DNA from: Tangfeifania diversioriginum
GTDB lineage: Bacteria > Bacteroidota > Bacteroidia > Bacteroidales > Prolixibacteraceae
Reading direction: 5' to 3'
NCBI RefSeq assembly: GCF_900141875.1
Contig: NZ_FQZE01000002.1
Span: 1 to 64,000, forward strand
DNA: 64,000 nt
The translations under genes were made by a program, and so were the position numbers. Within the stretch, counting starts at the first letter, position 1, and each line of letters begins with the position of its first letter. Shown here in pieces: positions 1 through 64,000 of this stretch. Below the pieces are notes generated by a model. That model searched no databases and was not told the origin of the DNA. It saw only the letters and a list, made by a program, of their open reading frames with translations.

Positions 1-80
1 AAAAGAACCAAGCAGCATTTAAAGAAAAGCGTATTAAATTTCTTGAGAATCAACTCGCACAATTAAACAACGTTGCATGA
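1..80 (+). CDS. C-terminal end of an unidentified protein (partial)
   Basis: An open frame enters the window in the phase beginning at base 3 and ends at a TGA at 78-80. The 25 visible residues are rich in Lys, Glu, Gln and Leu and look like the end of an amphipathic helix or coiled coil (KRIKFLENQLAQLNN). Nothing identifies the family. The palindromic repeat that begins 36 bases downstream fits a position between transcription units. That this is a real gene end, not a chance open frame, is only moderately likely because so little is visible. Confidence 0.4.
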   Translation, partial: KNQAAFKEKRIKFLENQLAQLNNVA

Positions 81-116
81 TTGTGTATAAGGTAGGTTAG
101 AGTAACGTTAATTTTT

Positions 117-201
117 AAGCTGTCATTTCGAAGGAGGCGCGACTGAGAAATCTGCTCCTTTAAAAAAGATTTCTCCTCATTCTTCGTCGAAATGACAGCT
201 T
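117..201. repeat. Dispersed palindromic repeat, copy 1
   Basis: An 85-bp imperfect palindrome has 15-base outer arms AAGCTGTCATTTCGA (117-131) and TCGAAATGACAGCTT (187-201), and inner arms GAGAAATCT and AGATTTCTC. A second copy with the same outer and inner arms lies at 45526-45609. Elements beginning GTCATTTCGA are a known class of intergenic repeat in Bacteroidota genomes. The RNA would fold into one long hairpin, so it could also end transcription of the upstream gene. Confidence 0.8.
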
Positions 202-263
202 TTGTATTCTACCGTTGCCACTGCCCCGGAAACATTTACTTAACAATTAATTATTATTTGGCT

Positions 264-284
264 ATTGAAAATTAAATTTTCAAT
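264..284. repeat. Short perfect inverted repeat upstream of mgsA
   Basis: ATTGAAAAT and ATTTTCAAT (9-bp arms) are separated by three bases in the AT-rich leader between the palindromic repeat and methylglyoxal synthase. It could be an operator or a weak terminator; the sequence does not decide. Nothing else recognisable lies between 202 and 400. Confidence 0.3.
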
Positions 285-400
285 ATGTTTTTGTTATACA
301 GTGAGTTATCGTTGTGTTCATTCGTGAATGCAGATTATCTTTGCCGTGAAAACCGCAAGCAGATGTCTTTAAGCATTTGTTTCCAGAAACTTTGAAAGAA

Positions 401-874
401 ATGAAGAAGAAAAAAAATATAGCCATTGTAGCCCACGACAACCGCAAGAAAGACATTATGGAATGGGTTTCATTCAACTGGAATGAATTGGCACAACACA
501 ATTTGATTTGCACCGGTACCACCGGTAAACTGGTGGAGGAGGCATTGATTGAAAAATGTGCCGCAAACGGGGTGGTGCCACCCACTGTCGCGCGGCTGAA
601 GTCCGGCCCACTTGGCGGCGACCAGCAATTGGGGGCGCTAATTGTTGAGGGAAAGGTTGATATTTTGATATTTTTTTGGGACCCCATGCAGCCACAGCCA
701 CACGATGTGGATGTAAAAGCACTGCTCCGGATTACGGTTCTCTACAATCTTCCAACAGCTTCGAACCGTTCTACAGCTGACTTTTTGGTGTCGTCGGAAC
801 TTTTTCACGAAAGCTATCAGCCCATCCTGAAAGATTATTCGGGATATATAAAACGAGATGTGGATTTGGGTTAA
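401..874 (+). CDS. mgsA: Methylglyoxal synthase
   Basis: Converts dihydroxyacetone phosphate to methylglyoxal and phosphate in the cytosol, a bypass that relieves sugar-phosphate build-up and frees phosphate. The 157 residues match the family length. Visible motifs are the N-terminal IAIVAHD strand, the phosphate-binding TGTTGK loop (38-43), GPLGGDQQ (69-76, with Asp74 the equivalent of the catalytic Asp71 of the E. coli enzyme), FFWDP (91-95) and PHDVDVKALLR (100-110). I chose the ATG at 401; an upstream in-frame TTG at 377 would add eight residues that are not typical of the family. It stands alone, with a divergent or unrelated gene on each side. Confidence 0.95.
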   Translation: MKKKKNIAIVAHDNRKKDIMEWVSFNWNELAQHNLICTGTTGKLVEEALIEKCAANGVVPPTVARLKSGPLGGDQQLGALIVEGKVDILIFFWDPMQPQPHDVDVKALLRITVLYNLPTASNRSTADFLVSSELFHESYQPILKDYSGYIKRDVDLG

Positions 875-947
875 TTATGTCTGAATTTTGATATCAATAA
901 GTTGCTTTATGTTTTGAATGAAATCCTGCATTTCGATATACATTTCT

Positions 948-1019
948 TCAACAATTTTCTTTTGCCTGTTCAACACGGTAATTAATCAACTTTAATCTGT
1001 CCTCGTCATTAATTGTCAT
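948..1019 (-). pseudogene. Truncated HEPN-domain remnant
   Basis: An ATG at 1019-1017 overlaps the TGA of the nucleotidyltransferase in the ATGA arrangement usual for MNT/HEPN gene pairs. The first 21 residues (MTINDEDRLKLINYRVEQAKE) resemble the beginning of HEPN partner proteins, but a TGA follows after 23 codons. A one-base shift in the A-rich tract there opens another 27 codons (KIVEEMYIEMQDF...) ending near 874. HEPN partners are usually about 110-140 residues, so even a repaired frame would be truncated. Assignment rests on position and the short N-terminal resemblance. Confidence 0.35.
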
Positions 1020-1336
1020 GCGTAAATTCCTGAATTAATGGCATTCGTAAAAACAGGTTGTTTTCCTCTGGGTAAAGCCAGTTCTTTTTTTGAAAGAATA
1101 TGCACATCGAGCAGAATGTTATATTTTAAATCAATATCGTAGCACAAATCTAAAATCTTGTTTTCATCTGTACTGTCATAATCTTCATCTAATATTATCA
1201 GTACATCGTAATCAGAGTAATCATTCGAGTGTTCCTCTAACCTTGAACCAAAAAGAATGACTTCCTTAACCGACTTGCCAAAATTTTTCAAAAGGTGAGA
1301 TTTTAAATCCGATAGTATTTCCGGCCTGTAATTCAT
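1016..1336 (-). CDS. Minimal nucleotidyltransferase (MNT/Pol-beta superfamily)
   Basis: A 106-residue protein with the Pol-beta nucleotidyltransferase signature: LFGSR near residue 30, followed by the metal-binding pair in SDYDVLI, and a third acidic position in the LLDVHIL strand. Proteins of this size usually act as the antitoxin half of MNT/HEPN toxin-antitoxin modules, where they AMPylate the HEPN RNase. Here the expected partner downstream is broken, so the module is probably inactive. The gene is more AT-rich than its neighbours, which fits lateral acquisition. Domain call is firm; biological role is inference. Confidence 0.8.
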   Translation of the reverse strand: MNYRPEILSDLKSHLLKNFGKSVKEVILFGSRLEEHSNDYSDYDVLIILDEDYDSTDENKILDLCYDIDLKYNILLDVHILSKKELALPRGKQPVFTNAINSGIYA

Positions 1337-1443
1337 ATCTGTTTTTTTTCAAATTTACAAAATTTTAAAATCACTTTTTGTCAGAACTTCGGTATTCAAC
1401 AGAAAAACATTATTTTCGCGGCCGGAAATAGAATATTAATCAC

Positions 1444-1483
1444 CCGCAGGTTCCATCACCCTGCGGCTAAAAATAAAAAAATG
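1444..1483 (+). promoter_or_regulatory. PreQ1-I-like riboswitch
   Basis: A 7-bp stem CCGCAGG (1444-1450) with CCTGCGG (1460-1466) encloses loop TTCCATCAC. It is followed by an A-rich tail CTAAAAATAAAAAA that runs straight into the ATG at 1481. The arrangement GGTTC...ACCC plus A-rich tail is the hallmark of the preQ1-I aptamer, and the downstream gene is a queuosine-precursor transporter, a standard target. Loop bases CAT (1454-1456) could pair with the start codon ATG (1481-1483) to make the P2 pseudoknot, so ligand binding would mask the start codon directly. The aptamer call is fairly strong; the start-codon pairing is inference. Confidence 0.7.
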
Positions 1484-2191
1484 CAAATGCAAAACGAATT
1501 ACTATGGCTGGCCATGCTGCTGGCAAATTTTTTCCTGATTATTTTAGCGTACAAATTGTTTGGCAAGTGGGGGCTGATTATGTGGATTCCCATTTCGGTG
1601 ATTGTGGCCAATATCCAGGTGATTCAAACCATAGAGCTGTTTGGAATGGTGGCCACACTCGGTAACATTGTTTATGCCTCCTCATTTCTGGTTACCGATA
1701 TTTTGTCGGAGAATTACGGAAAGCAAGAGGCCAAAAAAGCCGTTTGGATCGGGTTCTTCAGCCTCATTTCCATGACGCTGCTGATGAATTTGGCGTTGGT
1801 TTTTAACCCGCTCGAAGGCGATGAGTTTGCACTGATAACCCACGAAGCAACCGGCACCATTTTTAAATTGATGCCGCGGATTGCCATTGCCAGTATGGCG
1901 GCTTACCTGTTTTCGCAGCGACACGATGTGTGGGCCTTTCATTTCTGGCGGAAACGGTTTTCAAGCGATAATCAACTCTGGTTGCGAAACAACCTCAGCA
2001 CAATGGTTTCGCAACTCATCGACAGCGTGGTTTTTGTGCTGATTGCTTTTTATGGCGTTTACGAAGCCGCTGTGCTGTTTGAAATTTTTATCACCACCTA
2101 CTTCCTGAAATGGATTGTGGCCGCTTCCGACACCCCTTTCGTTTACTGGGGAAAACGGATTTTCAGGAAGGGAAATTACTGGATGGATTGA
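1481..2191 (+). CDS. yhhQ: Queuosine precursor transporter (VUT family)
   Basis: A 236-residue polytopic membrane protein of the COG1738/YhhQ family, which takes up 7-deazaguanine precursors (preQ0/preQ1) for queuosine tRNA modification. Visible features are about six hydrophobic segments, the family motif SFLVTDILSENYG after the second or third segment, and RNNLSTMVSQLIDS in the C-terminal half. The preQ1-I-like riboswitch immediately before the ATG independently supports the assignment and predicts repression when preQ1 is plentiful. An alternative ATG lies two codons downstream. The next gene starts 21 bases after the stop and may be cotranscribed, but its function is unrelated. Confidence 0.88.
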   Translation: MQMQNELLWLAMLLANFFLIILAYKLFGKWGLIMWIPISVIVANIQVIQTIELFGMVATLGNIVYASSFLVTDILSENYGKQEAKKAVWIGFFSLISMTLLMNLALVFNPLEGDEFALITHEATGTIFKLMPRIAIASMAAYLFSQRHDVWAFHFWRKRFSSDNQLWLRNNLSTMVSQLIDSVVFVLIAFYGVYEAAVLFEIFITTYFLKWIVAASDTPFVYWGKRIFRKGNYWMD

Positions 2192-2212
2192 TCAATATTA
2201 AAATTCAGAATT

Positions 2213-3373
2213 ATGAAACAAATTACATGCGCAATACTTCTTATGGCCTTTTTACTTTCTGGCTGCCAGGCAGATAAGAAATCGACGGTTGTTCGCTTTG
2301 CTACTTTTAATACAGCCATGTACCGAAGTGAAGCAGGCCAGCTTCAAAAAGACCTTGTGGCGGGCGAGGACGGCCAGATTAAAATTATTGCCGAAATCAT
2401 TCAGCGCAAAAGGCCTGATGTCCTGGCGCTGCAGGAGTTCGATTTTGACGAGAAAGGCACCAACCTGCAACTGTTTCAGGAGAATTACCTCAACAATTCA
2501 TTTAACGGCTCCGAGCCTATCGATTACCCGTATGTGATGGCTTTCCGCTCCAACACAGGGATTCAGACAGGCTTGGACTTAAACAACGATGGAGAAACAA
2601 ATATGCCTGAGGATGCTTTTGGCTTCGGCGTGTATCCGGGGCAATATGCGTTTGCCATTTTGTCGAAATATCCGCTCGTAACCGACAGTCTTACCACTTT
2701 CCGTAAATTTTTGTGGAAGGACATGCCCGGTGCCCATTTGCCGGGGGATGAAGACAGCACCATGTGGTATGCGGAAGAGGTGTTGGACACTTTCCGGCTT
2801 TCAAGCAAAAACCATGTGGATATTCCCGTATCTATCGATGGCAAAACAATTCATGTGTTGATAGCCCATCCCACACCTCCGGGTTTCGATGGCGAAGAAG
2901 ATCGCAACGGCAAACGCAATCACGATGAAATTCGGCTTTTTGCCGATTATATTTCGCCTGAAAAAGGTGATTATTTGTATGATGACCAGGGCGAACCGGC
3001 CTCCCTCAGCCGAACCAGCTCTTTTGTGATTATGGGCGACATGAACGCCGATCCGCAGGCTGGCGATAGCTACCGGAATGCCATAAACCAGTTGCTTGAT
3101 CATTCCCGTATTCATCCGGCACCTGCTAGCGGTGCACTGGCTCCTTCGAGTGAAGGAAGCAAAGTCTGGCATGAGGAAAATCCAAACGAGAGTCATCCGG
3201 CGCACAAAACCGCTGTATTTAACCTGCGTGTCGATTACGTTTTGCCTTCGTCCGATTTGCAGCCACTGAAGAGCGCCGTTTTCTGGCCCGCGGCTTCTGA
3301 TTCGCTGTCGTACCTCACCACCGGCCGCGAAGGTTCTGATCACCGCATGGTGTGGGTGGATGTTTCCTGGTAA
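2213..3373 (+). CDS. Endonuclease/exonuclease/phosphatase (EEP) family lipoprotein
   Basis: A 386-residue protein with a type II signal peptide (lipobox LLSGC), so it is predicted to be a lipoprotein of the cell envelope. The mature part has the EEP fold: FATFNTAMY strand, PDVLALQEFDFD with the metal-binding Glu, GDMNADP, and a C-terminal GSDHRMV with the catalytic His. EEP members cut phosphodiester or phosphomonoester bonds in nucleic acids, inositol phosphates or phospholipids; the substrate here is not apparent. It is followed by a strong hairpin at 3539-3571, probably the end of its transcript. Confidence 0.85.
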   Translation: MKQITCAILLMAFLLSGCQADKKSTVVRFATFNTAMYRSEAGQLQKDLVAGEDGQIKIIAEIIQRKRPDVLALQEFDFDEKGTNLQLFQENYLNNSFNGSEPIDYPYVMAFRSNTGIQTGLDLNNDGETNMPEDAFGFGVYPGQYAFAILSKYPLVTDSLTTFRKFLWKDMPGAHLPGDEDSTMWYAEEVLDTFRLSSKNHVDIPVSIDGKTIHVLIAHPTPPGFDGEEDRNGKRNHDEIRLFADYISPEKGDYLYDDQGEPASLSRTSSFVIMGDMNADPQAGDSYRNAINQLLDHSRIHPAPASGALAPSSEGSKVWHEENPNESHPAHKTAVFNLRVDYVLPSSDLQPLKSAVFWPAASDSLSYLTTGREGSDHRMVWVDVSW

Positions 3374-3538
3374 AGAAAACCTGGTACAACTGCACAGCAA
3401 GAAGGTCCAATAAGGTTCAAAATTTACTTTGGTGCGTTTGTCTGCCTCCAATGTGGGGAATGAGGAGGTCCTCAGGTTGAAGAAAGGGGGAGATTATTGG
3501 TATCCGAAAAGAATTTCAATTGAAATAGCCCGGTGACC

Positions 3539-3571
3539 ATTCATCGGATGATTCGCAGTCATCCGATGAAT
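3539..3571. terminator. Perfect 13-bp hairpin
   Basis: ATTCATCGGATGA (3539-3551) and TCATCCGATGAAT (3559-3571) form a perfect stem with a 7-base loop. It lies between the converging EEP lipoprotein and the large minus-strand gene. No T-run follows on either strand, so it may be a factor-assisted terminator or an RNA-stabilising structure. Nothing else is recognisable between 3374 and 3668. Confidence 0.5.
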
Positions 3572-3668
3572 AGTTATCCTGATAAAGACCGCATTCTTGA
3601 TCAACCCAGGTGATGTTTTCGCCAGCGTGCAAAACCTCAAATCAAAAACGCGGTAATGGTAAAAAGCA

Positions 3669-5978
3669 TTATGGATTCAATCGTTCCATCATTATTCGGG
3701 CAGATGACCGGTAAGCACCTGATGTTCCGGAATTGTATCCGTTTGTAATCCGCTGTGATGCCGTTAAGTGAAAGGTGTAGATTGTAAAATATTCTCCGGA
3801 TTTAATCCAACCCTCACCTGATGAGGTGGGATGAATTTGTACATCTATCATACCCGGATTGCTGAAATCTTCATGGCTACCTGTAAAACCTGAGCAACCA
3901 TGATGATTTGAAGAATTGCCTCCTCCCGCTAAAGTATAATTACCTGAAATTTCGAAGTTTCCACCAAAAGCATTCAGCATCAATGCAGAGTTCGGGCATC
4001 TTCCCATGGTTAATTCATACTCGTTTACAAAACCATGCGGGTCGTTTGCCTGGAATGCAAATTCAATCGGTGTTTTCATCTGGGCATCTGTTAAACGATA
4101 CAGTCCACAATCTGTTGGCTCAATTAATGGATCACTAAACCCCGGGCTTGTCATCCTGAAATTTAATCCATTGTTGTGAATAAACAGGGGGATTAAATCC
4201 GTAGCGTCCGGGACCAGGGAACCCGAGGAATCATAACCATCTACTCTGACATAAAACGTACCCGGTGTTCTCACGCCCGAAATAATATCGTAAAGCGCAG
4301 TGTTTAATTGCATAAACCGGTCAATATTGGAGAATTCCCAATCCACACCGTCAACAAATGCTTCACGCTGAATATTGATGTACGCGGGAACTGAACCGTT
4401 TAATGTTCCACCGGCACTGGGATAAAATGGTCCCACATCGTCGCCGGTATAATTGGGCAGGTTCCGTTTTGAGAACTTCGGATGTTTATAATTTTGCGAA
4501 ACATATTCCCAGTTTGTAGTTCCGGACCGTCTAACCCTTATGGTGTACCACTCAATTTTATTTTCAGAAGCTTTTTTGGCACTGTCGTACATACAGCCTT
4601 TCATGTCAATTGTACCTCTCCATGCTGCACATTCAACATTAAATCCGGCAAGAGAACTGTTGACAGATATTACCCCGTTTGATTCCAGGTAGTTGGAGTT
4701 GCCATACCTTCTCAGATTTGTGGGGAATGTTGACGCATATGTGTTTTGATTTCCTCCGATAAAAACATTGCCAAGGCTTCCAATCAGGTTTCCGTTAAAA
4801 CAAGTTGATGTTACAGTTACTTGTGATTCAGGCAAACACAGATCAATTCGTTTTAAATTGGGAATATTATAAAACGGGGCGCTTTCGTAACGCACTTCGT
4901 ACGGCGAGTATTCAACAATTTTTACGATTACATCGGGGAACATTACGGTATTTACATCTTCCCCGGGAGCGATGTCGGAAGCGTCTTCCAAACCCGGGAA
5001 AGTCATATCGAAACTGAACCTGAAAATGTAATTTCCATGCATGTCGGTAATGGTGTCACCTAATAATTCTCTGTTGCCGGTGCCTGTGTGTGCACCTCCT
5101 GACAACTCACCGGCTGTGCGATCGTATTCCTCAAAGGTTAGTGTCAGATTCGAACCGGCTTTCGTACTGCAAGGGTAGAACAGGCGACCAATATCGGTAG
5201 CCAGTTTTATTCTGTCTTCAGATAATGCTGAAATTCGCTCTGATGATGCCAGTCTGGATGAAGAAGAAAGCAACTGAAAATTTGATGCTGCCATTTCGGA
5301 TGCCGTTTCTTTTGCTTTTTTGCCGTCATTTTTTTCTTTTTTATTCTGCTCCTCTTTTTCTTTTGGGTAGGAGGAGCGAACATAGTTTACCATTGATTTT
5401 GGCTGCATGGCCTCCCCGCTTAAATCAAAAACAACAGGTTTAAAATACGGTGCCGGATCCGGTGGATTAGGCTCCTCAATCTTCGGCGGAATGCGCTCCG
5501 GGTAGTATTTTTTGATCCAGTCTTCAATTAACGGATTTTTTAACGCTTTTTTTAATGCCGGATAAGTTTCAATTACAAACGGAAATCTGCGACACGGATT
5601 AAAGATGCATCTTCCGCTGTAAAGTGTCACATTTCCGTAAAGAATAAAATCATTGATATTTACAGGCGTGGAACAGGTAAGGATAAGATCGTTAAAATCA
5701 TCATCCGTGCCTGCGTCATTCGACCAGATTTCAAATTCATAGTTTCCGCCTGCCTGCTTTGGAAATTTGATTTGAGTGTCAGATACCTGCCAGCCTGAAC
5801 GTGGTTTGTTCTGGATAGCTATTGTCCACTGGTTTCCCGTTACATTTACTGATGTCCCGGCAGTACCGTTGTGGGTGCCATTTCCCGTTGTTGCACCCTG
5901 AATGATAAAACGATGTTGATAGGAGGCGCTTTTTGATTTTACAGTAACCTCCCAATTGCCTTGCATTGAAATAATCAT
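3669..5978 (-). CDS. Large unrecognised protein with N-terminal lectin-like segment
   Basis: A 769-residue protein that I do not recognise. The N-terminal ~105 residues are predicted beta-rich and end in WSNDAGTDDDFNDLILTCS, similar to the calcium-binding DxDxFND stretch of small fucose-binding lectins and some secreted adhesins. A proline-rich linker (about 165-190) and a charged Lys/Glu stretch (about 205-230) follow. The remainder is beta-rich with many Cys, Asn, Gly and Ser, as in extracellular proteins, yet no signal peptide and no T9SS sorting domain is visible. The first Met (5978) and MQGNWEV four codons later are both possible starts. Monocistronic. Function unknown; carbohydrate binding is only a suggestion. 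Confidence 0.75.
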   Translation of the reverse strand: MIISMQGNWEVTVKSKSASYQHRFIIQGATTGNGTHNGTAGTSVNVTGNQWTIAIQNKPRSGWQVSDTQIKFPKQAGGNYEFEIWSNDAGTDDDFNDLILTCSTPVNINDFILYGNVTLYSGRCIFNPCRRFPFVIETYPALKKALKNPLIEDWIKKYYPERIPPKIEEPNPPDPAPYFKPVVFDLSGEAMQPKSMVNYVRSSYPKEKEEQNKKEKNDGKKAKETASEMAASNFQLLSSSSRLASSERISALSEDRIKLATDIGRLFYPCSTKAGSNLTLTFEEYDRTAGELSGGAHTGTGNRELLGDTITDMHGNYIFRFSFDMTFPGLEDASDIAPGEDVNTVMFPDVIVKIVEYSPYEVRYESAPFYNIPNLKRIDLCLPESQVTVTSTCFNGNLIGSLGNVFIGGNQNTYASTFPTNLRRYGNSNYLESNGVISVNSSLAGFNVECAAWRGTIDMKGCMYDSAKKASENKIEWYTIRVRRSGTTNWEYVSQNYKHPKFSKRNLPNYTGDDVGPFYPSAGGTLNGSVPAYINIQREAFVDGVDWEFSNIDRFMQLNTALYDIISGVRTPGTFYVRVDGYDSSGSLVPDATDLIPLFIHNNGLNFRMTSPGFSDPLIEPTDCGLYRLTDAQMKTPIEFAFQANDPHGFVNEYELTMGRCPNSALMLNAFGGNFEISGNYTLAGGGNSSNHHGCSGFTGSHEDFSNPGMIDVQIHPTSSGEGWIKSGEYFTIYTFHLTASQRITNGYNSGTSGAYRSSARIMMERLNP

Positions 5979-6501
5979 AACAATTTGATTTTAGTGGTTG
6001 ACCTACTCTTTTCAGGATTTTCAGCTTCTTCCTTATTGTTGTATATATTTTTGAATGGAGCATTTTATGCTGTCCGTTCATAAAAGTTGAAATATGAAAA
6101 AGACTGATTTTATCATACGTCCATTCAAATTACAACAAATATTTGAAAAAGAAAAAAATAAAGATGAAAAAGTATTTATTTAAATTGGTTGGAAATGAGT
6201 AGTTTTCATCCTGTAAGCGTGGATTATTACATGCAAAAGTGTATTTAATTATTTGGCGCAACAGAATAAACCGGATGAAGGAATACATCGTTGTGCTCTT
6301 TATAGAGCAGTTTCATAGTATCCCCACTACCAAATGAATAAAAAGAAACTTTATCAGGGCACGGCGCACACCGGAACGTTACAAAGGATATGTAATTTGA
6401 TACTGGAAAGGCCGGAACAGCAAAAGAGCGGAAAGCTCTCCGGAAGAGAATAAAATATGCTGAATTATAAAAAGCGCGATTAAAAACCGCGCCTCCTTCA
6501 C
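5979..6501. other. Intergenic region without convincing genes
   Basis: This 523-bp stretch separates two minus-strand genes. The part next to the large unrecognised protein (6000-6240) is very AT-rich and probably carries its promoter, though no clean TAnnTTTG box was found. The part at 6245-6501 holds only a low-quality open frame of 86 codons that ends in the neighbouring peptidase stop region and has no family resemblance. Confidence 0.5.
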
Positions 6502-8886
6502 TCACTCCTTCAGTGTTTCTTCAAACAACTTGAAAATACGTTTGTACTCGTCGGTCCAGCTGCTGGGGTCACGGAAACCGTGTGGTTCCACCGGGTAAAC
6601 GGCCAGTTCCCAATTTTCCTTGCCAAGCTCGATGAGGCGCTGTGATAGCCGCACAATATCCTGAAACTGCACGTTATCGTCCACCATGCCGTGGCACATG
6701 AGCAACGCCCCTTGCAACCCATCGGCAAAATAGATGGGTGAGCTGCGTACATACGCCAGGCTGTCATCCACCGGCGTGTTCAAAATATTTGAAGTGTAAC
6801 CGTGGTTGTAGTGCGCCCAGTCGGTAACCGAGCGTAGTGCAGCACCAGCTGCAAACACTTCCGGCTCGGTAAACATGGCCATCAATGTAATGAACCCGCC
6901 GTAGGAACCGCCGTAAATACCAATTTTCTCCGGCGACACATCGTATTTTTCTACCAGCATTTTTGCGCCGTCAACATGATCGGAAAGGTCTTTCCCGCCC
7001 ATGTGCCGGTAAATTCCGGTGCGCCAGTCGCGGCCGTAACCGGCACTTCCGCGGTAGTCGATGTCGAGCACCGTGTAGCCGTTATCCACCAGGAAATTGT
7101 GAAACTGGTACTCCCGGGAATAGCTGCTCCACCATTTGTGGGCGTTTTGCAGGTAGCCAGCGCCGTGTACAAAAATAACTGCCGGGCCATTGTTCCCGGG
7201 ATTTTCCGGACGGTACAACCGTGCATGAATTTCTGCTCCATCCTCTGCTTCAAAAGTGATAAATTCAGGAACACGCCAATCGTATCGTTCAAACTCTTCA
7301 GTTGTTGAGTGGGTAATCCGCTCCGCTTCGGCACCGGCTTTGTTTTTTTGCAGGTACAGCTCCCACGGCTGGTTGGCGTAGGAGTAACGAATGGCCAACA
7401 ACTTCTCATCGGGCGAGAGCGAGACTTCGTTGTGGCCTTCCATCGATGTAATTTGCGTCAGTTCGCCACCTTCCACCGGTATTTTATAAAAATGTTTCAC
7501 GCCGGGATGTACTTTGTTGGCCGTGAAGTAGAAATGCTTTTTATCGTTGGAAATTGATGCATTCGATACTTCGAACTTGCCGGAAGTGAGTGCCTTTTTC
7601 TCTTTGGTTTCAATATTTACGGAATACAGATGCGAGTAGCCCGACTCTTCGGAATGGAACCAAACCGACTTGCCATCGGGCATCCAGCCCATTTCTCCGG
7701 CCGAAATACTGTAGCCGCCAATTCCGGGGCCTGCAATCCATGCTTCGTCACGCTGGCGGTCGAGCAGTTCCATCTCTCCGTTTTCCGGGTCGAGCAGCAT
7801 AATCCAGCGGTCTTTGTTGTCGAGCGACAGGGCAACCACCACAGCCAAATTTTTTTCATCGTGCCACTGCGAGCCAACCAGGTTGAACTCCCTCTCTTTA
7901 ATATCAGCCGTATCTTCCGGAATTTGGTCCGGGTAATCGCTCAGGAAATCGGGTAAATCTTTCAGTCCGGGAATGGCTGAAGTTTGCACCTCAATCGTTT
8001 TGTTGTTTTCCACATCGTAAATCCCGATGGTGGCCCTGGTTTCGGGACTTCCCACTTTTGGCCGGGCATCCTGTTCGCGGGTATAGCCGTCTTCGGTTAT
8101 GAAATGTGCCACCCCGGTTGATTTTGAATTTTCCGGCCGGTCGTAAGTGGAGTAAATCACGTAATCTCCGCTGGGCGAAAGCGTGGCATCTGCTAGTCTG
8201 CTTTTGCCAAGATAGATTTTTTCGGGCGTTTCAATCTCTTCCTCTTCCCGCCTGTTTTCTTGGGCTTTATTTTCGGCCTCGCGTTCATTCAGCACATCAA
8301 AAAGCTCTTTCTGCTGGTTCTCCAGCCATTTGGCCTGGCCTTTATTTTCGCTATCCGGTTTTTCTTCACCTTGAACAAAATTAGTTACCTGTTCGATTAC
8401 TCCGGTTTCCAGGTTCAGCAAAAACAGGTTGTTGTTTTTCATAAACGAAATGTGCGATTCATCTAATGCGAAATCGGGCGAGTACGCATTTTCAAGCCAA
8501 TTGGTCAACTGTCTTTCGGTAGTCTTTTTTACATCGTACAAAAACAGGTTCCCGTTGCGGGTGTACACTTTCCTGGTTTCCCCATCGTTGTAACTGCCCC
8601 TTCTTCCCGGAAGGTTTTTCTTTTCATCCAGCAGTACTTTTTCAATTTTTTCATCTTTTAGTGAATAACGATAAAGCGACGAAAGCGTGTCTTGTTCCGG
8701 GTTCCAGTCGAAATAGATTTTTTCGCCCTGTTCGCCCCAGTAAATATTTTCGGGCAGGCTGCCCACCCATTTGCCGGGCTCTTGCATGATTTGCCCGATG
8801 GTAAGCGGACTTTGGTTGTTTTTTTGAATTTGAGAGAACGAGGTAAAAGGAATTAAAAGTAAAAACAGGAACAGTAAGTTTTTCAT
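6502..8886 (-). CDS. S9 family prolyl oligopeptidase/dipeptidyl peptidase
   Basis: A 794-residue secreted serine peptidase. The start MKNLLFLFLLLIPFTSFS (ATG 8886) gives a clear signal peptide; an in-frame ATG at 8919 would add 11 polar residues in front. The N-terminal half is a beta-propeller with repeated strand signatures such as DATLSPSGDYVIYS. The C-terminal half is an alpha/beta hydrolase with GGSYGG (nucleophile Ser661), an Asp at 736/737 in GMVDDNV and His769 in EPHGF. Members remove dipeptides or cleave after proline in the periplasm. The aldo/keto reductase gene ends 35 bases upstream, so the two are probably cotranscribed. Confidence 0.93.
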   Translation of the reverse strand: MKNLLFLFLLLIPFTSFSQIQKNNQSPLTIGQIMQEPGKWVGSLPENIYWGEQGEKIYFDWNPEQDTLSSLYRYSLKDEKIEKVLLDEKKNLPGRRGSYNDGETRKVYTRNGNLFLYDVKKTTERQLTNWLENAYSPDFALDESHISFMKNNNLFLLNLETGVIEQVTNFVQGEEKPDSENKGQAKWLENQQKELFDVLNEREAENKAQENRREEEEIETPEKIYLGKSRLADATLSPSGDYVIYSTYDRPENSKSTGVAHFITEDGYTREQDARPKVGSPETRATIGIYDVENNKTIEVQTSAIPGLKDLPDFLSDYPDQIPEDTADIKEREFNLVGSQWHDEKNLAVVVALSLDNKDRWIMLLDPENGEMELLDRQRDEAWIAGPGIGGYSISAGEMGWMPDGKSVWFHSEESGYSHLYSVNIETKEKKALTSGKFEVSNASISNDKKHFYFTANKVHPGVKHFYKIPVEGGELTQITSMEGHNEVSLSPDEKLLAIRYSYANQPWELYLQKNKAGAEAERITHSTTEEFERYDWRVPEFITFEAEDGAEIHARLYRPENPGNNGPAVIFVHGAGYLQNAHKWWSSYSREYQFHNFLVDNGYTVLDIDYRGSAGYGRDWRTGIYRHMGGKDLSDHVDGAKMLVEKYDVSPEKIGIYGGSYGGFITLMAMFTEPEVFAAGAALRSVTDWAHYNHGYTSNILNTPVDDSLAYVRSSPIYFADGLQGALLMCHGMVDDNVQFQDIVRLSQRLIELGKENWELAVYPVEPHGFRDPSSWTDEYKRIFKLFEETLKE

Positions 8887-8921
8887 TTTTAGTTGATTTG
8901 TTTTTTTTGTGCTATTCAATT

Positions 8922-9749
8922 TTAAAACGAAACATTGTTCGGGTCGGGCCCAATGCGGTTATTTTTATCGAGCCGGTCGATTTTGGCCATGTCCTCGTCG
9001 CTGATTTCAAAATCGAAGATGTCTGCATTAGCCGCAATTCGTTCCGGGTTAACCGATTTTGGAATGGTTACCACGCCTTTCTGAATATCCCAGCGTAACA
9101 CAATTTGCACTGGTGTTTTCCGGTATTTGGCAGCCAGCGCCTGCAAAACGGGGATATCATTCACTTTTCCTTTCATGATGGGGCTCCAGGCTTCCACTCG
9201 AATATTTTTTGACTGGCAGTAATCGAGCAGCTCCTGTTGCACCAGTTCGGGATGAAACTCCACCTGGTTAACGGCAGGCTGCACTTTGCAGCCGGGTAGA
9301 AATTCTTCGAGATGCTGCACCAGGAAATTGCTGACACCGATAGCCATTATTTTTCCTTTTTCGTACAGCTCTTCCATGGCTTTCCAGGTTTCTGCTGACT
9401 TGCTCATGGGCCAGTGAATGAGGTACAAATCGAGGTAATCGGTCTGCAGTTTTTCAAGGCTCTCCTCAAAAGCTTTTAAAGTAGATTGGTATCCCTGGTC
9501 GCTGTTCCACACTTTTGAGGTGATAAAAATATCTTCCCGCTCAATGCTGCTCTCCTTCACGGCTGTTCCCACGCCGCGTTCGTTTCCGTAAAGGGCAGCC
9601 GTGTCGATGCTTCGGTAACCAGTTTCCAGTGCCGTTTCTACTGCATTTTCCACTTCGCCTCCTTCGCTGGCCTGAAATACGCCCAGCCCCAGCCACGGCA
9701 TCTCCACGCCGTTATTCAGTTTTACTTTTGAGCTAATATTCATTTTCAT
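8922..9749 (-). CDS. Aldo/keto reductase
   Basis: A 275-residue NADPH-dependent oxidoreductase of the AKR TIM-barrel family, cytosolic. The catalytic tetrad is visible: Asp49 and Tyr54 in SIDTAALYGNE, Lys79 in ITSKVW and His112 in YLIHWP. The cofactor-binding IPKSVNPERIAAN segment near the C-terminus is also present. The closest groups reduce 2,5-diketo-gluconate, methylglyoxal or other small aldehydes; the sequence does not fix the substrate. It lies upstream of the S9 peptidase on the same strand. ATGs at 9749 and 9743 are equally plausible starts. Confidence 0.92.
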   Translation of the reverse strand: MKMNISSKVKLNNGVEMPWLGLGVFQASEGGEVENAVETALETGYRSIDTAALYGNERGVGTAVKESSIEREDIFITSKVWNSDQGYQSTLKAFEESLEKLQTDYLDLYLIHWPMSKSAETWKAMEELYEKGKIMAIGVSNFLVQHLEEFLPGCKVQPAVNQVEFHPELVQQELLDYCQSKNIRVEAWSPIMKGKVNDIPVLQALAAKYRKTPVQIVLRWDIQKGVVTIPKSVNPERIAANADIFDFEISDEDMAKIDRLDKNNRIGPDPNNVSF

Positions 9750-9867
9750 TCTTTTTTATTGCGAGCATCTAAAATAATCAAAATTTGGAAAGTACCAGTT
9801 TTGGTTTAGCTGTGACGAGCAAGTGAATTATTTCTTTAGTTTTGCTGAAAATTGAAAAAACAGGAAA

Positions 9868-11118
9868 ATGAATGTTTTTAAATTTGGCGGGGCATCGGTG
9901 AAAGATGCCGATGCTGTGCGGAACCTGGCAAAAATACTTAATGCTTACAATACCAATTTGGTGGTAGTAATTTCGGCAATGGGCAAAACCACTGATTTGC
10001 TCGAAACCCTGGTAAAAGCCTATTTTGATGAAAAAGACCAGAAGTGGGATATTTTGGGGCTGTTTAAAAGTTATCACACTGAAATTTGCCATCAGCTTTT
10101 TGGCGAGGGAGTTACACCAAAACCCGTGCTGAACCATTTTGAAGAGCTGGAAGAAAAACTGGATAAAGCTCCTTCGCTCGACTATAATTTTGAGTACGAC
10201 CAGATTATCTGTTTCGGCGAACTGGTGTCAACGCAAATTGTGAGTGAATACCTGAATGTTGCGGGAAAACCCAGTCAGTGGGTGGATGTTCGAACCTGTA
10301 TCCGTACCGACGATTTACACCGCGACGCCAACATCGACTGGGAGCTTACTGGGGAATTATGCAAGCAGGTTTTTACTTTCAACGAAAATAACCTTTACAT
10401 TACACAGGGATTTATCGGTTCCACTCCTGCCAACCTCACCACAACACTCGGTCGCGAGGGGTCCGATTTTACGGCTGCAATTATCGGTAATGTGCTGGAT
10501 GCCGAAAGTGTTTCCTTTTGGAAAGATGTTCCGGGAGTGCTGAGTGCCGATCCGAAAAAAATGGAAAACACCACCAAAATTGATGCGCTCTCGTATCGCG
10601 AAGCTGTAGAGATGACCCACTCCGGTGCTAAAATCATCCATCCCAAAACCATGAAACCGCTTCATAATAAGGGCATTCCGCTTTATGTGAAGTCGTTCCT
10701 GTCGCCCGACGATCCGGGAACTGTTATTCAGGCCATCGACCATAAAATTGAATTGCCCCCCATTTTTATTATTCGCGAAAACCTGGCACTCATCACCCTG
10801 TCGCCTAAAGATTTTTCGTTTATCAGCATTGAGGATATTGACCGGGTGGTGAATTTTTTGATTGAAAACCGGGTGAAAGTTACGCTGATGCAGCAGTCGG
10901 CCATCGACCTCAACCTGGTGCTCGATGCCGGTGAAGCAGACTGGAACTGGCTGCTGGAGGAACTGGAACCGTTCTATTCCATTCGGTACAATACCGGGTT
11001 AACACTCATCACTATACGGCACTACACCGAAGAGGTACTCGACTGGATGGTGAAAGAGAAAGATATTTACCTGGAACAACACAGCAGGCTGACGGCTCGG
11101 ATGTTGGTGAAATCGTAA
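9868..11118 (+). CDS. lysC: Aspartate kinase
   Basis: Phosphorylates aspartate at the entry of lysine, threonine and methionine synthesis. The 416-residue protein is monofunctional: an amino acid kinase domain opening with KFGGASVKD and containing TTLGREGSDFTAA, then a C-terminal regulatory region of ACT type (about 295-416; ISIEDIDRVVNFLIEN). No homoserine dehydrogenase domain is fused. A TAGTTTTG box at 9837-9844, 24 bases before the ATG, is a likely Bacteroidota -7 element. It is not in an operon with other pathway genes. Which end-product controls it cannot be read from the sequence. Confidence 0.92.
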   Translation: MNVFKFGGASVKDADAVRNLAKILNAYNTNLVVVISAMGKTTDLLETLVKAYFDEKDQKWDILGLFKSYHTEICHQLFGEGVTPKPVLNHFEELEEKLDKAPSLDYNFEYDQIICFGELVSTQIVSEYLNVAGKPSQWVDVRTCIRTDDLHRDANIDWELTGELCKQVFTFNENNLYITQGFIGSTPANLTTTLGREGSDFTAAIIGNVLDAESVSFWKDVPGVLSADPKKMENTTKIDALSYREAVEMTHSGAKIIHPKTMKPLHNKGIPLYVKSFLSPDDPGTVIQAIDHKIELPPIFIIRENLALITLSPKDFSFISIEDIDRVVNFLIENRVKVTLMQQSAIDLNLVLDAGEADWNWLLEELEPFYSIRYNTGLTLITIRHYTEEVLDWMVKEKDIYLEQHSRLTARMLVKS

Positions 11119-11213
11119 GAATTCAGGAATAACGGAAAATAATCGCCCAGGTTATTCATTTTGTTGTAATTTTGATCAGATACAATCGACCTATGGAATA
11201 AAACTTTGGCAAA

Positions 11214-12506
11214 ATGAAAAAGAAAAAATTATTGCCTTACGCAATTGGGCTGCTGGTTATTGTTATTGTATTTCTGGTTATTGGGAAAAATCAGGGATGG
11301 TTTGGTGAGGATTTTACCATCAGTGTAGCTGTTGAAAAAGTGGAAAGCAAAACCATTACTGAGTTTATTACAGCCAACGGAAAAATTCAACCCGAAACCG
11401 AAGTGAAAATCAGTCCCGATGTTTCCGGCGAAATTATTGAACTATATGTGGAAGAAGGCGACGAAGTGGAGGCAGGTGACCCGCTTTGTGTCATAAAACC
11501 CGACATGTACATTTCCGCACTCAACCGAGCCGAAGCGGCACTGAACTCTTCAAAAGCGCGGCTGGCACAAGCCGAAGCCCAATTGATTGAAAGGGAACTG
11601 TCGTTTAAACGAGCCCAACAGCTTTTTGATTCGGGAACCATTCCGGTTTCAGAATACGAATCGGCGGAATCAGCTTACAAAGTGGCACAAGCCGAAGTGC
11701 GTGCGGCCGAATTCTCAGTAAAAAGTGCAGATGCTTCAGTTGAAGAAGCACAGGAACAACTCACGAAAACACGGATTTTTGCCCCGATATCGGGAACCAT
11801 TTCGGCACTAAACGTTGAAAAAGGTGAACGCGTGGTGGGAACCAGTATGATGACTGGTACAGATATGATGGTAGTAGCTGACCTGGAACGCATGGAAGTA
11901 CTTGCTGAAGTGAATGAAAATGATATTGTTAGAGTTAGTTTAAACGATACGGCACTTGTAGAAGTGGATGCTTACCTCAGCCGTGATTTCAAAGGGGTTG
12001 TAACCGAAATTGCTAATTCAGCAAGCATCTCAGGTGCAGCTACCGACCAGGTTACCAATTTTGACGTGAAGGTTTTCCTGCTTCCCGGGTCGTATGTCGA
12101 TTTGATTGATTCCACTGCTTCGAATATTTACCCGTTCCGGCCGGGAATGTCGGCAAACATTGATATCCTGACCGAAACACGGGACAATGTTATTTCGGTG
12201 CCCATTTCAGCAGTAACAACACGCGTTAAAGATGAGGCAAAAAGTAACGCACAAGCCAACACTGATGAAACCGCCACTCCAACTCCGGATGAAAAACTGG
12301 AAGTGGTTTTTGTGTACCAGAATGGAATTGTACGGCAAAAAGAAGTGAAAACCGGCATTCAGGATAATACCAGCATTGAAATCCTCGAAGGGCTGTCGGA
12401 AGGCGATGAGGTGGTGGTGGCACCGTATAATGCGGTCAGTAAAACACTAAACGACAGTACTTCAGTGAAGGTAGTCAGTGAAGAAGAGTTGTTTGGAGGA
12501 GAATAA
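11214..12506 (+). CDS. HlyD/MacA-type periplasmic membrane-fusion protein
   Basis: A 430-residue adaptor subunit of a tripartite efflux system, anchored by an N-terminal transmembrane segment (LLPYAIGLLVIVIVFLVIG). It has a lipoyl-like half (about 50-90, KISPDVSGEIIELYVEEGDEV), a coiled-coil hairpin rich in Ala, Glu and Gln (about 100-180), the second lipoyl half with FAPISGTISAL, and beta-barrel and membrane-proximal domains including PGMSANIDI. Such genes usually precede ABC transporter or RND pump genes. Here none follows: the next gene is on the opposite strand, so the pump partner must be elsewhere or lost. A TAATTTTG box lies at 11167-11174. Confidence 0.9.
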   Translation: MKKKKLLPYAIGLLVIVIVFLVIGKNQGWFGEDFTISVAVEKVESKTITEFITANGKIQPETEVKISPDVSGEIIELYVEEGDEVEAGDPLCVIKPDMYISALNRAEAALNSSKARLAQAEAQLIERELSFKRAQQLFDSGTIPVSEYESAESAYKVAQAEVRAAEFSVKSADASVEEAQEQLTKTRIFAPISGTISALNVEKGERVVGTSMMTGTDMMVVADLERMEVLAEVNENDIVRVSLNDTALVEVDAYLSRDFKGVVTEIANSASISGAATDQVTNFDVKVFLLPGSYVDLIDSTASNIYPFRPGMSANIDILTETRDNVISVPISAVTTRVKDEAKSNAQANTDETATPTPDEKLEVVFVYQNGIVRQKEVKTGIQDNTSIEILEGLSEGDEVVVAPYNAVSKTLNDSTSVKVVSEEELFGGE

Positions 12507-12545
12507 ATTTCAGATTTCTCCGGGAAAATATTCGAGGTGGTCGGG

Positions 12546-12749
12546 TCACCGTTTTTTGCCCACTATTGCCAGAATAATGCCAACTACCAAAACTATCCCG
12601 CTAAAAATTACCGGGGTCCAGTTGGCTTCGCTCACTGCAACATCAACGCCCAGCACGTTGAAACTTTCTGAAGCCTGCATGGCTTCGTATCCAAAATATA
12701 TAACACCAATTAGGCCGACAACAAGCAATCCGATTCCAACTTTTTTCAT
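12546..12749 (-). CDS. Small two-helix membrane protein (DUF3185-like)
   Basis: A 67-residue protein with an N-terminal hydrophobic helix (VGIGLLVVGLIGVIYFGYEA), a short polar middle, a second helix (VIFSGIVLVVGIILAIV) and a GKKR end. Size, topology and the hydrophobic-polar-hydrophobic pattern match the DUF3185 family of small inner-membrane proteins of unknown role. It converges on the membrane-fusion protein gene with 39 bases between stops. The family name is a moderate-confidence recollection; the membrane prediction is firm. Confidence 0.7.
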   Translation of the reverse strand: MKKVGIGLLVVGLIGVIYFGYEAMQASESFNVLGVDVAVSEANWTPVIFSGIVLVVGIILAIVGKKR

Positions 12750-12831
12750 AATTCTGAATTATTAGTTTAACATGTAAACGAAATAAAGTAACAATGGTTT
12801 ACAATTTACAGGTTCAAATTAAATCGGTTTA

Positions 12832-12860
12832 TTGATTTCTCATCATTTCATTTATATTTG
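12832..12860 (+). promoter_or_regulatory. Bacteroidota-type promoter of the GH30 gene
   Basis: TTG (12832-12834), an 18-base spacer and TATATTTG (12853-12860) match the TTG / TAnnTTTG housekeeping promoter of Bacteroidota. The box ends 28 bases before the ATG of the GH30 glycosidase, which gives a short leader. Confidence 0.65.
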
Positions 12861-12888
12861 TTAGATGTACAATTAGAAAAATTGAAAA

Positions 12889-14562
12889 ATGAAAAATCCA
12901 GTGTTTACCTTGTTAATCCTACCCCTCATCCTGGTTTTTGCAGGTCAGAATACAGCTTTTTCCCAAGCCCCTGAAACCATTCAGATTAATCCGCAGGACA
13001 CTTTTCAGACCATTACCGGTTTTGGCGCATCACTTGCCTATTACGAAGGCTGGCTGCCCGTCCATCCCAATAAAGCTGAAATTTATGATGCAATTTTCGA
13101 TGAACTGAGCCTCGACATTTTAAGGGTAAGAAATTCGCATGGCTATTATTCTGAAATGATAAACACAGTAAAAGAGTTTCAGCAAGCTGCCGAAAATTCG
13201 CTTGGCCATCCCATTCCCATCATGACCACTTCGTGGGGGCCACCGGCCTACCTAAAAAGCAACAACGACAAGGACAACGGTGGAACACTGAAATATGAAG
13301 TGGTTGACGAAGAAGTTAAATTCAATTACGGTGGCTTTGCCCAATGGTGGGCCGAATCGCTCGATGCGTATGCTGCTAAAGGGATTTATCCGAAGTATGT
13401 CAGCATCCAAAACGAACCGGACTTTGAAGCCAACTACGAAAGCTGTTTGTTGCGTCCATCTGAAACAGTAAATGAAACCGATACCATTGCAGGTTATAAT
13501 GTAGCCCTCGATTCGGTGTATCAAATGATTTCGGGGCGCGAGCACCAGCCGCTGCTGCTTGGTCCGGAGTGCGTGGGTATTGGTTACAACATGGTGCAAA
13601 ATTACATTAACGCACTGGATGTTTCAAAATTGCACGGAATTGCCCATCACCTGTATCACGGGGCTGAAGAAGACAACCCTTTTTTATCGGATAATTTTTC
13701 GGAAGCAGGAAATTTTCATCCTGAAATTCCGCATTTCCAAACCGAATATTCACGTGCTGAATGGTTTCAGGTGGGTGCCACCATTTTTCAGTCGCTTTAC
13801 GAAGAAAATGTGGTGGCTTACCTTTACTGGGATTTGATTTGGACCGATGGCGGCGGGCTGGTCGATCTCGATTTTCCATGGGACCAGTCGCAGTGGAAAG
13901 ACCCGCAAAGAGGCTATACCCGTACAAAGGATTATTTTGTTTTCAAACAATTTTCGGCATTTATCCATCCTGGCTGGAAAAGGGTGGGAACCCCGGGAGA
14001 TATGCAGGGAGTACATTCGGTTGCATTTATAAATCCCGGAAAAGATTCGGCTTCGGTGGTAATAGTTAATGAATCGGAAACGGAAAGCCGGAATGTAAAT
14101 CTCGATTTTCAGGGATTTAGCATTGAAAAGGCAGAAGTTTATGTTACCTCCCCGTCGAAGAACGGCGAACATACCGGACAGCTGGCAGCCAACGATGAAC
14201 TGGCGGTTGAGCCGCGATCCATCACAACAGTTGCCATGCAAATATCCAAAATCGATACTTACGCGGAACCACTCAGCGATTTTGCCAGCGGTGAAAGTTT
14301 GGGTGGGGTAAAATGTTTTCCCAATCCGTTTTCCGATTTCACCACCATTGAATTTGAAACTGCCACCAGCCAACACATTCGGCTAACGATTTTCGACAGC
14401 CATGGCCGCGAAGTGCGCAGGCAGCAGGCCGAAAATTTCGCTCCGGGGATGAATAAAATTCAGTTGCAGAAAAACAACCTGAAAGCTGGTATTTATCTGT
14501 TTAAACTGGAAAATGACAAAGGGGATTTTGAAACGGGAAGAATGGTTATTAAGGGGGAGTAG
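12889..14562 (+). CDS. GH30 family glycoside hydrolase with T9SS sorting domain
   Basis: A 557-residue secreted glycosidase, probably a xylanase or glucuronoxylanase-type enzyme. After a signal peptide (about 1-25) comes a TIM-barrel catalytic domain opening with TITGFGASLAYYEGW. The acid/base Glu176 lies in IQNEPDF and the nucleophile Glu286 in QTEYSRAE. A beta-sandwich side domain follows (about 375-440). The last ~80 residues form a type A T9SS sorting domain (KCFPNPFSDFTTIEF ... GIYLFKLENDKG), so the enzyme is predicted to be exported across the outer membrane and attached or released. It is not part of a polysaccharide locus here; no SusCD flanks it. Substrate preference within GH30 is not certain. 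Confidence 0.9.
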   Translation: MKNPVFTLLILPLILVFAGQNTAFSQAPETIQINPQDTFQTITGFGASLAYYEGWLPVHPNKAEIYDAIFDELSLDILRVRNSHGYYSEMINTVKEFQQAAENSLGHPIPIMTTSWGPPAYLKSNNDKDNGGTLKYEVVDEEVKFNYGGFAQWWAESLDAYAAKGIYPKYVSIQNEPDFEANYESCLLRPSETVNETDTIAGYNVALDSVYQMISGREHQPLLLGPECVGIGYNMVQNYINALDVSKLHGIAHHLYHGAEEDNPFLSDNFSEAGNFHPEIPHFQTEYSRAEWFQVGATIFQSLYEENVVAYLYWDLIWTDGGGLVDLDFPWDQSQWKDPQRGYTRTKDYFVFKQFSAFIHPGWKRVGTPGDMQGVHSVAFINPGKDSASVVIVNESETESRNVNLDFQGFSIEKAEVYVTSPSKNGEHTGQLAANDELAVEPRSITTVAMQISKIDTYAEPLSDFASGESLGGVKCFPNPFSDFTTIEFETATSQHIRLTIFDSHGREVRRQQAENFAPGMNKIQLQKNNLKAGIYLFKLENDKGDFETGRMVIKGE

Positions 14563-14619
14563 CGGCTAACTATTTTTTGAGGAGTAATATCGATCAAATT
14601 TAATTTCACTACGCTCATT

Positions 14620-16152
14620 TTACCGGGCGGCCTTTTTTATTTGTTTATCCACTGCATACAACTTCCTCATCGTAGAAATATACAATACACCATTGGCAGC
14701 CACAGGTGTAGTGTGAATCGGGCTGTCGAGCTGAACTGAATCCAATACGTTACGATTTTTGTCTTGCTCAATTATCCAAAAGTCACTGCCCCGCGATCCC
14801 ACAAAAATTTTCCCGTCGGCAGCCAGAGCCGATCCCCATGCATCTTGCCTCATGGGTTGCTTCCAGTATTTATTTCCGGTTTCAGCATCGATGCAATGCA
14901 GGTTTTTGCCGCAATCGGTCACATAAACCAGACCATCTGAAATTGCAGGCGTTGCTGCCGAATGCTGTTCCAGTTCCGTTGACCACAATTCCGTTCCGTC
15001 TGTTGCATCGAAGCATTTGAGCCAGCACTCCTGTTTTCCCCACCAAATATCACCGCCACAGGTTACGTAAATCCGGTTTTTATAATACACAGGCATCCCC
15101 AAAAAGTTACTCGGACTTTCTTCCCTGTTTTTCAGGTAATCGTGGATGTTATTTTTAGGCGCATTCGGGTCACAATCGCGTTGCCATACTTTTTTGAAAT
15201 GTTGTGGTTTTTCATTCGCTGTTGATTTATCAAGTGCTTCAAACGCATACAATATTCCATCAGGACCGGCAAAAAATATCAGCTTTTGGCCGTTTACCTC
15301 ACCCAATGCGGGAGAAGACCACGATGAATGAAAAATACGCGGACCAAAATTTTCGTTATCGCGCGCAACCAGCTGGCCTGTGTTTTTATTCAATGCAATA
15401 AGCGAAGGCGCTTTCAATGCAGTGGTTTTAAGGTGTCGGTGATCCACGCCATTACAGGTATTCAGGTAGAGAAAATCGCCGTCGAGTAAAATGGAGGCAT
15501 GTGGCGAGTCGTGCGGCCGGATGCCAAGTTGCAGCCGCAAATCGTACATCCAGATAATATCTGCATCTTTTTGAGTCACCTCCATCGGAAATTCTCCGGA
15601 TGGGGCCATGTACCAGCTTTCGCCCAGAAAAGGACCATCATTCCCATCGGTTTGACCGTCCAAATCGAGGCATAGCACCTCCGAACGGTTGGTCAAAACA
15701 TAAACACGGTCGCCTTCCACTGTAGGTTCCGAACAGATTCCAATCATGGGCCAGTCGTGATGCCGGTCGCCTTCAATTCGCGGCACTGTTAGCTGCCATA
15801 AAAAACTGCCATCTTCTTCACTAAAGCAAAGTATTGTGCCGCGGTCGCCTTCGTGGCACTCATCGTACTGAGCTACATTATTTGCACCAATCAGCACTTT
15901 CCCGTTTACAACTACCGGCGTGCCATAGCCGTGACTTCCAATATCAGCCACCCATTTAATATTCATCCCGGCTTCCGGATTGAAGCGCTCTGGCAGGTCT
16001 CTCGCATTTGAAACCATATTGCGCGAATGCTTTTCTCCCCATTGCGGCGCATCCTGCGCCATTGCCACATTGATGAAACAGATGCTAAACACCAAAACAT
16101 TAAAAATGAATGTGGAATTCTTCAACAATCCGAATTTTGGATATATTTTCAT
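14620..16152 (-). CDS. PQQ-binding-like beta-propeller protein
   Basis: A 510-residue exported protein made of repeated beta-propeller blades of the PQQ/BamB type; examples are GTPVVVNGKVLIGANN, SSPALGEVNGQKLIFFAG, ATPAISDGLVYVTDCG and TTPVAANGVLYIS. The chosen ATG at 16152 gives a signal peptide (LLKNSTFIFNVLVFSICFIN, cleavage near AMA-QD); an ATG eight codons upstream is possible. No T9SS domain or lipobox is seen, so it is probably periplasmic. It lacks the catalytic features of quinoprotein dehydrogenases that I could recognise, so the blades may serve binding only. It converges on the GH30 gene. Confidence 0.85.
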   Translation of the reverse strand: MKIYPKFGLLKNSTFIFNVLVFSICFINVAMAQDAPQWGEKHSRNMVSNARDLPERFNPEAGMNIKWVADIGSHGYGTPVVVNGKVLIGANNVAQYDECHEGDRGTILCFSEEDGSFLWQLTVPRIEGDRHHDWPMIGICSEPTVEGDRVYVLTNRSEVLCLDLDGQTDGNDGPFLGESWYMAPSGEFPMEVTQKDADIIWMYDLRLQLGIRPHDSPHASILLDGDFLYLNTCNGVDHRHLKTTALKAPSLIALNKNTGQLVARDNENFGPRIFHSSWSSPALGEVNGQKLIFFAGPDGILYAFEALDKSTANEKPQHFKKVWQRDCDPNAPKNNIHDYLKNREESPSNFLGMPVYYKNRIYVTCGGDIWWGKQECWLKCFDATDGTELWSTELEQHSAATPAISDGLVYVTDCGKNLHCIDAETGNKYWKQPMRQDAWGSALAADGKIFVGSRGSDFWIIEQDKNRNVLDSVQLDSPIHTTPVAANGVLYISTMRKLYAVDKQIKKAAR

Positions 16153-16361
16153 AGATGAAATAGTTGGACACTGCAATGTATGTAAAAAAGCTTTTCATGG
16201 ACTTTTTAATGAAATAAAACGTGAAAAGTTTTTGGCTTAAACGCTTTGTAGGTGTACAATTTAGTAAACTCTTCAATTAAGGAAGCATTCATATTTACCA
16301 TTTCCTAGTAGGTCGTATCAAAGAAAAAGTTTATGGTTTAGGCCAAAAAGAATTTTTAAAT

Positions 16362-16958
16362 TCAATCCACTACCTTAACGTTGAAAGGTTTATCGTTTTT
16401 ATAATAATCAATTAGCATTTCTTGCAATTCCTTTTGAGAATTTAAGGTGCCTTCATCTAATATATTACTTATGGGCAGTGAAGATTTTCCCTCTAAAATA
16501 TCCAAAATTCCTTTTCGCATCTGCTCCTGCTCAAATTCAGCTATAGCATGCCCTTGAGGAGAATAAATATTCCTTTTTATCAAGGTTTTATCAAATTTAT
16601 ATCCTAATGATTTCCCCATTTCATATAAAAGATTAACAAGTAAATCAGTCTTTTTATCTGCCCAAACATTTAAACTATTTATTCTGGTATTATCATCTCC
16701 TAAATGATCAAAATATTCTTTCCAATATTCAATAACTTTTTGATATTTTTCTTTTCCATTAAACTCTAAATCAATCCTATTAAGAGCTCCTACGTGAGTA
16801 TTTGATAATGTTGTCCCTCTTGTAGCCATTAAAGTTTTGAAAATTTCAATTTTTCGGTTTCTATTACTTCTGTTATTCTCAATGAATTTTTGTACTTGAA
16901 CAGCAAATATTGGTCCTGTAAAGAGAGCAATAATCGTAACAATATCAATAATTTCCAT
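16362..16958 (-). CDS. DUF6680-like membrane-anchored protein
   Basis: A 198-residue protein with one N-terminal transmembrane helix (IVTIIALFTGPIFAVQVQKF) followed by a basic stretch and the segment KTLMATRGTTLSNTHVGALN. That segment matches my recollection of the DUF6680 family, whose members are scattered in accessory regions of many bacteria. The rest is predicted helical and cytosolic. The gene is clearly more AT-rich than lysS or the PQQ protein gene beside it, which suggests lateral transfer. No partner gene is adjacent. Function unknown. Confidence 0.75.
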   Translation of the reverse strand: MEIIDIVTIIALFTGPIFAVQVQKFIENNRSNRNRKIEIFKTLMATRGTTLSNTHVGALNRIDLEFNGKEKYQKVIEYWKEYFDHLGDDNTRINSLNVWADKKTDLLVNLLYEMGKSLGYKFDKTLIKRNIYSPQGHAIAEFEQEQMRKGILDILEGKSSLPISNILDEGTLNSQKELQEMLIDYYKNDKPFNVKVVD

Positions 16959-17112
16959 ATATCTATTATTTTTTTAATTCAAATCAAATTTACAAAATAC
17001 TATTCCTCGTTCTCAAATTGTTGAAAAAAAAAGAATAAACCGAATACCAAAAAAGTGACACACCAGCCTAAAACTCATCAAAATTGGTGATTTGAAATTG
17101 CCACACCCAACA

Positions 17113-17140
17113 AAAAGCCCCGGAATTCACCGGGGCTTTT
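17113..17140 (-). terminator. Rho-independent terminator of lysS
   Basis: AAAAGCCCCGG (17113-17123) and CCGGGGCTTTT (17130-17140) form an 11-bp GC-rich stem with a 6-base loop, with a T-run on both strands. It lies 30 bases beyond the lysS stop, so it ends that minus-strand transcript. Confidence 0.88.
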
Positions 17141-17170
17141 ATCTAATATCTCAATACTTTGTACTCTGTA

Positions 17171-18880
17171 CTAACTCACAAGCTCCACAAAAAGCCCGTC
17201 ATCGGTTTTATTGACTTTGGCCTGTTTGTGTTTGGTGAGGCCTTTAATGGCTTTGTCCCATTTTTTATTGCTCAGCCCCGACTGCGTTTTGATGGCTTCG
17301 AGTTCCACCGGCGATTCGGATTTTAGGAGGTTCAGTACCAGTTTCTCTTCTTCGGTGAGTTCCACCTGTTTTTTCTCCGGTTTCATTTGCGGGAAGAACA
17401 GGACATCCTGGATGGACGGGCTGTTGGTCATGAACATGGTGAGCCGGTCGATGCCCATTCCCATTCCTGAAGTGGGCGGCATGCCGTATTCGAGCGCCCG
17501 CAGAAAATCCTGGTCAATGAACATCGCTTCGTCATCTCCTTTTTCCGAAAGCTTCAACTGCTCCTCAAAACGTTCGCGCTGATCGATGGGATCGTTCAGC
17601 TCGGAGTAGGCATTGGCCAACTCCTTACCGTTTATCATCAGTTCAAAACGTTCGGTCAGGTCCGGGTTTTCGCGGTGGCGTTTGGTAAGCGGCGACATTT
17701 CAACCGGGTAATCGGTAATAAATGTGGGCTGAATGTAGTTGGGTTCGCACTTTTCGCCAAAAATTTCGTCAATCAGTTTTCCTTTGCCCATGCTCGGGTC
17801 GGTTTCAATATCCAACTTGTTGCAGATTTCACGCAGCTCGGCTTCGGTTTTTCCTGAAATATCGTAACCGGTATGCTCTTTAATGGCATCGGTCATTGTT
17901 ACCCGCGGGTACGGCGTTTTATAATCGATGACGTGCTCACCAAGCTGTACTTTTGTGGTTCCGTGCAGTGCCAGTGCCACGCGTTCGCAAATTTGCTCGG
18001 TAAAGTTCATCATCCATTTGTAGTCTTTGTAAGCCACGTAAATTTCCATCACCGTAAATTCCGGGTTGTGGGTGCGGTCCATCCCTTCGTTGCGGAAATC
18101 TTTGGAGAATTCATACACACCCTCAAAGCCGCCAACAATCAAGCGTTTCAGGTATAACTCGTTGGCAATGCGCATGTAGAGTGGCATGTTGAGTGAGTTG
18201 TGGTGCGTAACAAACGGACGGGCAGCCGCGCCTCCCGGGATGGGCTGCAAAATGGGCGTTTCCACTTCCAGGTAGCCATATTCGTTGAACATCTGCCGCA
18301 TGGTGTTGTAAATTTTCGTGCGTTTCACAAAAACATCTTTCACCTTAGGATTAACAATCAGGTCAACATACCGCTGGCGGTAACGCTGGTCGGGGTCGGT
18401 AAATGCGTCGTAGGTTTTGCCGTCTTTTTCTTTTACAATGGGCAGTGGCCGTAGCGATTTATTCAGCACGGTAAAATTTTTCACGTGCACCGTAATTTCG
18501 CCCATCTGGGTAATAAAAACAAAGCCTTCGATGCCGATGGTGTCGCCAATATCGAGCAACTTTTTAAACACTTCGTTATACATTGTTTTGTCGTCGCCCG
18601 GGCACACTTCATCGCGGTTTACATAAATTTGGATTCTGCCGGTGTGATCCTGCAGTTCGGCAAACGAAGCCTTTCCCATTATGCGGCGGCTCATAATCCG
18701 GCCGGCCAAACGCACCTCCTGGAAATTCTGTTCTTCTTCGTTAAACTTCTCCTTTATTGCATGAGAAGTGGTGTTTATAGCGTAAGCCGCAGCCGGATAC
18801 GGGTCGATTCCCAGCTCACGTAACCTTTTTAGCGATTTCCTTCTGATGACTTCCTGTTCACTCAATTCCAACTGGCTCAT
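17171..18880 (-). CDS. lysS: Lysyl-tRNA synthetase, class II
   Basis: Charges tRNA-Lys in the cytosol. An N-terminal OB-fold anticodon-binding domain (about 55-150; [21 protein letters not shown]) is followed by the class II catalytic core: motif 2-like [14 protein letters not shown] and motif 3 [12 protein letters not shown]. The protein is 569 residues, about 65 longer than the E. coli enzyme. The excess is a C-terminal tail after the core (about 503-569), predicted helical and winged-helix-like, seen in some Bacteroidota LysS proteins. A strong terminator follows. The start at 18880 gives [17 protein letters not shown], a normal N-terminus. Confidence 0.96.
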
Positions 18881-19126
18881 TATTCTTTCTCCTTATATTT
18901 TCTGCAAATAAAACAACTTCATTTTTCAATTGTCTAAATTTATGTTTAGGGGTTGCTCAAATTTTCGCAAAGATAATAAAAGATGTGGTTCCCTTTTTAT
19001 TTTAGGTGTTGGGTAAAACCACTTCAGTGAATACCGGGAATGACTTTTTAAAAGTGACACTTTATCGGATGCAATTTTTATCTTTGTAAAATTGGATTGG
19101 GGGGAGAATAAATTGAAAAGTGTGGT

Positions 19127-20851
19127 ATGGAAAGAATTTGGAATCTAAAAAATCAGGGCGATTTAAACGAAATAAAACACCTCTCGGCAGCGCTCAATGT
19201 GAACATGACCATTGCAAGGTTGCTGGTGCAGCGGGGAATAAAAACGTTTAACGAGGCCAAATCCTTTTTCCGTCCGCGGTTGAGTGATTTGCACGACCCG
19301 TTTCTGATGAAAGACATGGAAAAGGCAGTGGCCCGCCTTGAACTGGCAATAGCCAACCAGGAAAAGGTGTTGGTTTACGGCGATTACGATGTGGATGGAA
19401 CAACCTCCGTGGCCCTGATGTACACTTTTTTAAAACCCCGGATCAAACACATCGAATATTACATTCCCGACCGCTATACCGAAGGGTATGGCATTTCGCC
19501 CCAGAGCATCGACTATGCAGAAAAAAACGGTTTTTCACTGATTGTGGCACTCGATTGTGGCATAAAAGCGGTGGATAAAATAAGCGATGCTAAAAACAGG
19601 GGGGTCGATTTTGTTATCTGCGATCACCACAATCCCGATGACGAAGTGCCGCCTGCAGTGGCAGTGCTCGACGCGAAACAACCCGAGTGCAACTACCCGT
19701 ATAAAGAACTCTCAGGATGCGGAGTGGGCTTTAAATTGCTGCAGGCTTATTGCCAGAAAAATAATGTCGAGCTGGAAGAAATTTACGATTTGCTCGATTT
19801 GGTGGTGGTGAGCATTGCATCCGATATTGTGCCCATAACAGGCGAAAACAGGGTGCTGGCGTATTACGGTCTGAAAAAATTGAATTCGAACCCCGGCGTA
19901 GGGCTGCAAACCATTATCAACTTTGCCGGCATTAACGGGAGCGAAATTACAATCAGCGATATTGTTTTTAAAATTGGGCCGCGGCTGAACGCGTCGGGTC
20001 GGATTGAACACGGCAAAAAGTCGGTGCAGATTCTGGTGGCCCGCGACGAAGATAAATCGGATTTGCTGGGCGAGGAGATTGACTCGTTCAATGAAATCAG
20101 AAAAACACTCGACCGCGATATTACCCAGGATGCCCTCGACATGATTGAGAAAGACCTGGAAATGAAGGACATGAAAAGCACGGTGCTCTACAACCGCGAC
20201 TGGCACAAGGGGGTGGTTGGAATTGTGGCATCGCGTGTAACCGAGCAATATTACCGGCCTACCATTATCCTGACTGAATCCAACGGCCTTGCCACCGGCT
20301 CGGCACGCTCGGTAAAAGATTTCGATTTATATGAAGCTATCGGGCAGTGCAGCGATTTGCTGGAATCCTACGGAGGGCACATGTACGCCGCGGGCCTGAC
20401 GCTTAAAATTGAGAATGTACCTGAATTCCGCCGCCGTTTTGAAGAAATTGTTAAAAACCAAGTGACCGATTTGCAGCAACTGCAAACCATTGATGTGGAT
20501 GCAAAAATTACCCTCAGCGAAATTACTCCGCGGTTTTACCGTATTTTAAAACAGTTTGCACCATTTGGCCCCCATAATATGACTCCTGTTTTTGTTACCG
20601 AAGATGTTTTTGATGCCGGAACCAGCCGGCTGGTGGGTAAAAACCAGGATCACCTGAAGCTCGATTTGGTGGAGCCTGATGTGAACTCCGGAATTTTTCC
20701 GGGAATCGCATTTAATCAATCGGATAAATTTGATTTGATTACATCGGGGTTGCCTTTTGATGTGTGTTACTCGGTTACCGAAAACGAATACCGTGGTAAA
20801 ACCAGTCTTCAGCTTTTCATCCGCGACGTAAAAAAACGGGATATCTTTTAA
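19127..20851 (+). CDS. recJ: Single-stranded-DNA-specific exonuclease RecJ
   Basis: A 5'-3' single-strand exonuclease of recombination and mismatch repair. The DHH-family metal-binding motifs are present: VYGDYDVDGTTS (motif I), VALDCGIKA (motif II) and VICDHHNPDD (motif III, the DHH). The DHHA1 domain with GLATGSARSVKDFDLYEAI and YGGHMYAAGLTL follows, then the OB-like C-terminal domain. The 574 residues match the family. A TATCTTTG -7 box lies at 19079-19086. The stop codon overlaps that of the converging HAD gene by four bases. Confidence 0.95.
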   Translation: MERIWNLKNQGDLNEIKHLSAALNVNMTIARLLVQRGIKTFNEAKSFFRPRLSDLHDPFLMKDMEKAVARLELAIANQEKVLVYGDYDVDGTTSVALMYTFLKPRIKHIEYYIPDRYTEGYGISPQSIDYAEKNGFSLIVALDCGIKAVDKISDAKNRGVDFVICDHHNPDDEVPPAVAVLDAKQPECNYPYKELSGCGVGFKLLQAYCQKNNVELEEIYDLLDLVVVSIASDIVPITGENRVLAYYGLKKLNSNPGVGLQTIINFAGINGSEITISDIVFKIGPRLNASGRIEHGKKSVQILVARDEDKSDLLGEEIDSFNEIRKTLDRDITQDALDMIEKDLEMKDMKSTVLYNRDWHKGVVGIVASRVTEQYYRPTIILTESNGLATGSARSVKDFDLYEAIGQCSDLLESYGGHMYAAGLTLKIENVPEFRRRFEEIVKNQVTDLQQLQTIDVDAKITLSEITPRFYRILKQFAPFGPHNMTPVFVTEDVFDAGTSRLVGKNQDHLKLDLVEPDVNSGIFPGIAFNQSDKFDLITSGLPFDVCYSVTENEYRGKTSLQLFIRDVKKRDIF

Positions 20852-21489
20852 CCTTCCTCAACTTTTTTTATTAGCTCTTTTAATGAAGGCACAACCACTG
20901 CACCTGTTTTTTTCAGGCGATTTTCCGATTGATGGCCGTCGGCAATTAAAATGCAGTTAATTCCCAATTCATCTGCCACTTCATAATCGTGATTGGTGTC
21001 GCCAATCATCAGGGCGTTTTCTTTTTCAATATTGAATTTTTCGAGTAATTCTTTCCCGCGCTCAATTTTAGAAACAGCATAGTGATCGTTCAACCCGGCT
21101 ACAGCTTCAAAATACGAAAATATTCCATTGTGTTTAAGTGTTTTTTCCAGCATTGGCTGTTTCATTGCTGAAAGCACAAACTGGCGAAATCCTTTTTTAT
21201 TGAAATAGCTGAGCACCTCTTCTGCCGATGCATGCAGCGGGCAGTTTTCCACCTGGTTGTCGTACAAATCGATATACTCGCGTGCGGGGATGTCAAAATC
21301 TTCTTTTGAAAAATCGAAGCCAATTGCCTGGTAATAGTCTTTTACCGGGAATGAGAAAACTTCTTTGTATGAAACGTGGTCGAGCAGGGGCAGTTTTCGT
21401 TTCTTCAGTAGGGAATTAATGGTGGCAATACACAAATCGAGGTCGTTCAGCAAAGTGCCGTTCCAGTCCCAGATTATTGTTCTGCTCAT
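20848..21489 (-). CDS. HAD-superfamily phosphatase (phosphoglycolate phosphatase-like)
   Basis: A 213-residue HAD hydrolase. Motif I is WDWNGTLLND with the nucleophilic Asp, motif II FVLSAM, and motif IV MIGDTNHDYEVADEL. A helical cap lies between motif I and II. The family includes phosphoglycolate phosphatase and pyrophosphatase PpaX; the substrate is not determined. The start follows two bases after the stop of the acyltransferase gene, so they are likely translationally linked in one operon. Confidence 0.88.
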   Translation of the reverse strand: MSRTIIWDWNGTLLNDLDLCIATINSLLKKRKLPLLDHVSYKEVFSFPVKDYYQAIGFDFSKEDFDIPAREYIDLYDNQVENCPLHASAEEVLSYFNKKGFRQFVLSAMKQPMLEKTLKHNGIFSYFEAVAGLNDHYAVSKIERGKELLEKFNIEKENALMIGDTNHDYEVADELGINCILIADGHQSENRLKKTGAVVVPSLKELIKKVEEG

Positions 21490-21490
21490 A

Positions 21491-22630
21491 CTACTTTTTC
21501 GTTACTTTTAATTTGTTAATTACCGGATTGGCATAAATTTTCAGGAAACGTTCCTGGATGTCGGTAATCGGGAAATCGATGTGGATCATGGCTTGCTGGA
21601 TCATCATTTCAAAATTCTTTTTTTCTTCGTAGTTGTATTTGTCCCTGAATTCATTTTCCTGAGTCAGTAAATCATACGCAATATAATTGTAGGGCCAGAG
21701 TTTGAAGTTGGTATAAATCTGGCGGTCGATTTCCGAAGCCAGTTCCTGGATGTATTCATTTTTTTGCTCGGTTGTTTTGGCCTCTTCAAAATTAACTTCT
21801 ATGGGAGTGCCAAAAGAAAAACGCATTTTTCCTTTCGGGTTGAAAATCCCCATCGACATGCTTTTCAGGTCGTCTTTGCTGGTTTTCAGCTGTCCGTAAT
21901 GTTCTTTTTTTATGAGCTCTTTCATTTTTGCCAGTCCGCAGGGTTCAATTTCGTATGATATGGAAACCGGCACAATATTCAGCTCGTTGAATCCATCGGC
22001 CAGGCTTTTTTTGTTGCTCATATTCAACATCTTCAATAAGCTTGGCTGCGTTTGGTCAAACCCGTCTTTAGTACGTCCTTCGCGCTGGGCAATCCACACC
22101 GACATGTTGTCTTCGGTAATTGATTTGCGGATATATTGCGAAACTTTTTTCGAGGCTTTCATCAGTTCGCGGGGAGTCAGGCTTCGTTTTATTATAAAAG
22201 CCCGGTTGAGTTTCACGGCGTGTTCAATCCATTCGTAAAGCAACAGGTTGTCGCCAATGGCAATTTGCGTGGTGTTCATCCCGTTTTCAAAAATCAGGTA
22301 ATTGAGCAGTGCCGCGTCCAGAATAATATCTCTGTGGTTTGAAATGAAAAGGTAGGATTTCTTTTTGTCCAGGTTTTCGATGCCCCGGCTGCTTAACCCG
22401 TCAGAGGTTTTGTTGATAACGGTGCGCAGCAGATCGTACACAAATCCTCCCTGCAGCTGCTTGATGCTGCGGACCATGCGCAACTGAAGTTTTACGATTT
22501 CAACTTTGGGGCGGACTTTGAAAATATGCATTAAAACCTTGTCGAAGGCGGGCGATTTCAGCATCTTCCTGATTTTTTTCCGCACCTCTTTATCTGTATA
22601 AGGCCTTATGTCGTCGAAATTATATCTCAC
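21491..22630 (-). CDS. 1-acyl-sn-glycerol-3-phosphate acyltransferase (PlsC-like)
   Basis: A glycerolipid acyltransferase of 379 residues. The acyltransferase motif NHRDIILDAALL replaces the canonical HxxxxD (His and Asp retained). AFIIKRSLTPRELM and WIAQREGRTKDG supply the other conserved blocks. I place the start at the GTG at 22630, giving MRYNFDDIRPYTDKE; an upstream TTG at 22660 would add ten basic residues. PlsC enzymes are usually about 240 residues, so the extra N- and C-terminal parts mark a Bacteroidota-type variant. Followed without a gap by the HAD phosphatase gene. Confidence 0.85.
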   Translation of the reverse strand: MRYNFDDIRPYTDKEVRKKIRKMLKSPAFDKVLMHIFKVRPKVEIVKLQLRMVRSIKQLQGGFVYDLLRTVINKTSDGLSSRGIENLDKKKSYLFISNHRDIILDAALLNYLIFENGMNTTQIAIGDNLLLYEWIEHAVKLNRAFIIKRSLTPRELMKASKKVSQYIRKSITEDNMSVWIAQREGRTKDGFDQTQPSLLKMLNMSNKKSLADGFNELNIVPVSISYEIEPCGLAKMKELIKKEHYGQLKTSKDDLKSMSMGIFNPKGKMRFSFGTPIEVNFEEAKTTEQKNEYIQELASEIDRQIYTNFKLWPYNYIAYDLLTQENEFRDKYNYEEKKNFEMMIQQAMIHIDFPITDIQERFLKIYANPVINKLKVTKK

Positions 22631-22676
22631 TTTTTTGTTTTTTATTGAATAACAGGGCAAAGTAACAAATTCATCA

Positions 22677-24719
22677 CTATAATTTCAACCTCAGCTGGAA
22701 TTTTACTTCGGTTTTTTTGTTGCCGGATATTTCGCTGTACCCCGAACCAATCGACTCTGCGTTGTTGAGCGTTGTGTTGGCCAGTTTAAACCAGGCTTCA
22801 ATATTTTCGCTGATTTTGTATTTCAGGTTGAGGTATGTGCGAAATCCGCGGCCAAAGTAGGCAGGAATGGAAAACATGTAAAGCAAGTCGTTTTCGTAAG
22901 CATAAATTCGCGAATTGTAACTTTCTGTGTTGAACCATGCAATTCTTGCGGTTAAGTTCAGGGGCACAGAAAGCGGTGTGTACTGCACATCCTGAAATAC
23001 CATAAACCCGTTTTCTGTATCGGTTCCTTTATAAAAAACATGCGCTGCCCGGGTTTTTAGTTTGATAGTTTCTGATGGCTGAAATTGAAAATGAATGCGG
23101 CTTTTCCGGTGTTGTTCCGGCAGGTTGATGTATTTCTCATTTTCCCTGAACTTCTGATCTTTCACTTCGTTTTTGTAGCGCAGGTAAAAGGAAAAACTGT
23201 CGGAAAAATGGAAATCGGCCTGTGTCATCATATCCCATCCATTTGCCGGACCGGCGGTGGTAAAGTTAATCCATTCCGAGTGGTAAAAATCGGTGTAGCC
23301 GGTAAGGGTAACAAATTTGAAAGGGAGGATGCGTGTCCCCATATAGAGTCCGGTTTCGTTGCCGGGCATGCTGCTTTCCGAAAACGGATTGGCCCACAAC
23401 GCATGGTAGTTTTTATCGAGATGTCGGAACAGGGTTGAGAACTGAATGCGGTCGTGCAGGTGCCCAATTACACCCTGCAAAAATGCTTTTCCTTTTGATT
23501 TTGACATGGCAGCCTCGCCAAAAAGCTGGTATTTCCCTTTGCTGAAAAGGTAATTGGCACCGCCTGTAAAATTATTTTTTCCCTGAAAGCGGAATTGATT
23601 GTACAGTTGATCGCTGCGGATAAAAGGCAGTTCAAATTTGCGCTGTAAAAAAGTAAGGCCAATTTTCAGGTGGTTGAACTGGCGGGTTGCCACAACTCCC
23701 AGGTTCACATCGCGCACACTGTTTTTGTCGGCAATCTCGTTTTCGGTGCGGTGGTAGCCCGATGTTTGCAGGCTGGTGAAATAATTTCCCTGCGAATCGG
23801 AAAAAGCAAGGTTGGCATCGTTTTTCTTTCTGGAGTAGAAAATATTCACCCGGGTTTCCGCAATGTTGATTGTTGCCGATGCGCCCCTGAAAAAGCGGTT
23901 TTCGTCGGTAGATGTAAATGGTCGGATGCCTTGATTCGTTTTTGATATATCAAGTGCCAGAACCGATTTGCCGGTTGAAAATCCCTGCCATAAAACCAGC
24001 CCCTGCCCAGCGCGAACAACAAAATCGCCCACAGTTATATTTTCAATCACTTTGCTGAGTTTTAAACTCAGGTGCCCCGAGTAAAAATCGAAACCCTGCT
24101 TGTTGGAACCGGAAAAGAATGCTTCACCGGGATCTTTTTCGGCTGTAAATCCTGCTGCAATGTTTTCGCCCGCCCTGAAGCGGTAACGGGTGTAGTAGCG
24201 TGCCCGGTTGCCTTCAAATGGGATGGTGCCGTCGTCTCTTTCCTGGTAACCACGCTGTTTTTGGGTAGTGCCCAGCGTGCGCAGGAAAAGTTCATGCCGT
24301 CCGTATTTCAGGCTTTTTTTAAAACTTTCCGGTTCGGTTTCGGCAGGCCCAAACCAAATAAACGGCTCCATTTTGGTGAGCAGTTCGGGCGTGAATCCAT
24401 CAATGGAGTTCAACTCGTAAATGGAGTACACCTGCCCGTAATTTTTAAGGTAATCCGTTAGTTTTTCAATTTGAATGTCGTTCAGCAAATGCAGCCTTGA
24501 AAGTTGTGACCGGCTGGCAGCATTTATATTTAACGGATTTTCAGCATACTCTTCCAGATCTTCCAGGATCAGGGCTGCATCGGTTTCTTCTTCCAGGTTT
24601 TCAAGGATTGATTCCAGAATTGATTCCAGCTGCATATTCTGTTCTGGGGTTTGTCCAGCCGAAATAAAATGGGCAGCCAGAAATATCAGCCAGAAGGTAT
24701 GTTTGATCCATTTTGCCAT
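22677..24719 (-). CDS. Helix-hairpin-helix protein fused to an outer-membrane barrel
   Basis: A 680-residue exported protein (signal peptide about 1-22, TFWLIFLAAHFISAG). Residues about 55-125 hold two helix-hairpin-helix units of ComEA type (PLNINAASRSQLSRLHLLND and YELNSIDGFTPELLTKM). The remaining ~540 residues have alternating hydrophobic beta strands and end in VKFQLRLKL, as in outer-membrane barrels. HHH units bind DNA backbone in ComEA, so a role in DNA capture at the envelope is conceivable but unproven. The ATG at 24719 shares a base with the TGA of the upstream PorV-like gene, implying coupled translation. Confidence 0.78.
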   Translation of the reverse strand: MAKWIKHTFWLIFLAAHFISAGQTPEQNMQLESILESILENLEEETDAALILEDLEEYAENPLNINAASRSQLSRLHLLNDIQIEKLTDYLKNYGQVYSIYELNSIDGFTPELLTKMEPFIWFGPAETEPESFKKSLKYGRHELFLRTLGTTQKQRGYQERDDGTIPFEGNRARYYTRYRFRAGENIAAGFTAEKDPGEAFFSGSNKQGFDFYSGHLSLKLSKVIENITVGDFVVRAGQGLVLWQGFSTGKSVLALDISKTNQGIRPFTSTDENRFFRGASATINIAETRVNIFYSRKKNDANLAFSDSQGNYFTSLQTSGYHRTENEIADKNSVRDVNLGVVATRQFNHLKIGLTFLQRKFELPFIRSDQLYNQFRFQGKNNFTGGANYLFSKGKYQLFGEAAMSKSKGKAFLQGVIGHLHDRIQFSTLFRHLDKNYHALWANPFSESSMPGNETGLYMGTRILPFKFVTLTGYTDFYHSEWINFTTAGPANGWDMMTQADFHFSDSFSFYLRYKNEVKDQKFRENEKYINLPEQHRKSRIHFQFQPSETIKLKTRAAHVFYKGTDTENGFMVFQDVQYTPLSVPLNLTARIAWFNTESYNSRIYAYENDLLYMFSIPAYFGRGFRTYLNLKYKISENIEAWFKLANTTLNNAESIGSGYSEISGNKKTEVKFQLRLKL

Positions 24720-25534
24720 CACCAGATAAATTGCAGTGAAACGGAAGGAGTGATGCCTAAATTCCCGTGGTAGCTAAATCCAAAATCTGCCGAAATAATG
24801 CCTGTTTTATAGCCAATTCCGGCAGTGTATTTAAATGGCTTGCCCGATGCGCCGAACCGCAGCGCCAGGTTTTCAACCGGTGAAAACTCGATGCCTGCTT
24901 TTACCAGTGCAGGGTTTTGGTTGTCTTTTTGGGTTTCGAATGCTGCCAAAACATATTTGCTAAAACGGTAGTGTCCTCCAATTCTGAAAGTGAACGGCAT
25001 TTCAACTTTGCCGGCCGGTGATTCAATACCGCCCAAAATAGGATTGAAAACATGGGCTCCTAAAACCAGTTCATCGAGCGGTTGAAACAGAAGTCCTCCC
25101 CCGAAGGTAGCAAAACCGCGGGTACGTTCGTTCTCCGGGAAAGTTTGGGCAAGGTAGTCGAGTTCAATACCTGCGCTCCACTTTTCGTTAAGCTGGCGGG
25201 CAAAGGCCAGTCCAAACTTGTTCTCTTTGAACGTTCCTTTCCCGAACTGAAAAAAGCTGACCCCGAAAGTTCCCAGATTAACCGGGAGGGCCAACGATCC
25301 GGCCACCAGCGAAAGTTCGTCCACCCCAAATTTCGACTCATAAAAAAAACCGGCATTAAACTGGTTCAGTTTTGCCAGCCCGGCCTGGTTATGAAAGTTG
25401 GCCCAAACATCGGAAAATGATACGGAAGCATGCGAAAGCCCAAGTGAACGGGCGCCGACAGGATGATTTTCCATTGAAAAACCGGTGAAAGTTCCCAAAA
25501 GTATAAGGCAGGCAGTTAATTTAATTCGCTTCAT
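24719..25534 (-). CDS. PorV/FadL-like outer-membrane beta-barrel protein
   Basis: A 271-residue protein with signal peptide MKRIKLTACLILLGTFTGFS. The mature start MENHPVGARSLGLSHASVSFSD resembles the N-terminus of PorV/PorQ-type proteins (GARSxGMGxAxVAxSDD...). It then continues as amphipathic strands with a terminal aromatic residue (LQFIW), typical of a barrel. PorV relatives shuttle T9SS cargo or serve transport, but this one is shorter. It is translationally coupled to the HHH/barrel gene. The ATG at 25534 directly follows the T-run of the purE terminator; an alternative ATG at 25552 lies inside that hairpin. Confidence 0.75.
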   Translation of the reverse strand: MKRIKLTACLILLGTFTGFSMENHPVGARSLGLSHASVSFSDVWANFHNQAGLAKLNQFNAGFFYESKFGVDELSLVAGSLALPVNLGTFGVSFFQFGKGTFKENKFGLAFARQLNEKWSAGIELDYLAQTFPENERTRGFATFGGGLLFQPLDELVLGAHVFNPILGGIESPAGKVEMPFTFRIGGHYRFSKYVLAAFETQKDNQNPALVKAGIEFSPVENLALRFGASGKPFKYTAGIGYKTGIISADFGFSYHGNLGITPSVSLQFIW

Positions 25535-25563
25535 AAAAAAGGAGGTAATCATTAATTACCTCC
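25535..25563 (-). terminator. Rho-independent terminator of purE, abutting the next start codon
   Basis: On the minus strand GGAGGTAAT, a 5-base loop and ATTACCTCC (arms 25555-25563 and 25541-25549) form a 9-bp stem followed by TTTTTT (25540-25535). It is 32 bases past the purE stop. The T-run ends exactly at the ATG of the PorV-like gene, so readthrough or a promoter inside this short leader must feed that gene. Confidence 0.8.
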
Positions 25564-25595
25564 CGAATTTACGTTAAAAATATTTTTTTCTCAAA

Positions 25596-26102
25596 TTAAT
25601 TGGTCTTGAACTTATATTTCACTTCCGAGAGCTCTTTATTGGCATTTACAATTTTCTGTTTTAGATTTTCCTTAAACTCGAGCATTTTTTGCATCAGTGC
25701 CTCGTCGCCGGTGGCCATCATTTGTACGGCTAGTATGGCGGCGTTCATGGCACCGTTTACGGCAACTGTGGCTACCGGAATCCCGGGAGGCATTTGCACG
25801 ATCGACATGATGGAGTCGAAACCTTCGAGGCTGGCTTTTATGGGAACACCAACTACTGGAAGGGGAGTCATGGCAGCAATTACACCCGGCAGATGCGCCG
25901 CCATACCGGCACCGGCAATAATAACTTTTACTCCGCGTTTTTGGGCACCTTTGGCAAATTTTTCTACCTCATCAGGAGTGCGGTGAGCCGATAATGCATT
26001 CATTTCAAATGGAATCTCAAATTCATTGAGCAATTTTGCTGCTTTCGACATCACATCCAAATCGGACGTACTTCCCATGATAATACTCACTTGTGCTTCC
26101 AT
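25596..26102 (-). CDS. purE: N5-carboxyaminoimidazole ribonucleotide mutase
   Basis: Class I PurE of purine synthesis, interconverting N5-CAIR and CAIR, cytosolic. The 168 residues show the N-terminal IIMGSTSDLDVM motif, ALSAHRTPDEV with the conserved Ser-Ala-His-Arg, IAGAGMAAHLPG and GGIP-region equivalents (MPPGIPVATVAVNGAMNAA). PurK is not adjacent. The gene is divergent from hpt, another purine gene, so the 110-bp gap between them may hold shared control; no PurR-like site was recognised. Confidence 0.96.
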   Translation of the reverse strand: MEAQVSIIMGSTSDLDVMSKAAKLLNEFEIPFEMNALSAHRTPDEVEKFAKGAQKRGVKVIIAGAGMAAHLPGVIAAMTPLPVVGVPIKASLEGFDSIMSIVQMPPGIPVATVAVNGAMNAAILAVQMMATGDEALMQKMLEFKENLKQKIVNANKELSEVKYKFKTN

Positions 26103-26212
26103 GTTTTATAATTTAAATTTTCACTTAATCAATTTGTTTTGTTATTTTGTGCATCAATTTTTTTAAACGAAAATAAGGCATTTTACCCGCTTGTAAAAAT
26201 AATAGTAAAGAA

Positions 26213-26755
26213 ATGAAGAAAGTCAAAATTCACGATAAAACCTTTCAGTTATTTATTCCTTATGAAAAAATACGGGCTTCCATTGAGCTGATGGCTGAAA
26301 AAATGAATAAAGATTTGGCTGACAAAAATCCCCTGTTCATCTGTGTGTTGAATGGTTCGTTTATGTTCGCTGCTGAATTGTTTAAGCGCATCGATTTAAT
26401 CAATTCTGAAATTTCGTTTGTAAAACTGGCTTCTTATGCCGGCGAGCATACTACTGGTAACGTAAAACAATTAATTGGGCTGAATGAGAAAATTGAAGGA
26501 CGAACAGTTGTTGTTCTGGAAGATATCGTGGATTCGGGAATTACGATTGACAATATTCAGGACCAGCTTAAAAAGCTGAAACCAAAAGAGGTTAGCGTTG
26601 CAACCCTGTTGCTGAAGCCCGATGCGCTAATCAAGGAAGTAGAATTGGATTACGTGGGCCTGGAAATTCCGAATGATTTTATCGTTGGGTACGGACTGGA
26701 TTACGACGGTTACGGAAGAAATCTGATTGATATTTACTCAGTTGTTAACGAATAA
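26213..26755 (+). CDS. hpt: Hypoxanthine phosphoribosyltransferase
   Basis: Salvages hypoxanthine and guanine with PRPP. The 180-residue protein has the PRPP-binding signature VVVLEDIVDSGITI, an early FICVLNGSFMF loop and the purine-pocket segment VGLEIPNDFIVGYGLDYD. It is divergent from purE and lies 13 bases upstream of adk, so the two nucleotide-metabolism genes are probably cotranscribed. Confidence 0.95.
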   Translation: MKKVKIHDKTFQLFIPYEKIRASIELMAEKMNKDLADKNPLFICVLNGSFMFAAELFKRIDLINSEISFVKLASYAGEHTTGNVKQLIGLNEKIEGRTVVVLEDIVDSGITIDNIQDQLKKLKPKEVSVATLLLKPDALIKEVELDYVGLEIPNDFIVGYGLDYDGYGRNLIDIYSVVNE

Positions 26756-26768
26756 AAACCAAATCAGT

Positions 26769-27341
26769 ATGTTAAATTTAGTTTTGTTTGGCCCTCCGGG
26801 GGCAGGAAAAGGTACTCAGGCCGAGTGTCTAATGAAATCGTTTGGTCTCATTCATTTGTCAACAGGAGACTTGTTGCGCGGCGAAATGGCAAAAGGCACC
26901 GAACTGGGAAATAAAGCCAAAACCTACATGGATAAAGGCGAATTGGTGCCTGACGAAGTTGTAATTGGCATGATTAAAAATAAACTGGAAGAGAACAAAG
27001 CAGCCAAAGGTTTTATTTTCGACGGGTTTCCGCGTACTGTTGAACAGGCCAAAGCACTCGACAGCCTGCTGAATGAAAACGGCACGCCCATTTCCGGAAT
27101 GCTCAGCCTTGAAGTGGAAAAACAAGAGCTTATCGACAGGCTGCTGAGCCGCGGAAAAATTTCGGGCAGGGCCGACGACCAGGACCAGTCCATTATTGAA
27201 AACCGTATTAACGTATATAACGAAAAAACAATGCCGCTGATTGAATACTACAAAAAACAGGGAAAACATTTTGGCATTGACGGAATGGGGTCCATTGAGG
27301 AAATTGCAGGGCGGCTGGAAAAGGCAGTTGAAAAATTATAA
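26769..27341 (+). CDS. adk: Adenylate kinase (short form)
   Basis: Interconverts ATP + AMP and 2 ADP. The ATG at 26769 gives [17 protein letters not shown] with the Walker A loop immediately after the first strand; upstream in-frame starts would add a polar leader. The NMP-binding [17 protein letters not shown] and FDGFPRT are present. At 190 residues it is the short form: the LID is a brief loop ([12 protein letters not shown]) without the zinc-finger insert. It sits between hpt and obgE on the same strand. Confidence 0.96.
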
Positions 27342-27406
27342 TTCAATTTGCTCATTATCCGCGAACCACATGGTTATTAATTGAAGTTGAAAAGAAGGGG
27401 AGGAAA

Positions 27407-28396
27407 ATGGCAGAATCGAATTTTGTTGATTATGTAAAAATACACTGCAAGTCGGGCCACGGAGGTGCCGGATCGGCACACCTGCGCCGCGAAAAATTTA
27501 TACCCAAGGGCGGTCCCGATGGCGGCGATGGCGGCCGTGGTGGCCATGTTATTCTCGAAGGCAGCCGGCACAAATGGACTCTTCTTCATTTAAAATACCA
27601 AAAACATATTAAGGCCGGGCATGGCGGGCCGGGAGGGGGCCAGCTTAAATCCGGTGCCGACGGTGAAGATGTAATTCTTGAAGTTCCGCTGGGAACTGTT
27701 GTCAGGGATGCCGAAACCGGAAATTTTTTATTTGAAATTACAGCGCACGGTGAGCAAAAAATATTGATGAAAGGCGGCCGTGGCGGACTGGGAAACGACC
27801 ATTTCAAGTCGTCAACTTTTCAGACTCCCCGTTTTGCGCAGCCAGGCGAAGAAGGCGAGGAGGGCTGGAAAATTTTCGAGCTGAAAGTGCTGGCCGATGT
27901 GGGCCTGGTGGGATTTCCCAGTGCAGGTAAATCAACCCTGCTCTCGGTGGTTTCTGCAGCAAAACCCAAAATTGCCGATTATCCGTTTACTACGCTAACG
28001 CCCAATCTGGGCATTGTTAGCCACCGCCAGGAAAACTCTTTTGTAATGGCCGACATTCCCGGAATTATAGAAGGCGCCCACGAAGGAAAAGGGCTGGGGT
28101 TGAGGTTTTTGCGCCACATTGAACGTAATCCCGCGTTGCTCTTTCTTGTTCCGGCCGACAGCGACAACCATCTAAAGGAATATAAAATTTTGCTCAACGA
28201 GCTGGAAAAATATAATCCCGAGCTGCTCGACAAGCAACGTTTTCTTGCCATCAGCAAAGCCGATTTGCTCGACGATGAATTGATGAGCGAAATAAGCGAT
28301 GAGCTGAAAGGTATTCCTCACCTTTTCTTTTCTTCAGTGACGGGGTTAAACGTAACGAAACTGAAAGATAAAATCTGGGAAATATTGAATAACTAA
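27407..28396 (+). CDS. obgE: GTPase ObgE/CgtA
   Basis: Essential ribosome-assembly GTPase. The glycine-rich Obg fold occupies about residues 3-160 ([25 protein letters not shown]). The G domain has G1 [10 protein letters not shown]3 [17 protein letters not shown], and ISKAD as G4. At 329 residues it lacks the long C-terminal extension (OCT) of some species. Its TAA is immediately followed by the ATG of the PAP2 gene, with no gap. Confidence 0.96.
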
Positions 28397-29089
28397 ATGG
28401 AGTTTTTACAAAAAATACTGGAACTTGACAGCGAATTTTTTCTGTTTCTGAACAGCTTTCACAACAACTTTTGGGATACCGTTATGCTGATGGTGACACG
28501 CAAAGAGACATGGTTCCCGTTTTACCTGGTTATTCTGTTTTACGTGTTCAAAAACTTTAAGAGCAAGTGGTGGCTGGTGGTGCTTTTTTTGGCGCTTACC
28601 ATTTTGCTCAGCGATCAGTTGTCGGTACTCGTGAAAGAAACGGTGCAGCGATTACGGCCGGTACACAACCCCGATATTCAGCACATGGTGCACAATGTAT
28701 TGCGAAAGGGCGGGTTGTACGGATTTGTTTCGTCGCATGCCGCCAACACTTTTGCACTGTTTGTCTTTATCACCCGCATTTTCAGGAACCGCGGTTTCTG
28801 GCTGCTCATGCTTTTCTGGGCCTTGCTGGTGTCCTATTCGCGGATATATTCGGGCGTGCATTATCCGCTCGATATTGTTTCCGGTGCTGCACTGGGCTGG
28901 TTAATTGGCTGGGGCACATACAAGCTGCTCATGTTTGTGGAAATTCATTTCTTCCTTGCCCGAAATCCGAAAATTGAAACCACCAATCTTTCTGCCCGTC
29001 AGGCAGGACAGGTATTTCTGGTTTTTGCGGTGCTTTCGGTTACGGTAATTATTATGGCTACTTTGCTACACCGTTATAATTTTTTGTGA
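28397..29089 (+). CDS. PAP2-family membrane phosphatase
   Basis: A 230-residue integral membrane phosphatase with about five to six transmembrane segments. The three PAP2 motifs are visible: KETVQRLRP, SSHAANT (PSGH variant) and SRIYSGVHYPLDI with the catalytic His and Asp. Family members dephosphorylate undecaprenyl pyrophosphate or phosphatidate derivatives; the exact lipid is not evident. It begins directly after the obgE stop and ends two bases before the MutS-like gene, so the three are likely one transcript. Confidence 0.9.
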   Translation: MEFLQKILELDSEFFLFLNSFHNNFWDTVMLMVTRKETWFPFYLVILFYVFKNFKSKWWLVVLFLALTILLSDQLSVLVKETVQRLRPVHNPDIQHMVHNVLRKGGLYGFVSSHAANTFALFVFITRIFRNRGFWLLMLFWALLVSYSRIYSGVHYPLDIVSGAALGWLIGWGTYKLLMFVEIHFFLARNPKIETTNLSARQAGQVFLVFAVLSVTVIIMATLLHRYNFL

Positions 29090-29090
29090 T

Positions 29091-30878
29091 ATGAATCCGT
29101 CGGCTGAAGCATTTTACCAGTCAAAAAATCAGCTTTACTCCGCCAAACTCAAGGCTGTTTCAAAAAAAATCAGACAATTTGCCTGGTTTCGTCTTTTTGC
29201 CTTTTTGCTCATATTTCTTCCGCTTATTATTTGGGGCTGGAACGGTTGGCTCACCGTGGTGCCCATGTTCGCTTTCACCGTCTTTTTTTTCTTCCTGATT
29301 AAAAAAAATATTCAGCTCGAAAAGCAAAAGAAGAAATATGAAGTACTGAAAAAGTTAACCGAAGATGAATTGCTGGCTTTAATACATCGTTTCGACCATT
29401 TTGATGAGGGGAGTGATTTTTTGGATACCAACCATTTTTATGCTTACGATTTGGATGTTTTTGGCACCGATTCTTTGTTTCAATTCATTAACCGCACATC
29501 AACTCAAAGCGGACGAACACAGCTGGCGGAGTGGTTTAAGAATCCTTTTCTGCAAAAACAGGATATTGAACAACGCCAGGATGCCATCCGCGAGTTGTCG
29601 CAAATCCCCAACTGGCGATTACACTTTTTGGCCAACGGGCATTTGTTTAAAGAAACTTCGGAGCTGAATGAAGAAATTAAACGGTGGTCGGAAACAGAAT
29701 TGGAACTGAACCGCCCGGGCGCCATTCGTGCGGCGGTTATTGTCATTCCTTTACTGACCATTCTGGCAGCTATTCCGGCAATACTGGGAATTTCCAATTT
29801 TTGGATAATCCTGATGATTTTCATCCAATGGGGAGTCCTGTGGTTTTCGCGAAAAAGAGTTGCGCAATATTTTGAGTTTTTTGGCCGGAAATCGGAATTG
29901 TTGGGGAAGTACATGCAGCTGCTGAAATTTATTGAAGAGCGGGAGTTTGAGGCTCCGTTTTTGTTGGATTTGCAAAAAAGAGTATGCAACCCCGACAAGG
30001 CAAGCCATATTTTCAGCCAGTTGAAAAAACTGATCGGCCAATTTGAGTACCGCAACAACCTTGTGGTCAATATGGTTTTTAATTCCCTGTTTTTGTGGGA
30101 TATACGTTGTGTGTACAAACTCTGGAGGTGGCACCGTCAAAACCGTAAAAAATTAGTTGCCTGGCTTGGGGTAATTGCCGAAATGGATGCATTAATCAGC
30201 CTCGGGAATTTTGCCAATAACAATCCTGATTTTAACTTTCCAGAAATTCACGATGGCGGATTTACATTTCGGGCGAAACAAATTGGGCACCCTTTGTTGC
30301 CTCCTGATAAAAGAGTCTCCAATGACATGACTATCGACGGATGGTCGAAAGTGGTAATTGTTACCGGTGCCAACATGGCTGGCAAAAGCACATTTTTGCG
30401 CACCGTAGGTGTAAACATGGTGCTGGCCCGTTTGGGGGCTCCGGTTTGTGCCGGAGAGTTAATTTGCACTCCCGTAAAAGTGTACACCAACATGCGCACC
30501 ACCGATAACCTGCTCAAAGACGAATCTTACTTTTTTGCCGAGCTGAAACGCATTAAAGGCGTGTTGGATAGGCTGGAAAACGGGGAACGTATCCTGGTTA
30601 TTCTCGATGAAATGCTGAAAGGAACCAACTCAGTAGATAAACTCAACGGATCGAAAGAACTCATCCGCAAACTGCTCCATTTAAAAGCAGTGGCATTAAT
30701 TGCCACACACGACCTTAAACTCAGCGAGATGGAAGAAGAGTATCCGCAGATGGTTTTCAATAAGTGTTTCGAAATAAATATTGAAAATGATGAACTGGTT
30801 TTCGATTACCTGCTTTCTGATGGTGTAACAAAAACCATGAACGCAACTTTTCTCATGAGGAAAATGGGTATAATTTGA
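29091..30878 (+). CDS. MutS-family ATPase with transmembrane segments
   Basis: A 595-residue protein with a C-terminal MutS-type ATPase: Walker A TGANMAGKST (residues 425-434), then TTDNLLKDESYFFAEL, Walker B RILVILDEMLKGTNS and the IATHDLKL switch. It lacks the N-terminal mismatch-recognition domain of MutS. Instead there are two hydrophobic hairpins (about 32-70 and 205-250), which predict membrane anchoring. The middle resembles the MutS lever/clamp helices. Classical mismatch repair is therefore unlikely; the role is unknown. Confidence 0.82.
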   Translation: MNPSAEAFYQSKNQLYSAKLKAVSKKIRQFAWFRLFAFLLIFLPLIIWGWNGWLTVVPMFAFTVFFFFLIKKNIQLEKQKKKYEVLKKLTEDELLALIHRFDHFDEGSDFLDTNHFYAYDLDVFGTDSLFQFINRTSTQSGRTQLAEWFKNPFLQKQDIEQRQDAIRELSQIPNWRLHFLANGHLFKETSELNEEIKRWSETELELNRPGAIRAAVIVIPLLTILAAIPAILGISNFWIILMIFIQWGVLWFSRKRVAQYFEFFGRKSELLGKYMQLLKFIEEREFEAPFLLDLQKRVCNPDKASHIFSQLKKLIGQFEYRNNLVVNMVFNSLFLWDIRCVYKLWRWHRQNRKKLVAWLGVIAEMDALISLGNFANNNPDFNFPEIHDGGFTFRAKQIGHPLLPPDKRVSNDMTIDGWSKVVIVTGANMAGKSTFLRTVGVNMVLARLGAPVCAGELICTPVKVYTNMRTTDNLLKDESYFFAELKRIKGVLDRLENGERILVILDEMLKGTNSVDKLNGSKELIRKLLHLKAVALIATHDLKLSEMEEEYPQMVFNKCFEINIENDELVFDYLLSDGVTKTMNATFLMRKMGII

Positions 30879-31044
30879 ATCTATCGAATAATTTCTTCGA
30901 TAGAAATAAATTATTTCCCCTGCTGTATTCAGTGCATTCTTTCAGAAAATACCCTTTTAACTCAATTACTTATCCATACTTTTTCAACTGTTTGCTGTTC
31001 ATTAATGGTGTGGCTGCACCTATACAAAACATCGTTGTTTTAGT

Positions 31045-31052
31045 TATATTTG
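31045..31052 (+). promoter_or_regulatory. Putative -7 box of parE
   Basis: TATATTTG matches the Bacteroidota TAnnTTTG element, 19 bases before the parE ATG, predicting a very short leader. No good -33 TTG is found at the usual distance, so confidence is limited. The region 30879-31071 holds nothing else recognisable. Confidence 0.45.
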
Positions 31053-31071
31053 TGGCAAATTTCAAAAATAT

Positions 31072-32907
31072 ATGGCTCCGAATTACGACGAAGCAACAAT
31101 TAGAACACTTGAATGGCAGGAACACATCAGGAAACGCCCCGGTATGTACATCGGTAAATTGGGCGATGGTTCTTCTGCCGACGATGGTATTTATGTTTTG
31201 CTGAAAGAGGTGCTCGATAATTCAGTGGATGAATTTATGATGGGGCACGGGAAAAAAGTAAAAATTGATATTGAAGAGGATAAAGTTGCCATTCGCGATT
31301 ATGGCCGTGGAATTCCGCTTGGCAAACTGGTTGACGCTGCAAGTAAAATGAATACCGGTGCCAAATACGACTCTAAGGTTTTTAAGAAGTCGGTGGGGTT
31401 AAACGGTGTCGGCATTAAAGCTGTTAACGCGCTTTCTTCAAAATTCACTGTCCGCTCTGTCAGGGAAGGCGAGGCAAAAGAGGTAATATTCAGCCAGGGA
31501 ATAATTGAAGACGAAAAGGACATAAAAGGCCTCGACGAACCCAACGGAACACTTGTGGCATTTGAACCCGATGAGGCAATTTTTAGCAAGTTTCATTACA
31601 TCAGCGACTATGTAGTGAACATGGTCAAAAACTACACGTACCTCAATGCGGGGCTCGTCATTGAATATAACGGCGAGCGGTTTTATTCCAGAAACGGATT
31701 GCGCGATTTACTCGAAGATAACATCGATGAAAATCCCATTTATCCCATTATTCACCTGAGAGGAGAGGATATTGAAATTGCCATTACGCACGGAAACCGC
31801 TACGGCGAAAATTATTACTCGTTTGTAAACGGCCAGCACACCACGCAGGGTGGAACGCACCTTCAGGCATTTCGTGAGGTGTATGTGAAAACCATCCGCG
31901 ATTTTTTCAAAAAAGATTTCGACCCGTCAGATATTCGCGCTTCAATAGTTGCCGCGGTGAGCATTAAGGTAGAAGAGCCGGTTTTTGAATCGCAGACCAA
32001 AACCAAACTGGGGTCGAAGGACATTGGCCCGAACGGACCTTCTGTGAGGGCACATGTGGGGAATTACCTGCAAAAAGAACTCGACAACTACCTGCATAAA
32101 AATCCCGACACGGCAGAAGTACTGCACAAGCGCATTGTGGAGTCGGAACGCGAGCGCAAAGCCATCTCGGGCATCAAGAAACTGGCTAAGCAGCGGGCCA
32201 AAAAAGTGAGCCTGCACAACAAAAAACTGCGCGATTGCCGCATTCATTTCAACAGTAAAGATCCGAAGGCGGAAGAGTCGAGCATTTTTATCACCGAGGG
32301 CGACTCGGCCAGCGGCTCCATTACAAAATCGCGGAATGTGAATACCCAGGCCGTTTTCAGCCTGAGGGGAAAACCACTGAACACGTTCGGACTGACCAAA
32401 AAAGTGGTTTATGAAAACGAAGAATTCAACCTGCTGCAGGCAGCACTGAACATAGAGGAAAGCCTCGAAGATTTGCGCTACAACCAGATAATAATTGCTA
32501 CCGATGCCGATGTGGACGGAATGCACATACGCCTGCTGCTCATCACATTCTTCCTGCAGTTTTTTCCTGATCTCATCCGGAAGGGACATGTGTTTATTTT
32601 GCAAACCCCGCTTTTCAGGGTGCGAAACAAGCAAAAAACCTATTATTGTTATTCGGAAGAAGAGAGAAGAGAGGCGGTTAAAAAGCTGAAAGGGAAAGCT
32701 GAAATTACCCGGTTTAAAGGGCTGGGCGAAATTTCACCCGATGAATTCAAAAATTTCATTGGAAAAGATATCCGTCTCGATCCGGTGATGATGCGAAAAA
32801 CTGACTCGGTGAAGCAGATGCTGGAATTTTACATGGGGAAAAATACGCCCGACAGGCAGGATTTTATTATTGATAACTTGTACGTAGAAAAAGACGAAGT
32901 GGCTTAA
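31072..32907 (+). CDS. parE: DNA topoisomerase IV subunit B
   Basis: ATPase subunit of a type IIA topoisomerase. The GHKL ATPase domain includes [35 protein letters not shown] and [16 protein letters not shown]. The TOPRIM part has EGDSASGS and [13 protein letters not shown], and the C-terminus has [13 protein letters not shown]. The 611 residues and the direct pairing with a ParC-type A subunit 20 bases downstream favour ParE over GyrB, which is usually slightly longer in this phylum. Confidence 0.93.
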
Positions 32908-32927
32908 AAAGAGCTCAACAGAATAGA

Positions 32928-35576
32928 ATGGCAGAAGAAAACGAAAACGCTAACAACGAAGAATTACAGGATAATAACCCGGAACGGATAAAGGAAGAAA
33001 TCATTTATTTGCCCGGAATGTACCGCGACTGGTTTATGGATTACGCGTCGTACGTAATTTTGGAACGTGCGGTTCCGTACGTGAACGACGGGCTGAAACC
33101 GGTGCAGCGCCGCATTATGCATGCCATGCGCGAAATGGACGACGGGCGATTCACCAAAGTAGCCAATATTATCGGGCAAACCATGCAGTACCACCCACAC
33201 GGCGATGCTTCAATCGGCGATGCCCTGGTGCAACTCGGGCAAAAAAACCTGCTTGTTGATACTCAGGGAAATTGGGGGAATCAGCTCACCGGCGACGGCG
33301 CTGCTGCACCACGGTACATCGAGGCGCGTTTAACAAAATTTGCCCTCGAGGTGGTGTTCAATCCCAAAACCACCGAATGGAAACTGGCCTACGACGGCCG
33401 CAAAAAAGAGCCGGTCACACTGCCGGTGAAATTCCCGCTGCTGTTGGCGCAGGGAGTTGACGGGATTGCCGTTGGGTTGGCCTCAAAAATTTTTCCGCAC
33501 AATTTTAACGAACTGATCGATGCCTCCATCGCTTACCTGAAAAACAAAGAGTTTGAGATTTTGCCTGACTTCCCTTCGGGGGGCATGGCCGATTTCAGTA
33601 AATACAACAACGGACTGCGTGGTGGTGTCGTGAAAATAAGGGCCAAAATTGAAAAGCGCGACAATAAAACGCTGGTCATTACCGAAATACCGTTTGGGAA
33701 AACCACCACAACGCTTATCGATTCAATTATCAAGGCCAACGAGAAGGGTAAAATCAAAGTCAAAAAAATTGACGACAACACGGCCGAGAATGTGGAAATC
33801 CTTGTGCACATTGCCAACGATGTTTCGTCTGACAAAACCATTGATGCGCTCTATGCATTTACCGATTGCGAAGTTTCGCTGTCGCCAAATGCCTGCATCA
33901 TTGAAAACGACAAACCCCATTTCATAAGTGTTTCAGAAATACTGAAACGTTCGGTAGATGCCACGCTTCGCCTGCTAAAACAGGAGTTGGAAATTAAAAA
34001 GTCTGAGCTGGAAGAAGCCTGGCATTTTGCTTCGCTCGAACAAATCTTTATTGAAGAGCGGATTTACAAAGACAAAAAATTTGAAGATGCCGCAAGCATG
34101 GATGTGGCCATCGCCCATGTGGATCAACGACTGGAGCCCTGGAAACCCAAATTCAAACGGGAAATTACACGCGAAGACATCCAGAAGCTCATGGAAATCA
34201 GGATGGCGCGAATCCTGAAATTCAACACCGACAAGGCCAACGAGCATATATTATCCATTGAAGATGAAATCGACGAAGTGGTGAATAATATCGAAAATAT
34301 TGTTCCTTATACCATTCGTTGGTTCAGCCACCTGAAAGACAAATACGGGAAAGGCCGTGAACGCAAAACCGAAATCAGGAGTTTCGAAAATATTGTGGCC
34401 ACCAAAGTAGTGGTGAAAAACGAAAAACTGTATGTTGACCGCAAGGAAGGTTTCATGGGAACCGGCCTGAGAAAATCGGAGTTTGTGTGCGATTGCTCCG
34501 ATATTGACGACATCATTGTTTTCAGACGCGACGGAACCTATTTTGTCACCCGGGTTTCCGACAAAACATTCATTGGGAAAAACCCGCTGCACATTGCCGT
34601 TTTTAAACGAAACGACAAACGAACCATATACAATTCCGTGTATCGCGACGGGAAAACGGGTGTGTCGTACATGAAACGATTTGCCGTAACAGGAGTTACA
34701 CGCGACAAGGAATACGACCTTACTAAAGGAACAAAAGGTTCGCGGGTTACCTATTTCTCGGCCAACCCCAATGGTGAGGCCGAAGTGCTGAAAATATTGC
34801 TGAAACCCAAACCGCGTATCAAAAAACTGGCTTTTGAAGTGGATATGGGTGAGCTGGCCATCAAAGGCCGCCAGTCGATGGGGAACATCCTCACCAAACA
34901 TGAGGTGTATAAAATTTCGCTGAAGGAAAAAGGCATCTCCACGTTGGGAGGACGGAAAATTTGGTTCGATGAGGATGTGATGCGCCTCAATGCTGATAAC
35001 CGCGGGAAATACCTCGGTGAGTTTTTGGGCGAAGACAAAATTCTGGTTATCTACAAAAACGGCGAATTGCAGCTTTACAATTTCGATTTGAGTAACCATT
35101 TCGATCCGGATATTTTAACCATTGAAAAATTCGACAGCGGTAAAATTCTTTCGGCAGTTTATTACGATGCTGAACAGAAGTTCTACTATGTAAAACGTTT
35201 CGAGATTGATGAACCCGAAGGCAAACGCATCCGGTTCATCGGCGACAACCCGGATAACAAGCTCATCAGCATTACCTGGGTGCGCTACCCGCGCCTCGAG
35301 ATTGAGTTTGGCGGGAAACACTCCGAGCGGGAAAATGAAATCATAGAGGTGGCAGAATATATTGGTGTAAAATCATGGAAAGCAAAAGGGAAACGACTTT
35401 CGAATTACAGCATTGAAAATGTAAAAGAAGTGGAACCGGTGGTAAAAGATGAAGACCAGAAACCTGCTCAGGACAAAGATGATGAAGAAGGCCCGAAAGA
35501 TGATTTTGATGACATCCCGTTTGAAGTGAAACGTCCGGATAAAAGCGATGATAAAAACCAGATGTCGCTTTTCTGA
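32928..35576 (+). CDS. parC: DNA topoisomerase IV subunit A
   Basis: DNA-cleaving subunit that partners ParE. The winged-helix/tower region begins with LKPVQRRIMHAM and contains the quinolone-pocket region HPHGDASIGDALV. The catalytic Tyr130 lies in AAPRYIEARL. The C-terminal half is a beta-pinwheel-like domain, without a clear GyrA box. The last ~50 residues are strongly charged (acidic patches, ending KNQMSLF). It follows parE by 20 bases in the same operon. Confidence 0.93.
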   Translation: MAEENENANNEELQDNNPERIKEEIIYLPGMYRDWFMDYASYVILERAVPYVNDGLKPVQRRIMHAMREMDDGRFTKVANIIGQTMQYHPHGDASIGDALVQLGQKNLLVDTQGNWGNQLTGDGAAAPRYIEARLTKFALEVVFNPKTTEWKLAYDGRKKEPVTLPVKFPLLLAQGVDGIAVGLASKIFPHNFNELIDASIAYLKNKEFEILPDFPSGGMADFSKYNNGLRGGVVKIRAKIEKRDNKTLVITEIPFGKTTTTLIDSIIKANEKGKIKVKKIDDNTAENVEILVHIANDVSSDKTIDALYAFTDCEVSLSPNACIIENDKPHFISVSEILKRSVDATLRLLKQELEIKKSELEEAWHFASLEQIFIEERIYKDKKFEDAASMDVAIAHVDQRLEPWKPKFKREITREDIQKLMEIRMARILKFNTDKANEHILSIEDEIDEVVNNIENIVPYTIRWFSHLKDKYGKGRERKTEIRSFENIVATKVVVKNEKLYVDRKEGFMGTGLRKSEFVCDCSDIDDIIVFRRDGTYFVTRVSDKTFIGKNPLHIAVFKRNDKRTIYNSVYRDGKTGVSYMKRFAVTGVTRDKEYDLTKGTKGSRVTYFSANPNGEAEVLKILLKPKPRIKKLAFEVDMGELAIKGRQSMGNILTKHEVYKISLKEKGISTLGGRKIWFDEDVMRLNADNRGKYLGEFLGEDKILVIYKNGELQLYNFDLSNHFDPDILTIEKFDSGKILSAVYYDAEQKFYYVKRFEIDEPEGKRIRFIGDNPDNKLISITWVRYPRLEIEFGGKHSERENEIIEVAEYIGVKSWKAKGKRLSNYSIENVKEVEPVVKDEDQKPAQDKDDEEGPKDDFDDIPFEVKRPDKSDDKNQMSLF

Positions 35577-35827
35577 TGCGGAGTTAGAGAGTTCGAACGT
35601 TCGGGAAAGTCGAAGGGGTGAGGTGTTTTTCCGCATGCTCGTTTCGGAGAACATTGGGAAAGTATGAACCAGGTAATTTGCTTGTGCATAAAAATTGAAC
35701 TTTGACAGCCAATTGAACCTGAATCGAACTACTGTCGAACAATTTCAATCAGGTCAGCCTGAACCTGAAAAACAGATTTGGAAATCTTTTTTAGCTTTGT
35801 TGTTCTGACCGAAAAAATGAAAGAGCA

Positions 35828-36325
35828 ATGCGAATTTACCTGATTGGATACATGGGCTGCGGAAAATCGACAATGGGAAAACGACTGGCCAATCATGCCG
35901 GGCTGCAGTTTGTTGATATGGATCATTACATTGAAAAACGAAACTGCAAAACTGTTCCGCAACTGTTTGACGAGTTTGGCGAAGAAGGGTTTCGCAAACG
36001 CGAACGCAAAGCCCTGGAAGAACTTTCGGAATTTACTGATGTGGTAATTGCCACCGGCGGCGGTGCGCCCTGCTTTTTCGACAATATCGATTTAATGAAC
36101 CGTACCGGCAAAACCATCTACCTGAATATCGACCCGAAAATCCTGGCCAGTCGCCTGCTGAAATCCAAAACAGAACGTCCGCTCATTAAAGGGAAATCGA
36201 AAGAAGAACTGATTGATTTTATCGATGAAACGCTGAAAAAACGCGATGTGTTTTACAAACAGGCCCATTACGAAATAATACAGCCAGATGTGGATTTGGA
36301 TGAGGTGATGGGGATGATTTCATAA
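35828..36325 (+). CDS. aroK: Shikimate kinase
   Basis: Phosphorylates shikimate in aromatic amino acid synthesis. The 165 residues open with the Walker A loop GYMGCGKSTMGKRLA, followed by DMDHYIEKR, FRKRERKAL (shikimate-binding Arg), IATGGGAPCF and the lid SKTERPLI. A TAGCTTTG -7 box lies at 35792-35799. It is monocistronic, or cotranscribed with the decayed gene that begins ten bases past its stop. Confidence 0.95.
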   Translation: MRIYLIGYMGCGKSTMGKRLANHAGLQFVDMDHYIEKRNCKTVPQLFDEFGEEGFRKRERKALEELSEFTDVVIATGGGAPCFFDNIDLMNRTGKTIYLNIDPKILASRLLKSKTERPLIKGKSKEELIDFIDETLKKRDVFYKQAHYEIIQPDVDLDEVMGMIS

Positions 36326-36334
36326 CAATTTATC

Positions 36335-36665
36335 ATGCCAACCGTTGCTAATAAATTTGCCCGCACCCTCAAAGCTATCGGAGTTCGTTATGTTTTTGGT
36401 GTTCCCAGCGGAAACATGACCGATTATACTTATCCGGATAAAACAGAACAGGAAAAATTTCGATTCAAATTACGGAACAGACCTGCCCGTGGAATTATTT
36501 CAATCTGAGAATAACTATTTTGGTGTTCCGGTAATAAAAACTTCAAATTCCAAAGATTATCAAAAAGCACTCAAAAAAGCATTTTCACTAAAGGAACATG
36601 TTGTCATTGAGACGTTTGTCGATGTTGGGGGATATGATGGACTCCTTCTTCAGAACAATAAATAA
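36335..36665 (+). pseudogene. Remnant of a thiamine-diphosphate-dependent enzyme
   Basis: The ATG at 36335 starts a frame whose first ~33 residues (VANKFARTLKAIGVRYVFGVPSGN) are the N-terminus of an acetolactate-synthase-type ThDP enzyme. It then runs into unrelated codons and a stop. In another frame, residues NYGTDLPVELF ... YQKALKKAFSLKEHVVIET ... YDGLLLQNNK, ending at 36665, match the C-terminus of the same kind of protein. A functional enzyme is about 550 residues, so roughly 440 have been deleted and a frameshift separates what is left. It lies between aroK and the serine hydrolase gene. Confidence 0.8.
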
Positions 36666-36727
36666 TACAAACTGAAGGAAATATTGTATTTTTACATAAT
36701 AACTTTTGAATTTTTAAAGACTAAATC

Positions 36728-38020
36728 ATGAAACGGATACTCTTTATTTCTATGCTGTTTTTCATTGCAACAGCAGTTTCTTCCCAGACTAAATCGGTAC
36801 AGGTTTCGCAGGTGTTGACCGAAGCAGAGCCGGTAAGTGTTGGAATGTCGCCGGAACGCCTTGCACGCATCGACAAAATGTGTCAGCAAGCAGTGACTGA
36901 AGGAAACCTACCAGGGATTGTTTCGCTGGTAGCGCGGAACGGCAAAATTGTGCACTGGAAAGCGTATGGCATGGCCAATAATCAGCAAGGCCGCGAACTG
37001 AAAAGGGACGATATTTTCCGCATTGCCTCGCAATCCAAAGCGATCACTTCCACGGCAGTGATGATGCTTTGGGAACAGGGAAAATTTCAGCTGGATGATC
37101 CGATCTCAAAGTACATTCCCGAATTTAAAAACCAGCAGGTACTCAAAACGTTTAGCTACAGCGACACCAGCTGGACCGGCGAGCCGGTGAAACGCGAGAT
37201 TACCATCCGTCACCTGCTCACCCATACCTCGGGACTGGGCTATGGAATAATTGACGGCGATGAACGCTTTAAAATGCTTTACCAAAAAGCCGGCGTAACT
37301 GACCTGTTTACTACTAAAAACATTACCATTGAAGAGAGTGTGAAGAAACTGGCCAAACTGCCGCTTCATCATCAGCCGGGTGAAAAATATACGTACAGCG
37401 AGGGACTCGATGTTCTCGGTTATTTTATTGAAGTGGTTTCGGGAATGCCGTTCGATGAGTTTTTGAAAACGCACATTTTCGATCCGCTGGGAATGGACGA
37501 CACCCGTTTTTATCTGCCGGAAAGCAAAGCGGACAGACTGGTGGCCGTTCAGCACAAAAAAGACGGGAAATGGCAAAAGTACCCGGTTACTTTTTACGAT
37601 ACTGACTACCCTGTTAAAGGGGCAAAAACATTTTTCTCGGGCGGAGCCGGACTTTCGAGCACCGCAAAAGATTATGCCACGTTTCTGCAAATGTACCTGA
37701 ATGGAGGTGAATACAACGGAGTGCGCCTGCTGAGCCGCACTACGGTAAATACCATCATGGCCAACCAGACAGGAGATTTATTCAGCGGAACTGAAGAGCA
37801 TTACGGGCTGGCGTTTGGTGTGCTTACAACCGAAGCTGTGGCAAAAGGCGGACTGGGAAGCGAAGGCACTTTCGACTGGGGCGGTTATTTCAACACGCAG
37901 TATTTTGCCGACCCTGCTGAGAATGTAATCGGTATTATAATGAAACAAACCCAGGGGCCGGTTAACGATGACACCGGCTGGAAATTCCGGCAGATGATAT
38001 TTCCGGCAATTGATGACTAA
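36728..38020 (+). CDS. Class C beta-lactamase-fold serine hydrolase
   Basis: A 430-residue secreted protein (signal peptide MKRILFISMLFFIATAVSS). It carries the SxxK motif SQSK (Ser101, Lys104) inside FRIASQSKAITSTAVMML, then the HLLTHTSGLGYGI block, a YSEGLDVLGY motif at the Tyr position and GGAGLSSTAKDYATF. Such proteins act as esterases, D-aminopeptidases or beta-lactamases in the periplasm; this sequence resembles the esterase EstB type more than AmpC. deoC begins ten bases after its stop and may be cotranscribed. Confidence 0.9.
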   Translation: MKRILFISMLFFIATAVSSQTKSVQVSQVLTEAEPVSVGMSPERLARIDKMCQQAVTEGNLPGIVSLVARNGKIVHWKAYGMANNQQGRELKRDDIFRIASQSKAITSTAVMMLWEQGKFQLDDPISKYIPEFKNQQVLKTFSYSDTSWTGEPVKREITIRHLLTHTSGLGYGIIDGDERFKMLYQKAGVTDLFTTKNITIEESVKKLAKLPLHHQPGEKYTYSEGLDVLGYFIEVVSGMPFDEFLKTHIFDPLGMDDTRFYLPESKADRLVAVQHKKDGKWQKYPVTFYDTDYPVKGAKTFFSGGAGLSSTAKDYATFLQMYLNGGEYNGVRLLSRTTVNTIMANQTGDLFSGTEEHYGLAFGVLTTEAVAKGGLGSEGTFDWGGYFNTQYFADPAENVIGIIMKQTQGPVNDDTGWKFRQMIFPAIDD

Positions 38021-38030
38021 AAATAAGAAA

Positions 38031-38744
38031 ATGGATAAAGTAAAAGAACTCGCGAAAATGATTGACCACTCCATTCTTCATCCCACAATGACCGATGAGG
38101 ATTTAAAACGGGAGTGCGAAGTGGCCAAAAAATACGATGTAGCTTCGGTGTGTGTAAAACCGTACGCCGTAAAACAGGCGGTTCAGCTTTTAAAAGGAAC
38201 GGATGTTTTGGTGGGGTGTGTAATCGGTTTTCCGGCAGGGAATTCAGCCATTCCGGTAAAAGTGTTTGAAACGGAAAATGCCTGTAACGACGGCGCCGTG
38301 GAGATTGACATGGTCATTAACATTGGCAAAGCGCTGCAGGGCGACTGGGATTACATTGAAAAAGAGATTGGCGCGGTGACCCAAAAATGCCACGAGAGCG
38401 GTGCCATTGTGAAGGTGATTTTTGAAACCGATTACGTGACCCAAAAAGAGGATATTGTAAAACTGTGTGAAATTTGCACCCGCGTGGGTGCCGATTATGT
38501 GAAAACTTCCACCGGCTTTGGGTTTGTGAAAGGCGACGACGGGAAATATGCCTACACCGGCGCCACCATTCCCAATCTCGAACTGATGAAAAAAAGTGTG
38601 GGGCCCGGCGTAAAAGTGAAAGCTGCCGGCGGCGTGCGCTCACTCGACGGACTGTTGGCCGTGCAAAAGGCAGGTTGCTCACGATGTGGTGCCACGGCAA
38701 CAGTAAAAATCCTGGAAGACGCCAAAAAACGGTTGGGGCAGTAA
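38031..38744 (+). CDS. deoC: Deoxyribose-phosphate aldolase
   Basis: Cleaves 2-deoxyribose 5-phosphate to glyceraldehyde 3-phosphate and acetaldehyde. The 237-residue TIM barrel shows MIDHSILHP, VCVKPYAV, VIGFPAGN, EIDMVINIG and the Schiff-base Lys158 in YVKTSTGFG, with KAAGGVRS near the C-terminus. I chose the ATG at 38031; an earlier in-frame TTG overlaps the upstream stop. No other deoxynucleoside catabolic gene is adjacent. Confidence 0.95.
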   Translation: MDKVKELAKMIDHSILHPTMTDEDLKRECEVAKKYDVASVCVKPYAVKQAVQLLKGTDVLVGCVIGFPAGNSAIPVKVFETENACNDGAVEIDMVINIGKALQGDWDYIEKEIGAVTQKCHESGAIVKVIFETDYVTQKEDIVKLCEICTRVGADYVKTSTGFGFVKGDDGKYAYTGATIPNLELMKKSVGPGVKVKAAGGVRSLDGLLAVQKAGCSRCGATATVKILEDAKKRLGQ

Positions 38745-38761
38745 ACGGAGGATCCGGGGTG

Positions 38762-39325
38762 TCAGACTTTCAGGCAGCCGCGAAATCCCCTGGCGGCATA
38801 ATACGACTCAGCGCCGTTGTGGTAAATAAACACTTTTCCGAAGCGCCGGTCGCCAAAAAGTGCACCTCCCCGCTCCCTGATTTCGGGTGGTGTGACTACC
38901 CAGCTGGATGTTTTGGTGTCGAATTCCCCCAATTGCTGCAATTCACGGTACTGCTCTTCTGTTAAGAGTTCAATGCCCATTTCCTGCGCCATGCCAACCG
39001 CACTATTTTTGGGTTTGAATTTTTTCCTCGATTCAAGAGCTTCCGGATCGTAACAAACACTTCTGCGCCCTTTGGGACTTTCCGCCGAGCAGTCATAAAA
39101 AATGAATTCGCTGGTTTTTGTGTCATAACCAATCACATCCGGTTCACCACCTGTTTCTTCCATTTCGTTGAGCGACCAAAGTTTCTCAGGGAGATTTTCA
39201 AGTTTGGTTTGAACTTCCGCCCAGTTGATGTTTTGGTGCCGGTGCCTGTTTTTTTCAAAACGGGTTTGCAGGGTTTTCAGCAGTTTTTCGCCCTCTTCCT
39301 GCGAGAGATGCTTATTATTCTTCAT
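38762..39325 (-). CDS. DUF4256 family protein
   Basis: A 187-residue soluble protein matching the DUF4256 family as I recall it: GGEPDVIGYDTKT, FYDCSAESPKGRRSVCYD, AVGMAQEMGIELLTEEQYR and the C-terminal GGALFGDRRFGKVFIYHNG. No signal peptide or membrane segment is present. The family is widespread and of unknown function. It converges on deoC. Confidence 0.85.
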   Translation of the reverse strand: MKNNKHLSQEEGEKLLKTLQTRFEKNRHRHQNINWAEVQTKLENLPEKLWSLNEMEETGGEPDVIGYDTKTSEFIFYDCSAESPKGRRSVCYDPEALESRKKFKPKNSAVGMAQEMGIELLTEEQYRELQQLGEFDTKTSSWVVTPPEIRERGGALFGDRRFGKVFIYHNGAESYYAARGFRGCLKV

Positions 39326-39393
39326 ATCAGCAATGCGTTAAAGTTCATGAACTATTAACCGTGCTGAAATTCTATTGTTTAACGAGGGTGCCA

Positions 39394-39828
39394 TTAACCG
39401 GTCCCGCGTTCTTCAAAAACAATTTCGTACTTAATTCCTTCGGTGTCTTTGAAAAACAGGGCATAATAACTTTCGCCATGCTGGGGATAAAACTTTGGCG
39501 GGTCAACAATAGTTGCACCGGTGGCTTTAATCTGCGGGTAGAGCCTGTCAACCGCTTCGCGTGATTCAGCTTTGAATGCAAGGTGATGTAACGCCCCCGG
39601 TTTTCTCCGGTGAATGATATCATTTTTAAACGCCTTTCTTGGCGAGTTAATCCCAAAAATCAACAGCGGATGAAAGTATTCCACCACATCAAATTCATGG
39701 GCTTGCACTGTTCCTTTCGACTTTTTGGCAAGGTCGAACCCTAAAACAGGCATTAGCTTGTCATAGAATGCTTCAGCTATTTCCAGGTTTTTTACCGTTA
39801 TCTGTATGTGGTCGATTATTGGTTTCAT
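39394..39828 (-). CDS. VOC-family (glyoxalase-like) protein
   Basis: A 144-residue metalloenzyme-fold protein. It has the paired beta-alpha-beta-beta-beta modules: IDHIQITVKNLEIAEAFYDKLM at the start with the first metal His, LHHLAFKAESREAVDRLY with the second, and DTEGIKYEIVF at the end with the Glu. It may be a dioxygenase, isomerase or resistance protein; substrate unknown. It lies 68 bases downstream of the DUF4256 start on the same strand. Confidence 0.88.
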   Translation of the reverse strand: MKPIIDHIQITVKNLEIAEAFYDKLMPVLGFDLAKKSKGTVQAHEFDVVEYFHPLLIFGINSPRKAFKNDIIHRRKPGALHHLAFKAESREAVDRLYPQIKATGATIVDPPKFYPQHGESYYALFFKDTEGIKYEIVFEERGTG

Positions 39829-40023
39829 AGTTTTTTAAAGATGTGCTCCGCCGGGTTTAATGGCTCAATTGAACAAAACCCATATTGCCGGAGCTTAATT
39901 TTGCATAAAGTTATGAATTGGTTGAACTCATTTTATTTTTTAATAATATTTCGATTTTATCTTCCACAATATAAGGCCTTAAATGAGAACCGTTTTCTGT
40001 AATAGTGCCTTGTTTTATTGAAT

Positions 40024-41595
40024 CTAACTTTTTTGTGCAGTTATGCCCTGTTTCTGTTGTTTTAGCAGGTTCTCTATTTTTGTTTTAATTAAGCTCTCTC
40101 CAGGTCGCAACCGGGAGCCTTTATCTACAATATTTCCTTGTTGATCAAATAAAATGTATTGAGGAACTCCACTCATTTCAAATAATTCATAAATGAACCG
40201 ACTTTGATCCGGTGTCGCTAAATAATGACTTCCTTCAATTTCCAGTTCACTAATTAATGCTTTCCATCTGTCCTCATTTGAATCAGTGCAGAGGTAAACA
40301 AAATCAACTTTGTCACTATTTATTTCATTCATTAATTTCTTTGAATTTGGCATCTCTTTTCGGCATGGACTGCACCATGTTGCCCAGATATCCATATATA
40401 TTATTTTCCCTTGATGCTCTTGTGTTATTTTACTGATTAGTTGTTCAGCGGGTGTGTTTCTTGCTGACTTTAATAATGTGTTTTCATTCTGCTGAGGACA
40501 CTCAAAATACTTCCTTGTCTCTAAATATTTATTAATTAAAGGTTCTCGTAAGAAAGGTTGGTGGACAATTTTATTAAAAAGTGAATACTGCTTTTCAAAT
40601 TCAGCAATTTCTCTTCTGTCAAGGCAATCAAATAAGCATCTGGCAATTAATATTTCTTTTAAAAATTTATCCTTGGTTATATCATTTATTACTTCAATTT
40701 CTTGCGCTGTTGAACTCCCAAAATATGTGTTGTCTTTTCCTTCCAGTAAATAGCCAATAAAACTACTGGTGGAATATTTCTTTGAAAAGGCATTAATTCT
40801 ACCAAACCTGTACCTGCTTATAAAATCGACAAATTTTGAATTGTGCAAATATTCATGAGAGACCTCAATGTTCATGAAATCATAAAAAGAGGAGGGAACA
40901 ACTGTATCTTTATCAAGTTCATTAAACCTGGCGTGGTTTTGTGGGTACCGGGCAAGCCAATTGTAATATTCAAAGTCAACGTCGTTTTTTATCCATTCTT
41001 TTAATTCATTGGAAATGCCTTGTTGAATAAATTCATTGGCAACTTCTTTCCTGGCAGTTCTCAAACTATCTGGTATGGCAATGAAATCAGTTGGATATTT
41101 CTCTTTTTCATATTGGCGATATTGTTGTAAGGGGATGGATATTTTAGAGATTTCGGAATGGAAGGCAATCAATTTTGAGTTTTCAACTGCTGCACTACCC
41201 GAAAACTGAATGGTTTTTGCTAATTTATCTTTGTCTGACATCTTGTCTGCATCAAATACAATATGGATGCTGTCATTGGGATGAACGATTAGTGGAAAAG
41301 AATTATTAACATATTTGACTAATACATCTTTTGAATTATACAGGTTCAGCTTCATTTGAAAATCACCTGAACTATCCACCAGACTTGATTGGGATTTTTG
41401 ATCGCCTGATAAAATATCGTTCTCATAAACAGTAATGGTATTATTCTCCGGCGTTGGATTTAAAATTTTTCCAGTTATAAAAACTGATTCAGTAGTAAGT
41501 TGCACTGGTTTTAAACCTTCTACTTTTGAGTTGCATGAAACTAGGAATAAAATCAGAGTAAAAATCAGGGCAGGAAATTTAATGGAGTTATTCAT
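40024..41595 (-). CDS. TlpA-like thioredoxin-domain lipoprotein, copy A
   Basis: A 523-residue lipoprotein (signal peptide with lipobox LFLVSC). Residues about 30-130 form a beta-sandwich of the DUF4369 kind, the middle is helical, and the last ~140 residues are a thioredoxin fold with the redox motif WATWCSPCRKEMPNSK and cis-Pro in SGVPQYILFD. Probably acts in extracytoplasmic thiol-disulfide exchange. It is paralogous to the gene at 42112-43629 (same architecture and same PNSK segment after the active site). The gene is more AT-rich than the housekeeping genes around it. Confidence 0.88.
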   Translation of the reverse strand: MNNSIKFPALIFTLILFLVSCNSKVEGLKPVQLTTESVFITGKILNPTPENNTITVYENDILSGDQKSQSSLVDSSGDFQMKLNLYNSKDVLVKYVNNSFPLIVHPNDSIHIVFDADKMSDKDKLAKTIQFSGSAAVENSKLIAFHSEISKISIPLQQYRQYEKEKYPTDFIAIPDSLRTARKEVANEFIQQGISNELKEWIKNDVDFEYYNWLARYPQNHARFNELDKDTVVPSSFYDFMNIEVSHEYLHNSKFVDFISRYRFGRINAFSKKYSTSSFIGYLLEGKDNTYFGSSTAQEIEVINDITKDKFLKEILIARCLFDCLDRREIAEFEKQYSLFNKIVHQPFLREPLINKYLETRKYFECPQQNENTLLKSARNTPAEQLISKITQEHQGKIIYMDIWATWCSPCRKEMPNSKKLMNEINSDKVDFVYLCTDSNEDRWKALISELEIEGSHYLATPDQSRFIYELFEMSGVPQYILFDQQGNIVDKGSRLRPGESLIKTKIENLLKQQKQGITAQKS

Positions 41596-41649
41596 TTCGG
41601 TCTAATGTTTTATGGTTCATATTGCTTTTATTACCATGTTTTATTTTCA

Positions 41650-41946
41650 TCATAGGTAGGTATTAATTGAGTGATAAAGCGGGATATCAAACTTAAAAGT
41701 ATCCTTTTCATTTATTTCTGTTTTAAACACATGAGGATAATCAATTGTAATATCGTCAACTTCAAGATTAATTACTTTTGGAGCTTCAGTGAATTCTTTA
41801 AAATTTACGATATGTCCCATTAATACAGATCGTTGCCCGACTTCAGGATAAAATTTTCCTGTTTTGGAGAAAATACCCTGGGATTTTGACTCAAAGCTGA
41901 ACAAAAGTATAGACGAGAGAATTAATGTGAAGAGTACTTTTTTCAT
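41650..41946 (-). pseudogene. Truncated third copy of the TlpA-like lipoprotein family
   Basis: The ATG at 41946 starts a signal peptide (MKKVLFTLILSSILLFSF) and about 75 residues of a beta-sandwich (GQRSVLMGHIVNFKE ... INEKDTFKFDIPLYHS). This corresponds to the N-terminal domain of the two flanking paralogues, although without a clear lipobox Cys. The frame stops after 98 residues, and no helical or thioredoxin part follows before copy A begins. I read it as the stub of a third tandem gene. A short standalone secreted protein is the alternative. Confidence 0.55.
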
Positions 41947-42111
41947 GCTTGTTTTTGCTTTTTCATAGTAACGTTCAAATACAAATTTTTCGTAGCGGAA
42001 TTCGAAGTGTGTTCCTTTCCGGTAGTACACAAAAAGCGATGCGAGAATCCAAAGTTGGCGAACCGCACCGACCCCGCTCTGAAATATGTACTGGGTTAGG
42101 CATTCGTATTT

Positions 42112-43629
42112 TTATTCTTTCAATAATTTCACAATCTTTTTCTCCACATTATTTGGTCTTAAATGAGAGCCTTTTTCTATAATAATTCCCTTTTTATCAA
42201 TTAGAAAATAATGAGGAATACCACTAACCTCGAAAATTTTTCGAATATCCGTACTTTGTTCCTTTGTTAAAAAATAATGTTGACCAGTTAGTTGCAATTC
42301 TGCAAGTGATGCCTTCCAGAGTTTTTCCTCAGAATCAAGACACATATAAACAAAAGCAACATCTTTCCCTTCCATTTTTTTCCTTAATTCTTTTGAATTT
42401 GGCATTTCTGATATGCAGGGTGCACACCAAGTTGCCCAACAGTCAAGATATATAACCTTACCCTTGTTTGTTGTAATAATACTATCCATAATTTGCTTTG
42501 CTGATGAATCAGCAATCTTTTTCAACATGGCTTCTGATGCTATCTGAGGATTGTCTAATCGCTCTTTTATTATATTGTACTGTTCAAGCAAAGGTTCTAT
42601 TAGAAAGGATTCCTTGATATTTGATTCAATTACCTTTCGGTATTTTTCAAAAAGTCTAATGTCCGACTTTTCGAAATTTTGCCTTATTAACTCAGTTAAT
42701 ACCATTTGTTTTAAAAGAGAGTCTGGTGTATGTTTAATGACACCATACACTATTAATGAATCTATAACATTACCTGGTCCTGCAATAAAACCATCGTTTG
42801 TTTTATACTTTTGATTTTCTTCATCTTCCCATAAATTATTTCTCACATAATCATAATGAAACCGATTGATAAAATTTGATAAAGCATAACCACTAATAAA
42901 CATTGATTCTGATATAGGTATTCGCTTTTTTAGGTTATCATAGTAAGAGATTGGAACGGACCAGTCTTTGTTTGTAAGCTTGTTGGCCCTTTTATGTTTT
43001 GCCGGATAAAAGGCTAAGGCATCAAAGTAATCTTCGTCAAGATAAGTTTTTGCCCAAATTTCTGTTTCCTTGTTCGGGTTAACATCAGATACAAATTGAT
43101 TATATAATTTATCCCTTACATTTTGCAGAGAATCTAAGTAGCTTATATACTCATCCTTGCCTAATTCTTTCACCGCTTTTGCTTTTGCATCCCAATCGTA
43201 ATACATGGGATTTGAGAAATACATCAATTGAAATTTTGCGGCATTTTGATTCTGTGATGCTGCATCTCCGCTAAAATTTATTGATTTTAATAGCTCAGGA
43301 CGTTGTTGTGGATTTCCATTAAATTCAACATAGATACTATCTCCAGGATGTGTTAAAACTAAAAAATTCGTTTTATACAAAACCCATACATCAGTAGGCG
43401 TGTAACTTTCAAAAGAAGCAGTAAAATATCCAATACTGTCTATTTCTTCATGTATTTGTAATGAACCTAATCCCAGACGATTCACGCTTAAATGTACATT
43501 TGGATTTTCAGGATTGAAGTTTAATATTTTCCCGGAAATAATTACTTGTTCAGGGACTTTATAATTGTTTTTTGTAGTACAAGAAATTGCTGTTATAATT
43601 ACTAAAAGAAAATGGAGTATTTTTTTCAT
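42112..43629 (-). CDS. TlpA-like thioredoxin-domain lipoprotein, copy B
   Basis: A 505-residue lipoprotein (lipobox ITAISC). It has the same plan as copy A: N-terminal beta-sandwich with VIISGKILNFNPENPN, helical middle, and C-terminal thioredoxin domain with CWATWCAPCISEMPNSKEL and SGIPHYFLID. Such proteins reduce disulfides or act in stress responses in the periplasm or at the outer membrane. The pair plus the stub form an AT-rich tandem cluster with no obvious client gene next to it. Confidence 0.88.
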   Translation of the reverse strand: MKKILHFLLVIITAISCTTKNNYKVPEQVIISGKILNFNPENPNVHLSVNRLGLGSLQIHEEIDSIGYFTASFESYTPTDVWVLYKTNFLVLTHPGDSIYVEFNGNPQQRPELLKSINFSGDAASQNQNAAKFQLMYFSNPMYYDWDAKAKAVKELGKDEYISYLDSLQNVRDKLYNQFVSDVNPNKETEIWAKTYLDEDYFDALAFYPAKHKRANKLTNKDWSVPISYYDNLKKRIPISESMFISGYALSNFINRFHYDYVRNNLWEDEENQKYKTNDGFIAGPGNVIDSLIVYGVIKHTPDSLLKQMVLTELIRQNFEKSDIRLFEKYRKVIESNIKESFLIEPLLEQYNIIKERLDNPQIASEAMLKKIADSSAKQIMDSIITTNKGKVIYLDCWATWCAPCISEMPNSKELRKKMEGKDVAFVYMCLDSEEKLWKASLAELQLTGQHYFLTKEQSTDIRKIFEVSGIPHYFLIDKKGIIIEKGSHLRPNNVEKKIVKLLKE

Positions 43630-44357
43630 GCTTGTAATAGTTAGTTCTTAGTTTTTCAAAATGAGCTATATACATAAAAGGTGAATAATACATTCTCTAT
43701 GCGTATGTATTGTTCATCTTTTGTAACATTTATATTACTGTAGAAAATACGGGTTGGTTTTCGTTTTGCATACACGGTTGTTTAACAAAAATCTAAAGGT
43801 AGCGGGTTTGTTTTTGATTTGCAAGGCGTTGGACGAAAAAAGTTGCTGTGTTTCTCAGTGCATGTTGGGGGGCGGAAATAAATCAGCGACGCAGGCAGTA
43901 CCGGGCGGTGAATTGCTGGTTGGGAGAAATCAGGCCGGCAGCAGGGAAGAAAAGGTCTGTTTGCCGGCATTTCACCTGCTGACTTTTCAGCCAGCTGGTG
44001 AATAAAACTGTATTACTTTAATCGTTATTCGCGATATAACCAGAAATCCAACACCCGGTCAAAATATTGCCAGCTAAAGCAGTGGCTTTGTCTGGAGCTC
44101 GTCCCCCTTTAATTGTATTTTTTGCCATGAAAATAAATTGATGCCAATTAAAGGGGGAATTAAAGGGGGATTGAGAACAAAAGTTTTCACAACTCAAAAA
44201 TTCTGAATCCCCCTTTGGTATAAAACATCGGTATTCCAAATGTAAAATCTCAATCAAAGGGGGACTCACTCCGATGAGCTGCATTCTGTACCTCAATGAA
44301 TTGCAGCTAAATGCATTATTTGTTTGACGACTGCTCAGTAATTTTTAAAGGAATCAA
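43630..44357. other. Intergenic region between TlpA cluster and PHP gene
   Basis: No supported gene. 43650-43800 is AT-rich and probably carries the promoter of TlpA copy B. 43840-44000 is GC-richer and holds only weak open frames on both strands with no family resemblance. The right part contains the G5/C5 repeat cluster listed separately. Confidence 0.5.
44102..44264. repeat. Cluster of AAAGGGGGA / TCCCCCTTT repeats
   Basis: The nonamer AAAGGGGGA occurs directly near 44149, 44162 and 44256, and inverted (TCCCCCTTT) at 44102-44110 and 44208-44216, within 165 bp. The inverted copies can pair with direct ones to give alternative hairpins. Similar C5T3 repeats occur between genes in other Bacteroidota, often as decayed mobile repeats. 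A 92-codon open frame over this region is a translation of the repeats and not a gene. Confidence 0.55.
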
Positions 44358-45449
44358 TTATTCCTTCACTTCCAGCTCCACCATCAAATTCGAAGTTTTG
44401 CCGGTGTACAAGTTGGTTGCCGCGTAGGGCAGAACGGCTTTTCCGTTTTTCAGGTTGCACTGTGCAATAACCGAACTGCGCGGTGCGATTTCAATTTTTC
44501 CGGGTGCCCCGTTGGTCGGGTCTTCGTTTTCAAGAATGAAAGTCAGATTGGTGGGATTACTGATTTCAAAATGTGCCGTCCCGTTTTCCACGTTAAAAGG
44601 TTGATGAACGGTAACCGATGCATTGAAGAGCTCTGAAAGTAACGCTTCCGGACCGGCCATTTCGTCGGTAAAAAAAGCGACGGTGCGTTTGGCAAAAAGT
44701 GCTTCTTTCAGTGCCCCAAGGCTTCTGTCTTTGGCAAAAACCAGTGTCATGGGGCGGCGGTGGTTTTCCAGGTCGAAACGGTACGCACTGGCCATGTGCA
44801 CATCACTGTTGCCGAGGTAAGCCAGGTTCTTTTCGTTGCACCACTCAAAAGCAACGGGGTAGTATTCATCCCAGTTGAACACTTCGACTCCGTGCAGCCA
44901 GCCGTTTTGGTAAATTTCCTCGTGCACATCCCACCACTTGTTGGTGTCGGGTTGCTGCGCCTGCCAGCCGGGGTGGTTCCAGAAAACAAATGCTCCCTGT
45001 TTGTTGGCTTCTTCAATGGCATCCATGTAATCGGGGACATCGAGTTTGGTCACATCGTCAACAAACAGCGCGTTTAGGTGCCCGGGCGGCATGCCACGTG
45101 AAATTTCACCGGCTTTTACCAACAGGATGTTGCGTTTTTTGGCTTCGGGAAGGGCAATTTCGTAGGATGAATTCTGATCGCCGCCCACGTATTTTTTGCC
45201 CGGTTGGTTTTCAATGTGGTCGGTCAGGGCAATGGCATCCAGTCCTTCGTAATACGCTTCCTGCACGCGTACCGTGGGCCACACGTCGCCATCAGAAAAA
45301 ATGGTGTGCATGTGAAAATCGCATTTTAGCGTTTCATACCCCTGAATGTCAGGTATCCGGATTTCCTGGCGTTTCATATGCCGCAGCATTTCGGGCTTTT
45401 TCACTACGTTGTGGTTTTGTGCTATTCCGGTCTGGGTGATTATTATCAT
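44358..45449 (-). CDS. PHP-domain phosphodiesterase (Sb-PDE-like), N-terminus out of frame
   Basis: A PHP-fold metal-dependent phosphoesterase: CDFHMHTIFSDGD with the HxH pair, AIALTDHIE, PGHLNALF, FWNHPGW and LGNSDVHM supply the metal ligands. It resembles the Sb-PDE group acting on phosphodiesters. The first in-frame ATG (45449) gives only the end of a signal peptide. Fifteen bases earlier the same reading frame hits a stop, while an ATG at 45480 would start a perfect signal peptide if the adjoining run of ten A were nine. It is last in the susCD-phosphoesterase operon. Either a phase-variable gene or a sequence error. Confidence 0.85.
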   Translation of the reverse strand: MIIITQTGIAQNHNVVKKPEMLRHMKRQEIRIPDIQGYETLKCDFHMHTIFSDGDVWPTVRVQEAYYEGLDAIALTDHIENQPGKKYVGGDQNSSYEIALPEAKKRNILLVKAGEISRGMPPGHLNALFVDDVTKLDVPDYMDAIEEANKQGAFVFWNHPGWQAQQPDTNKWWDVHEEIYQNGWLHGVEVFNWDEYYPVAFEWCNEKNLAYLGNSDVHMASAYRFDLENHRRPMTLVFAKDRSLGALKEALFAKRTVAFFTDEMAGPEALLSELFNASVTVHQPFNVENGTAHFEISNPTNLTFILENEDPTNGAPGKIEIAPRSSVIAQCNLKNGKAVLPYAATNLYTGKTSNLMVELEVKE

Positions 45450-45467
45450 TAGTAATGCAATTGCAAA

Positions 45468-45480
45468 TTTTTTTTTTCAT
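45468..45480 (-). other. Start codon plus A10 homopolymer (frameshift site)
   Basis: On the minus strand ATG (45480-45478) is followed by ten A (45477-45468). With nine A the frame reads MKKKFAIALLMIIITQTGIAQ and continues into the PHP enzyme. With ten, it goes out of frame within four codons. The run is long enough for slipped-strand mispairing, transcriptional slippage or a homopolymer miscall. Confidence 0.75.
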
Positions 45481-45525
45481 GGTGCTGTTTTTACGTGAAA
45501 GTATTGTATTCAAAATTAATTGTTG

Positions 45526-45609
45526 CTGTCATTTCGACGACGCAGGAGGAGAAATCTCTTTTTGTAGGAGCAGATTTCTCATCTTCGTGCCTCAGATTCG
45601 AAATGACAG
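45526..45609. repeat. Dispersed palindromic repeat, copy 2
   Basis: Outer arms CTGTCATTTCGA (45526-45537) and TCGAAATGACAG (45598-45609), inner arms GAAATCT and AGATTTC. Same structure and near-identical arms as the copy at 117-201. A further half arm TCGAAATGACA lies at 45662-45672. It sits between the EEP lipoprotein gene and the PHP gene of the same operon, so it puts a strong RNA hairpin inside that transcript. Confidence 0.8.
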
Positions 45610-45687
45610 TAACATTAAGTGTGTCATCTTCTCATTATGCCTGATAAAATTAGGTGAACACTCGAAATGACAAATTCATTCGATCGC

Positions 45688-46599
45688 TTACTCGTTATTT
45701 GTTGAATAAGAAGCAATTACTGCATAATGATCCGATTCGTAGCCCGGAATTTTTACGGCGCTGTCGTTTTCAGGTCTTCCCACACGTTTTACCGAGTTCA
45801 GAGCCCAGTTTGCAGGCATGGCCTGGTAAACAATATCGATGCGGTCGTACACTTCATTTTCTGAAAGGTTGGTGGTCCAGGTGATACCGTTTTTGGCCAC
45901 TTCATCCGGATAGGCTTCACGGTAGGCATCTTCCATGCCGGTGTCAACCACTGCTTTTGAAACGGGCCACTCCACTGCCATTGAAAAATGCATGTCGTTT
46001 TCTGCTGCTTTTTCAGTCCAGTCGAGGTGCGACGGCTCGTTGTAGTCGCCGGTTAAGAATACCGGAACGCCTGCGTTCATAAGGCTGTCGATTTGTTCAA
46101 GCACCGGGTTGATTTCGGGAAGCCGGGTGTTTCCTGCTGCAGTTTCTGCATCCGCTGCTGTTTCAATTTTGCCGTCGCGAATGTCGTACGGCTCATAAGG
46201 ATAAGCCGAAAGGTGAACTGAAAAAACGGCTATCTCATCGCCGTTGGGCAGTTCCACCATCACGCCGTTTTCAAATTCTTTCCCGATGGGGAAGCGGCTT
46301 AAAATTCCCGTGTCGTTGTCGCTCAGGTTTCCGGCGGCTTTGCTGAATGCGTGAAAATAGTACCCCAGCGAGTCGGCTGTTTCTTCAATACGTTCGTCGC
46401 TTGCTTCCTGCAACCCGGTAATGTCGGCACCGGTTTCGGCAATGGTTTTTATGGTCGATTCCACACTGGTGCTGTACAGCACGTTAAACGACATCACCGT
46501 AAAGGAAACTGTTTCTTTTTCTTCTGCGCCTTGATTTTTGGGGCTGTTCCCGCAACTCCACAAAAGTGCGAGTAGTAATATAAATCCAATATTTTTCAT
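45688..46599 (-). CDS. EEP-family phosphoesterase lipoprotein
   Basis: A 303-residue lipoprotein (MKNIGFILLLALLWSCG, start at the ATG 46599; a longer in-frame extension lies over the upstream gene end and is unlikely). The mature part has the EEP fold: VMSFNVLY, ADITGLQEASDERI with the metal Glu, GDYNEPSHLDW and the final ESDHYAVIA His. This branch includes sphingomyelinase-like phospholipases C and nucleases. It starts seven bases after the metallophosphoesterase stop, in the susCD operon. A role in releasing phosphorylated head groups is inference from context. Confidence 0.88.
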   Translation of the reverse strand: MKNIGFILLLALLWSCGNSPKNQGAEEKETVSFTVMSFNVLYSTSVESTIKTIAETGADITGLQEASDERIEETADSLGYYFHAFSKAAGNLSDNDTGILSRFPIGKEFENGVMVELPNGDEIAVFSVHLSAYPYEPYDIRDGKIETAADAETAAGNTRLPEINPVLEQIDSLMNAGVPVFLTGDYNEPSHLDWTEKAAENDMHFSMAVEWPVSKAVVDTGMEDAYREAYPDEVAKNGITWTTNLSENEVYDRIDIVYQAMPANWALNSVKRVGRPENDSAVKIPGYESDHYAVIASYSTNNE

Positions 46600-46606
46600 C
46601 TTAGTA

Positions 46607-47479
46607 TTATTTAATTTCCCATCCGTAATCCACATATTTCCAGCTGAAGTCGTCGCCGTCGATGTCAATTTTCAGGTAGCCTTCTTCTGTTCCGTGGTAG
46701 GGGCCGCCCCACCAGTTGGCAGAAACTGCACCGGCTGTGATAAACTGGACGTCTTTCACTTTAATTTCTTCGTAAAGGTGCATGTGCCCCTGCAATACCA
46801 GTTTCAGGTTTTTGTCTTCGAACATGTCCCAGATTTCTTTGAAATTGGTGAACGTATCTTTTGGTGTGTATTCGCCATGCAATGCGGGATAGTAAACCGA
46901 CAGGAACGGCACATGGGCCGACACGATAATGGGTGTTCCGGCATCCACTTTGGCCAAATCGGCTGCCAGCCACTGCTTTTGTTCGTCGCCCACACAATAA
47001 TAGCCATCGCAGATTTGGGCTGAATTGAGCACGATAAAATGCCAGCCTTTGTGGTCGAACGAGTAGTAACTTTCGTGAAGGTATTTTTCAAAAAGGCCTT
47101 CGTTGTAAAGCGGATCATCTTCCCCGGTTGCCCAAAAACGGTCGTGGTTGCCAATGGTGGGGTAAAATGGGATTCCGGCGGCGTCGATTTTTCCGGCGTA
47201 TTTTTCATAGAGGTCATGGGCAGGTTGCTCACTGTCCATCCCATCGATGTCCACATTATCGCCGCCCGTCATTATAAAATCTGCATTTTCCGCTTTTGCA
47301 TTGGCAACTGCTTTTTCGAATCCCTCAAAACAGTTGTTGTTGTTGCCGTTGTTTAAGTGAATGTCAGTGAGGTATGCAAAGCTGAAATTGGAGGTGTTTT
47401 CATCCTGTGGTCCCGGTGCTCCGGCTTGCGAACAGGAAAAAAACAGAAGTATGGTAAGTGTAAAGAATATGTGTTTCAT
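46607..47479 (-). CDS. Calcineurin-like metallophosphoesterase lipoprotein
   Basis: A 290-residue protein with lipobox LLFFSC, so attached to the membrane outside the cytosol. The dimetal phosphoesterase motifs are clear: YLTDIHLN (DxH), IMTGGDNVD (GD), TIGNHDRFW (GNHD), IVSAHVPF and LQGHMHLYE (GHxH). The family covers phosphodiesterases and phosphomonoesterases. It is the first enzyme gene downstream of the susCD-lipoprotein part and is separated from it by a terminator-like hairpin. Substrate unknown. Confidence 0.9.
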   Translation of the reverse strand: MKHIFFTLTILLFFSCSQAGAPGPQDENTSNFSFAYLTDIHLNNGNNNNCFEGFEKAVANAKAENADFIMTGGDNVDIDGMDSEQPAHDLYEKYAGKIDAAGIPFYPTIGNHDRFWATGEDDPLYNEGLFEKYLHESYYSFDHKGWHFIVLNSAQICDGYYCVGDEQKQWLAADLAKVDAGTPIIVSAHVPFLSVYYPALHGEYTPKDTFTNFKEIWDMFEDKNLKLVLQGHMHLYEEIKVKDVQFITAGAVSANWWGGPYHGTEEGYLKIDIDGDDFSWKYVDYGWEIK

Positions 47480-47504
47480 GATATTTTATTTTGATTGATG
47501 TTAC

Positions 47505-47538
47505 AAAAAAGCAGAGAGCCCGGCCACGCCGGACCCTC
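47505..47538 (-). terminator. Intra-operon terminator/attenuator
   Basis: On the minus strand GAGGGTCCGGC, loop GTG and GCCGGGCTCTC make an 11-bp stem (two G-U pairs), followed after TGC by TTTTTT (47510-47505). It lies 24 bases after the stop of the surface lipoprotein gene and 26 bases before the ATG of the metallophosphoesterase. Partial termination here would keep the enzymes less abundant than the SusCD complex. Confidence 0.75.
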
Positions 47539-47561
47539 AAACTTAACTTAATATACGAAAA

Positions 47562-48332
47562 TTACTCATTGCCACTGCTAATTGTGAAATCATATGTACC
47601 GCCACCAATATCATATCCGCTGAATTCGAAACTTAAATGCAGCTCATCAGATGTGGCATTGTAAGTTCCGGCCTCTCCTGCATGGAAGGTCATGTCATCG
47701 CCGTAAGATGTTACATTTACATCATTTAAAAGCTTTACACTTCCTGTAAAAGTATCCATATCGATTTCGCCAAGCTGAAGTTCGAAAAGAGCCGGTGCCG
47801 AGGCATCTGCCCAAAAATTAAACGCAATGTTGATGCGGTGGCAGTCGTCGTCAATTTTTTCTCCAGTAGCTGTTGCCGGGCTGTAGCTCGGATAAATTTC
47901 ATCCACACAGGTTATGTCGCCCACCCACCTGTCGGCAAGGCAGCCTACCGGGGGGACGTAATAGTCGAGAACAATGGTCCAGTCGGCAGTATTTCCCGAC
48001 GGAGCCGTAACCTGGTAATTGCGTGGCGATGAAAAATCACCGTAAACACCCAATCGGGGTGCATCGCCAAGCGGTTCGATGGTGCAACCTGCCTCGAGGT
48101 TCGCGTTCAGGTACACATTACTGAAATCAACTGATTTGTCTTTCACCCAAACTGTGTCGATTCGGGCTTCGGGATAAATGGCATTCTCCTGGGCAACTTT
48201 CCCGTTTTCATTACCTACCAGTACCTCCTTAATTCCAGGATTGTCGGGTAGTTCGCCCACTTCTTCAAAAGTGGGTACGCAGCTTACTGCCAGGACACTA
48301 ATCAATATAAATAAACGATTTAATATTTTCAT
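47562..48332 (-). CDS. SusE-position surface lipoprotein
   Basis: A 256-residue lipoprotein (lipobox LAVSC) directly downstream of susD. Residues about 75-120 (DFSSPRNYQVTAPSGNTADWTIV) match the small beta-sandwich repeat found in surface glycan-binding lipoproteins (DUF5018-like). The rest is beta-rich and acidic, ending in a lipocalin- or SusE-like strand series. Gene order suggests an accessory binding protein of the SusCD complex. I cannot name a ligand. Its start lies 28 bases past the susD stop. Confidence 0.75.
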   Translation of the reverse strand: MKILNRLFILISVLAVSCVPTFEEVGELPDNPGIKEVLVGNENGKVAQENAIYPEARIDTVWVKDKSVDFSNVYLNANLEAGCTIEPLGDAPRLGVYGDFSSPRNYQVTAPSGNTADWTIVLDYYVPPVGCLADRWVGDITCVDEIYPSYSPATATGEKIDDDCHRINIAFNFWADASAPALFELQLGEIDMDTFTGSVKLLNDVNVTSYGDDMTFHAGEAGTYNATSDELHLSFEFSGYDIGGGTYDFTISSGNE

Positions 48333-48360
48333 TTTTTACTATTTTTCAGGTTAATGAATT

Positions 48361-50172
48361 TTACTCCCAGCCAAAAATCTGGGTAAGATTTGGATTAACT
48401 GTTGTGTGGGTTTGCGGAATCGGACGGTAATAATATTTTGGAGTAACAAATGATCCCCTGTCCTTAATTGATTCCATAAAACCTTCATTGTCGCCGCTGA
48501 TATAGAAAGAGGCATCACTGTCCTGAGGACCAACGCGGTAATATATTAATGTTTCACCCAGCTCGTTGGTTTCTTTGTCGCCGGCGCCCGGTATCGATTC
48601 GCCCAGGTCGAGCAGTACGATGTCTTCAATGCCATCGCCGGTAAGGTCGTGTTTTCCCAACCCGGAAAAGTAAATTCCTTTGGGTTCTTTTTCCAGCACT
48701 TTTCCTGCTTCCCAGCGCATGATGTCGTCAAAACGGTAGCCTTCCAGTGCCAGTTCAACCCGGCGCTCGCGGCGTATTTCGAGCAGTTCATTTTTTTGAG
48801 AAGTAGTGATATTCGGATAACGTGCTTCCTGGATTGGATCCACCGGCGGGTCCATGGTCATGTGTGGCATTCCGGCGCGGTCGCGGAGTGCGTTAATTGT
48901 AATGTCCAGGTCGTCCTGTGTAAGTTCACCCAGTTCAGCCCTGGCTTCAGCGTAAATCAGGAGTGTTTCGGCAAAGCGCAACACCGGAAAATCCACCCCG
49001 TTCTGAACTGTTTGTTCGGTATTATTGATAAAACCTTTAATCTGGTGATAGCCGGTAAAGTTTTTCTGCAGCTGCTGCACGTAAATGCCGCCACCCTGAG
49101 AGTAAGTAGCTGTATTCACCAGTTCATATCCCGGGTAGGCATAAGTTTGCATCAGCCTGGGGTCGCGGTTTTCAAACTCTTCCACAAAAGGTTTTGTTTC
49201 GTAATCAGGCTGCGAGGTGTAAAAAGAGCCATCAGTCATCAGGTACGATTGCAACAAATCTTTCGACGGGCTAACCTCATAGTTACCGAACATCCATTCC
49301 CACCAGCCGCTGTTTTTCACCTGGTCTTCGTGAATGTTGGCAAAAATAATTTCAGGGTTTGACGTTAAATCCTGGCTGTTAAACAACGAGCCATAGTCCG
49401 AGTCCGGGTTTCCGGTATTGTGAATGCTGAACCCACCGTTGTCCATGATTTCTTTTGCCGCATCGCGGGCAATTTGCAGGTAGGTGTCGGCACTGCCCTG
49501 CAGTTCCAGTTCAGCATGATATTTTCTGAAAGTTCCCTCATACAGTGCGTGGCGCGCTTTGTATGCCAGCACAACCCATTTGTTTACTGCTCCGGTGGGC
49601 TGGTCGGCTTTTACGTGGTTGCTGGCAAATTCGTAATCTTCAAATATTTTTTGCACCACAAAATCACGCGGGTCACGGCCCTTAAACAGCAGTTCTTCAT
49701 CCGATGAGCCAATTACCTGGTCGTACCAGGGGACATCGGAAAAGCGTTGCACTTTGTCCATGTAAAAACGGGCGCGGAAGAAACGAGCTAATCCTTCGTA
49801 ATGCGCTGCGAGATCTTCAGGGAGCCCCGCTTTTTCAAAGTTTTCAAGAAAAAGATTGATGTTACGCAATGTACTCCAGTTCCAACCTCCGCTAATTGTG
49901 GCCGATGACGGATTGCTGCTGAGCATAATGTTTTTCATTTCCGTGCTCCCGGTATTGGCTGCATTGTCGGTTGTGTTGTACCCGTCATCGCCATATTCAT
50001 TAACTCCCGGAAAACTGTAAAGGTTATAAATAAACATTTTCAGGTCCTCTTCGCTCTGAAAGAAGTTTTCGGTTCCGATAGATGTTTCGGGGAAACGATC
50101 CATATAATCATCGTTACATGCCGAAAGCAGCAAGATGAGTGTGATACTGAATAGTGAAACTATTTTTTTCAT
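48361..50172 (-). CDS. SusD/RagB-family outer-membrane binding lipoprotein
   Basis: A 603-residue lipoprotein (ATG 50172, MKKIVSLFSITLILLLSAC). The SusD fold is shown by the TPR-like helices (FFRARFYMDKVQRFSDVPWYDQ), the RFAETLLIYAEARAELG helix, IRRERRVELALEGYRFDD and the C-terminal YYRPIPQTHTTVNPNLTQ. It caps the SusC transporter and hands over ligand. The preceding gene is susC, 119 bases away. SusD pairs import glycans, but also peptides and other solutes; the neighbouring phosphoesterases suggest a phosphoester ligand here. Confidence 0.95.
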   Translation of the reverse strand: MKKIVSLFSITLILLLSACNDDYMDRFPETSIGTENFFQSEEDLKMFIYNLYSFPGVNEYGDDGYNTTDNAANTGSTEMKNIMLSSNPSSATISGGWNWSTLRNINLFLENFEKAGLPEDLAAHYEGLARFFRARFYMDKVQRFSDVPWYDQVIGSSDEELLFKGRDPRDFVVQKIFEDYEFASNHVKADQPTGAVNKWVVLAYKARHALYEGTFRKYHAELELQGSADTYLQIARDAAKEIMDNGGFSIHNTGNPDSDYGSLFNSQDLTSNPEIIFANIHEDQVKNSGWWEWMFGNYEVSPSKDLLQSYLMTDGSFYTSQPDYETKPFVEEFENRDPRLMQTYAYPGYELVNTATYSQGGGIYVQQLQKNFTGYHQIKGFINNTEQTVQNGVDFPVLRFAETLLIYAEARAELGELTQDDLDITINALRDRAGMPHMTMDPPVDPIQEARYPNITTSQKNELLEIRRERRVELALEGYRFDDIMRWEAGKVLEKEPKGIYFSGLGKHDLTGDGIEDIVLLDLGESIPGAGDKETNELGETLIYYRVGPQDSDASFYISGDNEGFMESIKDRGSFVTPKYYYRPIPQTHTTVNPNLTQIFGWE

Positions 50173-50291
50173 TGATATACTGTTTTTTATCGTATTAAAA
50201 TTGTTTGTTATTATTGGTGAAAAATTTAACGAGCATGATTTATTCGATTTATTTTTTCTGCAATATTTCATCATCCATTTTTTTTAATTCG

Positions 50292-53200
50292 TTAAAAATC
50301 AATATTTACACCAAATGAATACCTTCTCTGGAAAGGATAAGCAGCTCCGTGCCCATCGTCGGTAACGGCTTCCGGATCGAAATAATCAGCTACTTCGGAC
50401 CACTCGGCAATGTTTTCGCCGCTAACGAAGAAACGGACCCTGCTCATATTCCATTTCTGTGTTAATTCTCTGGGCAGAGTATAGCCAACAGTGATGTTTT
50501 TTATCCGGATGTAGGCGGCACTCAGCAGGTATCGGGTTTGTGGTGTAGCCATTCCTTTAGAGTCGTTCAGTCCTTCTCCCAGGTTGCGGTCGGCAAGCCA
50601 CGACTGGAAAATGGGGTATTTGGCATCCAGGTTTTGGTGGGCAAGTCCTGCATCAATATAGGCTTGCGAATGTTTGGCCATGTCCACCTCGCTGTCGTCT
50701 GCCGGGCGATAAAAATCGAAGAGATGGCTGTACCCACCTTCGTAAGGCTGCTGGTAAAAGCCCCAGTACAAATAGTGGCGCGGGTAGTAATCTTTTTTGC
50801 CAATTCCCTGCACGAAAGTTCGTACGTCGAACCCGTTCCAGTCGAAGTTCAGGTTTAACCCGAAACGGAAGCGGGGAGAGGTATTCCCAATAATCACAGC
50901 ATCTTTCGGGTCATCAACGGTATATCCTTTTTCAATGATGCCGTTGCCGTCCTGGTCGATGTATTTTGGCCACCCGGGAACAATTGAAAGTGCTCCCCAG
51001 GGAATGAGCTGGGTTTCATCCAGTGCCTGAATTTCTTCTTCTGTTTCAAAGAAACCATCGCTTTCGAGCCCCCACAATTCGCCAAATTCCCTGCCAATAT
51101 AGTACTGACTCAGGTTTTTGTTGGGGTTGTCGAAGTCGGTAATCCACGCGCGGCTGTCGGATAAAATAAACCGTGTATTAAAATTGAAAAGTTCGCCTGC
51201 CAGGTTAAAACTGTTTTTATAAGAAAGTGTCAATTCCCAGCCGTTGGTTTGGAGGTCGGCAGCATTTTCATTGGGTTCGGCCGCTCCCAGCACATCGGGC
51301 AAATCTTTTCCCTGGGTTAACATGCCGGTGGTGTTACGCTGGTAAATATCGAAAGTGGCAGATATGCGGTCATCAAACATTCCCAGGTCGATACCGAAGT
51401 TGGTGGTTTGAACGGTTTCCCAGGTGTAATTGTCGGAAACGAGTTGTGGTGATGATACCCTTTGAGGTAGTTCTCCACCAACAATATAATTTGCTTCAGA
51501 TGGATTCATCGTGGGTATATACCCGTAATAAACCGGATCACCATTTTCGTCATATACAAGTTGATTACCGAGTGTTCCGTAAGAACCTCTGAATTTGAGT
51601 GTGCTGATTACCGGTTTCAGGGGTTCCATGAAACTTTCGCGATCGACCTTCCAGGCAAGCGATGCCGAAGGAAAAAAGCCGAAACGTGTTTCTTTCGGGA
51701 ATCTTGACGAACCATCATAGCGCCCGTTAAACTCAACGATGTATCTTTCTTTTAGAATATAATTCAACCGGTAGAAAGCACCGCGGATAGCCCAGTGGGT
51801 AATGCTTTCGTCCACATAGTCTTCGCCGGTGGCCAGGGCAATGGTGGGCAGCGAACCTGAAATTACATTGTCGCGCCGTGCTTCGAACCACTCTGAGCGG
51901 TTGTTTTCCTGGTTAAAACCTAAAAGTGCGGTAACATTATGGTCGCCAAATTCTTTGTTGAATGTACTGTAAATATTAAATACATTGTAGGTGTCGAAAG
52001 TGGCACTCCGGTATGCTTCGTTGGTCCCTTCTTCCCTGATATCCTCGGGCCCGTACCCAATATTGTATTTTGAATAGAACCAGCCGTAATTGCTGTTTCC
52101 TTTCCGGATGGTGTAATCGGAGTTAATTTTTAAAGTGCCTTCAAAAAAACGGGCTTCGGCAGTGAAGGTTGATTGCGTACTGTTGTAGCGGTTGTCCACG
52201 TCACCACCTTCGGTAAGCTGCGCGGCTTCAGTTCCTACTTCTGAATTGGCCCATGAGCCATCGGGGTTTTTATCCCAGGCAGTGGGTGCAATATTATACA
52301 AATCCCAGATATCGAGGTAGGAGGGTTCATTTCGCTCAGTCATCGTAAAAAGGGTGTTATTCCCGATAGTTAGCCATTTAAACGGGTCGTAATCTACTTT
52401 ACTCCGGAGGCTGTACCTGTTAAACAGATCTTCTGCAATTGCCAACGCTCCGTTTTCATTATCGAAAGCACCCGATAAATAGAAGCGAACTTTTTCAGTT
52501 TTACCATCCATTTGGATGTTGTGTTTTTGCGAGAATGTGTAATCACTCAGGAAATAGGGTGTCCAGTCGCGGTTTCCCATATATTCCCACGAAGTTTCGT
52601 CGCGCGGATTAACCCGAACGCCTTCAGTTCCTTCAGGATTTTCGGAGCGATCTTTTGCCCATGCGTAGGTTTCGTCGGTGGGATTAAAATTATTCCATGG
52701 TGTGTTGTCGGTTGACAAATCCTGCAGACGCAAATATATATAAGGGTCGCTTGTTTTGTCGGGCAGAATGGTAGGTTTCGACCACGAAAGGTTGTTGTTG
52801 TAGCTGATGTTAACGCCCTCCTCGGTACCCGATTTTGTGGTGATGAGTACTACCCCAAAAGCCGCCCGGGCACCGTAAATAGCAGCCGAAGAGGCATCTT
52901 TCAATACCGAAATATCTGCCACATCTTCCGGGGTCAGCCGGTTGAGTTCCCATGCATCGGCCGGAACGCCATCGATAAGAATTAACGGTTCGCCCCCGTT
53001 AATCGAAGTCATCCCCCTGATGTTGATTCGCGCAGCCTGTCCGGGTTCTCCGCTCACAAAATCGATGTTGAGGTTGGGAGCAACTCCTTGCAATCCTTGT
53101 GCGATGTTAACAATAGGCCGGCTTTCCAGCTCTTTGGAGTCGATAGCATCAACAGCGCCAGATAAATTTACCTTTTTCTGGGTGCCATATCCAACTACTA

Positions 53201-53555
53201 CTACTTCTCCAATGTCCGTCAATTCCTGCTCCAGGGATACATTGATTTCCGTACGGCCATTTACCGGAATTTCCTGTTCCTGCATACCGATAAATGAGTA
53301 AACCAGTGTGCCATCGGAAGGAGCACTTAGTACATATTCCCCATCAACATTGGTTACGGTACCGTGAGAAGTACCTTTTACAACAATCGATACTCCGGGA
53401 AGGGCAGCGCCATCGCTTGCCGAACTTACTTTGCCCTTAACCTCAATTTCCTGGGCCATCGAATACAATGGGAGAAACAAGGCTAAAAACAACATTGCAA
53501 TTGTTAAGCTGTTCGCTTTTTTCGGGTTCTTTTTAAACTTGTAAATGATTTTCAT
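50292..53555 (-). CDS. SusC/RagA-family TonB-dependent outer-membrane transporter
   Basis: A 1087-residue transporter. The ATG at 53555 gives a signal peptide ending near LPLYSMAQ. A carboxypeptidase-D-like beta-sandwich follows (EVKGKVSSASDGAALPGVSI), then the TonB-box region VVVVGYGTQKKVNLSGA. The plug has the family mark GVVLITTKSG, and the barrel ends FGVNIDF. It has no N-terminal STN domain, so it is not an anti-sigma-linked receptor. The promoter predicted at 53669-53700 overlaps the shared operator, pointing to control by the divergent BetI-like regulator. Confidence 0.96.
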   Translation of the reverse strand: MKIIYKFKKNPKKANSLTIAMLFLALFLPLYSMAQEIEVKGKVSSASDGAALPGVSIVVKGTSHGTVTNVDGEYVLSAPSDGTLVYSFIGMQEQEIPVNGRTEINVSLEQELTDIGEVVVVGYGTQKKVNLSGAVDAIDSKELESRPIVNIAQGLQGVAPNLNIDFVSGEPGQAARINIRGMTSINGGEPLILIDGVPADAWELNRLTPEDVADISVLKDASSAAIYGARAAFGVVLITTKSGTEEGVNISYNNNLSWSKPTILPDKTSDPYIYLRLQDLSTDNTPWNNFNPTDETYAWAKDRSENPEGTEGVRVNPRDETSWEYMGNRDWTPYFLSDYTFSQKHNIQMDGKTEKVRFYLSGAFDNENGALAIAEDLFNRYSLRSKVDYDPFKWLTIGNNTLFTMTERNEPSYLDIWDLYNIAPTAWDKNPDGSWANSEVGTEAAQLTEGGDVDNRYNSTQSTFTAEARFFEGTLKINSDYTIRKGNSNYGWFYSKYNIGYGPEDIREEGTNEAYRSATFDTYNVFNIYSTFNKEFGDHNVTALLGFNQENNRSEWFEARRDNVISGSLPTIALATGEDYVDESITHWAIRGAFYRLNYILKERYIVEFNGRYDGSSRFPKETRFGFFPSASLAWKVDRESFMEPLKPVISTLKFRGSYGTLGNQLVYDENGDPVYYGYIPTMNPSEANYIVGGELPQRVSSPQLVSDNYTWETVQTTNFGIDLGMFDDRISATFDIYQRNTTGMLTQGKDLPDVLGAAEPNENAADLQTNGWELTLSYKNSFNLAGELFNFNTRFILSDSRAWITDFDNPNKNLSQYYIGREFGELWGLESDGFFETEEEIQALDETQLIPWGALSIVPGWPKYIDQDGNGIIEKGYTVDDPKDAVIIGNTSPRFRFGLNLNFDWNGFDVRTFVQGIGKKDYYPRHYLYWGFYQQPYEGGYSHLFDFYRPADDSEVDMAKHSQAYIDAGLAHQNLDAKYPIFQSWLADRNLGEGLNDSKGMATPQTRYLLSAAYIRIKNITVGYTLPRELTQKWNMSRVRFFVSGENIAEWSEVADYFDPEAVTDDGHGAAYPFQRRYSFGVNIDF

Positions 53556-53655
53556 AGAGTAAATTTTGGATTTAATATTCACTGATAAAATTGTTTTAAT
53601 TAACACCGTTTTTGATTAAAAACAGATTAAAACATTGTAACATTTTTGTAAAAGA

Positions 53656-53671
53656 TTGAATAAACATTCAA
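53656..53671. promoter_or_regulatory. Putative BetI-type operator at the susC promoter
   Basis: The minus-strand sequence TTGAATGTTTATTCAA is a perfect inverted repeat (TTGAAT, 4-base spacer, ATTCAA). It begins within the predicted -7 box of susC and extends over the predicted transcription start, a classical repressor position. The same 16 bases recur with one mismatch upstream of betB. TTGA/TCAA half-sites resemble operators described for proteobacterial BetI, from memory. Binding by the adjacent TetR-family regulator is inference. Confidence 0.65.
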
Positions 53672-53700
53672 ATAAATAAAATAATATAGTGATATACAAA
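53669..53700 (-). promoter_or_regulatory. Predicted susC promoter
   Basis: On the minus strand TTTG (53700-53697), 20 bases, then TTTATTTG (53676-53669), one mismatch from the Bacteroidota -33/-7 consensus TTTG / TAnnTTTG at the expected spacing. Transcription would start near 53662, giving a leader of about 107 bases. The rest of the 550-bp susC-betI gap (53556-54106) is AT-rich; apart from this, only a TATATTCG box at 54064-54071 before betI was recognised. Confidence 0.55.
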
Positions 53701-54106
53701 TAATTTAAATATTAATGAGTTATATTATTGTTTGATTAATTAATTATACAAACAATTAATATATACTTTTAGTTGAACATTTGCTTATGTGCAGCGTAAA
53801 ACTTATATTTCCCCAATTTATCATAATTTAAAAATTCGAGATATGGTTCAATGGTTGGAAGTGTCTTATATTGAAGTAAAAAAGTCAAAATGAAGATAAG
53901 CATAATAAGATATTATTGTCTTTTGGGTCTGCAGGAGTTGCCATGCAAAAAAGTTTAATTTCTGGATGGCTGTAATTTGCTTATTTGTAACATGCAGAAA
54001 GGACTGAAAATGAACAATTAAAAAGATTTGTCAATTATTCAAAAAAAAGTGAATTAAAATTTTTATATTCGTCAATTAATTATAAATCTCCGGAATCATT
54101 AATGCT

Positions 54107-54700
54107 GTGGGACGGAAAAGTTTAAAAGAAACAAGGCAAAAAGAAATTGTAATTGCCTTTTACAAAGTAGCAAAAAAAGAAGGCTTAAAAAATGCCTCAA
54201 TTGCAAAAGTTGCCGAGTGTTTGAAAGTTAATCCCAGTTTGATTATCCACTATTTCAAAACACGCAGGGAACTTATTAATTCGCTTGTTGATTTTATATT
54301 AAAGCGCTATCTGGAAATTTACAAGTTGGACGGCGGCATCGACTCCAAAGATAAGCTGCTGGCACTGATTGATCATCTGTTTTCGCGCAGCTGGCACCGG
54401 TTGTTTGACGATGGTGTGTTTTACAGCTGTTATGCAATGATTTACCGGAATCCGCCGGTAAAAGAAAAATATAAACTTTTACACGATTCATTGCTTGTGA
54501 AATTCAGGCAATCGCTTGAAGAGGCTCAAAATAAAAACATTATAGAAATTGATAACCTGGAAGAAACCGCTGAGGTTATTTTTTCAATGGTTGACGGTGC
54601 CTACTTTTCACTCGGTATGCTTTCCGATCAGGAAGAGCGTGATCGGAAAGCAGCAGTATATAAGCAATTTGTTAAGCGCATGCTGAAATTAGCCGACTGA
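54107..54700 (+). CDS. betI: TetR-family regulator, BetI-like
   Basis: A 197-residue regulator. It starts with GTG at 54107 (MGRKSLKETRQKEIVIAF); a nearby ATG at 54103 is out of frame. The N-terminal HTH (about 28-50; SIAKVAECLKVNPSLIIHYF) is TetR-type, and the helical remainder including MVDGAYFSLGML is close in layout to BetI, the choline-sensing repressor of betaine synthesis. Context supports this: it lies between susC (divergent) and the betBA-transporter operon (convergent). A half-site ATTCAA at 54037-54042 may allow autoregulation. Ligand identity is inference. Confidence 0.75.
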   Translation: MGRKSLKETRQKEIVIAFYKVAKKEGLKNASIAKVAECLKVNPSLIIHYFKTRRELINSLVDFILKRYLEIYKLDGGIDSKDKLLALIDHLFSRSWHRLFDDGVFYSCYAMIYRNPPVKEKYKLLHDSLLVKFRQSLEEAQNKNIIEIDNLEETAEVIFSMVDGAYFSLGMLSDQEERDRKAAVYKQFVKRMLKLAD

Positions 54701-54774
54701 CCCTTGAATTTTACCGGTCCAGGGGGCATCCAATACCTAATTTCGAGCTTTTTCTGAAAAAATATTATCTGTAT

Positions 54775-56379
54775 TTATTCCTTCCTCAGTGCCATTGGCG
54801 GTGAAACTTTCTGTGTCAGTCGCGATACTACAATTATGGTTATCAATCCGCTTGCCATAGCGAGTGTCCTGAAGGGGAACAACACCAATCCATCCTGAAT
54901 CATTGGATATTTAATGATAATCGGAATTCCGAGCGTAGGATCACCTCCACCCATTCGTAAAATAAATGCCACAGCAAAACCGGCAAGGGAGCCAATGGCG
55001 TTGGCTTTTTTGTCGAACAGCGCTGTTACCAGCTGCGGGAACAGCAGCGTGTAAACAAAGTCGCTGCACAGAAACCACAAGGCATAAACGCTTTTGATTT
55101 TCAACGCCAAAATGGTTGCGGTTATTCCAATTATCCAAATGCTTTTCTTGATCACTTTCGTCAGGCTTTTGTTGTTGATGTTGGGTTTAATAAGCGGACG
55201 GTAAATGTTCCAGCTTGCCATTGATGAAGCCGAAAGAATGGATGAATCGACAGATGACATTACGGCAGCTGCAATGGCGCCCAATCCAACTGTGGCAAGA
55301 ACGCCCGGTGTTAAATAGCGAATTACGTAGGGTAAAATCAATGCCGACTCGGAGGGTGCACTTTCCGCCCCCAGGGCTTCCCATGATGGAACAGCAGTGC
55401 CGATTACCCCAATCATAACAGCAGGGATGGCTGCCGCAAAACAAACAAATCCTGCAATAACAGATAACCTCACCGCTGTTTTAGGGTTTTTTGAGGAGAG
55501 GACACGCTGAAAGTAAACCTGCCAGGGAATGCCGCCAAAAACAAGGAGAAGCATATTGTCCCACCAGTTGGGGTAATAGTTGCCGAGCGCTTCACGTGAT
55601 GGAAGCACAGACGCAAAATCGCCCATCTTTTCCTGATAAATTGACCATGCATTGTCCCATCCGCCAACACCTTTAAGGGCAAACGGAATAACAATTACAA
55701 GCCCTACCAGGAGGAAGAATAACTGAATTACATCGGTTAATGCCACAGCCCACAATCCGCCCACTGCGGTGTATGCAATGGCAATGAGTGAGGAAAGAAT
55801 GATGGCCGTTTGGATGTCGAGTCCCAGGATGGTGGCAAATGTTGCCCCCAGGGCAGTGAGGATGGCAGCCGTCCAGAATATTTCGCCCAGTAGCGCCGGA
55901 AGAAAAAGTACTGCCGACATTTTGGTCCCAAAACGCTGTGCCAGCGGGTCGAGCATGGTTTTAAACCTGTAGGTGCGCATTTTGCGTGCAAAAAACAGCC
56001 CGCCGATAATTAGGCTTAAACTGTAGCCCCAGGGTGCCTGCACCCACATTAACCCGTAATTGGAATCGTGCGTGTATTCGGCTGCCCCGTTAATATAACC
56101 GCCGCCCACCCAGGTTGCACTCATGGTAAAGATTGCTATCCAAAGTGGGATATTTCGTCCGGCCAGCATCACTTCGGCAACCGAGCTTTCTTTTTTTAAA
56201 TTGCCGGCGTAGGTTCCCATGAAAAAGATGATGGCATAAAACACAATCATGGAAATGTAGCCCGGCCAAAATACATTGGAATCGGTAAAATAATAGAGAA
56301 TTATCCCTGTTACAGCTAATGCTGCAATTAAAATAAGAGTTGGTTTCAGATTTTTTAAAAGAGCGTATCCTGAATTCAT
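54775..56379 (-). CDS. Sodium:choline symporter of the CHT1/SLC5A7 type
   Basis: A 534-residue sodium:solute symporter with about 13 transmembrane helices. From memory of human CHT1, long blocks agree: ATWVGGGYINGAAE, WVQAPWGYSLSLIIGGLFFA, MLDPLAQRFG, GGIPWQVYFQRVLSS, AAVMSSVDSSILSASSM and FPFRTLAM. No soluble regulatory domain is attached. It is the last gene of the betB-betA-transporter operon (23 bases after betA), so choline is the natural substrate. Proteobacterial bet loci instead use BCCT-type BetT. The residue-level similarity is recalled, not computed. Confidence 0.85.
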   Translation of the reverse strand: MNSGYALLKNLKPTLILIAALAVTGIILYYFTDSNVFWPGYISMIVFYAIIFFMGTYAGNLKKESSVAEVMLAGRNIPLWIAIFTMSATWVGGGYINGAAEYTHDSNYGLMWVQAPWGYSLSLIIGGLFFARKMRTYRFKTMLDPLAQRFGTKMSAVLFLPALLGEIFWTAAILTALGATFATILGLDIQTAIILSSLIAIAYTAVGGLWAVALTDVIQLFFLLVGLVIVIPFALKGVGGWDNAWSIYQEKMGDFASVLPSREALGNYYPNWWDNMLLLVFGGIPWQVYFQRVLSSKNPKTAVRLSVIAGFVCFAAAIPAVMIGVIGTAVPSWEALGAESAPSESALILPYVIRYLTPGVLATVGLGAIAAAVMSSVDSSILSASSMASWNIYRPLIKPNINNKSLTKVIKKSIWIIGITATILALKIKSVYALWFLCSDFVYTLLFPQLVTALFDKKANAIGSLAGFAVAFILRMGGGDPTLGIPIIIKYPMIQDGLVLFPFRTLAMASGLITIIVVSRLTQKVSPPMALRKE

Positions 56380-56402
56380 GTAAAATGTTTCAGATGAATA
56401 AT

Positions 56403-58013
56403 TTAATTTTCTGGTTTCAATGGTTTTTTTCCGGCGATGAGATCAGCCGCTTTTTCGGCTATCATTAAAACCGGGGCATAAATGTTTCCGTTGGTGATGT
56501 ATGGCATTACCGAGGCATCTACAACACGGAGGTTTTCAACGCCATGGACCCGCAGCTGGTTGTCAACAACTGCCATGTCGTCGTAACCCATTTTGCAGGT
56601 GCAACTTGGGTGGTATGCACTTTCGCCTTCATGAGCAACCCACTTCAGAATTTCTTCATCGGTTTGCACACCTTTTCCGGGTTCCAGTTCTTCTCCCCGC
56701 AATTCTTCCATTGCTTTGGTCTCAATCAGCTGCCGGCTTTTTCTCACGGCTGCTATCCAGTTGCGACGTTCGTCGGGTGTTGAAAGATAATTAAACAGGA
56801 TGCTCGGATATTCATACGGATTGGCCGATTTTATCTTCACGTGGCCCCGCACATCCGTATTCATTGGGCCAACATGAAGCTGAAATCCGTGGCCTTTTGT
56901 TGGCACTGTTCCGTCGTACCTGATAGCGAGGGGGAGGAAATGAAACTGAAGATTCGGGTATTTTTTGTCGTCGTGACTTTTGATAAATCCGCCGGCTTCA
57001 AAATGGTTGGTAGCACCCGGCCCTTTTCTTCTGAAAAGCCAGTTGAATCCAATAAACGGTGCTCTCCACGGATTAAGCGACGGGTATTCGCTGACGGGTT
57101 TTTTGCACCGCCACTGCACGTAAACCTCCAGGTGATCCTGCAGGTTTTCACCAACACCGGGCAGGTGGTGTACCGGATCGATTCCTGCCTTTTTTAACTC
57201 GTCGGCATTTCCAATACCCGACAATTGCAGCAGGGTGGGAGAGTTAATAGCTCCGCCGCAGCTGATCATCTCGCCACCGTAAACTTTTTTAATTTTTCCT
57301 TTGTGTTTAAACTCTACGCCAACCGCTTTTTTCCCTTCAAAAAGAATTTTGTGCACCATTGCCCCGGTGAGGATGGTGAGATTTTCTCTGTCTTTTACAG
57401 GGTGAATGTAGGCACGGGCAGCGCTCATGCGGCGGGCACGGTAAATGGTTTGGTCAAATTTACCAAAGCCTTCCTGCTGTTCGCCGTTTACATCGTCGGT
57501 TAACGGGTAGCCGGCTTCCTGAACAGAATTGAAAAAGGCTTTGAAAAGCGGGTTTTTATTTTCCGGGATCGAAAGTTTCATAGGGCCTTTGTCGCCGTGG
57601 TATTTGTCTGCCTTGGCCAAACGTCCCTCCAGCCGTCTGTAGTAGGGCAGGCAATGCGCATGATCCCAGTTTTCGAGCCCCTTTTCGCGGCCCCACTTAT
57701 CGTAATCTTCTGCGTTTCCGCGAATCCAAATCATTCCGTTGATACTGCTTGACCCGCCCAGCAATTTTCCGCGTGGCTGTGCAATTTTCCGGTTATTCAT
57801 GTGCGGTTCCGGATCCGATTCGTATGCCCAGTTGTAAAAGGTGCCGTTCAGCAAAAAGCTCAATGCAGCAGGCATGTGAATTCTGAAGTCTAACTTGTAA
57901 TCGGGCCTTCCTGCTTCCAAAACCAATACTTTATTTGCGGGGTCGGCGCTGAGCCGGTTTGCGAGTACGGCTCCGGCAGTGCCGCCTCCAATAATAATGT
58001 AATTATAATTCAT
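56403..58013 (-). CDS. betA: Choline dehydrogenase (GMC flavoprotein)
   Basis: Oxidises choline to betaine aldehyde, membrane-associated and FAD-dependent. The 536-residue GMC oxidoreductase has the FAD loop IIGGGTAGAVLANRL (about 6-20), the GMC signature PRGKLLGGSSSINGMIWIRG (about 79-98), GAINSPTLLQLSGIG, and the C-terminal catalytic region YHPSCTCKMG plus VDASVMPYITNGN. It is 12 bases downstream of betB and followed by the choline-transporter gene, which makes BetA the likely identity within the GMC family. Confidence 0.92.
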   Translation of the reverse strand: MNYNYIIIGGGTAGAVLANRLSADPANKVLVLEAGRPDYKLDFRIHMPAALSFLLNGTFYNWAYESDPEPHMNNRKIAQPRGKLLGGSSSINGMIWIRGNAEDYDKWGREKGLENWDHAHCLPYYRRLEGRLAKADKYHGDKGPMKLSIPENKNPLFKAFFNSVQEAGYPLTDDVNGEQQEGFGKFDQTIYRARRMSAARAYIHPVKDRENLTILTGAMVHKILFEGKKAVGVEFKHKGKIKKVYGGEMISCGGAINSPTLLQLSGIGNADELKKAGIDPVHHLPGVGENLQDHLEVYVQWRCKKPVSEYPSLNPWRAPFIGFNWLFRRKGPGATNHFEAGGFIKSHDDKKYPNLQFHFLPLAIRYDGTVPTKGHGFQLHVGPMNTDVRGHVKIKSANPYEYPSILFNYLSTPDERRNWIAAVRKSRQLIETKAMEELRGEELEPGKGVQTDEEILKWVAHEGESAYHPSCTCKMGYDDMAVVDNQLRVHGVENLRVVDASVMPYITNGNIYAPVLMIAEKAADLIAGKKPLKPEN

Positions 58014-58025
58014 AAAAGAAAAATA

Positions 58026-59498
58026 TTATCTGTAAGGTGAATCAATTTTATTCATTTCAATATAAACCGTTTTAAGCTGTGTGTAAGCTCCGATGGTTTC
58101 CAGTCCGTTTTCTTTACCCATTCCTGATTGTTTGTAGGGGCCAAAAGGAACTTCCACCGGGTTCACATTGTAGTTGTTTACCCAAACCATCCCGGCTTCA
58201 AGCTGGTTTACCATCCGGTGGGCCCGTTGTAAATCGTTGGTGAAAACACCTGCAGCCAATCCGTAAATGGTGTTGTTGGCTTTTTCAATGGCTTCTTCTT
58301 CTGTTTTAAAAGGAAGAACAGTCATTACAGGCCCGAAGATTTCTTCTTTTACAATCCGGGCGTTTTCATTATCGGTTTCAAAAATGGTGGGTTCCACAAA
58401 GAAACCATCATTCAGTTCGGTATTTTTGTGTTGCTGGAAACGATTGCCTCCAAGGTGCAGTTTTGCTCCTTCTTGTCTTCCAATTTCAATGTACCCCATC
58501 ACTTTTTCGTAATGCGCTTTGCTGATTAAGGCTCCCACTTGTGTTTCCATTTCTGATGGGTCGCCAATAATCATTTTCCGGGTTTTTGCCTTCAGTTTTT
58601 CAAGGAATTTATCCTTTATTGTTTCTGCAACATAAACACGGGTGCCGTTGGAGCAAATTTCACCCTGTGTGTAAAAATTGGCCATCATGGCGCCCTGAAC
58701 GGCTTCGTCCAGATCGGCATCTTCACAAATAATCAATGGTGATTTTCCACCCAGTTCCAGCGTAACGTGCTTGAGTGTATCTGCAGAGGCAGCCATCACT
58801 TTTTTCCCGGTTTCCACTTCGCCGGTGAGCGAGATTTTCCGGATGTCTGGATGTGCGGTAAGCATTTTCCCTACTTCTGCATCGCCCTGGACCACATTAA
58901 ATACACCGTCGGGGATGCCGGCTTCTTTATAAATTTCTGCCAGATAAACGGCTGTTAACGGCGTTAATTCGGCAGGTTTGAAAATCATGACATTCCCTGT
59001 TGCGAGCGCAGGAGCCGATTTCCAGCATGCAATCTGGATGGGGTAATTCCAGGCACCAATTCCGGCCACCACTCCAAGTGGCTCGCGGCGGGTGTACGAA
59101 AATGCTCCCCCCAGGTCGTAATGTTCTCCGTGAATGGATGGTGCAATGCCGGCATAATATTCAATGGCATCGGCACCTGTTACAACGTCCACTTCAATGG
59201 CTTCCGAAATGGGTTTGCCGGTATCGGTCACTTCAATTGCGGCAAGCTCATCGTTGCGTTCTCTTAAAAGGTCGGCTGCTTTTTTGAGGATTCTCCCCCG
59301 TTCGGTGCCCGACATTTTCGACCACACTTCAAAACCTTTTTTGGCAGATTCAATGGCATTTTCAACATCTCTTTCCGATGCCACCTGGATTTTGTTTATC
59401 TCCCTGTTGGTTGCAGGATTTATGTTTGAAAATGTTCTGCCTGAAGTGGCCTTTTGGCGTTTCCCGTTATAGAAAAGATGGTTTACATGTTTACTCAT
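58026..59498 (-). CDS. betB: Betaine aldehyde dehydrogenase
   Basis: NAD(P)-dependent oxidation of betaine aldehyde to glycine betaine. The ATG at 59498 gives [15 protein letters not shown], a 490-residue protein, the same size as E. coli BetB; an upstream in-frame start would add 12 residues. Aldehyde dehydrogenase motifs are present: [29 protein letters not shown] with the general-base Glu, and [11 protein letters not shown] with the catalytic Cys. It is the first gene of the operon. A TATATTTG box lies 34 bases upstream and two operator-like repeats lie further up. Confidence 0.93.
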
Positions 59499-59531
59499 GG
59501 GACGATACTTTTTATTTGTGAGAATTGACCG

Positions 59532-59539
59532 CAAATATA
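59532..59539 (-). promoter_or_regulatory. Putative -7 box of the bet operon
   Basis: TATATTTG on the minus strand, 34 bases before the betB ATG, fits TAnnTTTG exactly. No TTG stands at the usual -33 distance, so this promoter may need help or the true start may be elsewhere in the 390-bp AT-rich leader (59499-59891), which holds no gene. Confidence 0.5.
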
Positions 59540-59713
59540 TGAAAAAGGAATGTTTATAAAAATTATTGTTGGAAGTTGTGGTGTTTTAAATGAAATTTTA
59601 ATATTAAATTTTTAAGTTTTCAATAATTAAATTTTAATTCTAATTTGTTTTTAAAATATTGAATTAAAGCTTTTTATTTGTGTGTTTTATGTTGGGTTTT
59701 AAGTTAAAATTAA

Positions 59714-59729
59714 TTGAATGTTTATTCTA
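59714..59729. promoter_or_regulatory. Putative BetI-type operator upstream of betB, site 1
   Basis: TTGAATGTTTATTCTA matches the susC-promoter operator at 15 of 16 positions, including the 4-base spacer when read on the same orientation. It is 216 bases upstream of the betB ATG, farther than a simple blocking site for the -7 box at 59532-59539. Confidence 0.6.
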
Positions 59730-59759
59730 TATATGTTTTAGAATAGTTTTAAATTTAGA

Positions 59760-59775
59760 TTAAATAGTCATTCAA
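59760..59775. promoter_or_regulatory. Putative BetI-type operator upstream of betB, site 2
   Basis: TTAAATAGTCATTCAA has the same TTxAAT-n4-ATTCAA layout with one mismatch in the left arm, 46 bases from site 1. It is weaker and could be a chance match in AT-rich DNA; paired sites could support looping. Confidence 0.4.
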
Positions 59776-59891
59776 TTTTTAATAATTGAGATAAATTTTT
59801 ACGCATTGAAAAATTGTACAGTAATTATAACCGGCAAACTGTTAAGTTTCGGAAGGGGGAGAGAAGTATGCAAAATAGTCCGATGCCTGTA

Positions 59892-62132
59892 TTATCTTAT
59901 AACCGTAATTTTATGAGCGGATTCTTTCCCGGAATTTGTGCTGACTTTTATAAAGTAAAGGCCTGGTTCCAGGTGACTAATGCTGACATCAAAGGAATTG
60001 GAGTTGTCGCTTTCAGTTTCCAGGATTTTGATTCCGGAAAGGTTAAAAATTTTAATTCGTGAAATTTCATCGGGAGCCACTACTTTTATTTTATTCCTGG
60101 CCGGATTAGGATAGAAGTATGTTTCCTGTTGGTTTTTAACAAGGGGGGTATTTGTTGCAAGCATGCCGTTGTTGGCTGTAAATCGTGCAGCGAAATTCTG
60201 GTAATACTGATTGGCAATATCTTCGTTATGGATTATCAGTGTGTTTTCGTCGTTAATCTCGTTGGCCGAATTGCTCCAGTTGTGGCTGCCGGTAACTACC
60301 AGTGGATCAAATGTGGGTTTGTTGTTATCAACTACTGCATATTTATGGTGTAAAATTCCGTATGTCACATTATCGAACACGTATGAATTATTCCCCAGGG
60401 CATCGCTTAAAATGGAGTTTACTGTTCCGGTATTGGCATCGCCTTCGGTTAGTACATTCGCTGCCACACCTCTTGCTTTGGCTTCGCTTATGGCCAGTGC
60501 CAGGTCGGTGCGGGTAATGAGCATGGTGCCTACATTCAGGTTGTTATCTGCCGAGTGGATGACATTTACCAGTTGCTGGTTGGTGCCGTCCGACGGGCTG
60601 AAATAGCTTTCAACCCGGTTGCCGCCAATGATAAACTCGTGGGGCGTATTGTCGGTTTTGTCGGCACCGAACCTGGAATAATTCTCGTTGGGTTGCGCAG
60701 TATTACTACCCCACATCTCTTCAAATTCAATTTTATAGGCCCTGGCCAATGTCTGGTCTTGTATGAAGATCATGTTGTTGGCATCCGAAACTACCTGGTT
60801 ATAAGAAATGTTGGTGGAGCCTGTCCACACAATGGGCTTGTCCGGATTGGATGATTCTGCATCGATGGCTGCAAATTTATTGTGCATAATACCATCGCGT
60901 TCATTTTCATTGGGGGCAACAAGCACTGGAATGTCCTGGTCGAGGTAGTACAACCCCTGGTTTTGTTTGGTCCCACAGGAAATTACCCTTACCCGGAGTC
61001 CTCTGTCTTTAGCTCTGTTAAGTGCATTGGGAACACTTGCCGAGGAAATATTGCTGAAACTGTAAATGGCGAAATCGATGGATTCTTCAGCACGGTCGAT
61101 GTAGGCAACGAGGGTATCGTCGAGCGCCCCGCCAATGTTTTGCGCCGGGGTGTAAACAGAATATGTGGTGTCCACATCGCTGTTGAAATAGATTTTCATA
61201 TCTCCTGTTGAATTCGATTCGGTGGCATAAGTCGCCAGTGGTGCAAATGCTGTATCGGAAGAGGCGTATGAGTAGGGTTGGGCATAAATCACGGAGCCGG
61301 CTTCCCGTCCAGTGATATTAACCTCCTGAATAAATTCTCCGTTTGAAGCTGTTGTTGTGCCCGTGGTAATGTCATTCCAGTCGCTTGAGTTAGGCGTGGT
61401 GCCGTACATTACTTCGGCGGTAGCTTCCGCATCAGTGCGCCATGTCAGGGTAAATCCACTTTTCGAAATATTTTCAACAGTAACCGGCGAAATAATATTG
61501 ACGGCACTTGTGAGTACAAAATCGTTTATGTCTCGCGGGAGCAGCTGATAGCCAGTGGTTATATCGTTTTGGTTGTAGGAAAACTGAGAACAAAGTCCAA
61601 TCAAATTCAGTGTTCCGGTGGGAATTTGTTCATCGATAATAGCTTCAGCATTCCGGTTAATTCTTATTTCGAAAGTGTTTTCACCATCGGTCAGGTTGTA
61701 GTTGGCGTCGCCCTCGAATGAGCCGGTGGGGGTGGCAAATTCCACATCGTTGATTTGCACGAGTTGCCCTTCGTATTCTTCCCCAATTTGTTCAATGGAA
61801 ATTATTTTTGGAGCAGGTAACTGGTTTCCCGAAGAGTGGACAGTAACCGAGCTGACGGGATCAATTTCCAGCAGGTTGCGGTAATCCTTTACTGTGCCGC
61901 TAATGGTAACGGAGTCGCCCCGTTGCAGACTTGAAACGGTGTTGCCATAAGCTGCAATTCCTGCTGTTTCATCTTGTAAATATCGAATTCTTCCCAACTC
62001 GCCGCCGTTTGTAACAATTCCGCTAACAGTTACATTTTCGCCAACCGAATTGCGCGCATCGCTGATGTTTTGTTGCGGGCGGGCATTAAATGCTATGAGG
62101 AGGGCAATTCCTGAAAGTAAATACTTTACCAT
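59892..62132 (-). CDS. T9SS-secreted phospholipase-D-like protein
   Basis: A 746-residue exported protein. After the signal peptide come two OB-fold-like segments (VTVSGIVTNGGELGRIRYLQ; about 25-205), a fibronectin-III-like domain (about 215-310), two PLD catalytic halves with HKD motifs HNKFAAID and HHKYAVVD, and a type A T9SS sorting domain (FYPNPARNKIKVV ... GLYFIKVSTNSG). PLD-superfamily enzymes act on phospholipids or nucleic acids. The OB-folds hint at nucleic acid, whereas the position next to the bet operon hints at phosphatidylcholine; the sequence does not settle it. Confidence 0.9.
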   Translation of the reverse strand: MVKYLLSGIALLIAFNARPQQNISDARNSVGENVTVSGIVTNGGELGRIRYLQDETAGIAAYGNTVSSLQRGDSVTISGTVKDYRNLLEIDPVSSVTVHSSGNQLPAPKIISIEQIGEEYEGQLVQINDVEFATPTGSFEGDANYNLTDGENTFEIRINRNAEAIIDEQIPTGTLNLIGLCSQFSYNQNDITTGYQLLPRDINDFVLTSAVNIISPVTVENISKSGFTLTWRTDAEATAEVMYGTTPNSSDWNDITTGTTTASNGEFIQEVNITGREAGSVIYAQPYSYASSDTAFAPLATYATESNSTGDMKIYFNSDVDTTYSVYTPAQNIGGALDDTLVAYIDRAEESIDFAIYSFSNISSASVPNALNRAKDRGLRVRVISCGTKQNQGLYYLDQDIPVLVAPNENERDGIMHNKFAAIDAESSNPDKPIVWTGSTNISYNQVVSDANNMIFIQDQTLARAYKIEFEEMWGSNTAQPNENYSRFGADKTDNTPHEFIIGGNRVESYFSPSDGTNQQLVNVIHSADNNLNVGTMLITRTDLALAISEAKARGVAANVLTEGDANTGTVNSILSDALGNNSYVFDNVTYGILHHKYAVVDNNKPTFDPLVVTGSHNWSNSANEINDENTLIIHNEDIANQYYQNFAARFTANNGMLATNTPLVKNQQETYFYPNPARNKIKVVAPDEISRIKIFNLSGIKILETESDNSNSFDVSISHLEPGLYFIKVSTNSGKESAHKITVIR

Positions 62133-62225
62133 TATAAGTCATTTTAAATGAGGGGCGAAAATTATAAAAAATGAGGGGTTTTATTGGTGGGGGGAATGAA
62201 AACTTTGTTTTTTTTCGAAATGAAT

Positions 62226-62597
62226 TTAACGGGACGAAACCACAAGCTTTTTTACAACTGTTTTGTTATCAGTTGTTTTTACCCGCATGAAATAAATTCC
62301 GTTGGGTACATTTTCAAGTTTCAGCTGGTACCTGTTGGTTCCAAATTCCATTCTTTTCTGCAAAACTTTTTCCCCGGCAATGTTTATCAACCGCACTTCG
62401 TCAATTTCCTGATCGTTCATCTCAAGCGTAACCTGTCCGGTTTTGCAGGGATTGGGGTAAATTTTAAGCTGATAGGTATCTTTGGGTTGTTCCTGCTGTG
62501 TAAGCAGGTTGTTTTCAAATGGCATGTTTGCCCGAAGTGTGTGGCTCCCTGCAATGTGAAAAGTAAATATGATGAAGAAAAGTATAATTTTTTTCAT
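62226..62597 (-). CDS. Small secreted protein consisting mainly of a T9SS sorting domain
   Basis: A 123-residue protein with signal peptide (KKIILFFIIFTFHIAGS), about 20 linker residues, then a complete type A T9SS C-terminal domain (YQLKIYPNPCKTGQVTLEM ... GIYFMRVKTTDNKTVVKKLVV). There is almost no cargo between the two. It lies 93 bases upstream of the PLD-like gene on the same strand, so the two may be cotranscribed. It may be the leftover of a larger secreted protein or a genuine mini-protein. Confidence 0.8.
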   Translation of the reverse strand: MKKIILFFIIFTFHIAGSHTLRANMPFENNLLTQQEQPKDTYQLKIYPNPCKTGQVTLEMNDQEIDEVRLINIAGEKVLQKRMEFGTNRYQLKLENVPNGIYFMRVKTTDNKTVVKKLVVSSR

Positions 62598-62653
62598 GGC
62601 AATTTCATTTTTAATTCCTTGTTTTTAAATGCAAATAGTATGCCTTTCTTTCA

Positions 62654-63403
62654 TTAGACGAATTTCTCTTTTAAAAGTTGCACTGCATTTTCCAAATCTT
62701 CAGGTGTATCAATCCCAATGCTTTGGTGTTCGGTAACGGCGGTTTTTATTTTCAGTCCGTTTTCGAGCCATCTGAGTTGTTCCAGCGCTTCCATGCGCTC
62801 GAGTTTTCCGGGCGAAAGACGGGTGATTTCCTGCAAAACATTTTTACGATAGGCATACATGCCAACATGCGCCCAGAATGTGCCGGCGATTAACCAGTCG
62901 TTTTCTTTTTCTCCCCGCACAAAAGGGATGGGCGAGCGGCTGAAGTACATCGCGTTTTCTTCTTTGTCGATGACCACTTTGGGGCGGTTGGGATTGAAAA
63001 GTTCGTCAGTTGTTTCAATTTTTTTGATGAGCGTGGCAATTTCTGTGTCGTTGTTAAAACATGAGGCGAGTTGCTCAATTTGCTTTGCAGTTACAAAAGG
63101 TTCATCGCCCTGGATGTTTATAACCACATCAAAGTCAATTTTTTCTGACAGAATGCGGGCAGCTTCAGCGCAACGGTCGGTTCCGCTGCGGTGGTTTTTT
63201 GATGTTTTAATTGCTTTGCCCCCAAAATCCTGAACCGCTTTGAAAATCCGGTCGTCATCGGTTGCGGCCCACACCTCGTCGAGCGCTTTGGCAGCGTTTT
63301 CGTAAACCCACTGAATTACGGGTTTATTATTTAGAATGGCCAGCGGTTTTCCGGGGAAACGAGTTGATTGGAAACGGGCTGGTATGATGGTTATGAATTT
63401 CAT
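62654..63403 (-). CDS. kdsB: 3-deoxy-manno-octulosonate cytidylyltransferase
   Basis: Activates Kdo with CTP for lipopolysaccharide inner-core synthesis. The 249 residues show IIPARFQSTRFPGKPLA at the N-terminus, the ATDDDRI motif, SGTDRCAEAA, the metal-binding VINIQGDEPFV and YFSRSPIPFVR, HVGMYAYRK and the C-terminal GIDTPEDLE. It confirms a Gram-negative outer membrane. Its neighbours are not Kdo genes. Confidence 0.96.
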   Translation of the reverse strand: MKFITIIPARFQSTRFPGKPLAILNNKPVIQWVYENAAKALDEVWAATDDDRIFKAVQDFGGKAIKTSKNHRSGTDRCAEAARILSEKIDFDVVINIQGDEPFVTAKQIEQLASCFNNDTEIATLIKKIETTDELFNPNRPKVVIDKEENAMYFSRSPIPFVRGEKENDWLIAGTFWAHVGMYAYRKNVLQEITRLSPGKLERMEALEQLRWLENGLKIKTAVTEHQSIGIDTPEDLENAVQLLKEKFV

Positions 63404-63463
63404 TTGTTTTCAACTTTTTCTTTTTTGCAAGCATAAAGATAGTTATAAAATGAGTTTGAATTC

Positions 63464-63477
63464 TGAATAGCTATTCA
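63464..63477. repeat. 14-bp palindrome between kdsB and the sigma-54 activator
   Basis: TGAATAGCTATTCA is a perfect palindrome, nested in a wider TTGAAT...ATTCAA repeat with an 11-base spacer (63456-63478). It lies 61 bases upstream of the kdsB ATG in the 306-bp divergent gap and may be an operator. The spacer differs from the 4-base spacer of the bet-type sites. A TAAATTTG -7 box for the rightward gene lies at 63580-63587. Confidence 0.4.
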
Positions 63478-63709
63478 AAAAGATGGTATTGGTTAAGTTT
63501 AGGTAACCTGAATTTTAAACCTGAACCGCAAAAAAAGGTTAATTAAATTTGAATGCCCGTCATTAACAGCGAAAAATTGTAAATTTGTAGCTGCAAAAGT
63601 TTTAAATAAAATTTTAGTTCACGTGAATCATTTTAAAAACAAACTCCCTCAGGAAAATTTTCCGGGACATCAGGCAAAAAAGTGAACATAAATTGATAAA
63701 ATTGAGTAA

Positions 63710-64000
63710 ATGGACAATACGAATATGGGTATTCAGGGAATAAAACAGCGGTTTGAAATTATTGGGAATTCACCCGATTTAAACCGTGCAATTGAAGTTG
63801 CCGTGCAGGTAGCTCCAACCGACCTTTCGGTGTTGATTAGCGGCGAAAGCGGTACGGGTAAGGAAATGTTCCCGCAGATTATTCATCAGTTTTCGAGCCG
63901 TAAGCACGGAAAATACATCGCCGTAAACTGTGGTGCTATTCCCGAAGGAACTATCGATTCTGAACTCTTCGGCCACGAGAAAGGGGCGTTTACCGGAGCT
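63710..64000 (+). CDS. Sigma-54-dependent transcriptional activator (partial, 3' end off window)
   Basis: The first 97 residues show a sigma-54 interaction AAA+ domain: [20 protein letters not shown], Walker [21 protein letters not shown] and the sigma-54-contacting GAFTGA at the window edge. The AAA+ domain starts about 15 residues after the ATG, so there is no receiver or GAF sensor in front. It may act constitutively or be controlled in trans. The HTH end is not visible. Confidence 0.92.

Follow-up and report, generated by a model that had tools for sequence, protein, structure and literature searches.

A SusCD-phosphoesterase operon beside choline-to-betaine genes in Tangfeifania diversioriginum: a candidate choline-phosphodiester scavenging regulon

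The window analysed here, a 64-kb stretch (64,000 nucleotides) of the Tangfeifania diversioriginum genome (G000), contains the following features, given with the matches on which their naming is based.

44358..45449, minus strand: PHP-domain phosphoesterase, closing the SusCD run (PF02811 weak, 22.6 bits and under the cut-off of 26.4, although the solved PHP protein 3e38 matches with 321 bits)
45688..46668, minus strand: EEP-family lipoprotein phosphoesterase (PF03372, 39 bits, cut-off 24.5)
46607..47479, minus strand: calcineurin-like (metallophos) lipoprotein, MPE, with GpdQ-like fold in an AF2 model (PF00149, 56 bits, cut-off 21.5)
47562..48332, minus strand: DUF5018-related lipoprotein with homologues in several relatives (PF22243, 50 bits, cut-off 28)
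48361..50274, minus strand: SusD (PF07980, 175 bits, cut-off 23)
50292..53606, minus strand: SusC TonB-dependent transporter, its start probably the ATG at 53555 from reading the sequence (TIGR04056, 820 bits, cut-off 368)
53653..53674, no strand: operator-like site, susC/TetR intergenic (PWM score 24.7)
54107..54700, plus strand: TetR-family regulator, divergent from susC (PF18665, 125 bits)
54775..56379, minus strand: CHT-type Na+/choline symporter (SLC5) by homology (sfCHT 9rws and human CHT1 matches)
56403..58013, minus strand: BetA choline dehydrogenase (TIGR01810, 802 bits, over the equivalog cut-off of 732)
58026..59534, minus strand: BetB betaine-aldehyde dehydrogenase, its start probably the ATG at 59498 from reading the sequence (NF009725, 770 bits, cut-off 593; TIGR01804, 658 bits, slightly under 668.6)
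59711..59732, no strand: operator-like site upstream of betB (PWM score 19.5)
59757..59778, no strand: operator-like site upstream of betB (PWM score 18.6)

The analysis confirmed the coordinates and families of all genes that the sequence-only reading had named in the 64-kb window, i.e. susC, susD, the lipoprotein, three phosphoesterases, the TetR gene, the transporter, betA, betB and a PLD-like gene. The order betB-betA-CHT on the minus strand is transcribed toward the TetR gene, which is convergent to the CHT gene. The pair of a SusC/RagA TonB-dependent transporter and a SusD lipoprotein qualifies as a SusCD outer-membrane import system. The transporter of the bet group belongs to the SSS family and is CHT-type as judged from its homology, matching sfCHT 9rws with 657 bits and human CHT1 with 413 bits; the five aromatics of the choline cavity are kept (W90, Y119, W169, W286 and W435 correspond to sfCHT W99, Y126, W176, W298 and W445) and are invariant across the three aligned rows, on which the mapping was counted by hand. 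Elsewhere, the source genome has one BCCT gene, with a best nearby operator score of 5.5, and gave no match to the phosphocholine-specific phospholipase C (PC-PLC).

Among the phosphoesterases, the calcineurin-like MPE was modelled well (pLDDT 92.4), and its modelled fold is nearest to the glycerophosphodiesterase GpdQ (Z 25.6, rmsd 2.5 A over 226 aligned residues, 18% identity), with Rv0805 second at 24.6; SMPDL3A and acid sphingomyelinase are also on its list. The EEP model is of low confidence (pLDDT 69.6), and its nearest folds, TDP2, Bacteroides EEPs and human neutral sphingomyelinase, are tied at Z 18-19, so that this list does not discriminate. The sphingomyelinases on both lists would suit a larger choline-bearing polymer or lipid as substrate, such as a phosphocholine-decorated glycan, phosphatidylcholine or sphingomyelin, instead of small glycerophosphocholine. 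Oligomers are the usual imports of SusCD systems, which also favours this reading. So does the PC-PLC that passes its cut-off in L170 (TetR-SusCD-EEP-PLC) and in L095 (PLC-MPE), two related loci whose SusD proteins are not orthologous to the window SusD. However, none of the six genes making up the SusCD run of the window matched a lipase or glycosidase family, the EEP model is uncertain, and the PLD-like gene is not linked to bet in the family. We regard a larger substrate as unlikely; it would be a sub-case of a choline regulon and not exclusive of it.

The TetR regulator had been read as BetI-like and grouped with the bet genes; a BetI of the bet locus was not supported. It scores under the cut-offs of both BetI models (47.3 bits against 201.3 for TIGR03384 and 49.2 bits against 118 for NF001978), and in the 12 other genomes it is adjacent to a SusC gene in 10 and to bet genes in none of the stretches seen. 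Hence, by its sequence and neighbourhood, the likeness to BetI appears to be mere resemblance and the gene to be part of the SusCD locus. A role as bet regulator was rejected on neighbourhood, its partners in relatives being SusC and not bet, and was revived by the operator-like sites.

These sites were scored with a PWM built from 15 sites in the TetR/susC intergenic regions of 11 relatives; the window did not contribute to this matrix, although the seed was picked after viewing intergenic sequences that included the window's. The predicted operator is a palindrome of the type TTGAATG-NN-CATTCAA; its core spans 18 bp and is of the ATTGAATGNNCATTCAAT type. Within the 64 kb, the three best matches are the one between susC and the TetR gene and the two upstream of betB, while scores of at least 18 are expected by chance 0 times per 64 kb (40 Markov runs) and 0.0005 times per 357 bp. 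Of 500 trials with column-permuted matrices, 3 reached 18 in the stretch upstream of betB and 7 did so at some place in the window. Across the fetched loci (1.99 million positions, redundant and including the training loci), 34 of 35 rows scoring at least 18 are at TetR/susC or betB. The only place in the genome matching TTGAATRNNYATTCAA with zero mismatches is the site at 53653..53674; seven one-mismatch places lie outside the window, and the three of them scored with the PWM gave 10.9, 16.0 and 8.6. Because the three best matches in the window are those upstream of susC and betB, the TetR protein probably controls both operons through predicted binding to these sites. The linkage of the SusCD-phosphoesterase genes to bet that had been read from gene order is supported, and one kind of operator-like site lies at both operons. 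Several observations count against a choline regulon, among them the missing PC-PLC of the source genome, the 18% identity of the GpdQ fold match and the permutation results above. Further, the distance from the betB sites down to the nearest promoter-like -7 box (59539) is about 170-240 bp, which is odd for simple repression, and the bet-bearing loci G009, G290 and L098 have no operator; a TetR match was likewise absent from the G009 and G290 genomes and from the L098 contig.

Conserved synteny had been proposed as a check, and susCD with phosphoesterases beside betA indeed recurs, in the window, in G009 with a similar layout, and in L098 and G290 with two other layouts. Close BetA homologues are rare: at E 1e-60 they occur in 2 of 120 genomes of the family, the window's included, and both adjoin orthologous SusCD; a search of the order gave 2 of 393 genomes. 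In G009, betB-betA-CHT-susC-susD-LP-MPE form a one-strand run with a CHT-susC gap of about 160 bp, and a BCCT carrier lies upstream of betB. In L098, betA (834 bits, cut-off 732) is divergent from susC-susD-MPE-PHP, and the BADH differs, with 40% to the window BetB and 673 bits in TIGR01804 (cut-off 668.6). G290, from another class, has the CHT (68%) and BetA (53%; 784 bits, over the cut-off) divergent from sigma-FecR-susC-susD-MPE; its SusD has 54% to the window SusD versus 27% to the next one among 8 SusD loci of G000 compared, of 27 matches. Relatives of the G290 BetA at E 1e-150 are present in 5 of 128 genomes, G290 included. The contigs of G913, which retains the divergent sigma-factor gene, of G916, where an unrelated SusC (30%) lies about 8 kb away, and of G925 and G928 end before any SusCD beside CHT would be visible, and were counted neither way. 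The enzyme after the G290 MPE was considered as a nucleotide-pyrophosphatase type, which was dropped (PF01676 just over the cut-off, weak PDB matches to ENPP7 and NPP); from its sequence it can be assigned to the alkaline-phosphatase superfamily only.

Nine further loci with orthologous SusCD (G048, G073, G069, G092, L094, L097, L108, L102 and G121), each visible for 3 kb or more upstream of susC, show no bet in the stretch seen, so that bet accompanies 4 of the 13 orthologues whose upstream DNA could be read. The sequence-only reading had held that such operons occurring equally often away from bet would speak against it, and this is what was found in part, nine loci standing against four. 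Betaine synthesis would therefore be an add-on to the SusCD system. On the SusD tree, which also counts against a choline regulon, the bet label changes four times and 500 of 500 shuffles were as low; the tree drew L099, L100, L101, L090, L093, Sdes (L112) and G118 as being without bet though their upstream DNA is short. The partner enzymes also differ among the loci (MPE, EEP, PHP, a YncE/PF04185 phosphoesterase, PF01663, a sulfatase). PHP homologues (54-68%) adjoin the same SusCD in G073/L085, L098, L099, L100, L101 and L102. Both the nine loci and the inconstant partners would fit general phosphodiester scavenging, for phosphate or from lipid head groups or nucleic acids, with bet added as choline is a by-product and not the specific SusCD ligand. 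A precedent is PUSI of Flavobacterium johnsoniae, described in the text of PMC8115612 as PusCD1 with two periplasmic phosphodiesterases and induced by phosphate depletion. We consider this explanation rather unlikely, since the operator-like sites at susC and betB point to the TetR regulator and not to phosphate, and betA stands beside this SusCD repeatedly and in differing layouts.

Moreover, some candidate choline dehydrogenases of the phylum are not linked to this SusCD in the DNA seen, which again counts against a choline regulon. At E 1e-100, a search with BetA hit 19 of 395 genomes, and besides G000 and G290 these are 17 genomes carrying a GMC protein of 39-44%; no SusC or SusD match above 45 bits was found in any of the 17 neighbourhoods (5.7 to 20 kb fetched). 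Ten of these proteins were scored and all fall under the betA equivalog cut-off (468-538 bits versus 732), five of them passing the looser NF002550 'choline dehydrogenase' (613-621, cut-off 605). An aldehyde dehydrogenase lies beside the GMC gene in 9 of the 17, at 472-502 bits in all nine versus the BADH cut-off of 668.6.

The PLD-like protein, which has a T9SS tail, had been counted as a secreted enzyme of the system, but this membership was rejected. Matches occur in 22 of 120 family genomes, and 20 of those 22 lack a BetA match at E 1e-60. Eight PLD neighbourhoods were fetched: six have kdsB-T9SS-PLD without bet (L194, L195, L197, L198, L199, L200), in L196 the T9SS-PLD pair stands without a kdsB match, and L193, which is G009, has bet. 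From this distribution, the PLD gene appears to be an unrelated, older neighbour. The recurrence of kdsB-T9SS-PLD in six of eight, together with the position of the TetR-SusCD locus after kdsB in G069, G073 and G092, could also mean that bet and SusCD were inserted at the same spot downstream of kdsB-T9SS-PLD as chance neighbours of no common function. This is very improbable, as the linkage is present with no kdsB in L098, L173 and L175 and two operator-like sites lie upstream of betB.

Taken together, we favour, with somewhat better than even confidence, the reading of the window locus as a choline-phosphodiester scavenging regulon. A choline-bearing phosphodiester would cross the outer membrane through SusCD together with the DUF5018 lipoprotein, and the GpdQ-like metallophosphoesterase, EEP and PHP enzymes would cut it, probably in the periplasm, releasing choline plus a phosphate or glycerol-phosphate moiety. 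The CHT-type Na+/choline symporter would then take choline in for oxidation to glycine betaine by BetA and BetB. The TetR protein, acting as repressor or as activator, would bind the palindromes at susC and betB and thereby tie both operons to a choline-type inducer. The choline-phosphoester substrate proposed earlier stays the best inference, now with the GpdQ-like fold, the CHT-type symporter and the PC-PLC of two related loci in its favour; the ligand itself is predicted. The stricter version, that SusCD is dedicated to choline phosphodiesters and serves to provide an osmoprotectant instead of sugar or phosphate, with a non-BetI, choline-reading TetR jointly switching uptake, cleavage, symport and betaine synthesis, is tentative, with the chances slightly against it.

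SusCD systems are mostly known for glycans and some for phosphate (PMC8115612). In the text of the same source, a PUS is a SusCD co-localised with phosphomono- or phosphodiesterases, as PusCD and PUSI-IV of Flavobacterium, a definition that the window locus fits. Hence, the earlier statement that no such system is described must be narrowed, SusCD-phosphoesterase clusters as such being known; a SusCD system wired to choline or betaine was not found among the matches listed in the open-licence PMC literature. The locus resembles PUS in its SusCD-like pair clustered with periplasmic phosphodiesterases, and the PUSI entries include a pf00149 enzyme. It differs in that PUS are induced by phosphate depletion whereas the window has TetR operator-like sites at susC and betB; choline is never mentioned in the main text of that paper (PMC8115612). 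Bet loci under BetI, e.g. of Ruegeria pomeroyi as presented in the text of PMC12442346, share the TetR-type regulator, a choline carrier, BetA, BetB and ATTGA/TCAAT half-sites. Their betI box, 14 bp long and of the ATTGACGCGTCAAT type, does not fit the window site, which has alike half-sites but a spacing 4 bp longer and thus an 18-bp core, the window TetR falls under the BetI cut-offs, and, unlike there, a SusCD import operon bears the same kind of site as betB. The text on sfCHT and human CHT1 (SLC5A7) (PMC13220886) concerns single transporters of the same family with the same five cavity aromatics, whereas the window's CHT sits in a bet operon adjoining SusCD. GpdQ is the nearest solved fold to the window MPE, which in contrast is 18% identical and a lipoprotein.

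The predicted operators open the regulon claim to direct test. If true, a SusCD wired by common operators to choline oxidation would widen the role of these transporters, and would explain how some Bacteroidota get choline for betaine out of lipid head groups.

The genes studied here are best read as a predicted regulon for the scavenging of choline-type phosphodiesters. They lie in a 64-kb portion of a 258.5-kb contig (genome of 4.78 Mb in 81 contigs) and are arranged as follows:

Minus strand: susC, susD, a DUF5018-type lipoprotein gene, and calcineurin-like (MPE), EEP and PHP phosphoesterase genes
Plus strand: the TetR regulator gene
Minus strand: betB-betA-CHT (BADH, choline dehydrogenase, CHT-type symporter by homology), with a secreted PLD-like gene beyond

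Because the genome holds 27 SusD matches, SusCD by itself says little. The window transporter scores 657 bits against sfCHT, which moves choline with Na+ according to PMC13220886, and keeps all five aromatic residues of the sfCHT cavity. The structure model of MPE (45 sequences, pLDDT 92.4) has GpdQ as its nearest fold (Z 25.6, 226 residues, 2.5 A, 18%), followed by Rv0805 (24.6) and Lmo2642 (24.0); PMC4926365 names glycerophosphoethanolamine as the natural substrate of GpdQ. The closest named matches of MPE come from Prolixibacteraceae and Draconibacterium MAGs. MPE, EEP and the lipoprotein carry lipobox-like N-termini and the SusD cysteine stands in CNDD, which we take to indicate a surface or periplasmic location. 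A PC-specific phospholipase C is encoded in G388 (locus L170; 757 bits, cut-off 580), where TetR stands over a different SusCD and an EEP-containing protein, and in locus L095 (786 bits), followed by an MPE of 54%. Downstream of the PHP gene, the same strand encodes a pair of thioredoxin-like proteins (523 and 505 residues), separated by a small ORF (40024-43629).

BetA matches were found in 2/120 family genomes (E 1e-60) and, at E 1e-100, in 2/393 genomes of the order and 19/395 of the phylum. Beyond the window, bet genes adjoin SusCD in these loci:

G009, single strand: BCCT-betB-betA-CHT-susC-susD-lipoprotein-MPE-YncE/phosphoesterase
L098 (Bacteroidales MAG CSSed165cm_559): betA (69%) with the gene of a BADH from a different subfamily, transcribed divergently from susC-susD-MPE-PHP
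G290: CHT-BetA, divergent from sigma-FecR-susC-susD-MPE and an alkaline-phosphatase-superfamily enzyme

The PLD gene adjoins these genes in both the window's genome and G009, and their arrangement may represent a single event; L098 and G290 have different layouts, with kdsB in view in neither. By rough estimate, the chance of betA falling no more than 10 kb from a given locus is about 0.4% for a genome of 4.8 Mb. At the head of the orthologous SusCD in G290 stand an ECF sigma factor and a FecR-like anti-sigma factor in place of TetR (L173:4517-6387); thus the bet link is kept there under a different regulator. The synteny expected by the sequence-only reading held in part: among loci with at least 3 kb visible upstream of susC, four have bet genes and nine lack them (L088/G118, L090, L093, L099, L100, L101 and L112, with shorter upstream stretches, were set aside). 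The main rival is a general phosphodiester system resembling the phosphate utilisation system (PUS), to which the bet genes were added.

Twelve TetR orthologues were found beyond the window, five in the 120 family genomes, four in the 395 phylum genomes and three in named genomes (L094, L097, L108). Ten are divergent from a SusC gene, which is distant in G388 and G498 (32-34%; the G388 ORF is split), and none of the twelve has bet genes nearby in the stretches seen; hence TetR is part of the SusCD locus. The G073 TetR contains an inner stop, the G419 TetR is adjoined by just a 97-residue SusC-like fragment, and that of G118 ends its contig, a separate susC contig starting with an operator-like site (score 22.5, outside the training set). 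In G069, G073 and G092, kdsB follows directly beyond TetR with no intervening bet genes, which marks bet as extra in the window layout. Three relatives encode a small protein (90-98 residues) whose gene overlaps the TetR 3' end (L046:15333-15602, L047:9150-9443 and L094:2994-3272; one cluster); in the window, the CHT gene takes its place as downstream neighbour.

For the choline-type regulon, shared operator-like sites are relevant. The palindrome TTGAATG-NN-CATTCAA occurs between TetR and susC in 11 relatives, and a 22-bp matrix built on 15 of these sites, with those of the window left out, gave these best matches in the window:

53653-53674: operator-like site, score 24.7, the window's best
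59711-59732: operator-like site, score 19.5
59757-59778: operator-like site, score 18.6
63460-63481: fourth-best site, score 14.5, just upstream of kdsB, the head of the kdsB-T9SS-PLD run

Simulation of 40 sequences of 64 kb gave an expectation of 0 matches of at least 18, and the figure per AT-rich 357-bp stretch is 0.0005; column-permuted matrices reached 18 in 3/500 cases in the betB upstream stretch and in 7/500 anywhere in the window. The fetched loci (1.99 million positions, redundant and including training loci) gave 35 rows of at least 18, of which only L155:17320 (18.2) lies outside TetR/susC regions or betB. Across the genome, the strict pattern is matched perfectly at a single place (susC), and ten places deviate from it by one mismatch, of which three lie inside the window. 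Allowing up to two mismatches yields 170 places, versus 93 with the reversed control, so that just the best ones are informative. No operator-like site was found in the G009, L098 and G290 loci. The nearest promoter-like box of betB (59539) lies some distance below the two sites at 59711-59778, so that these need not act by repression. The betI1 box of R. pomeroyi, given as ATTGACGCGTCAAT in PMC12442346, shares half-sites with the window's sites but differs in spacing. Unlike 63460-63481, the top three matrix matches in L046, L047, L048 and L086 are not directly upstream of kdsB.

The PLD gene, previously counted into the choline system, is excluded from it, because 22/120 family genomes carry PLD, with a BetA match only in G000 (the window's own) and G009, and because the kdsB-T9SS-PLD block recurs without bet in six of eight fetched PLD neighbourhoods. 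kdsB, a T9SS tail protein gene and PLD form a recurring family block (window 59892-63403; L194-L200). In several relatives SusCD, TetR, MPE or bet adjoin kdsB or PLD; L086 has MPE there without SusCD.

The remaining 17 phylum genomes encode a GMC protein at 39-44%, with no SusC/SusD match above 45 bits near these genes (up to 20 kb fetched each). All ten GMC proteins scored missed the betA equivalog cut-off, five passing the looser NF002550 'choline dehydrogenase' cut-off; an aldehyde dehydrogenase adjoins the GMC gene in nine genomes and missed the BADH cut-off in each. These 17 genomes count against a full linkage of bet and SusCD. If some of the GMC proteins act on choline, its oxidation in the phylum would not always be coupled to this SusCD.
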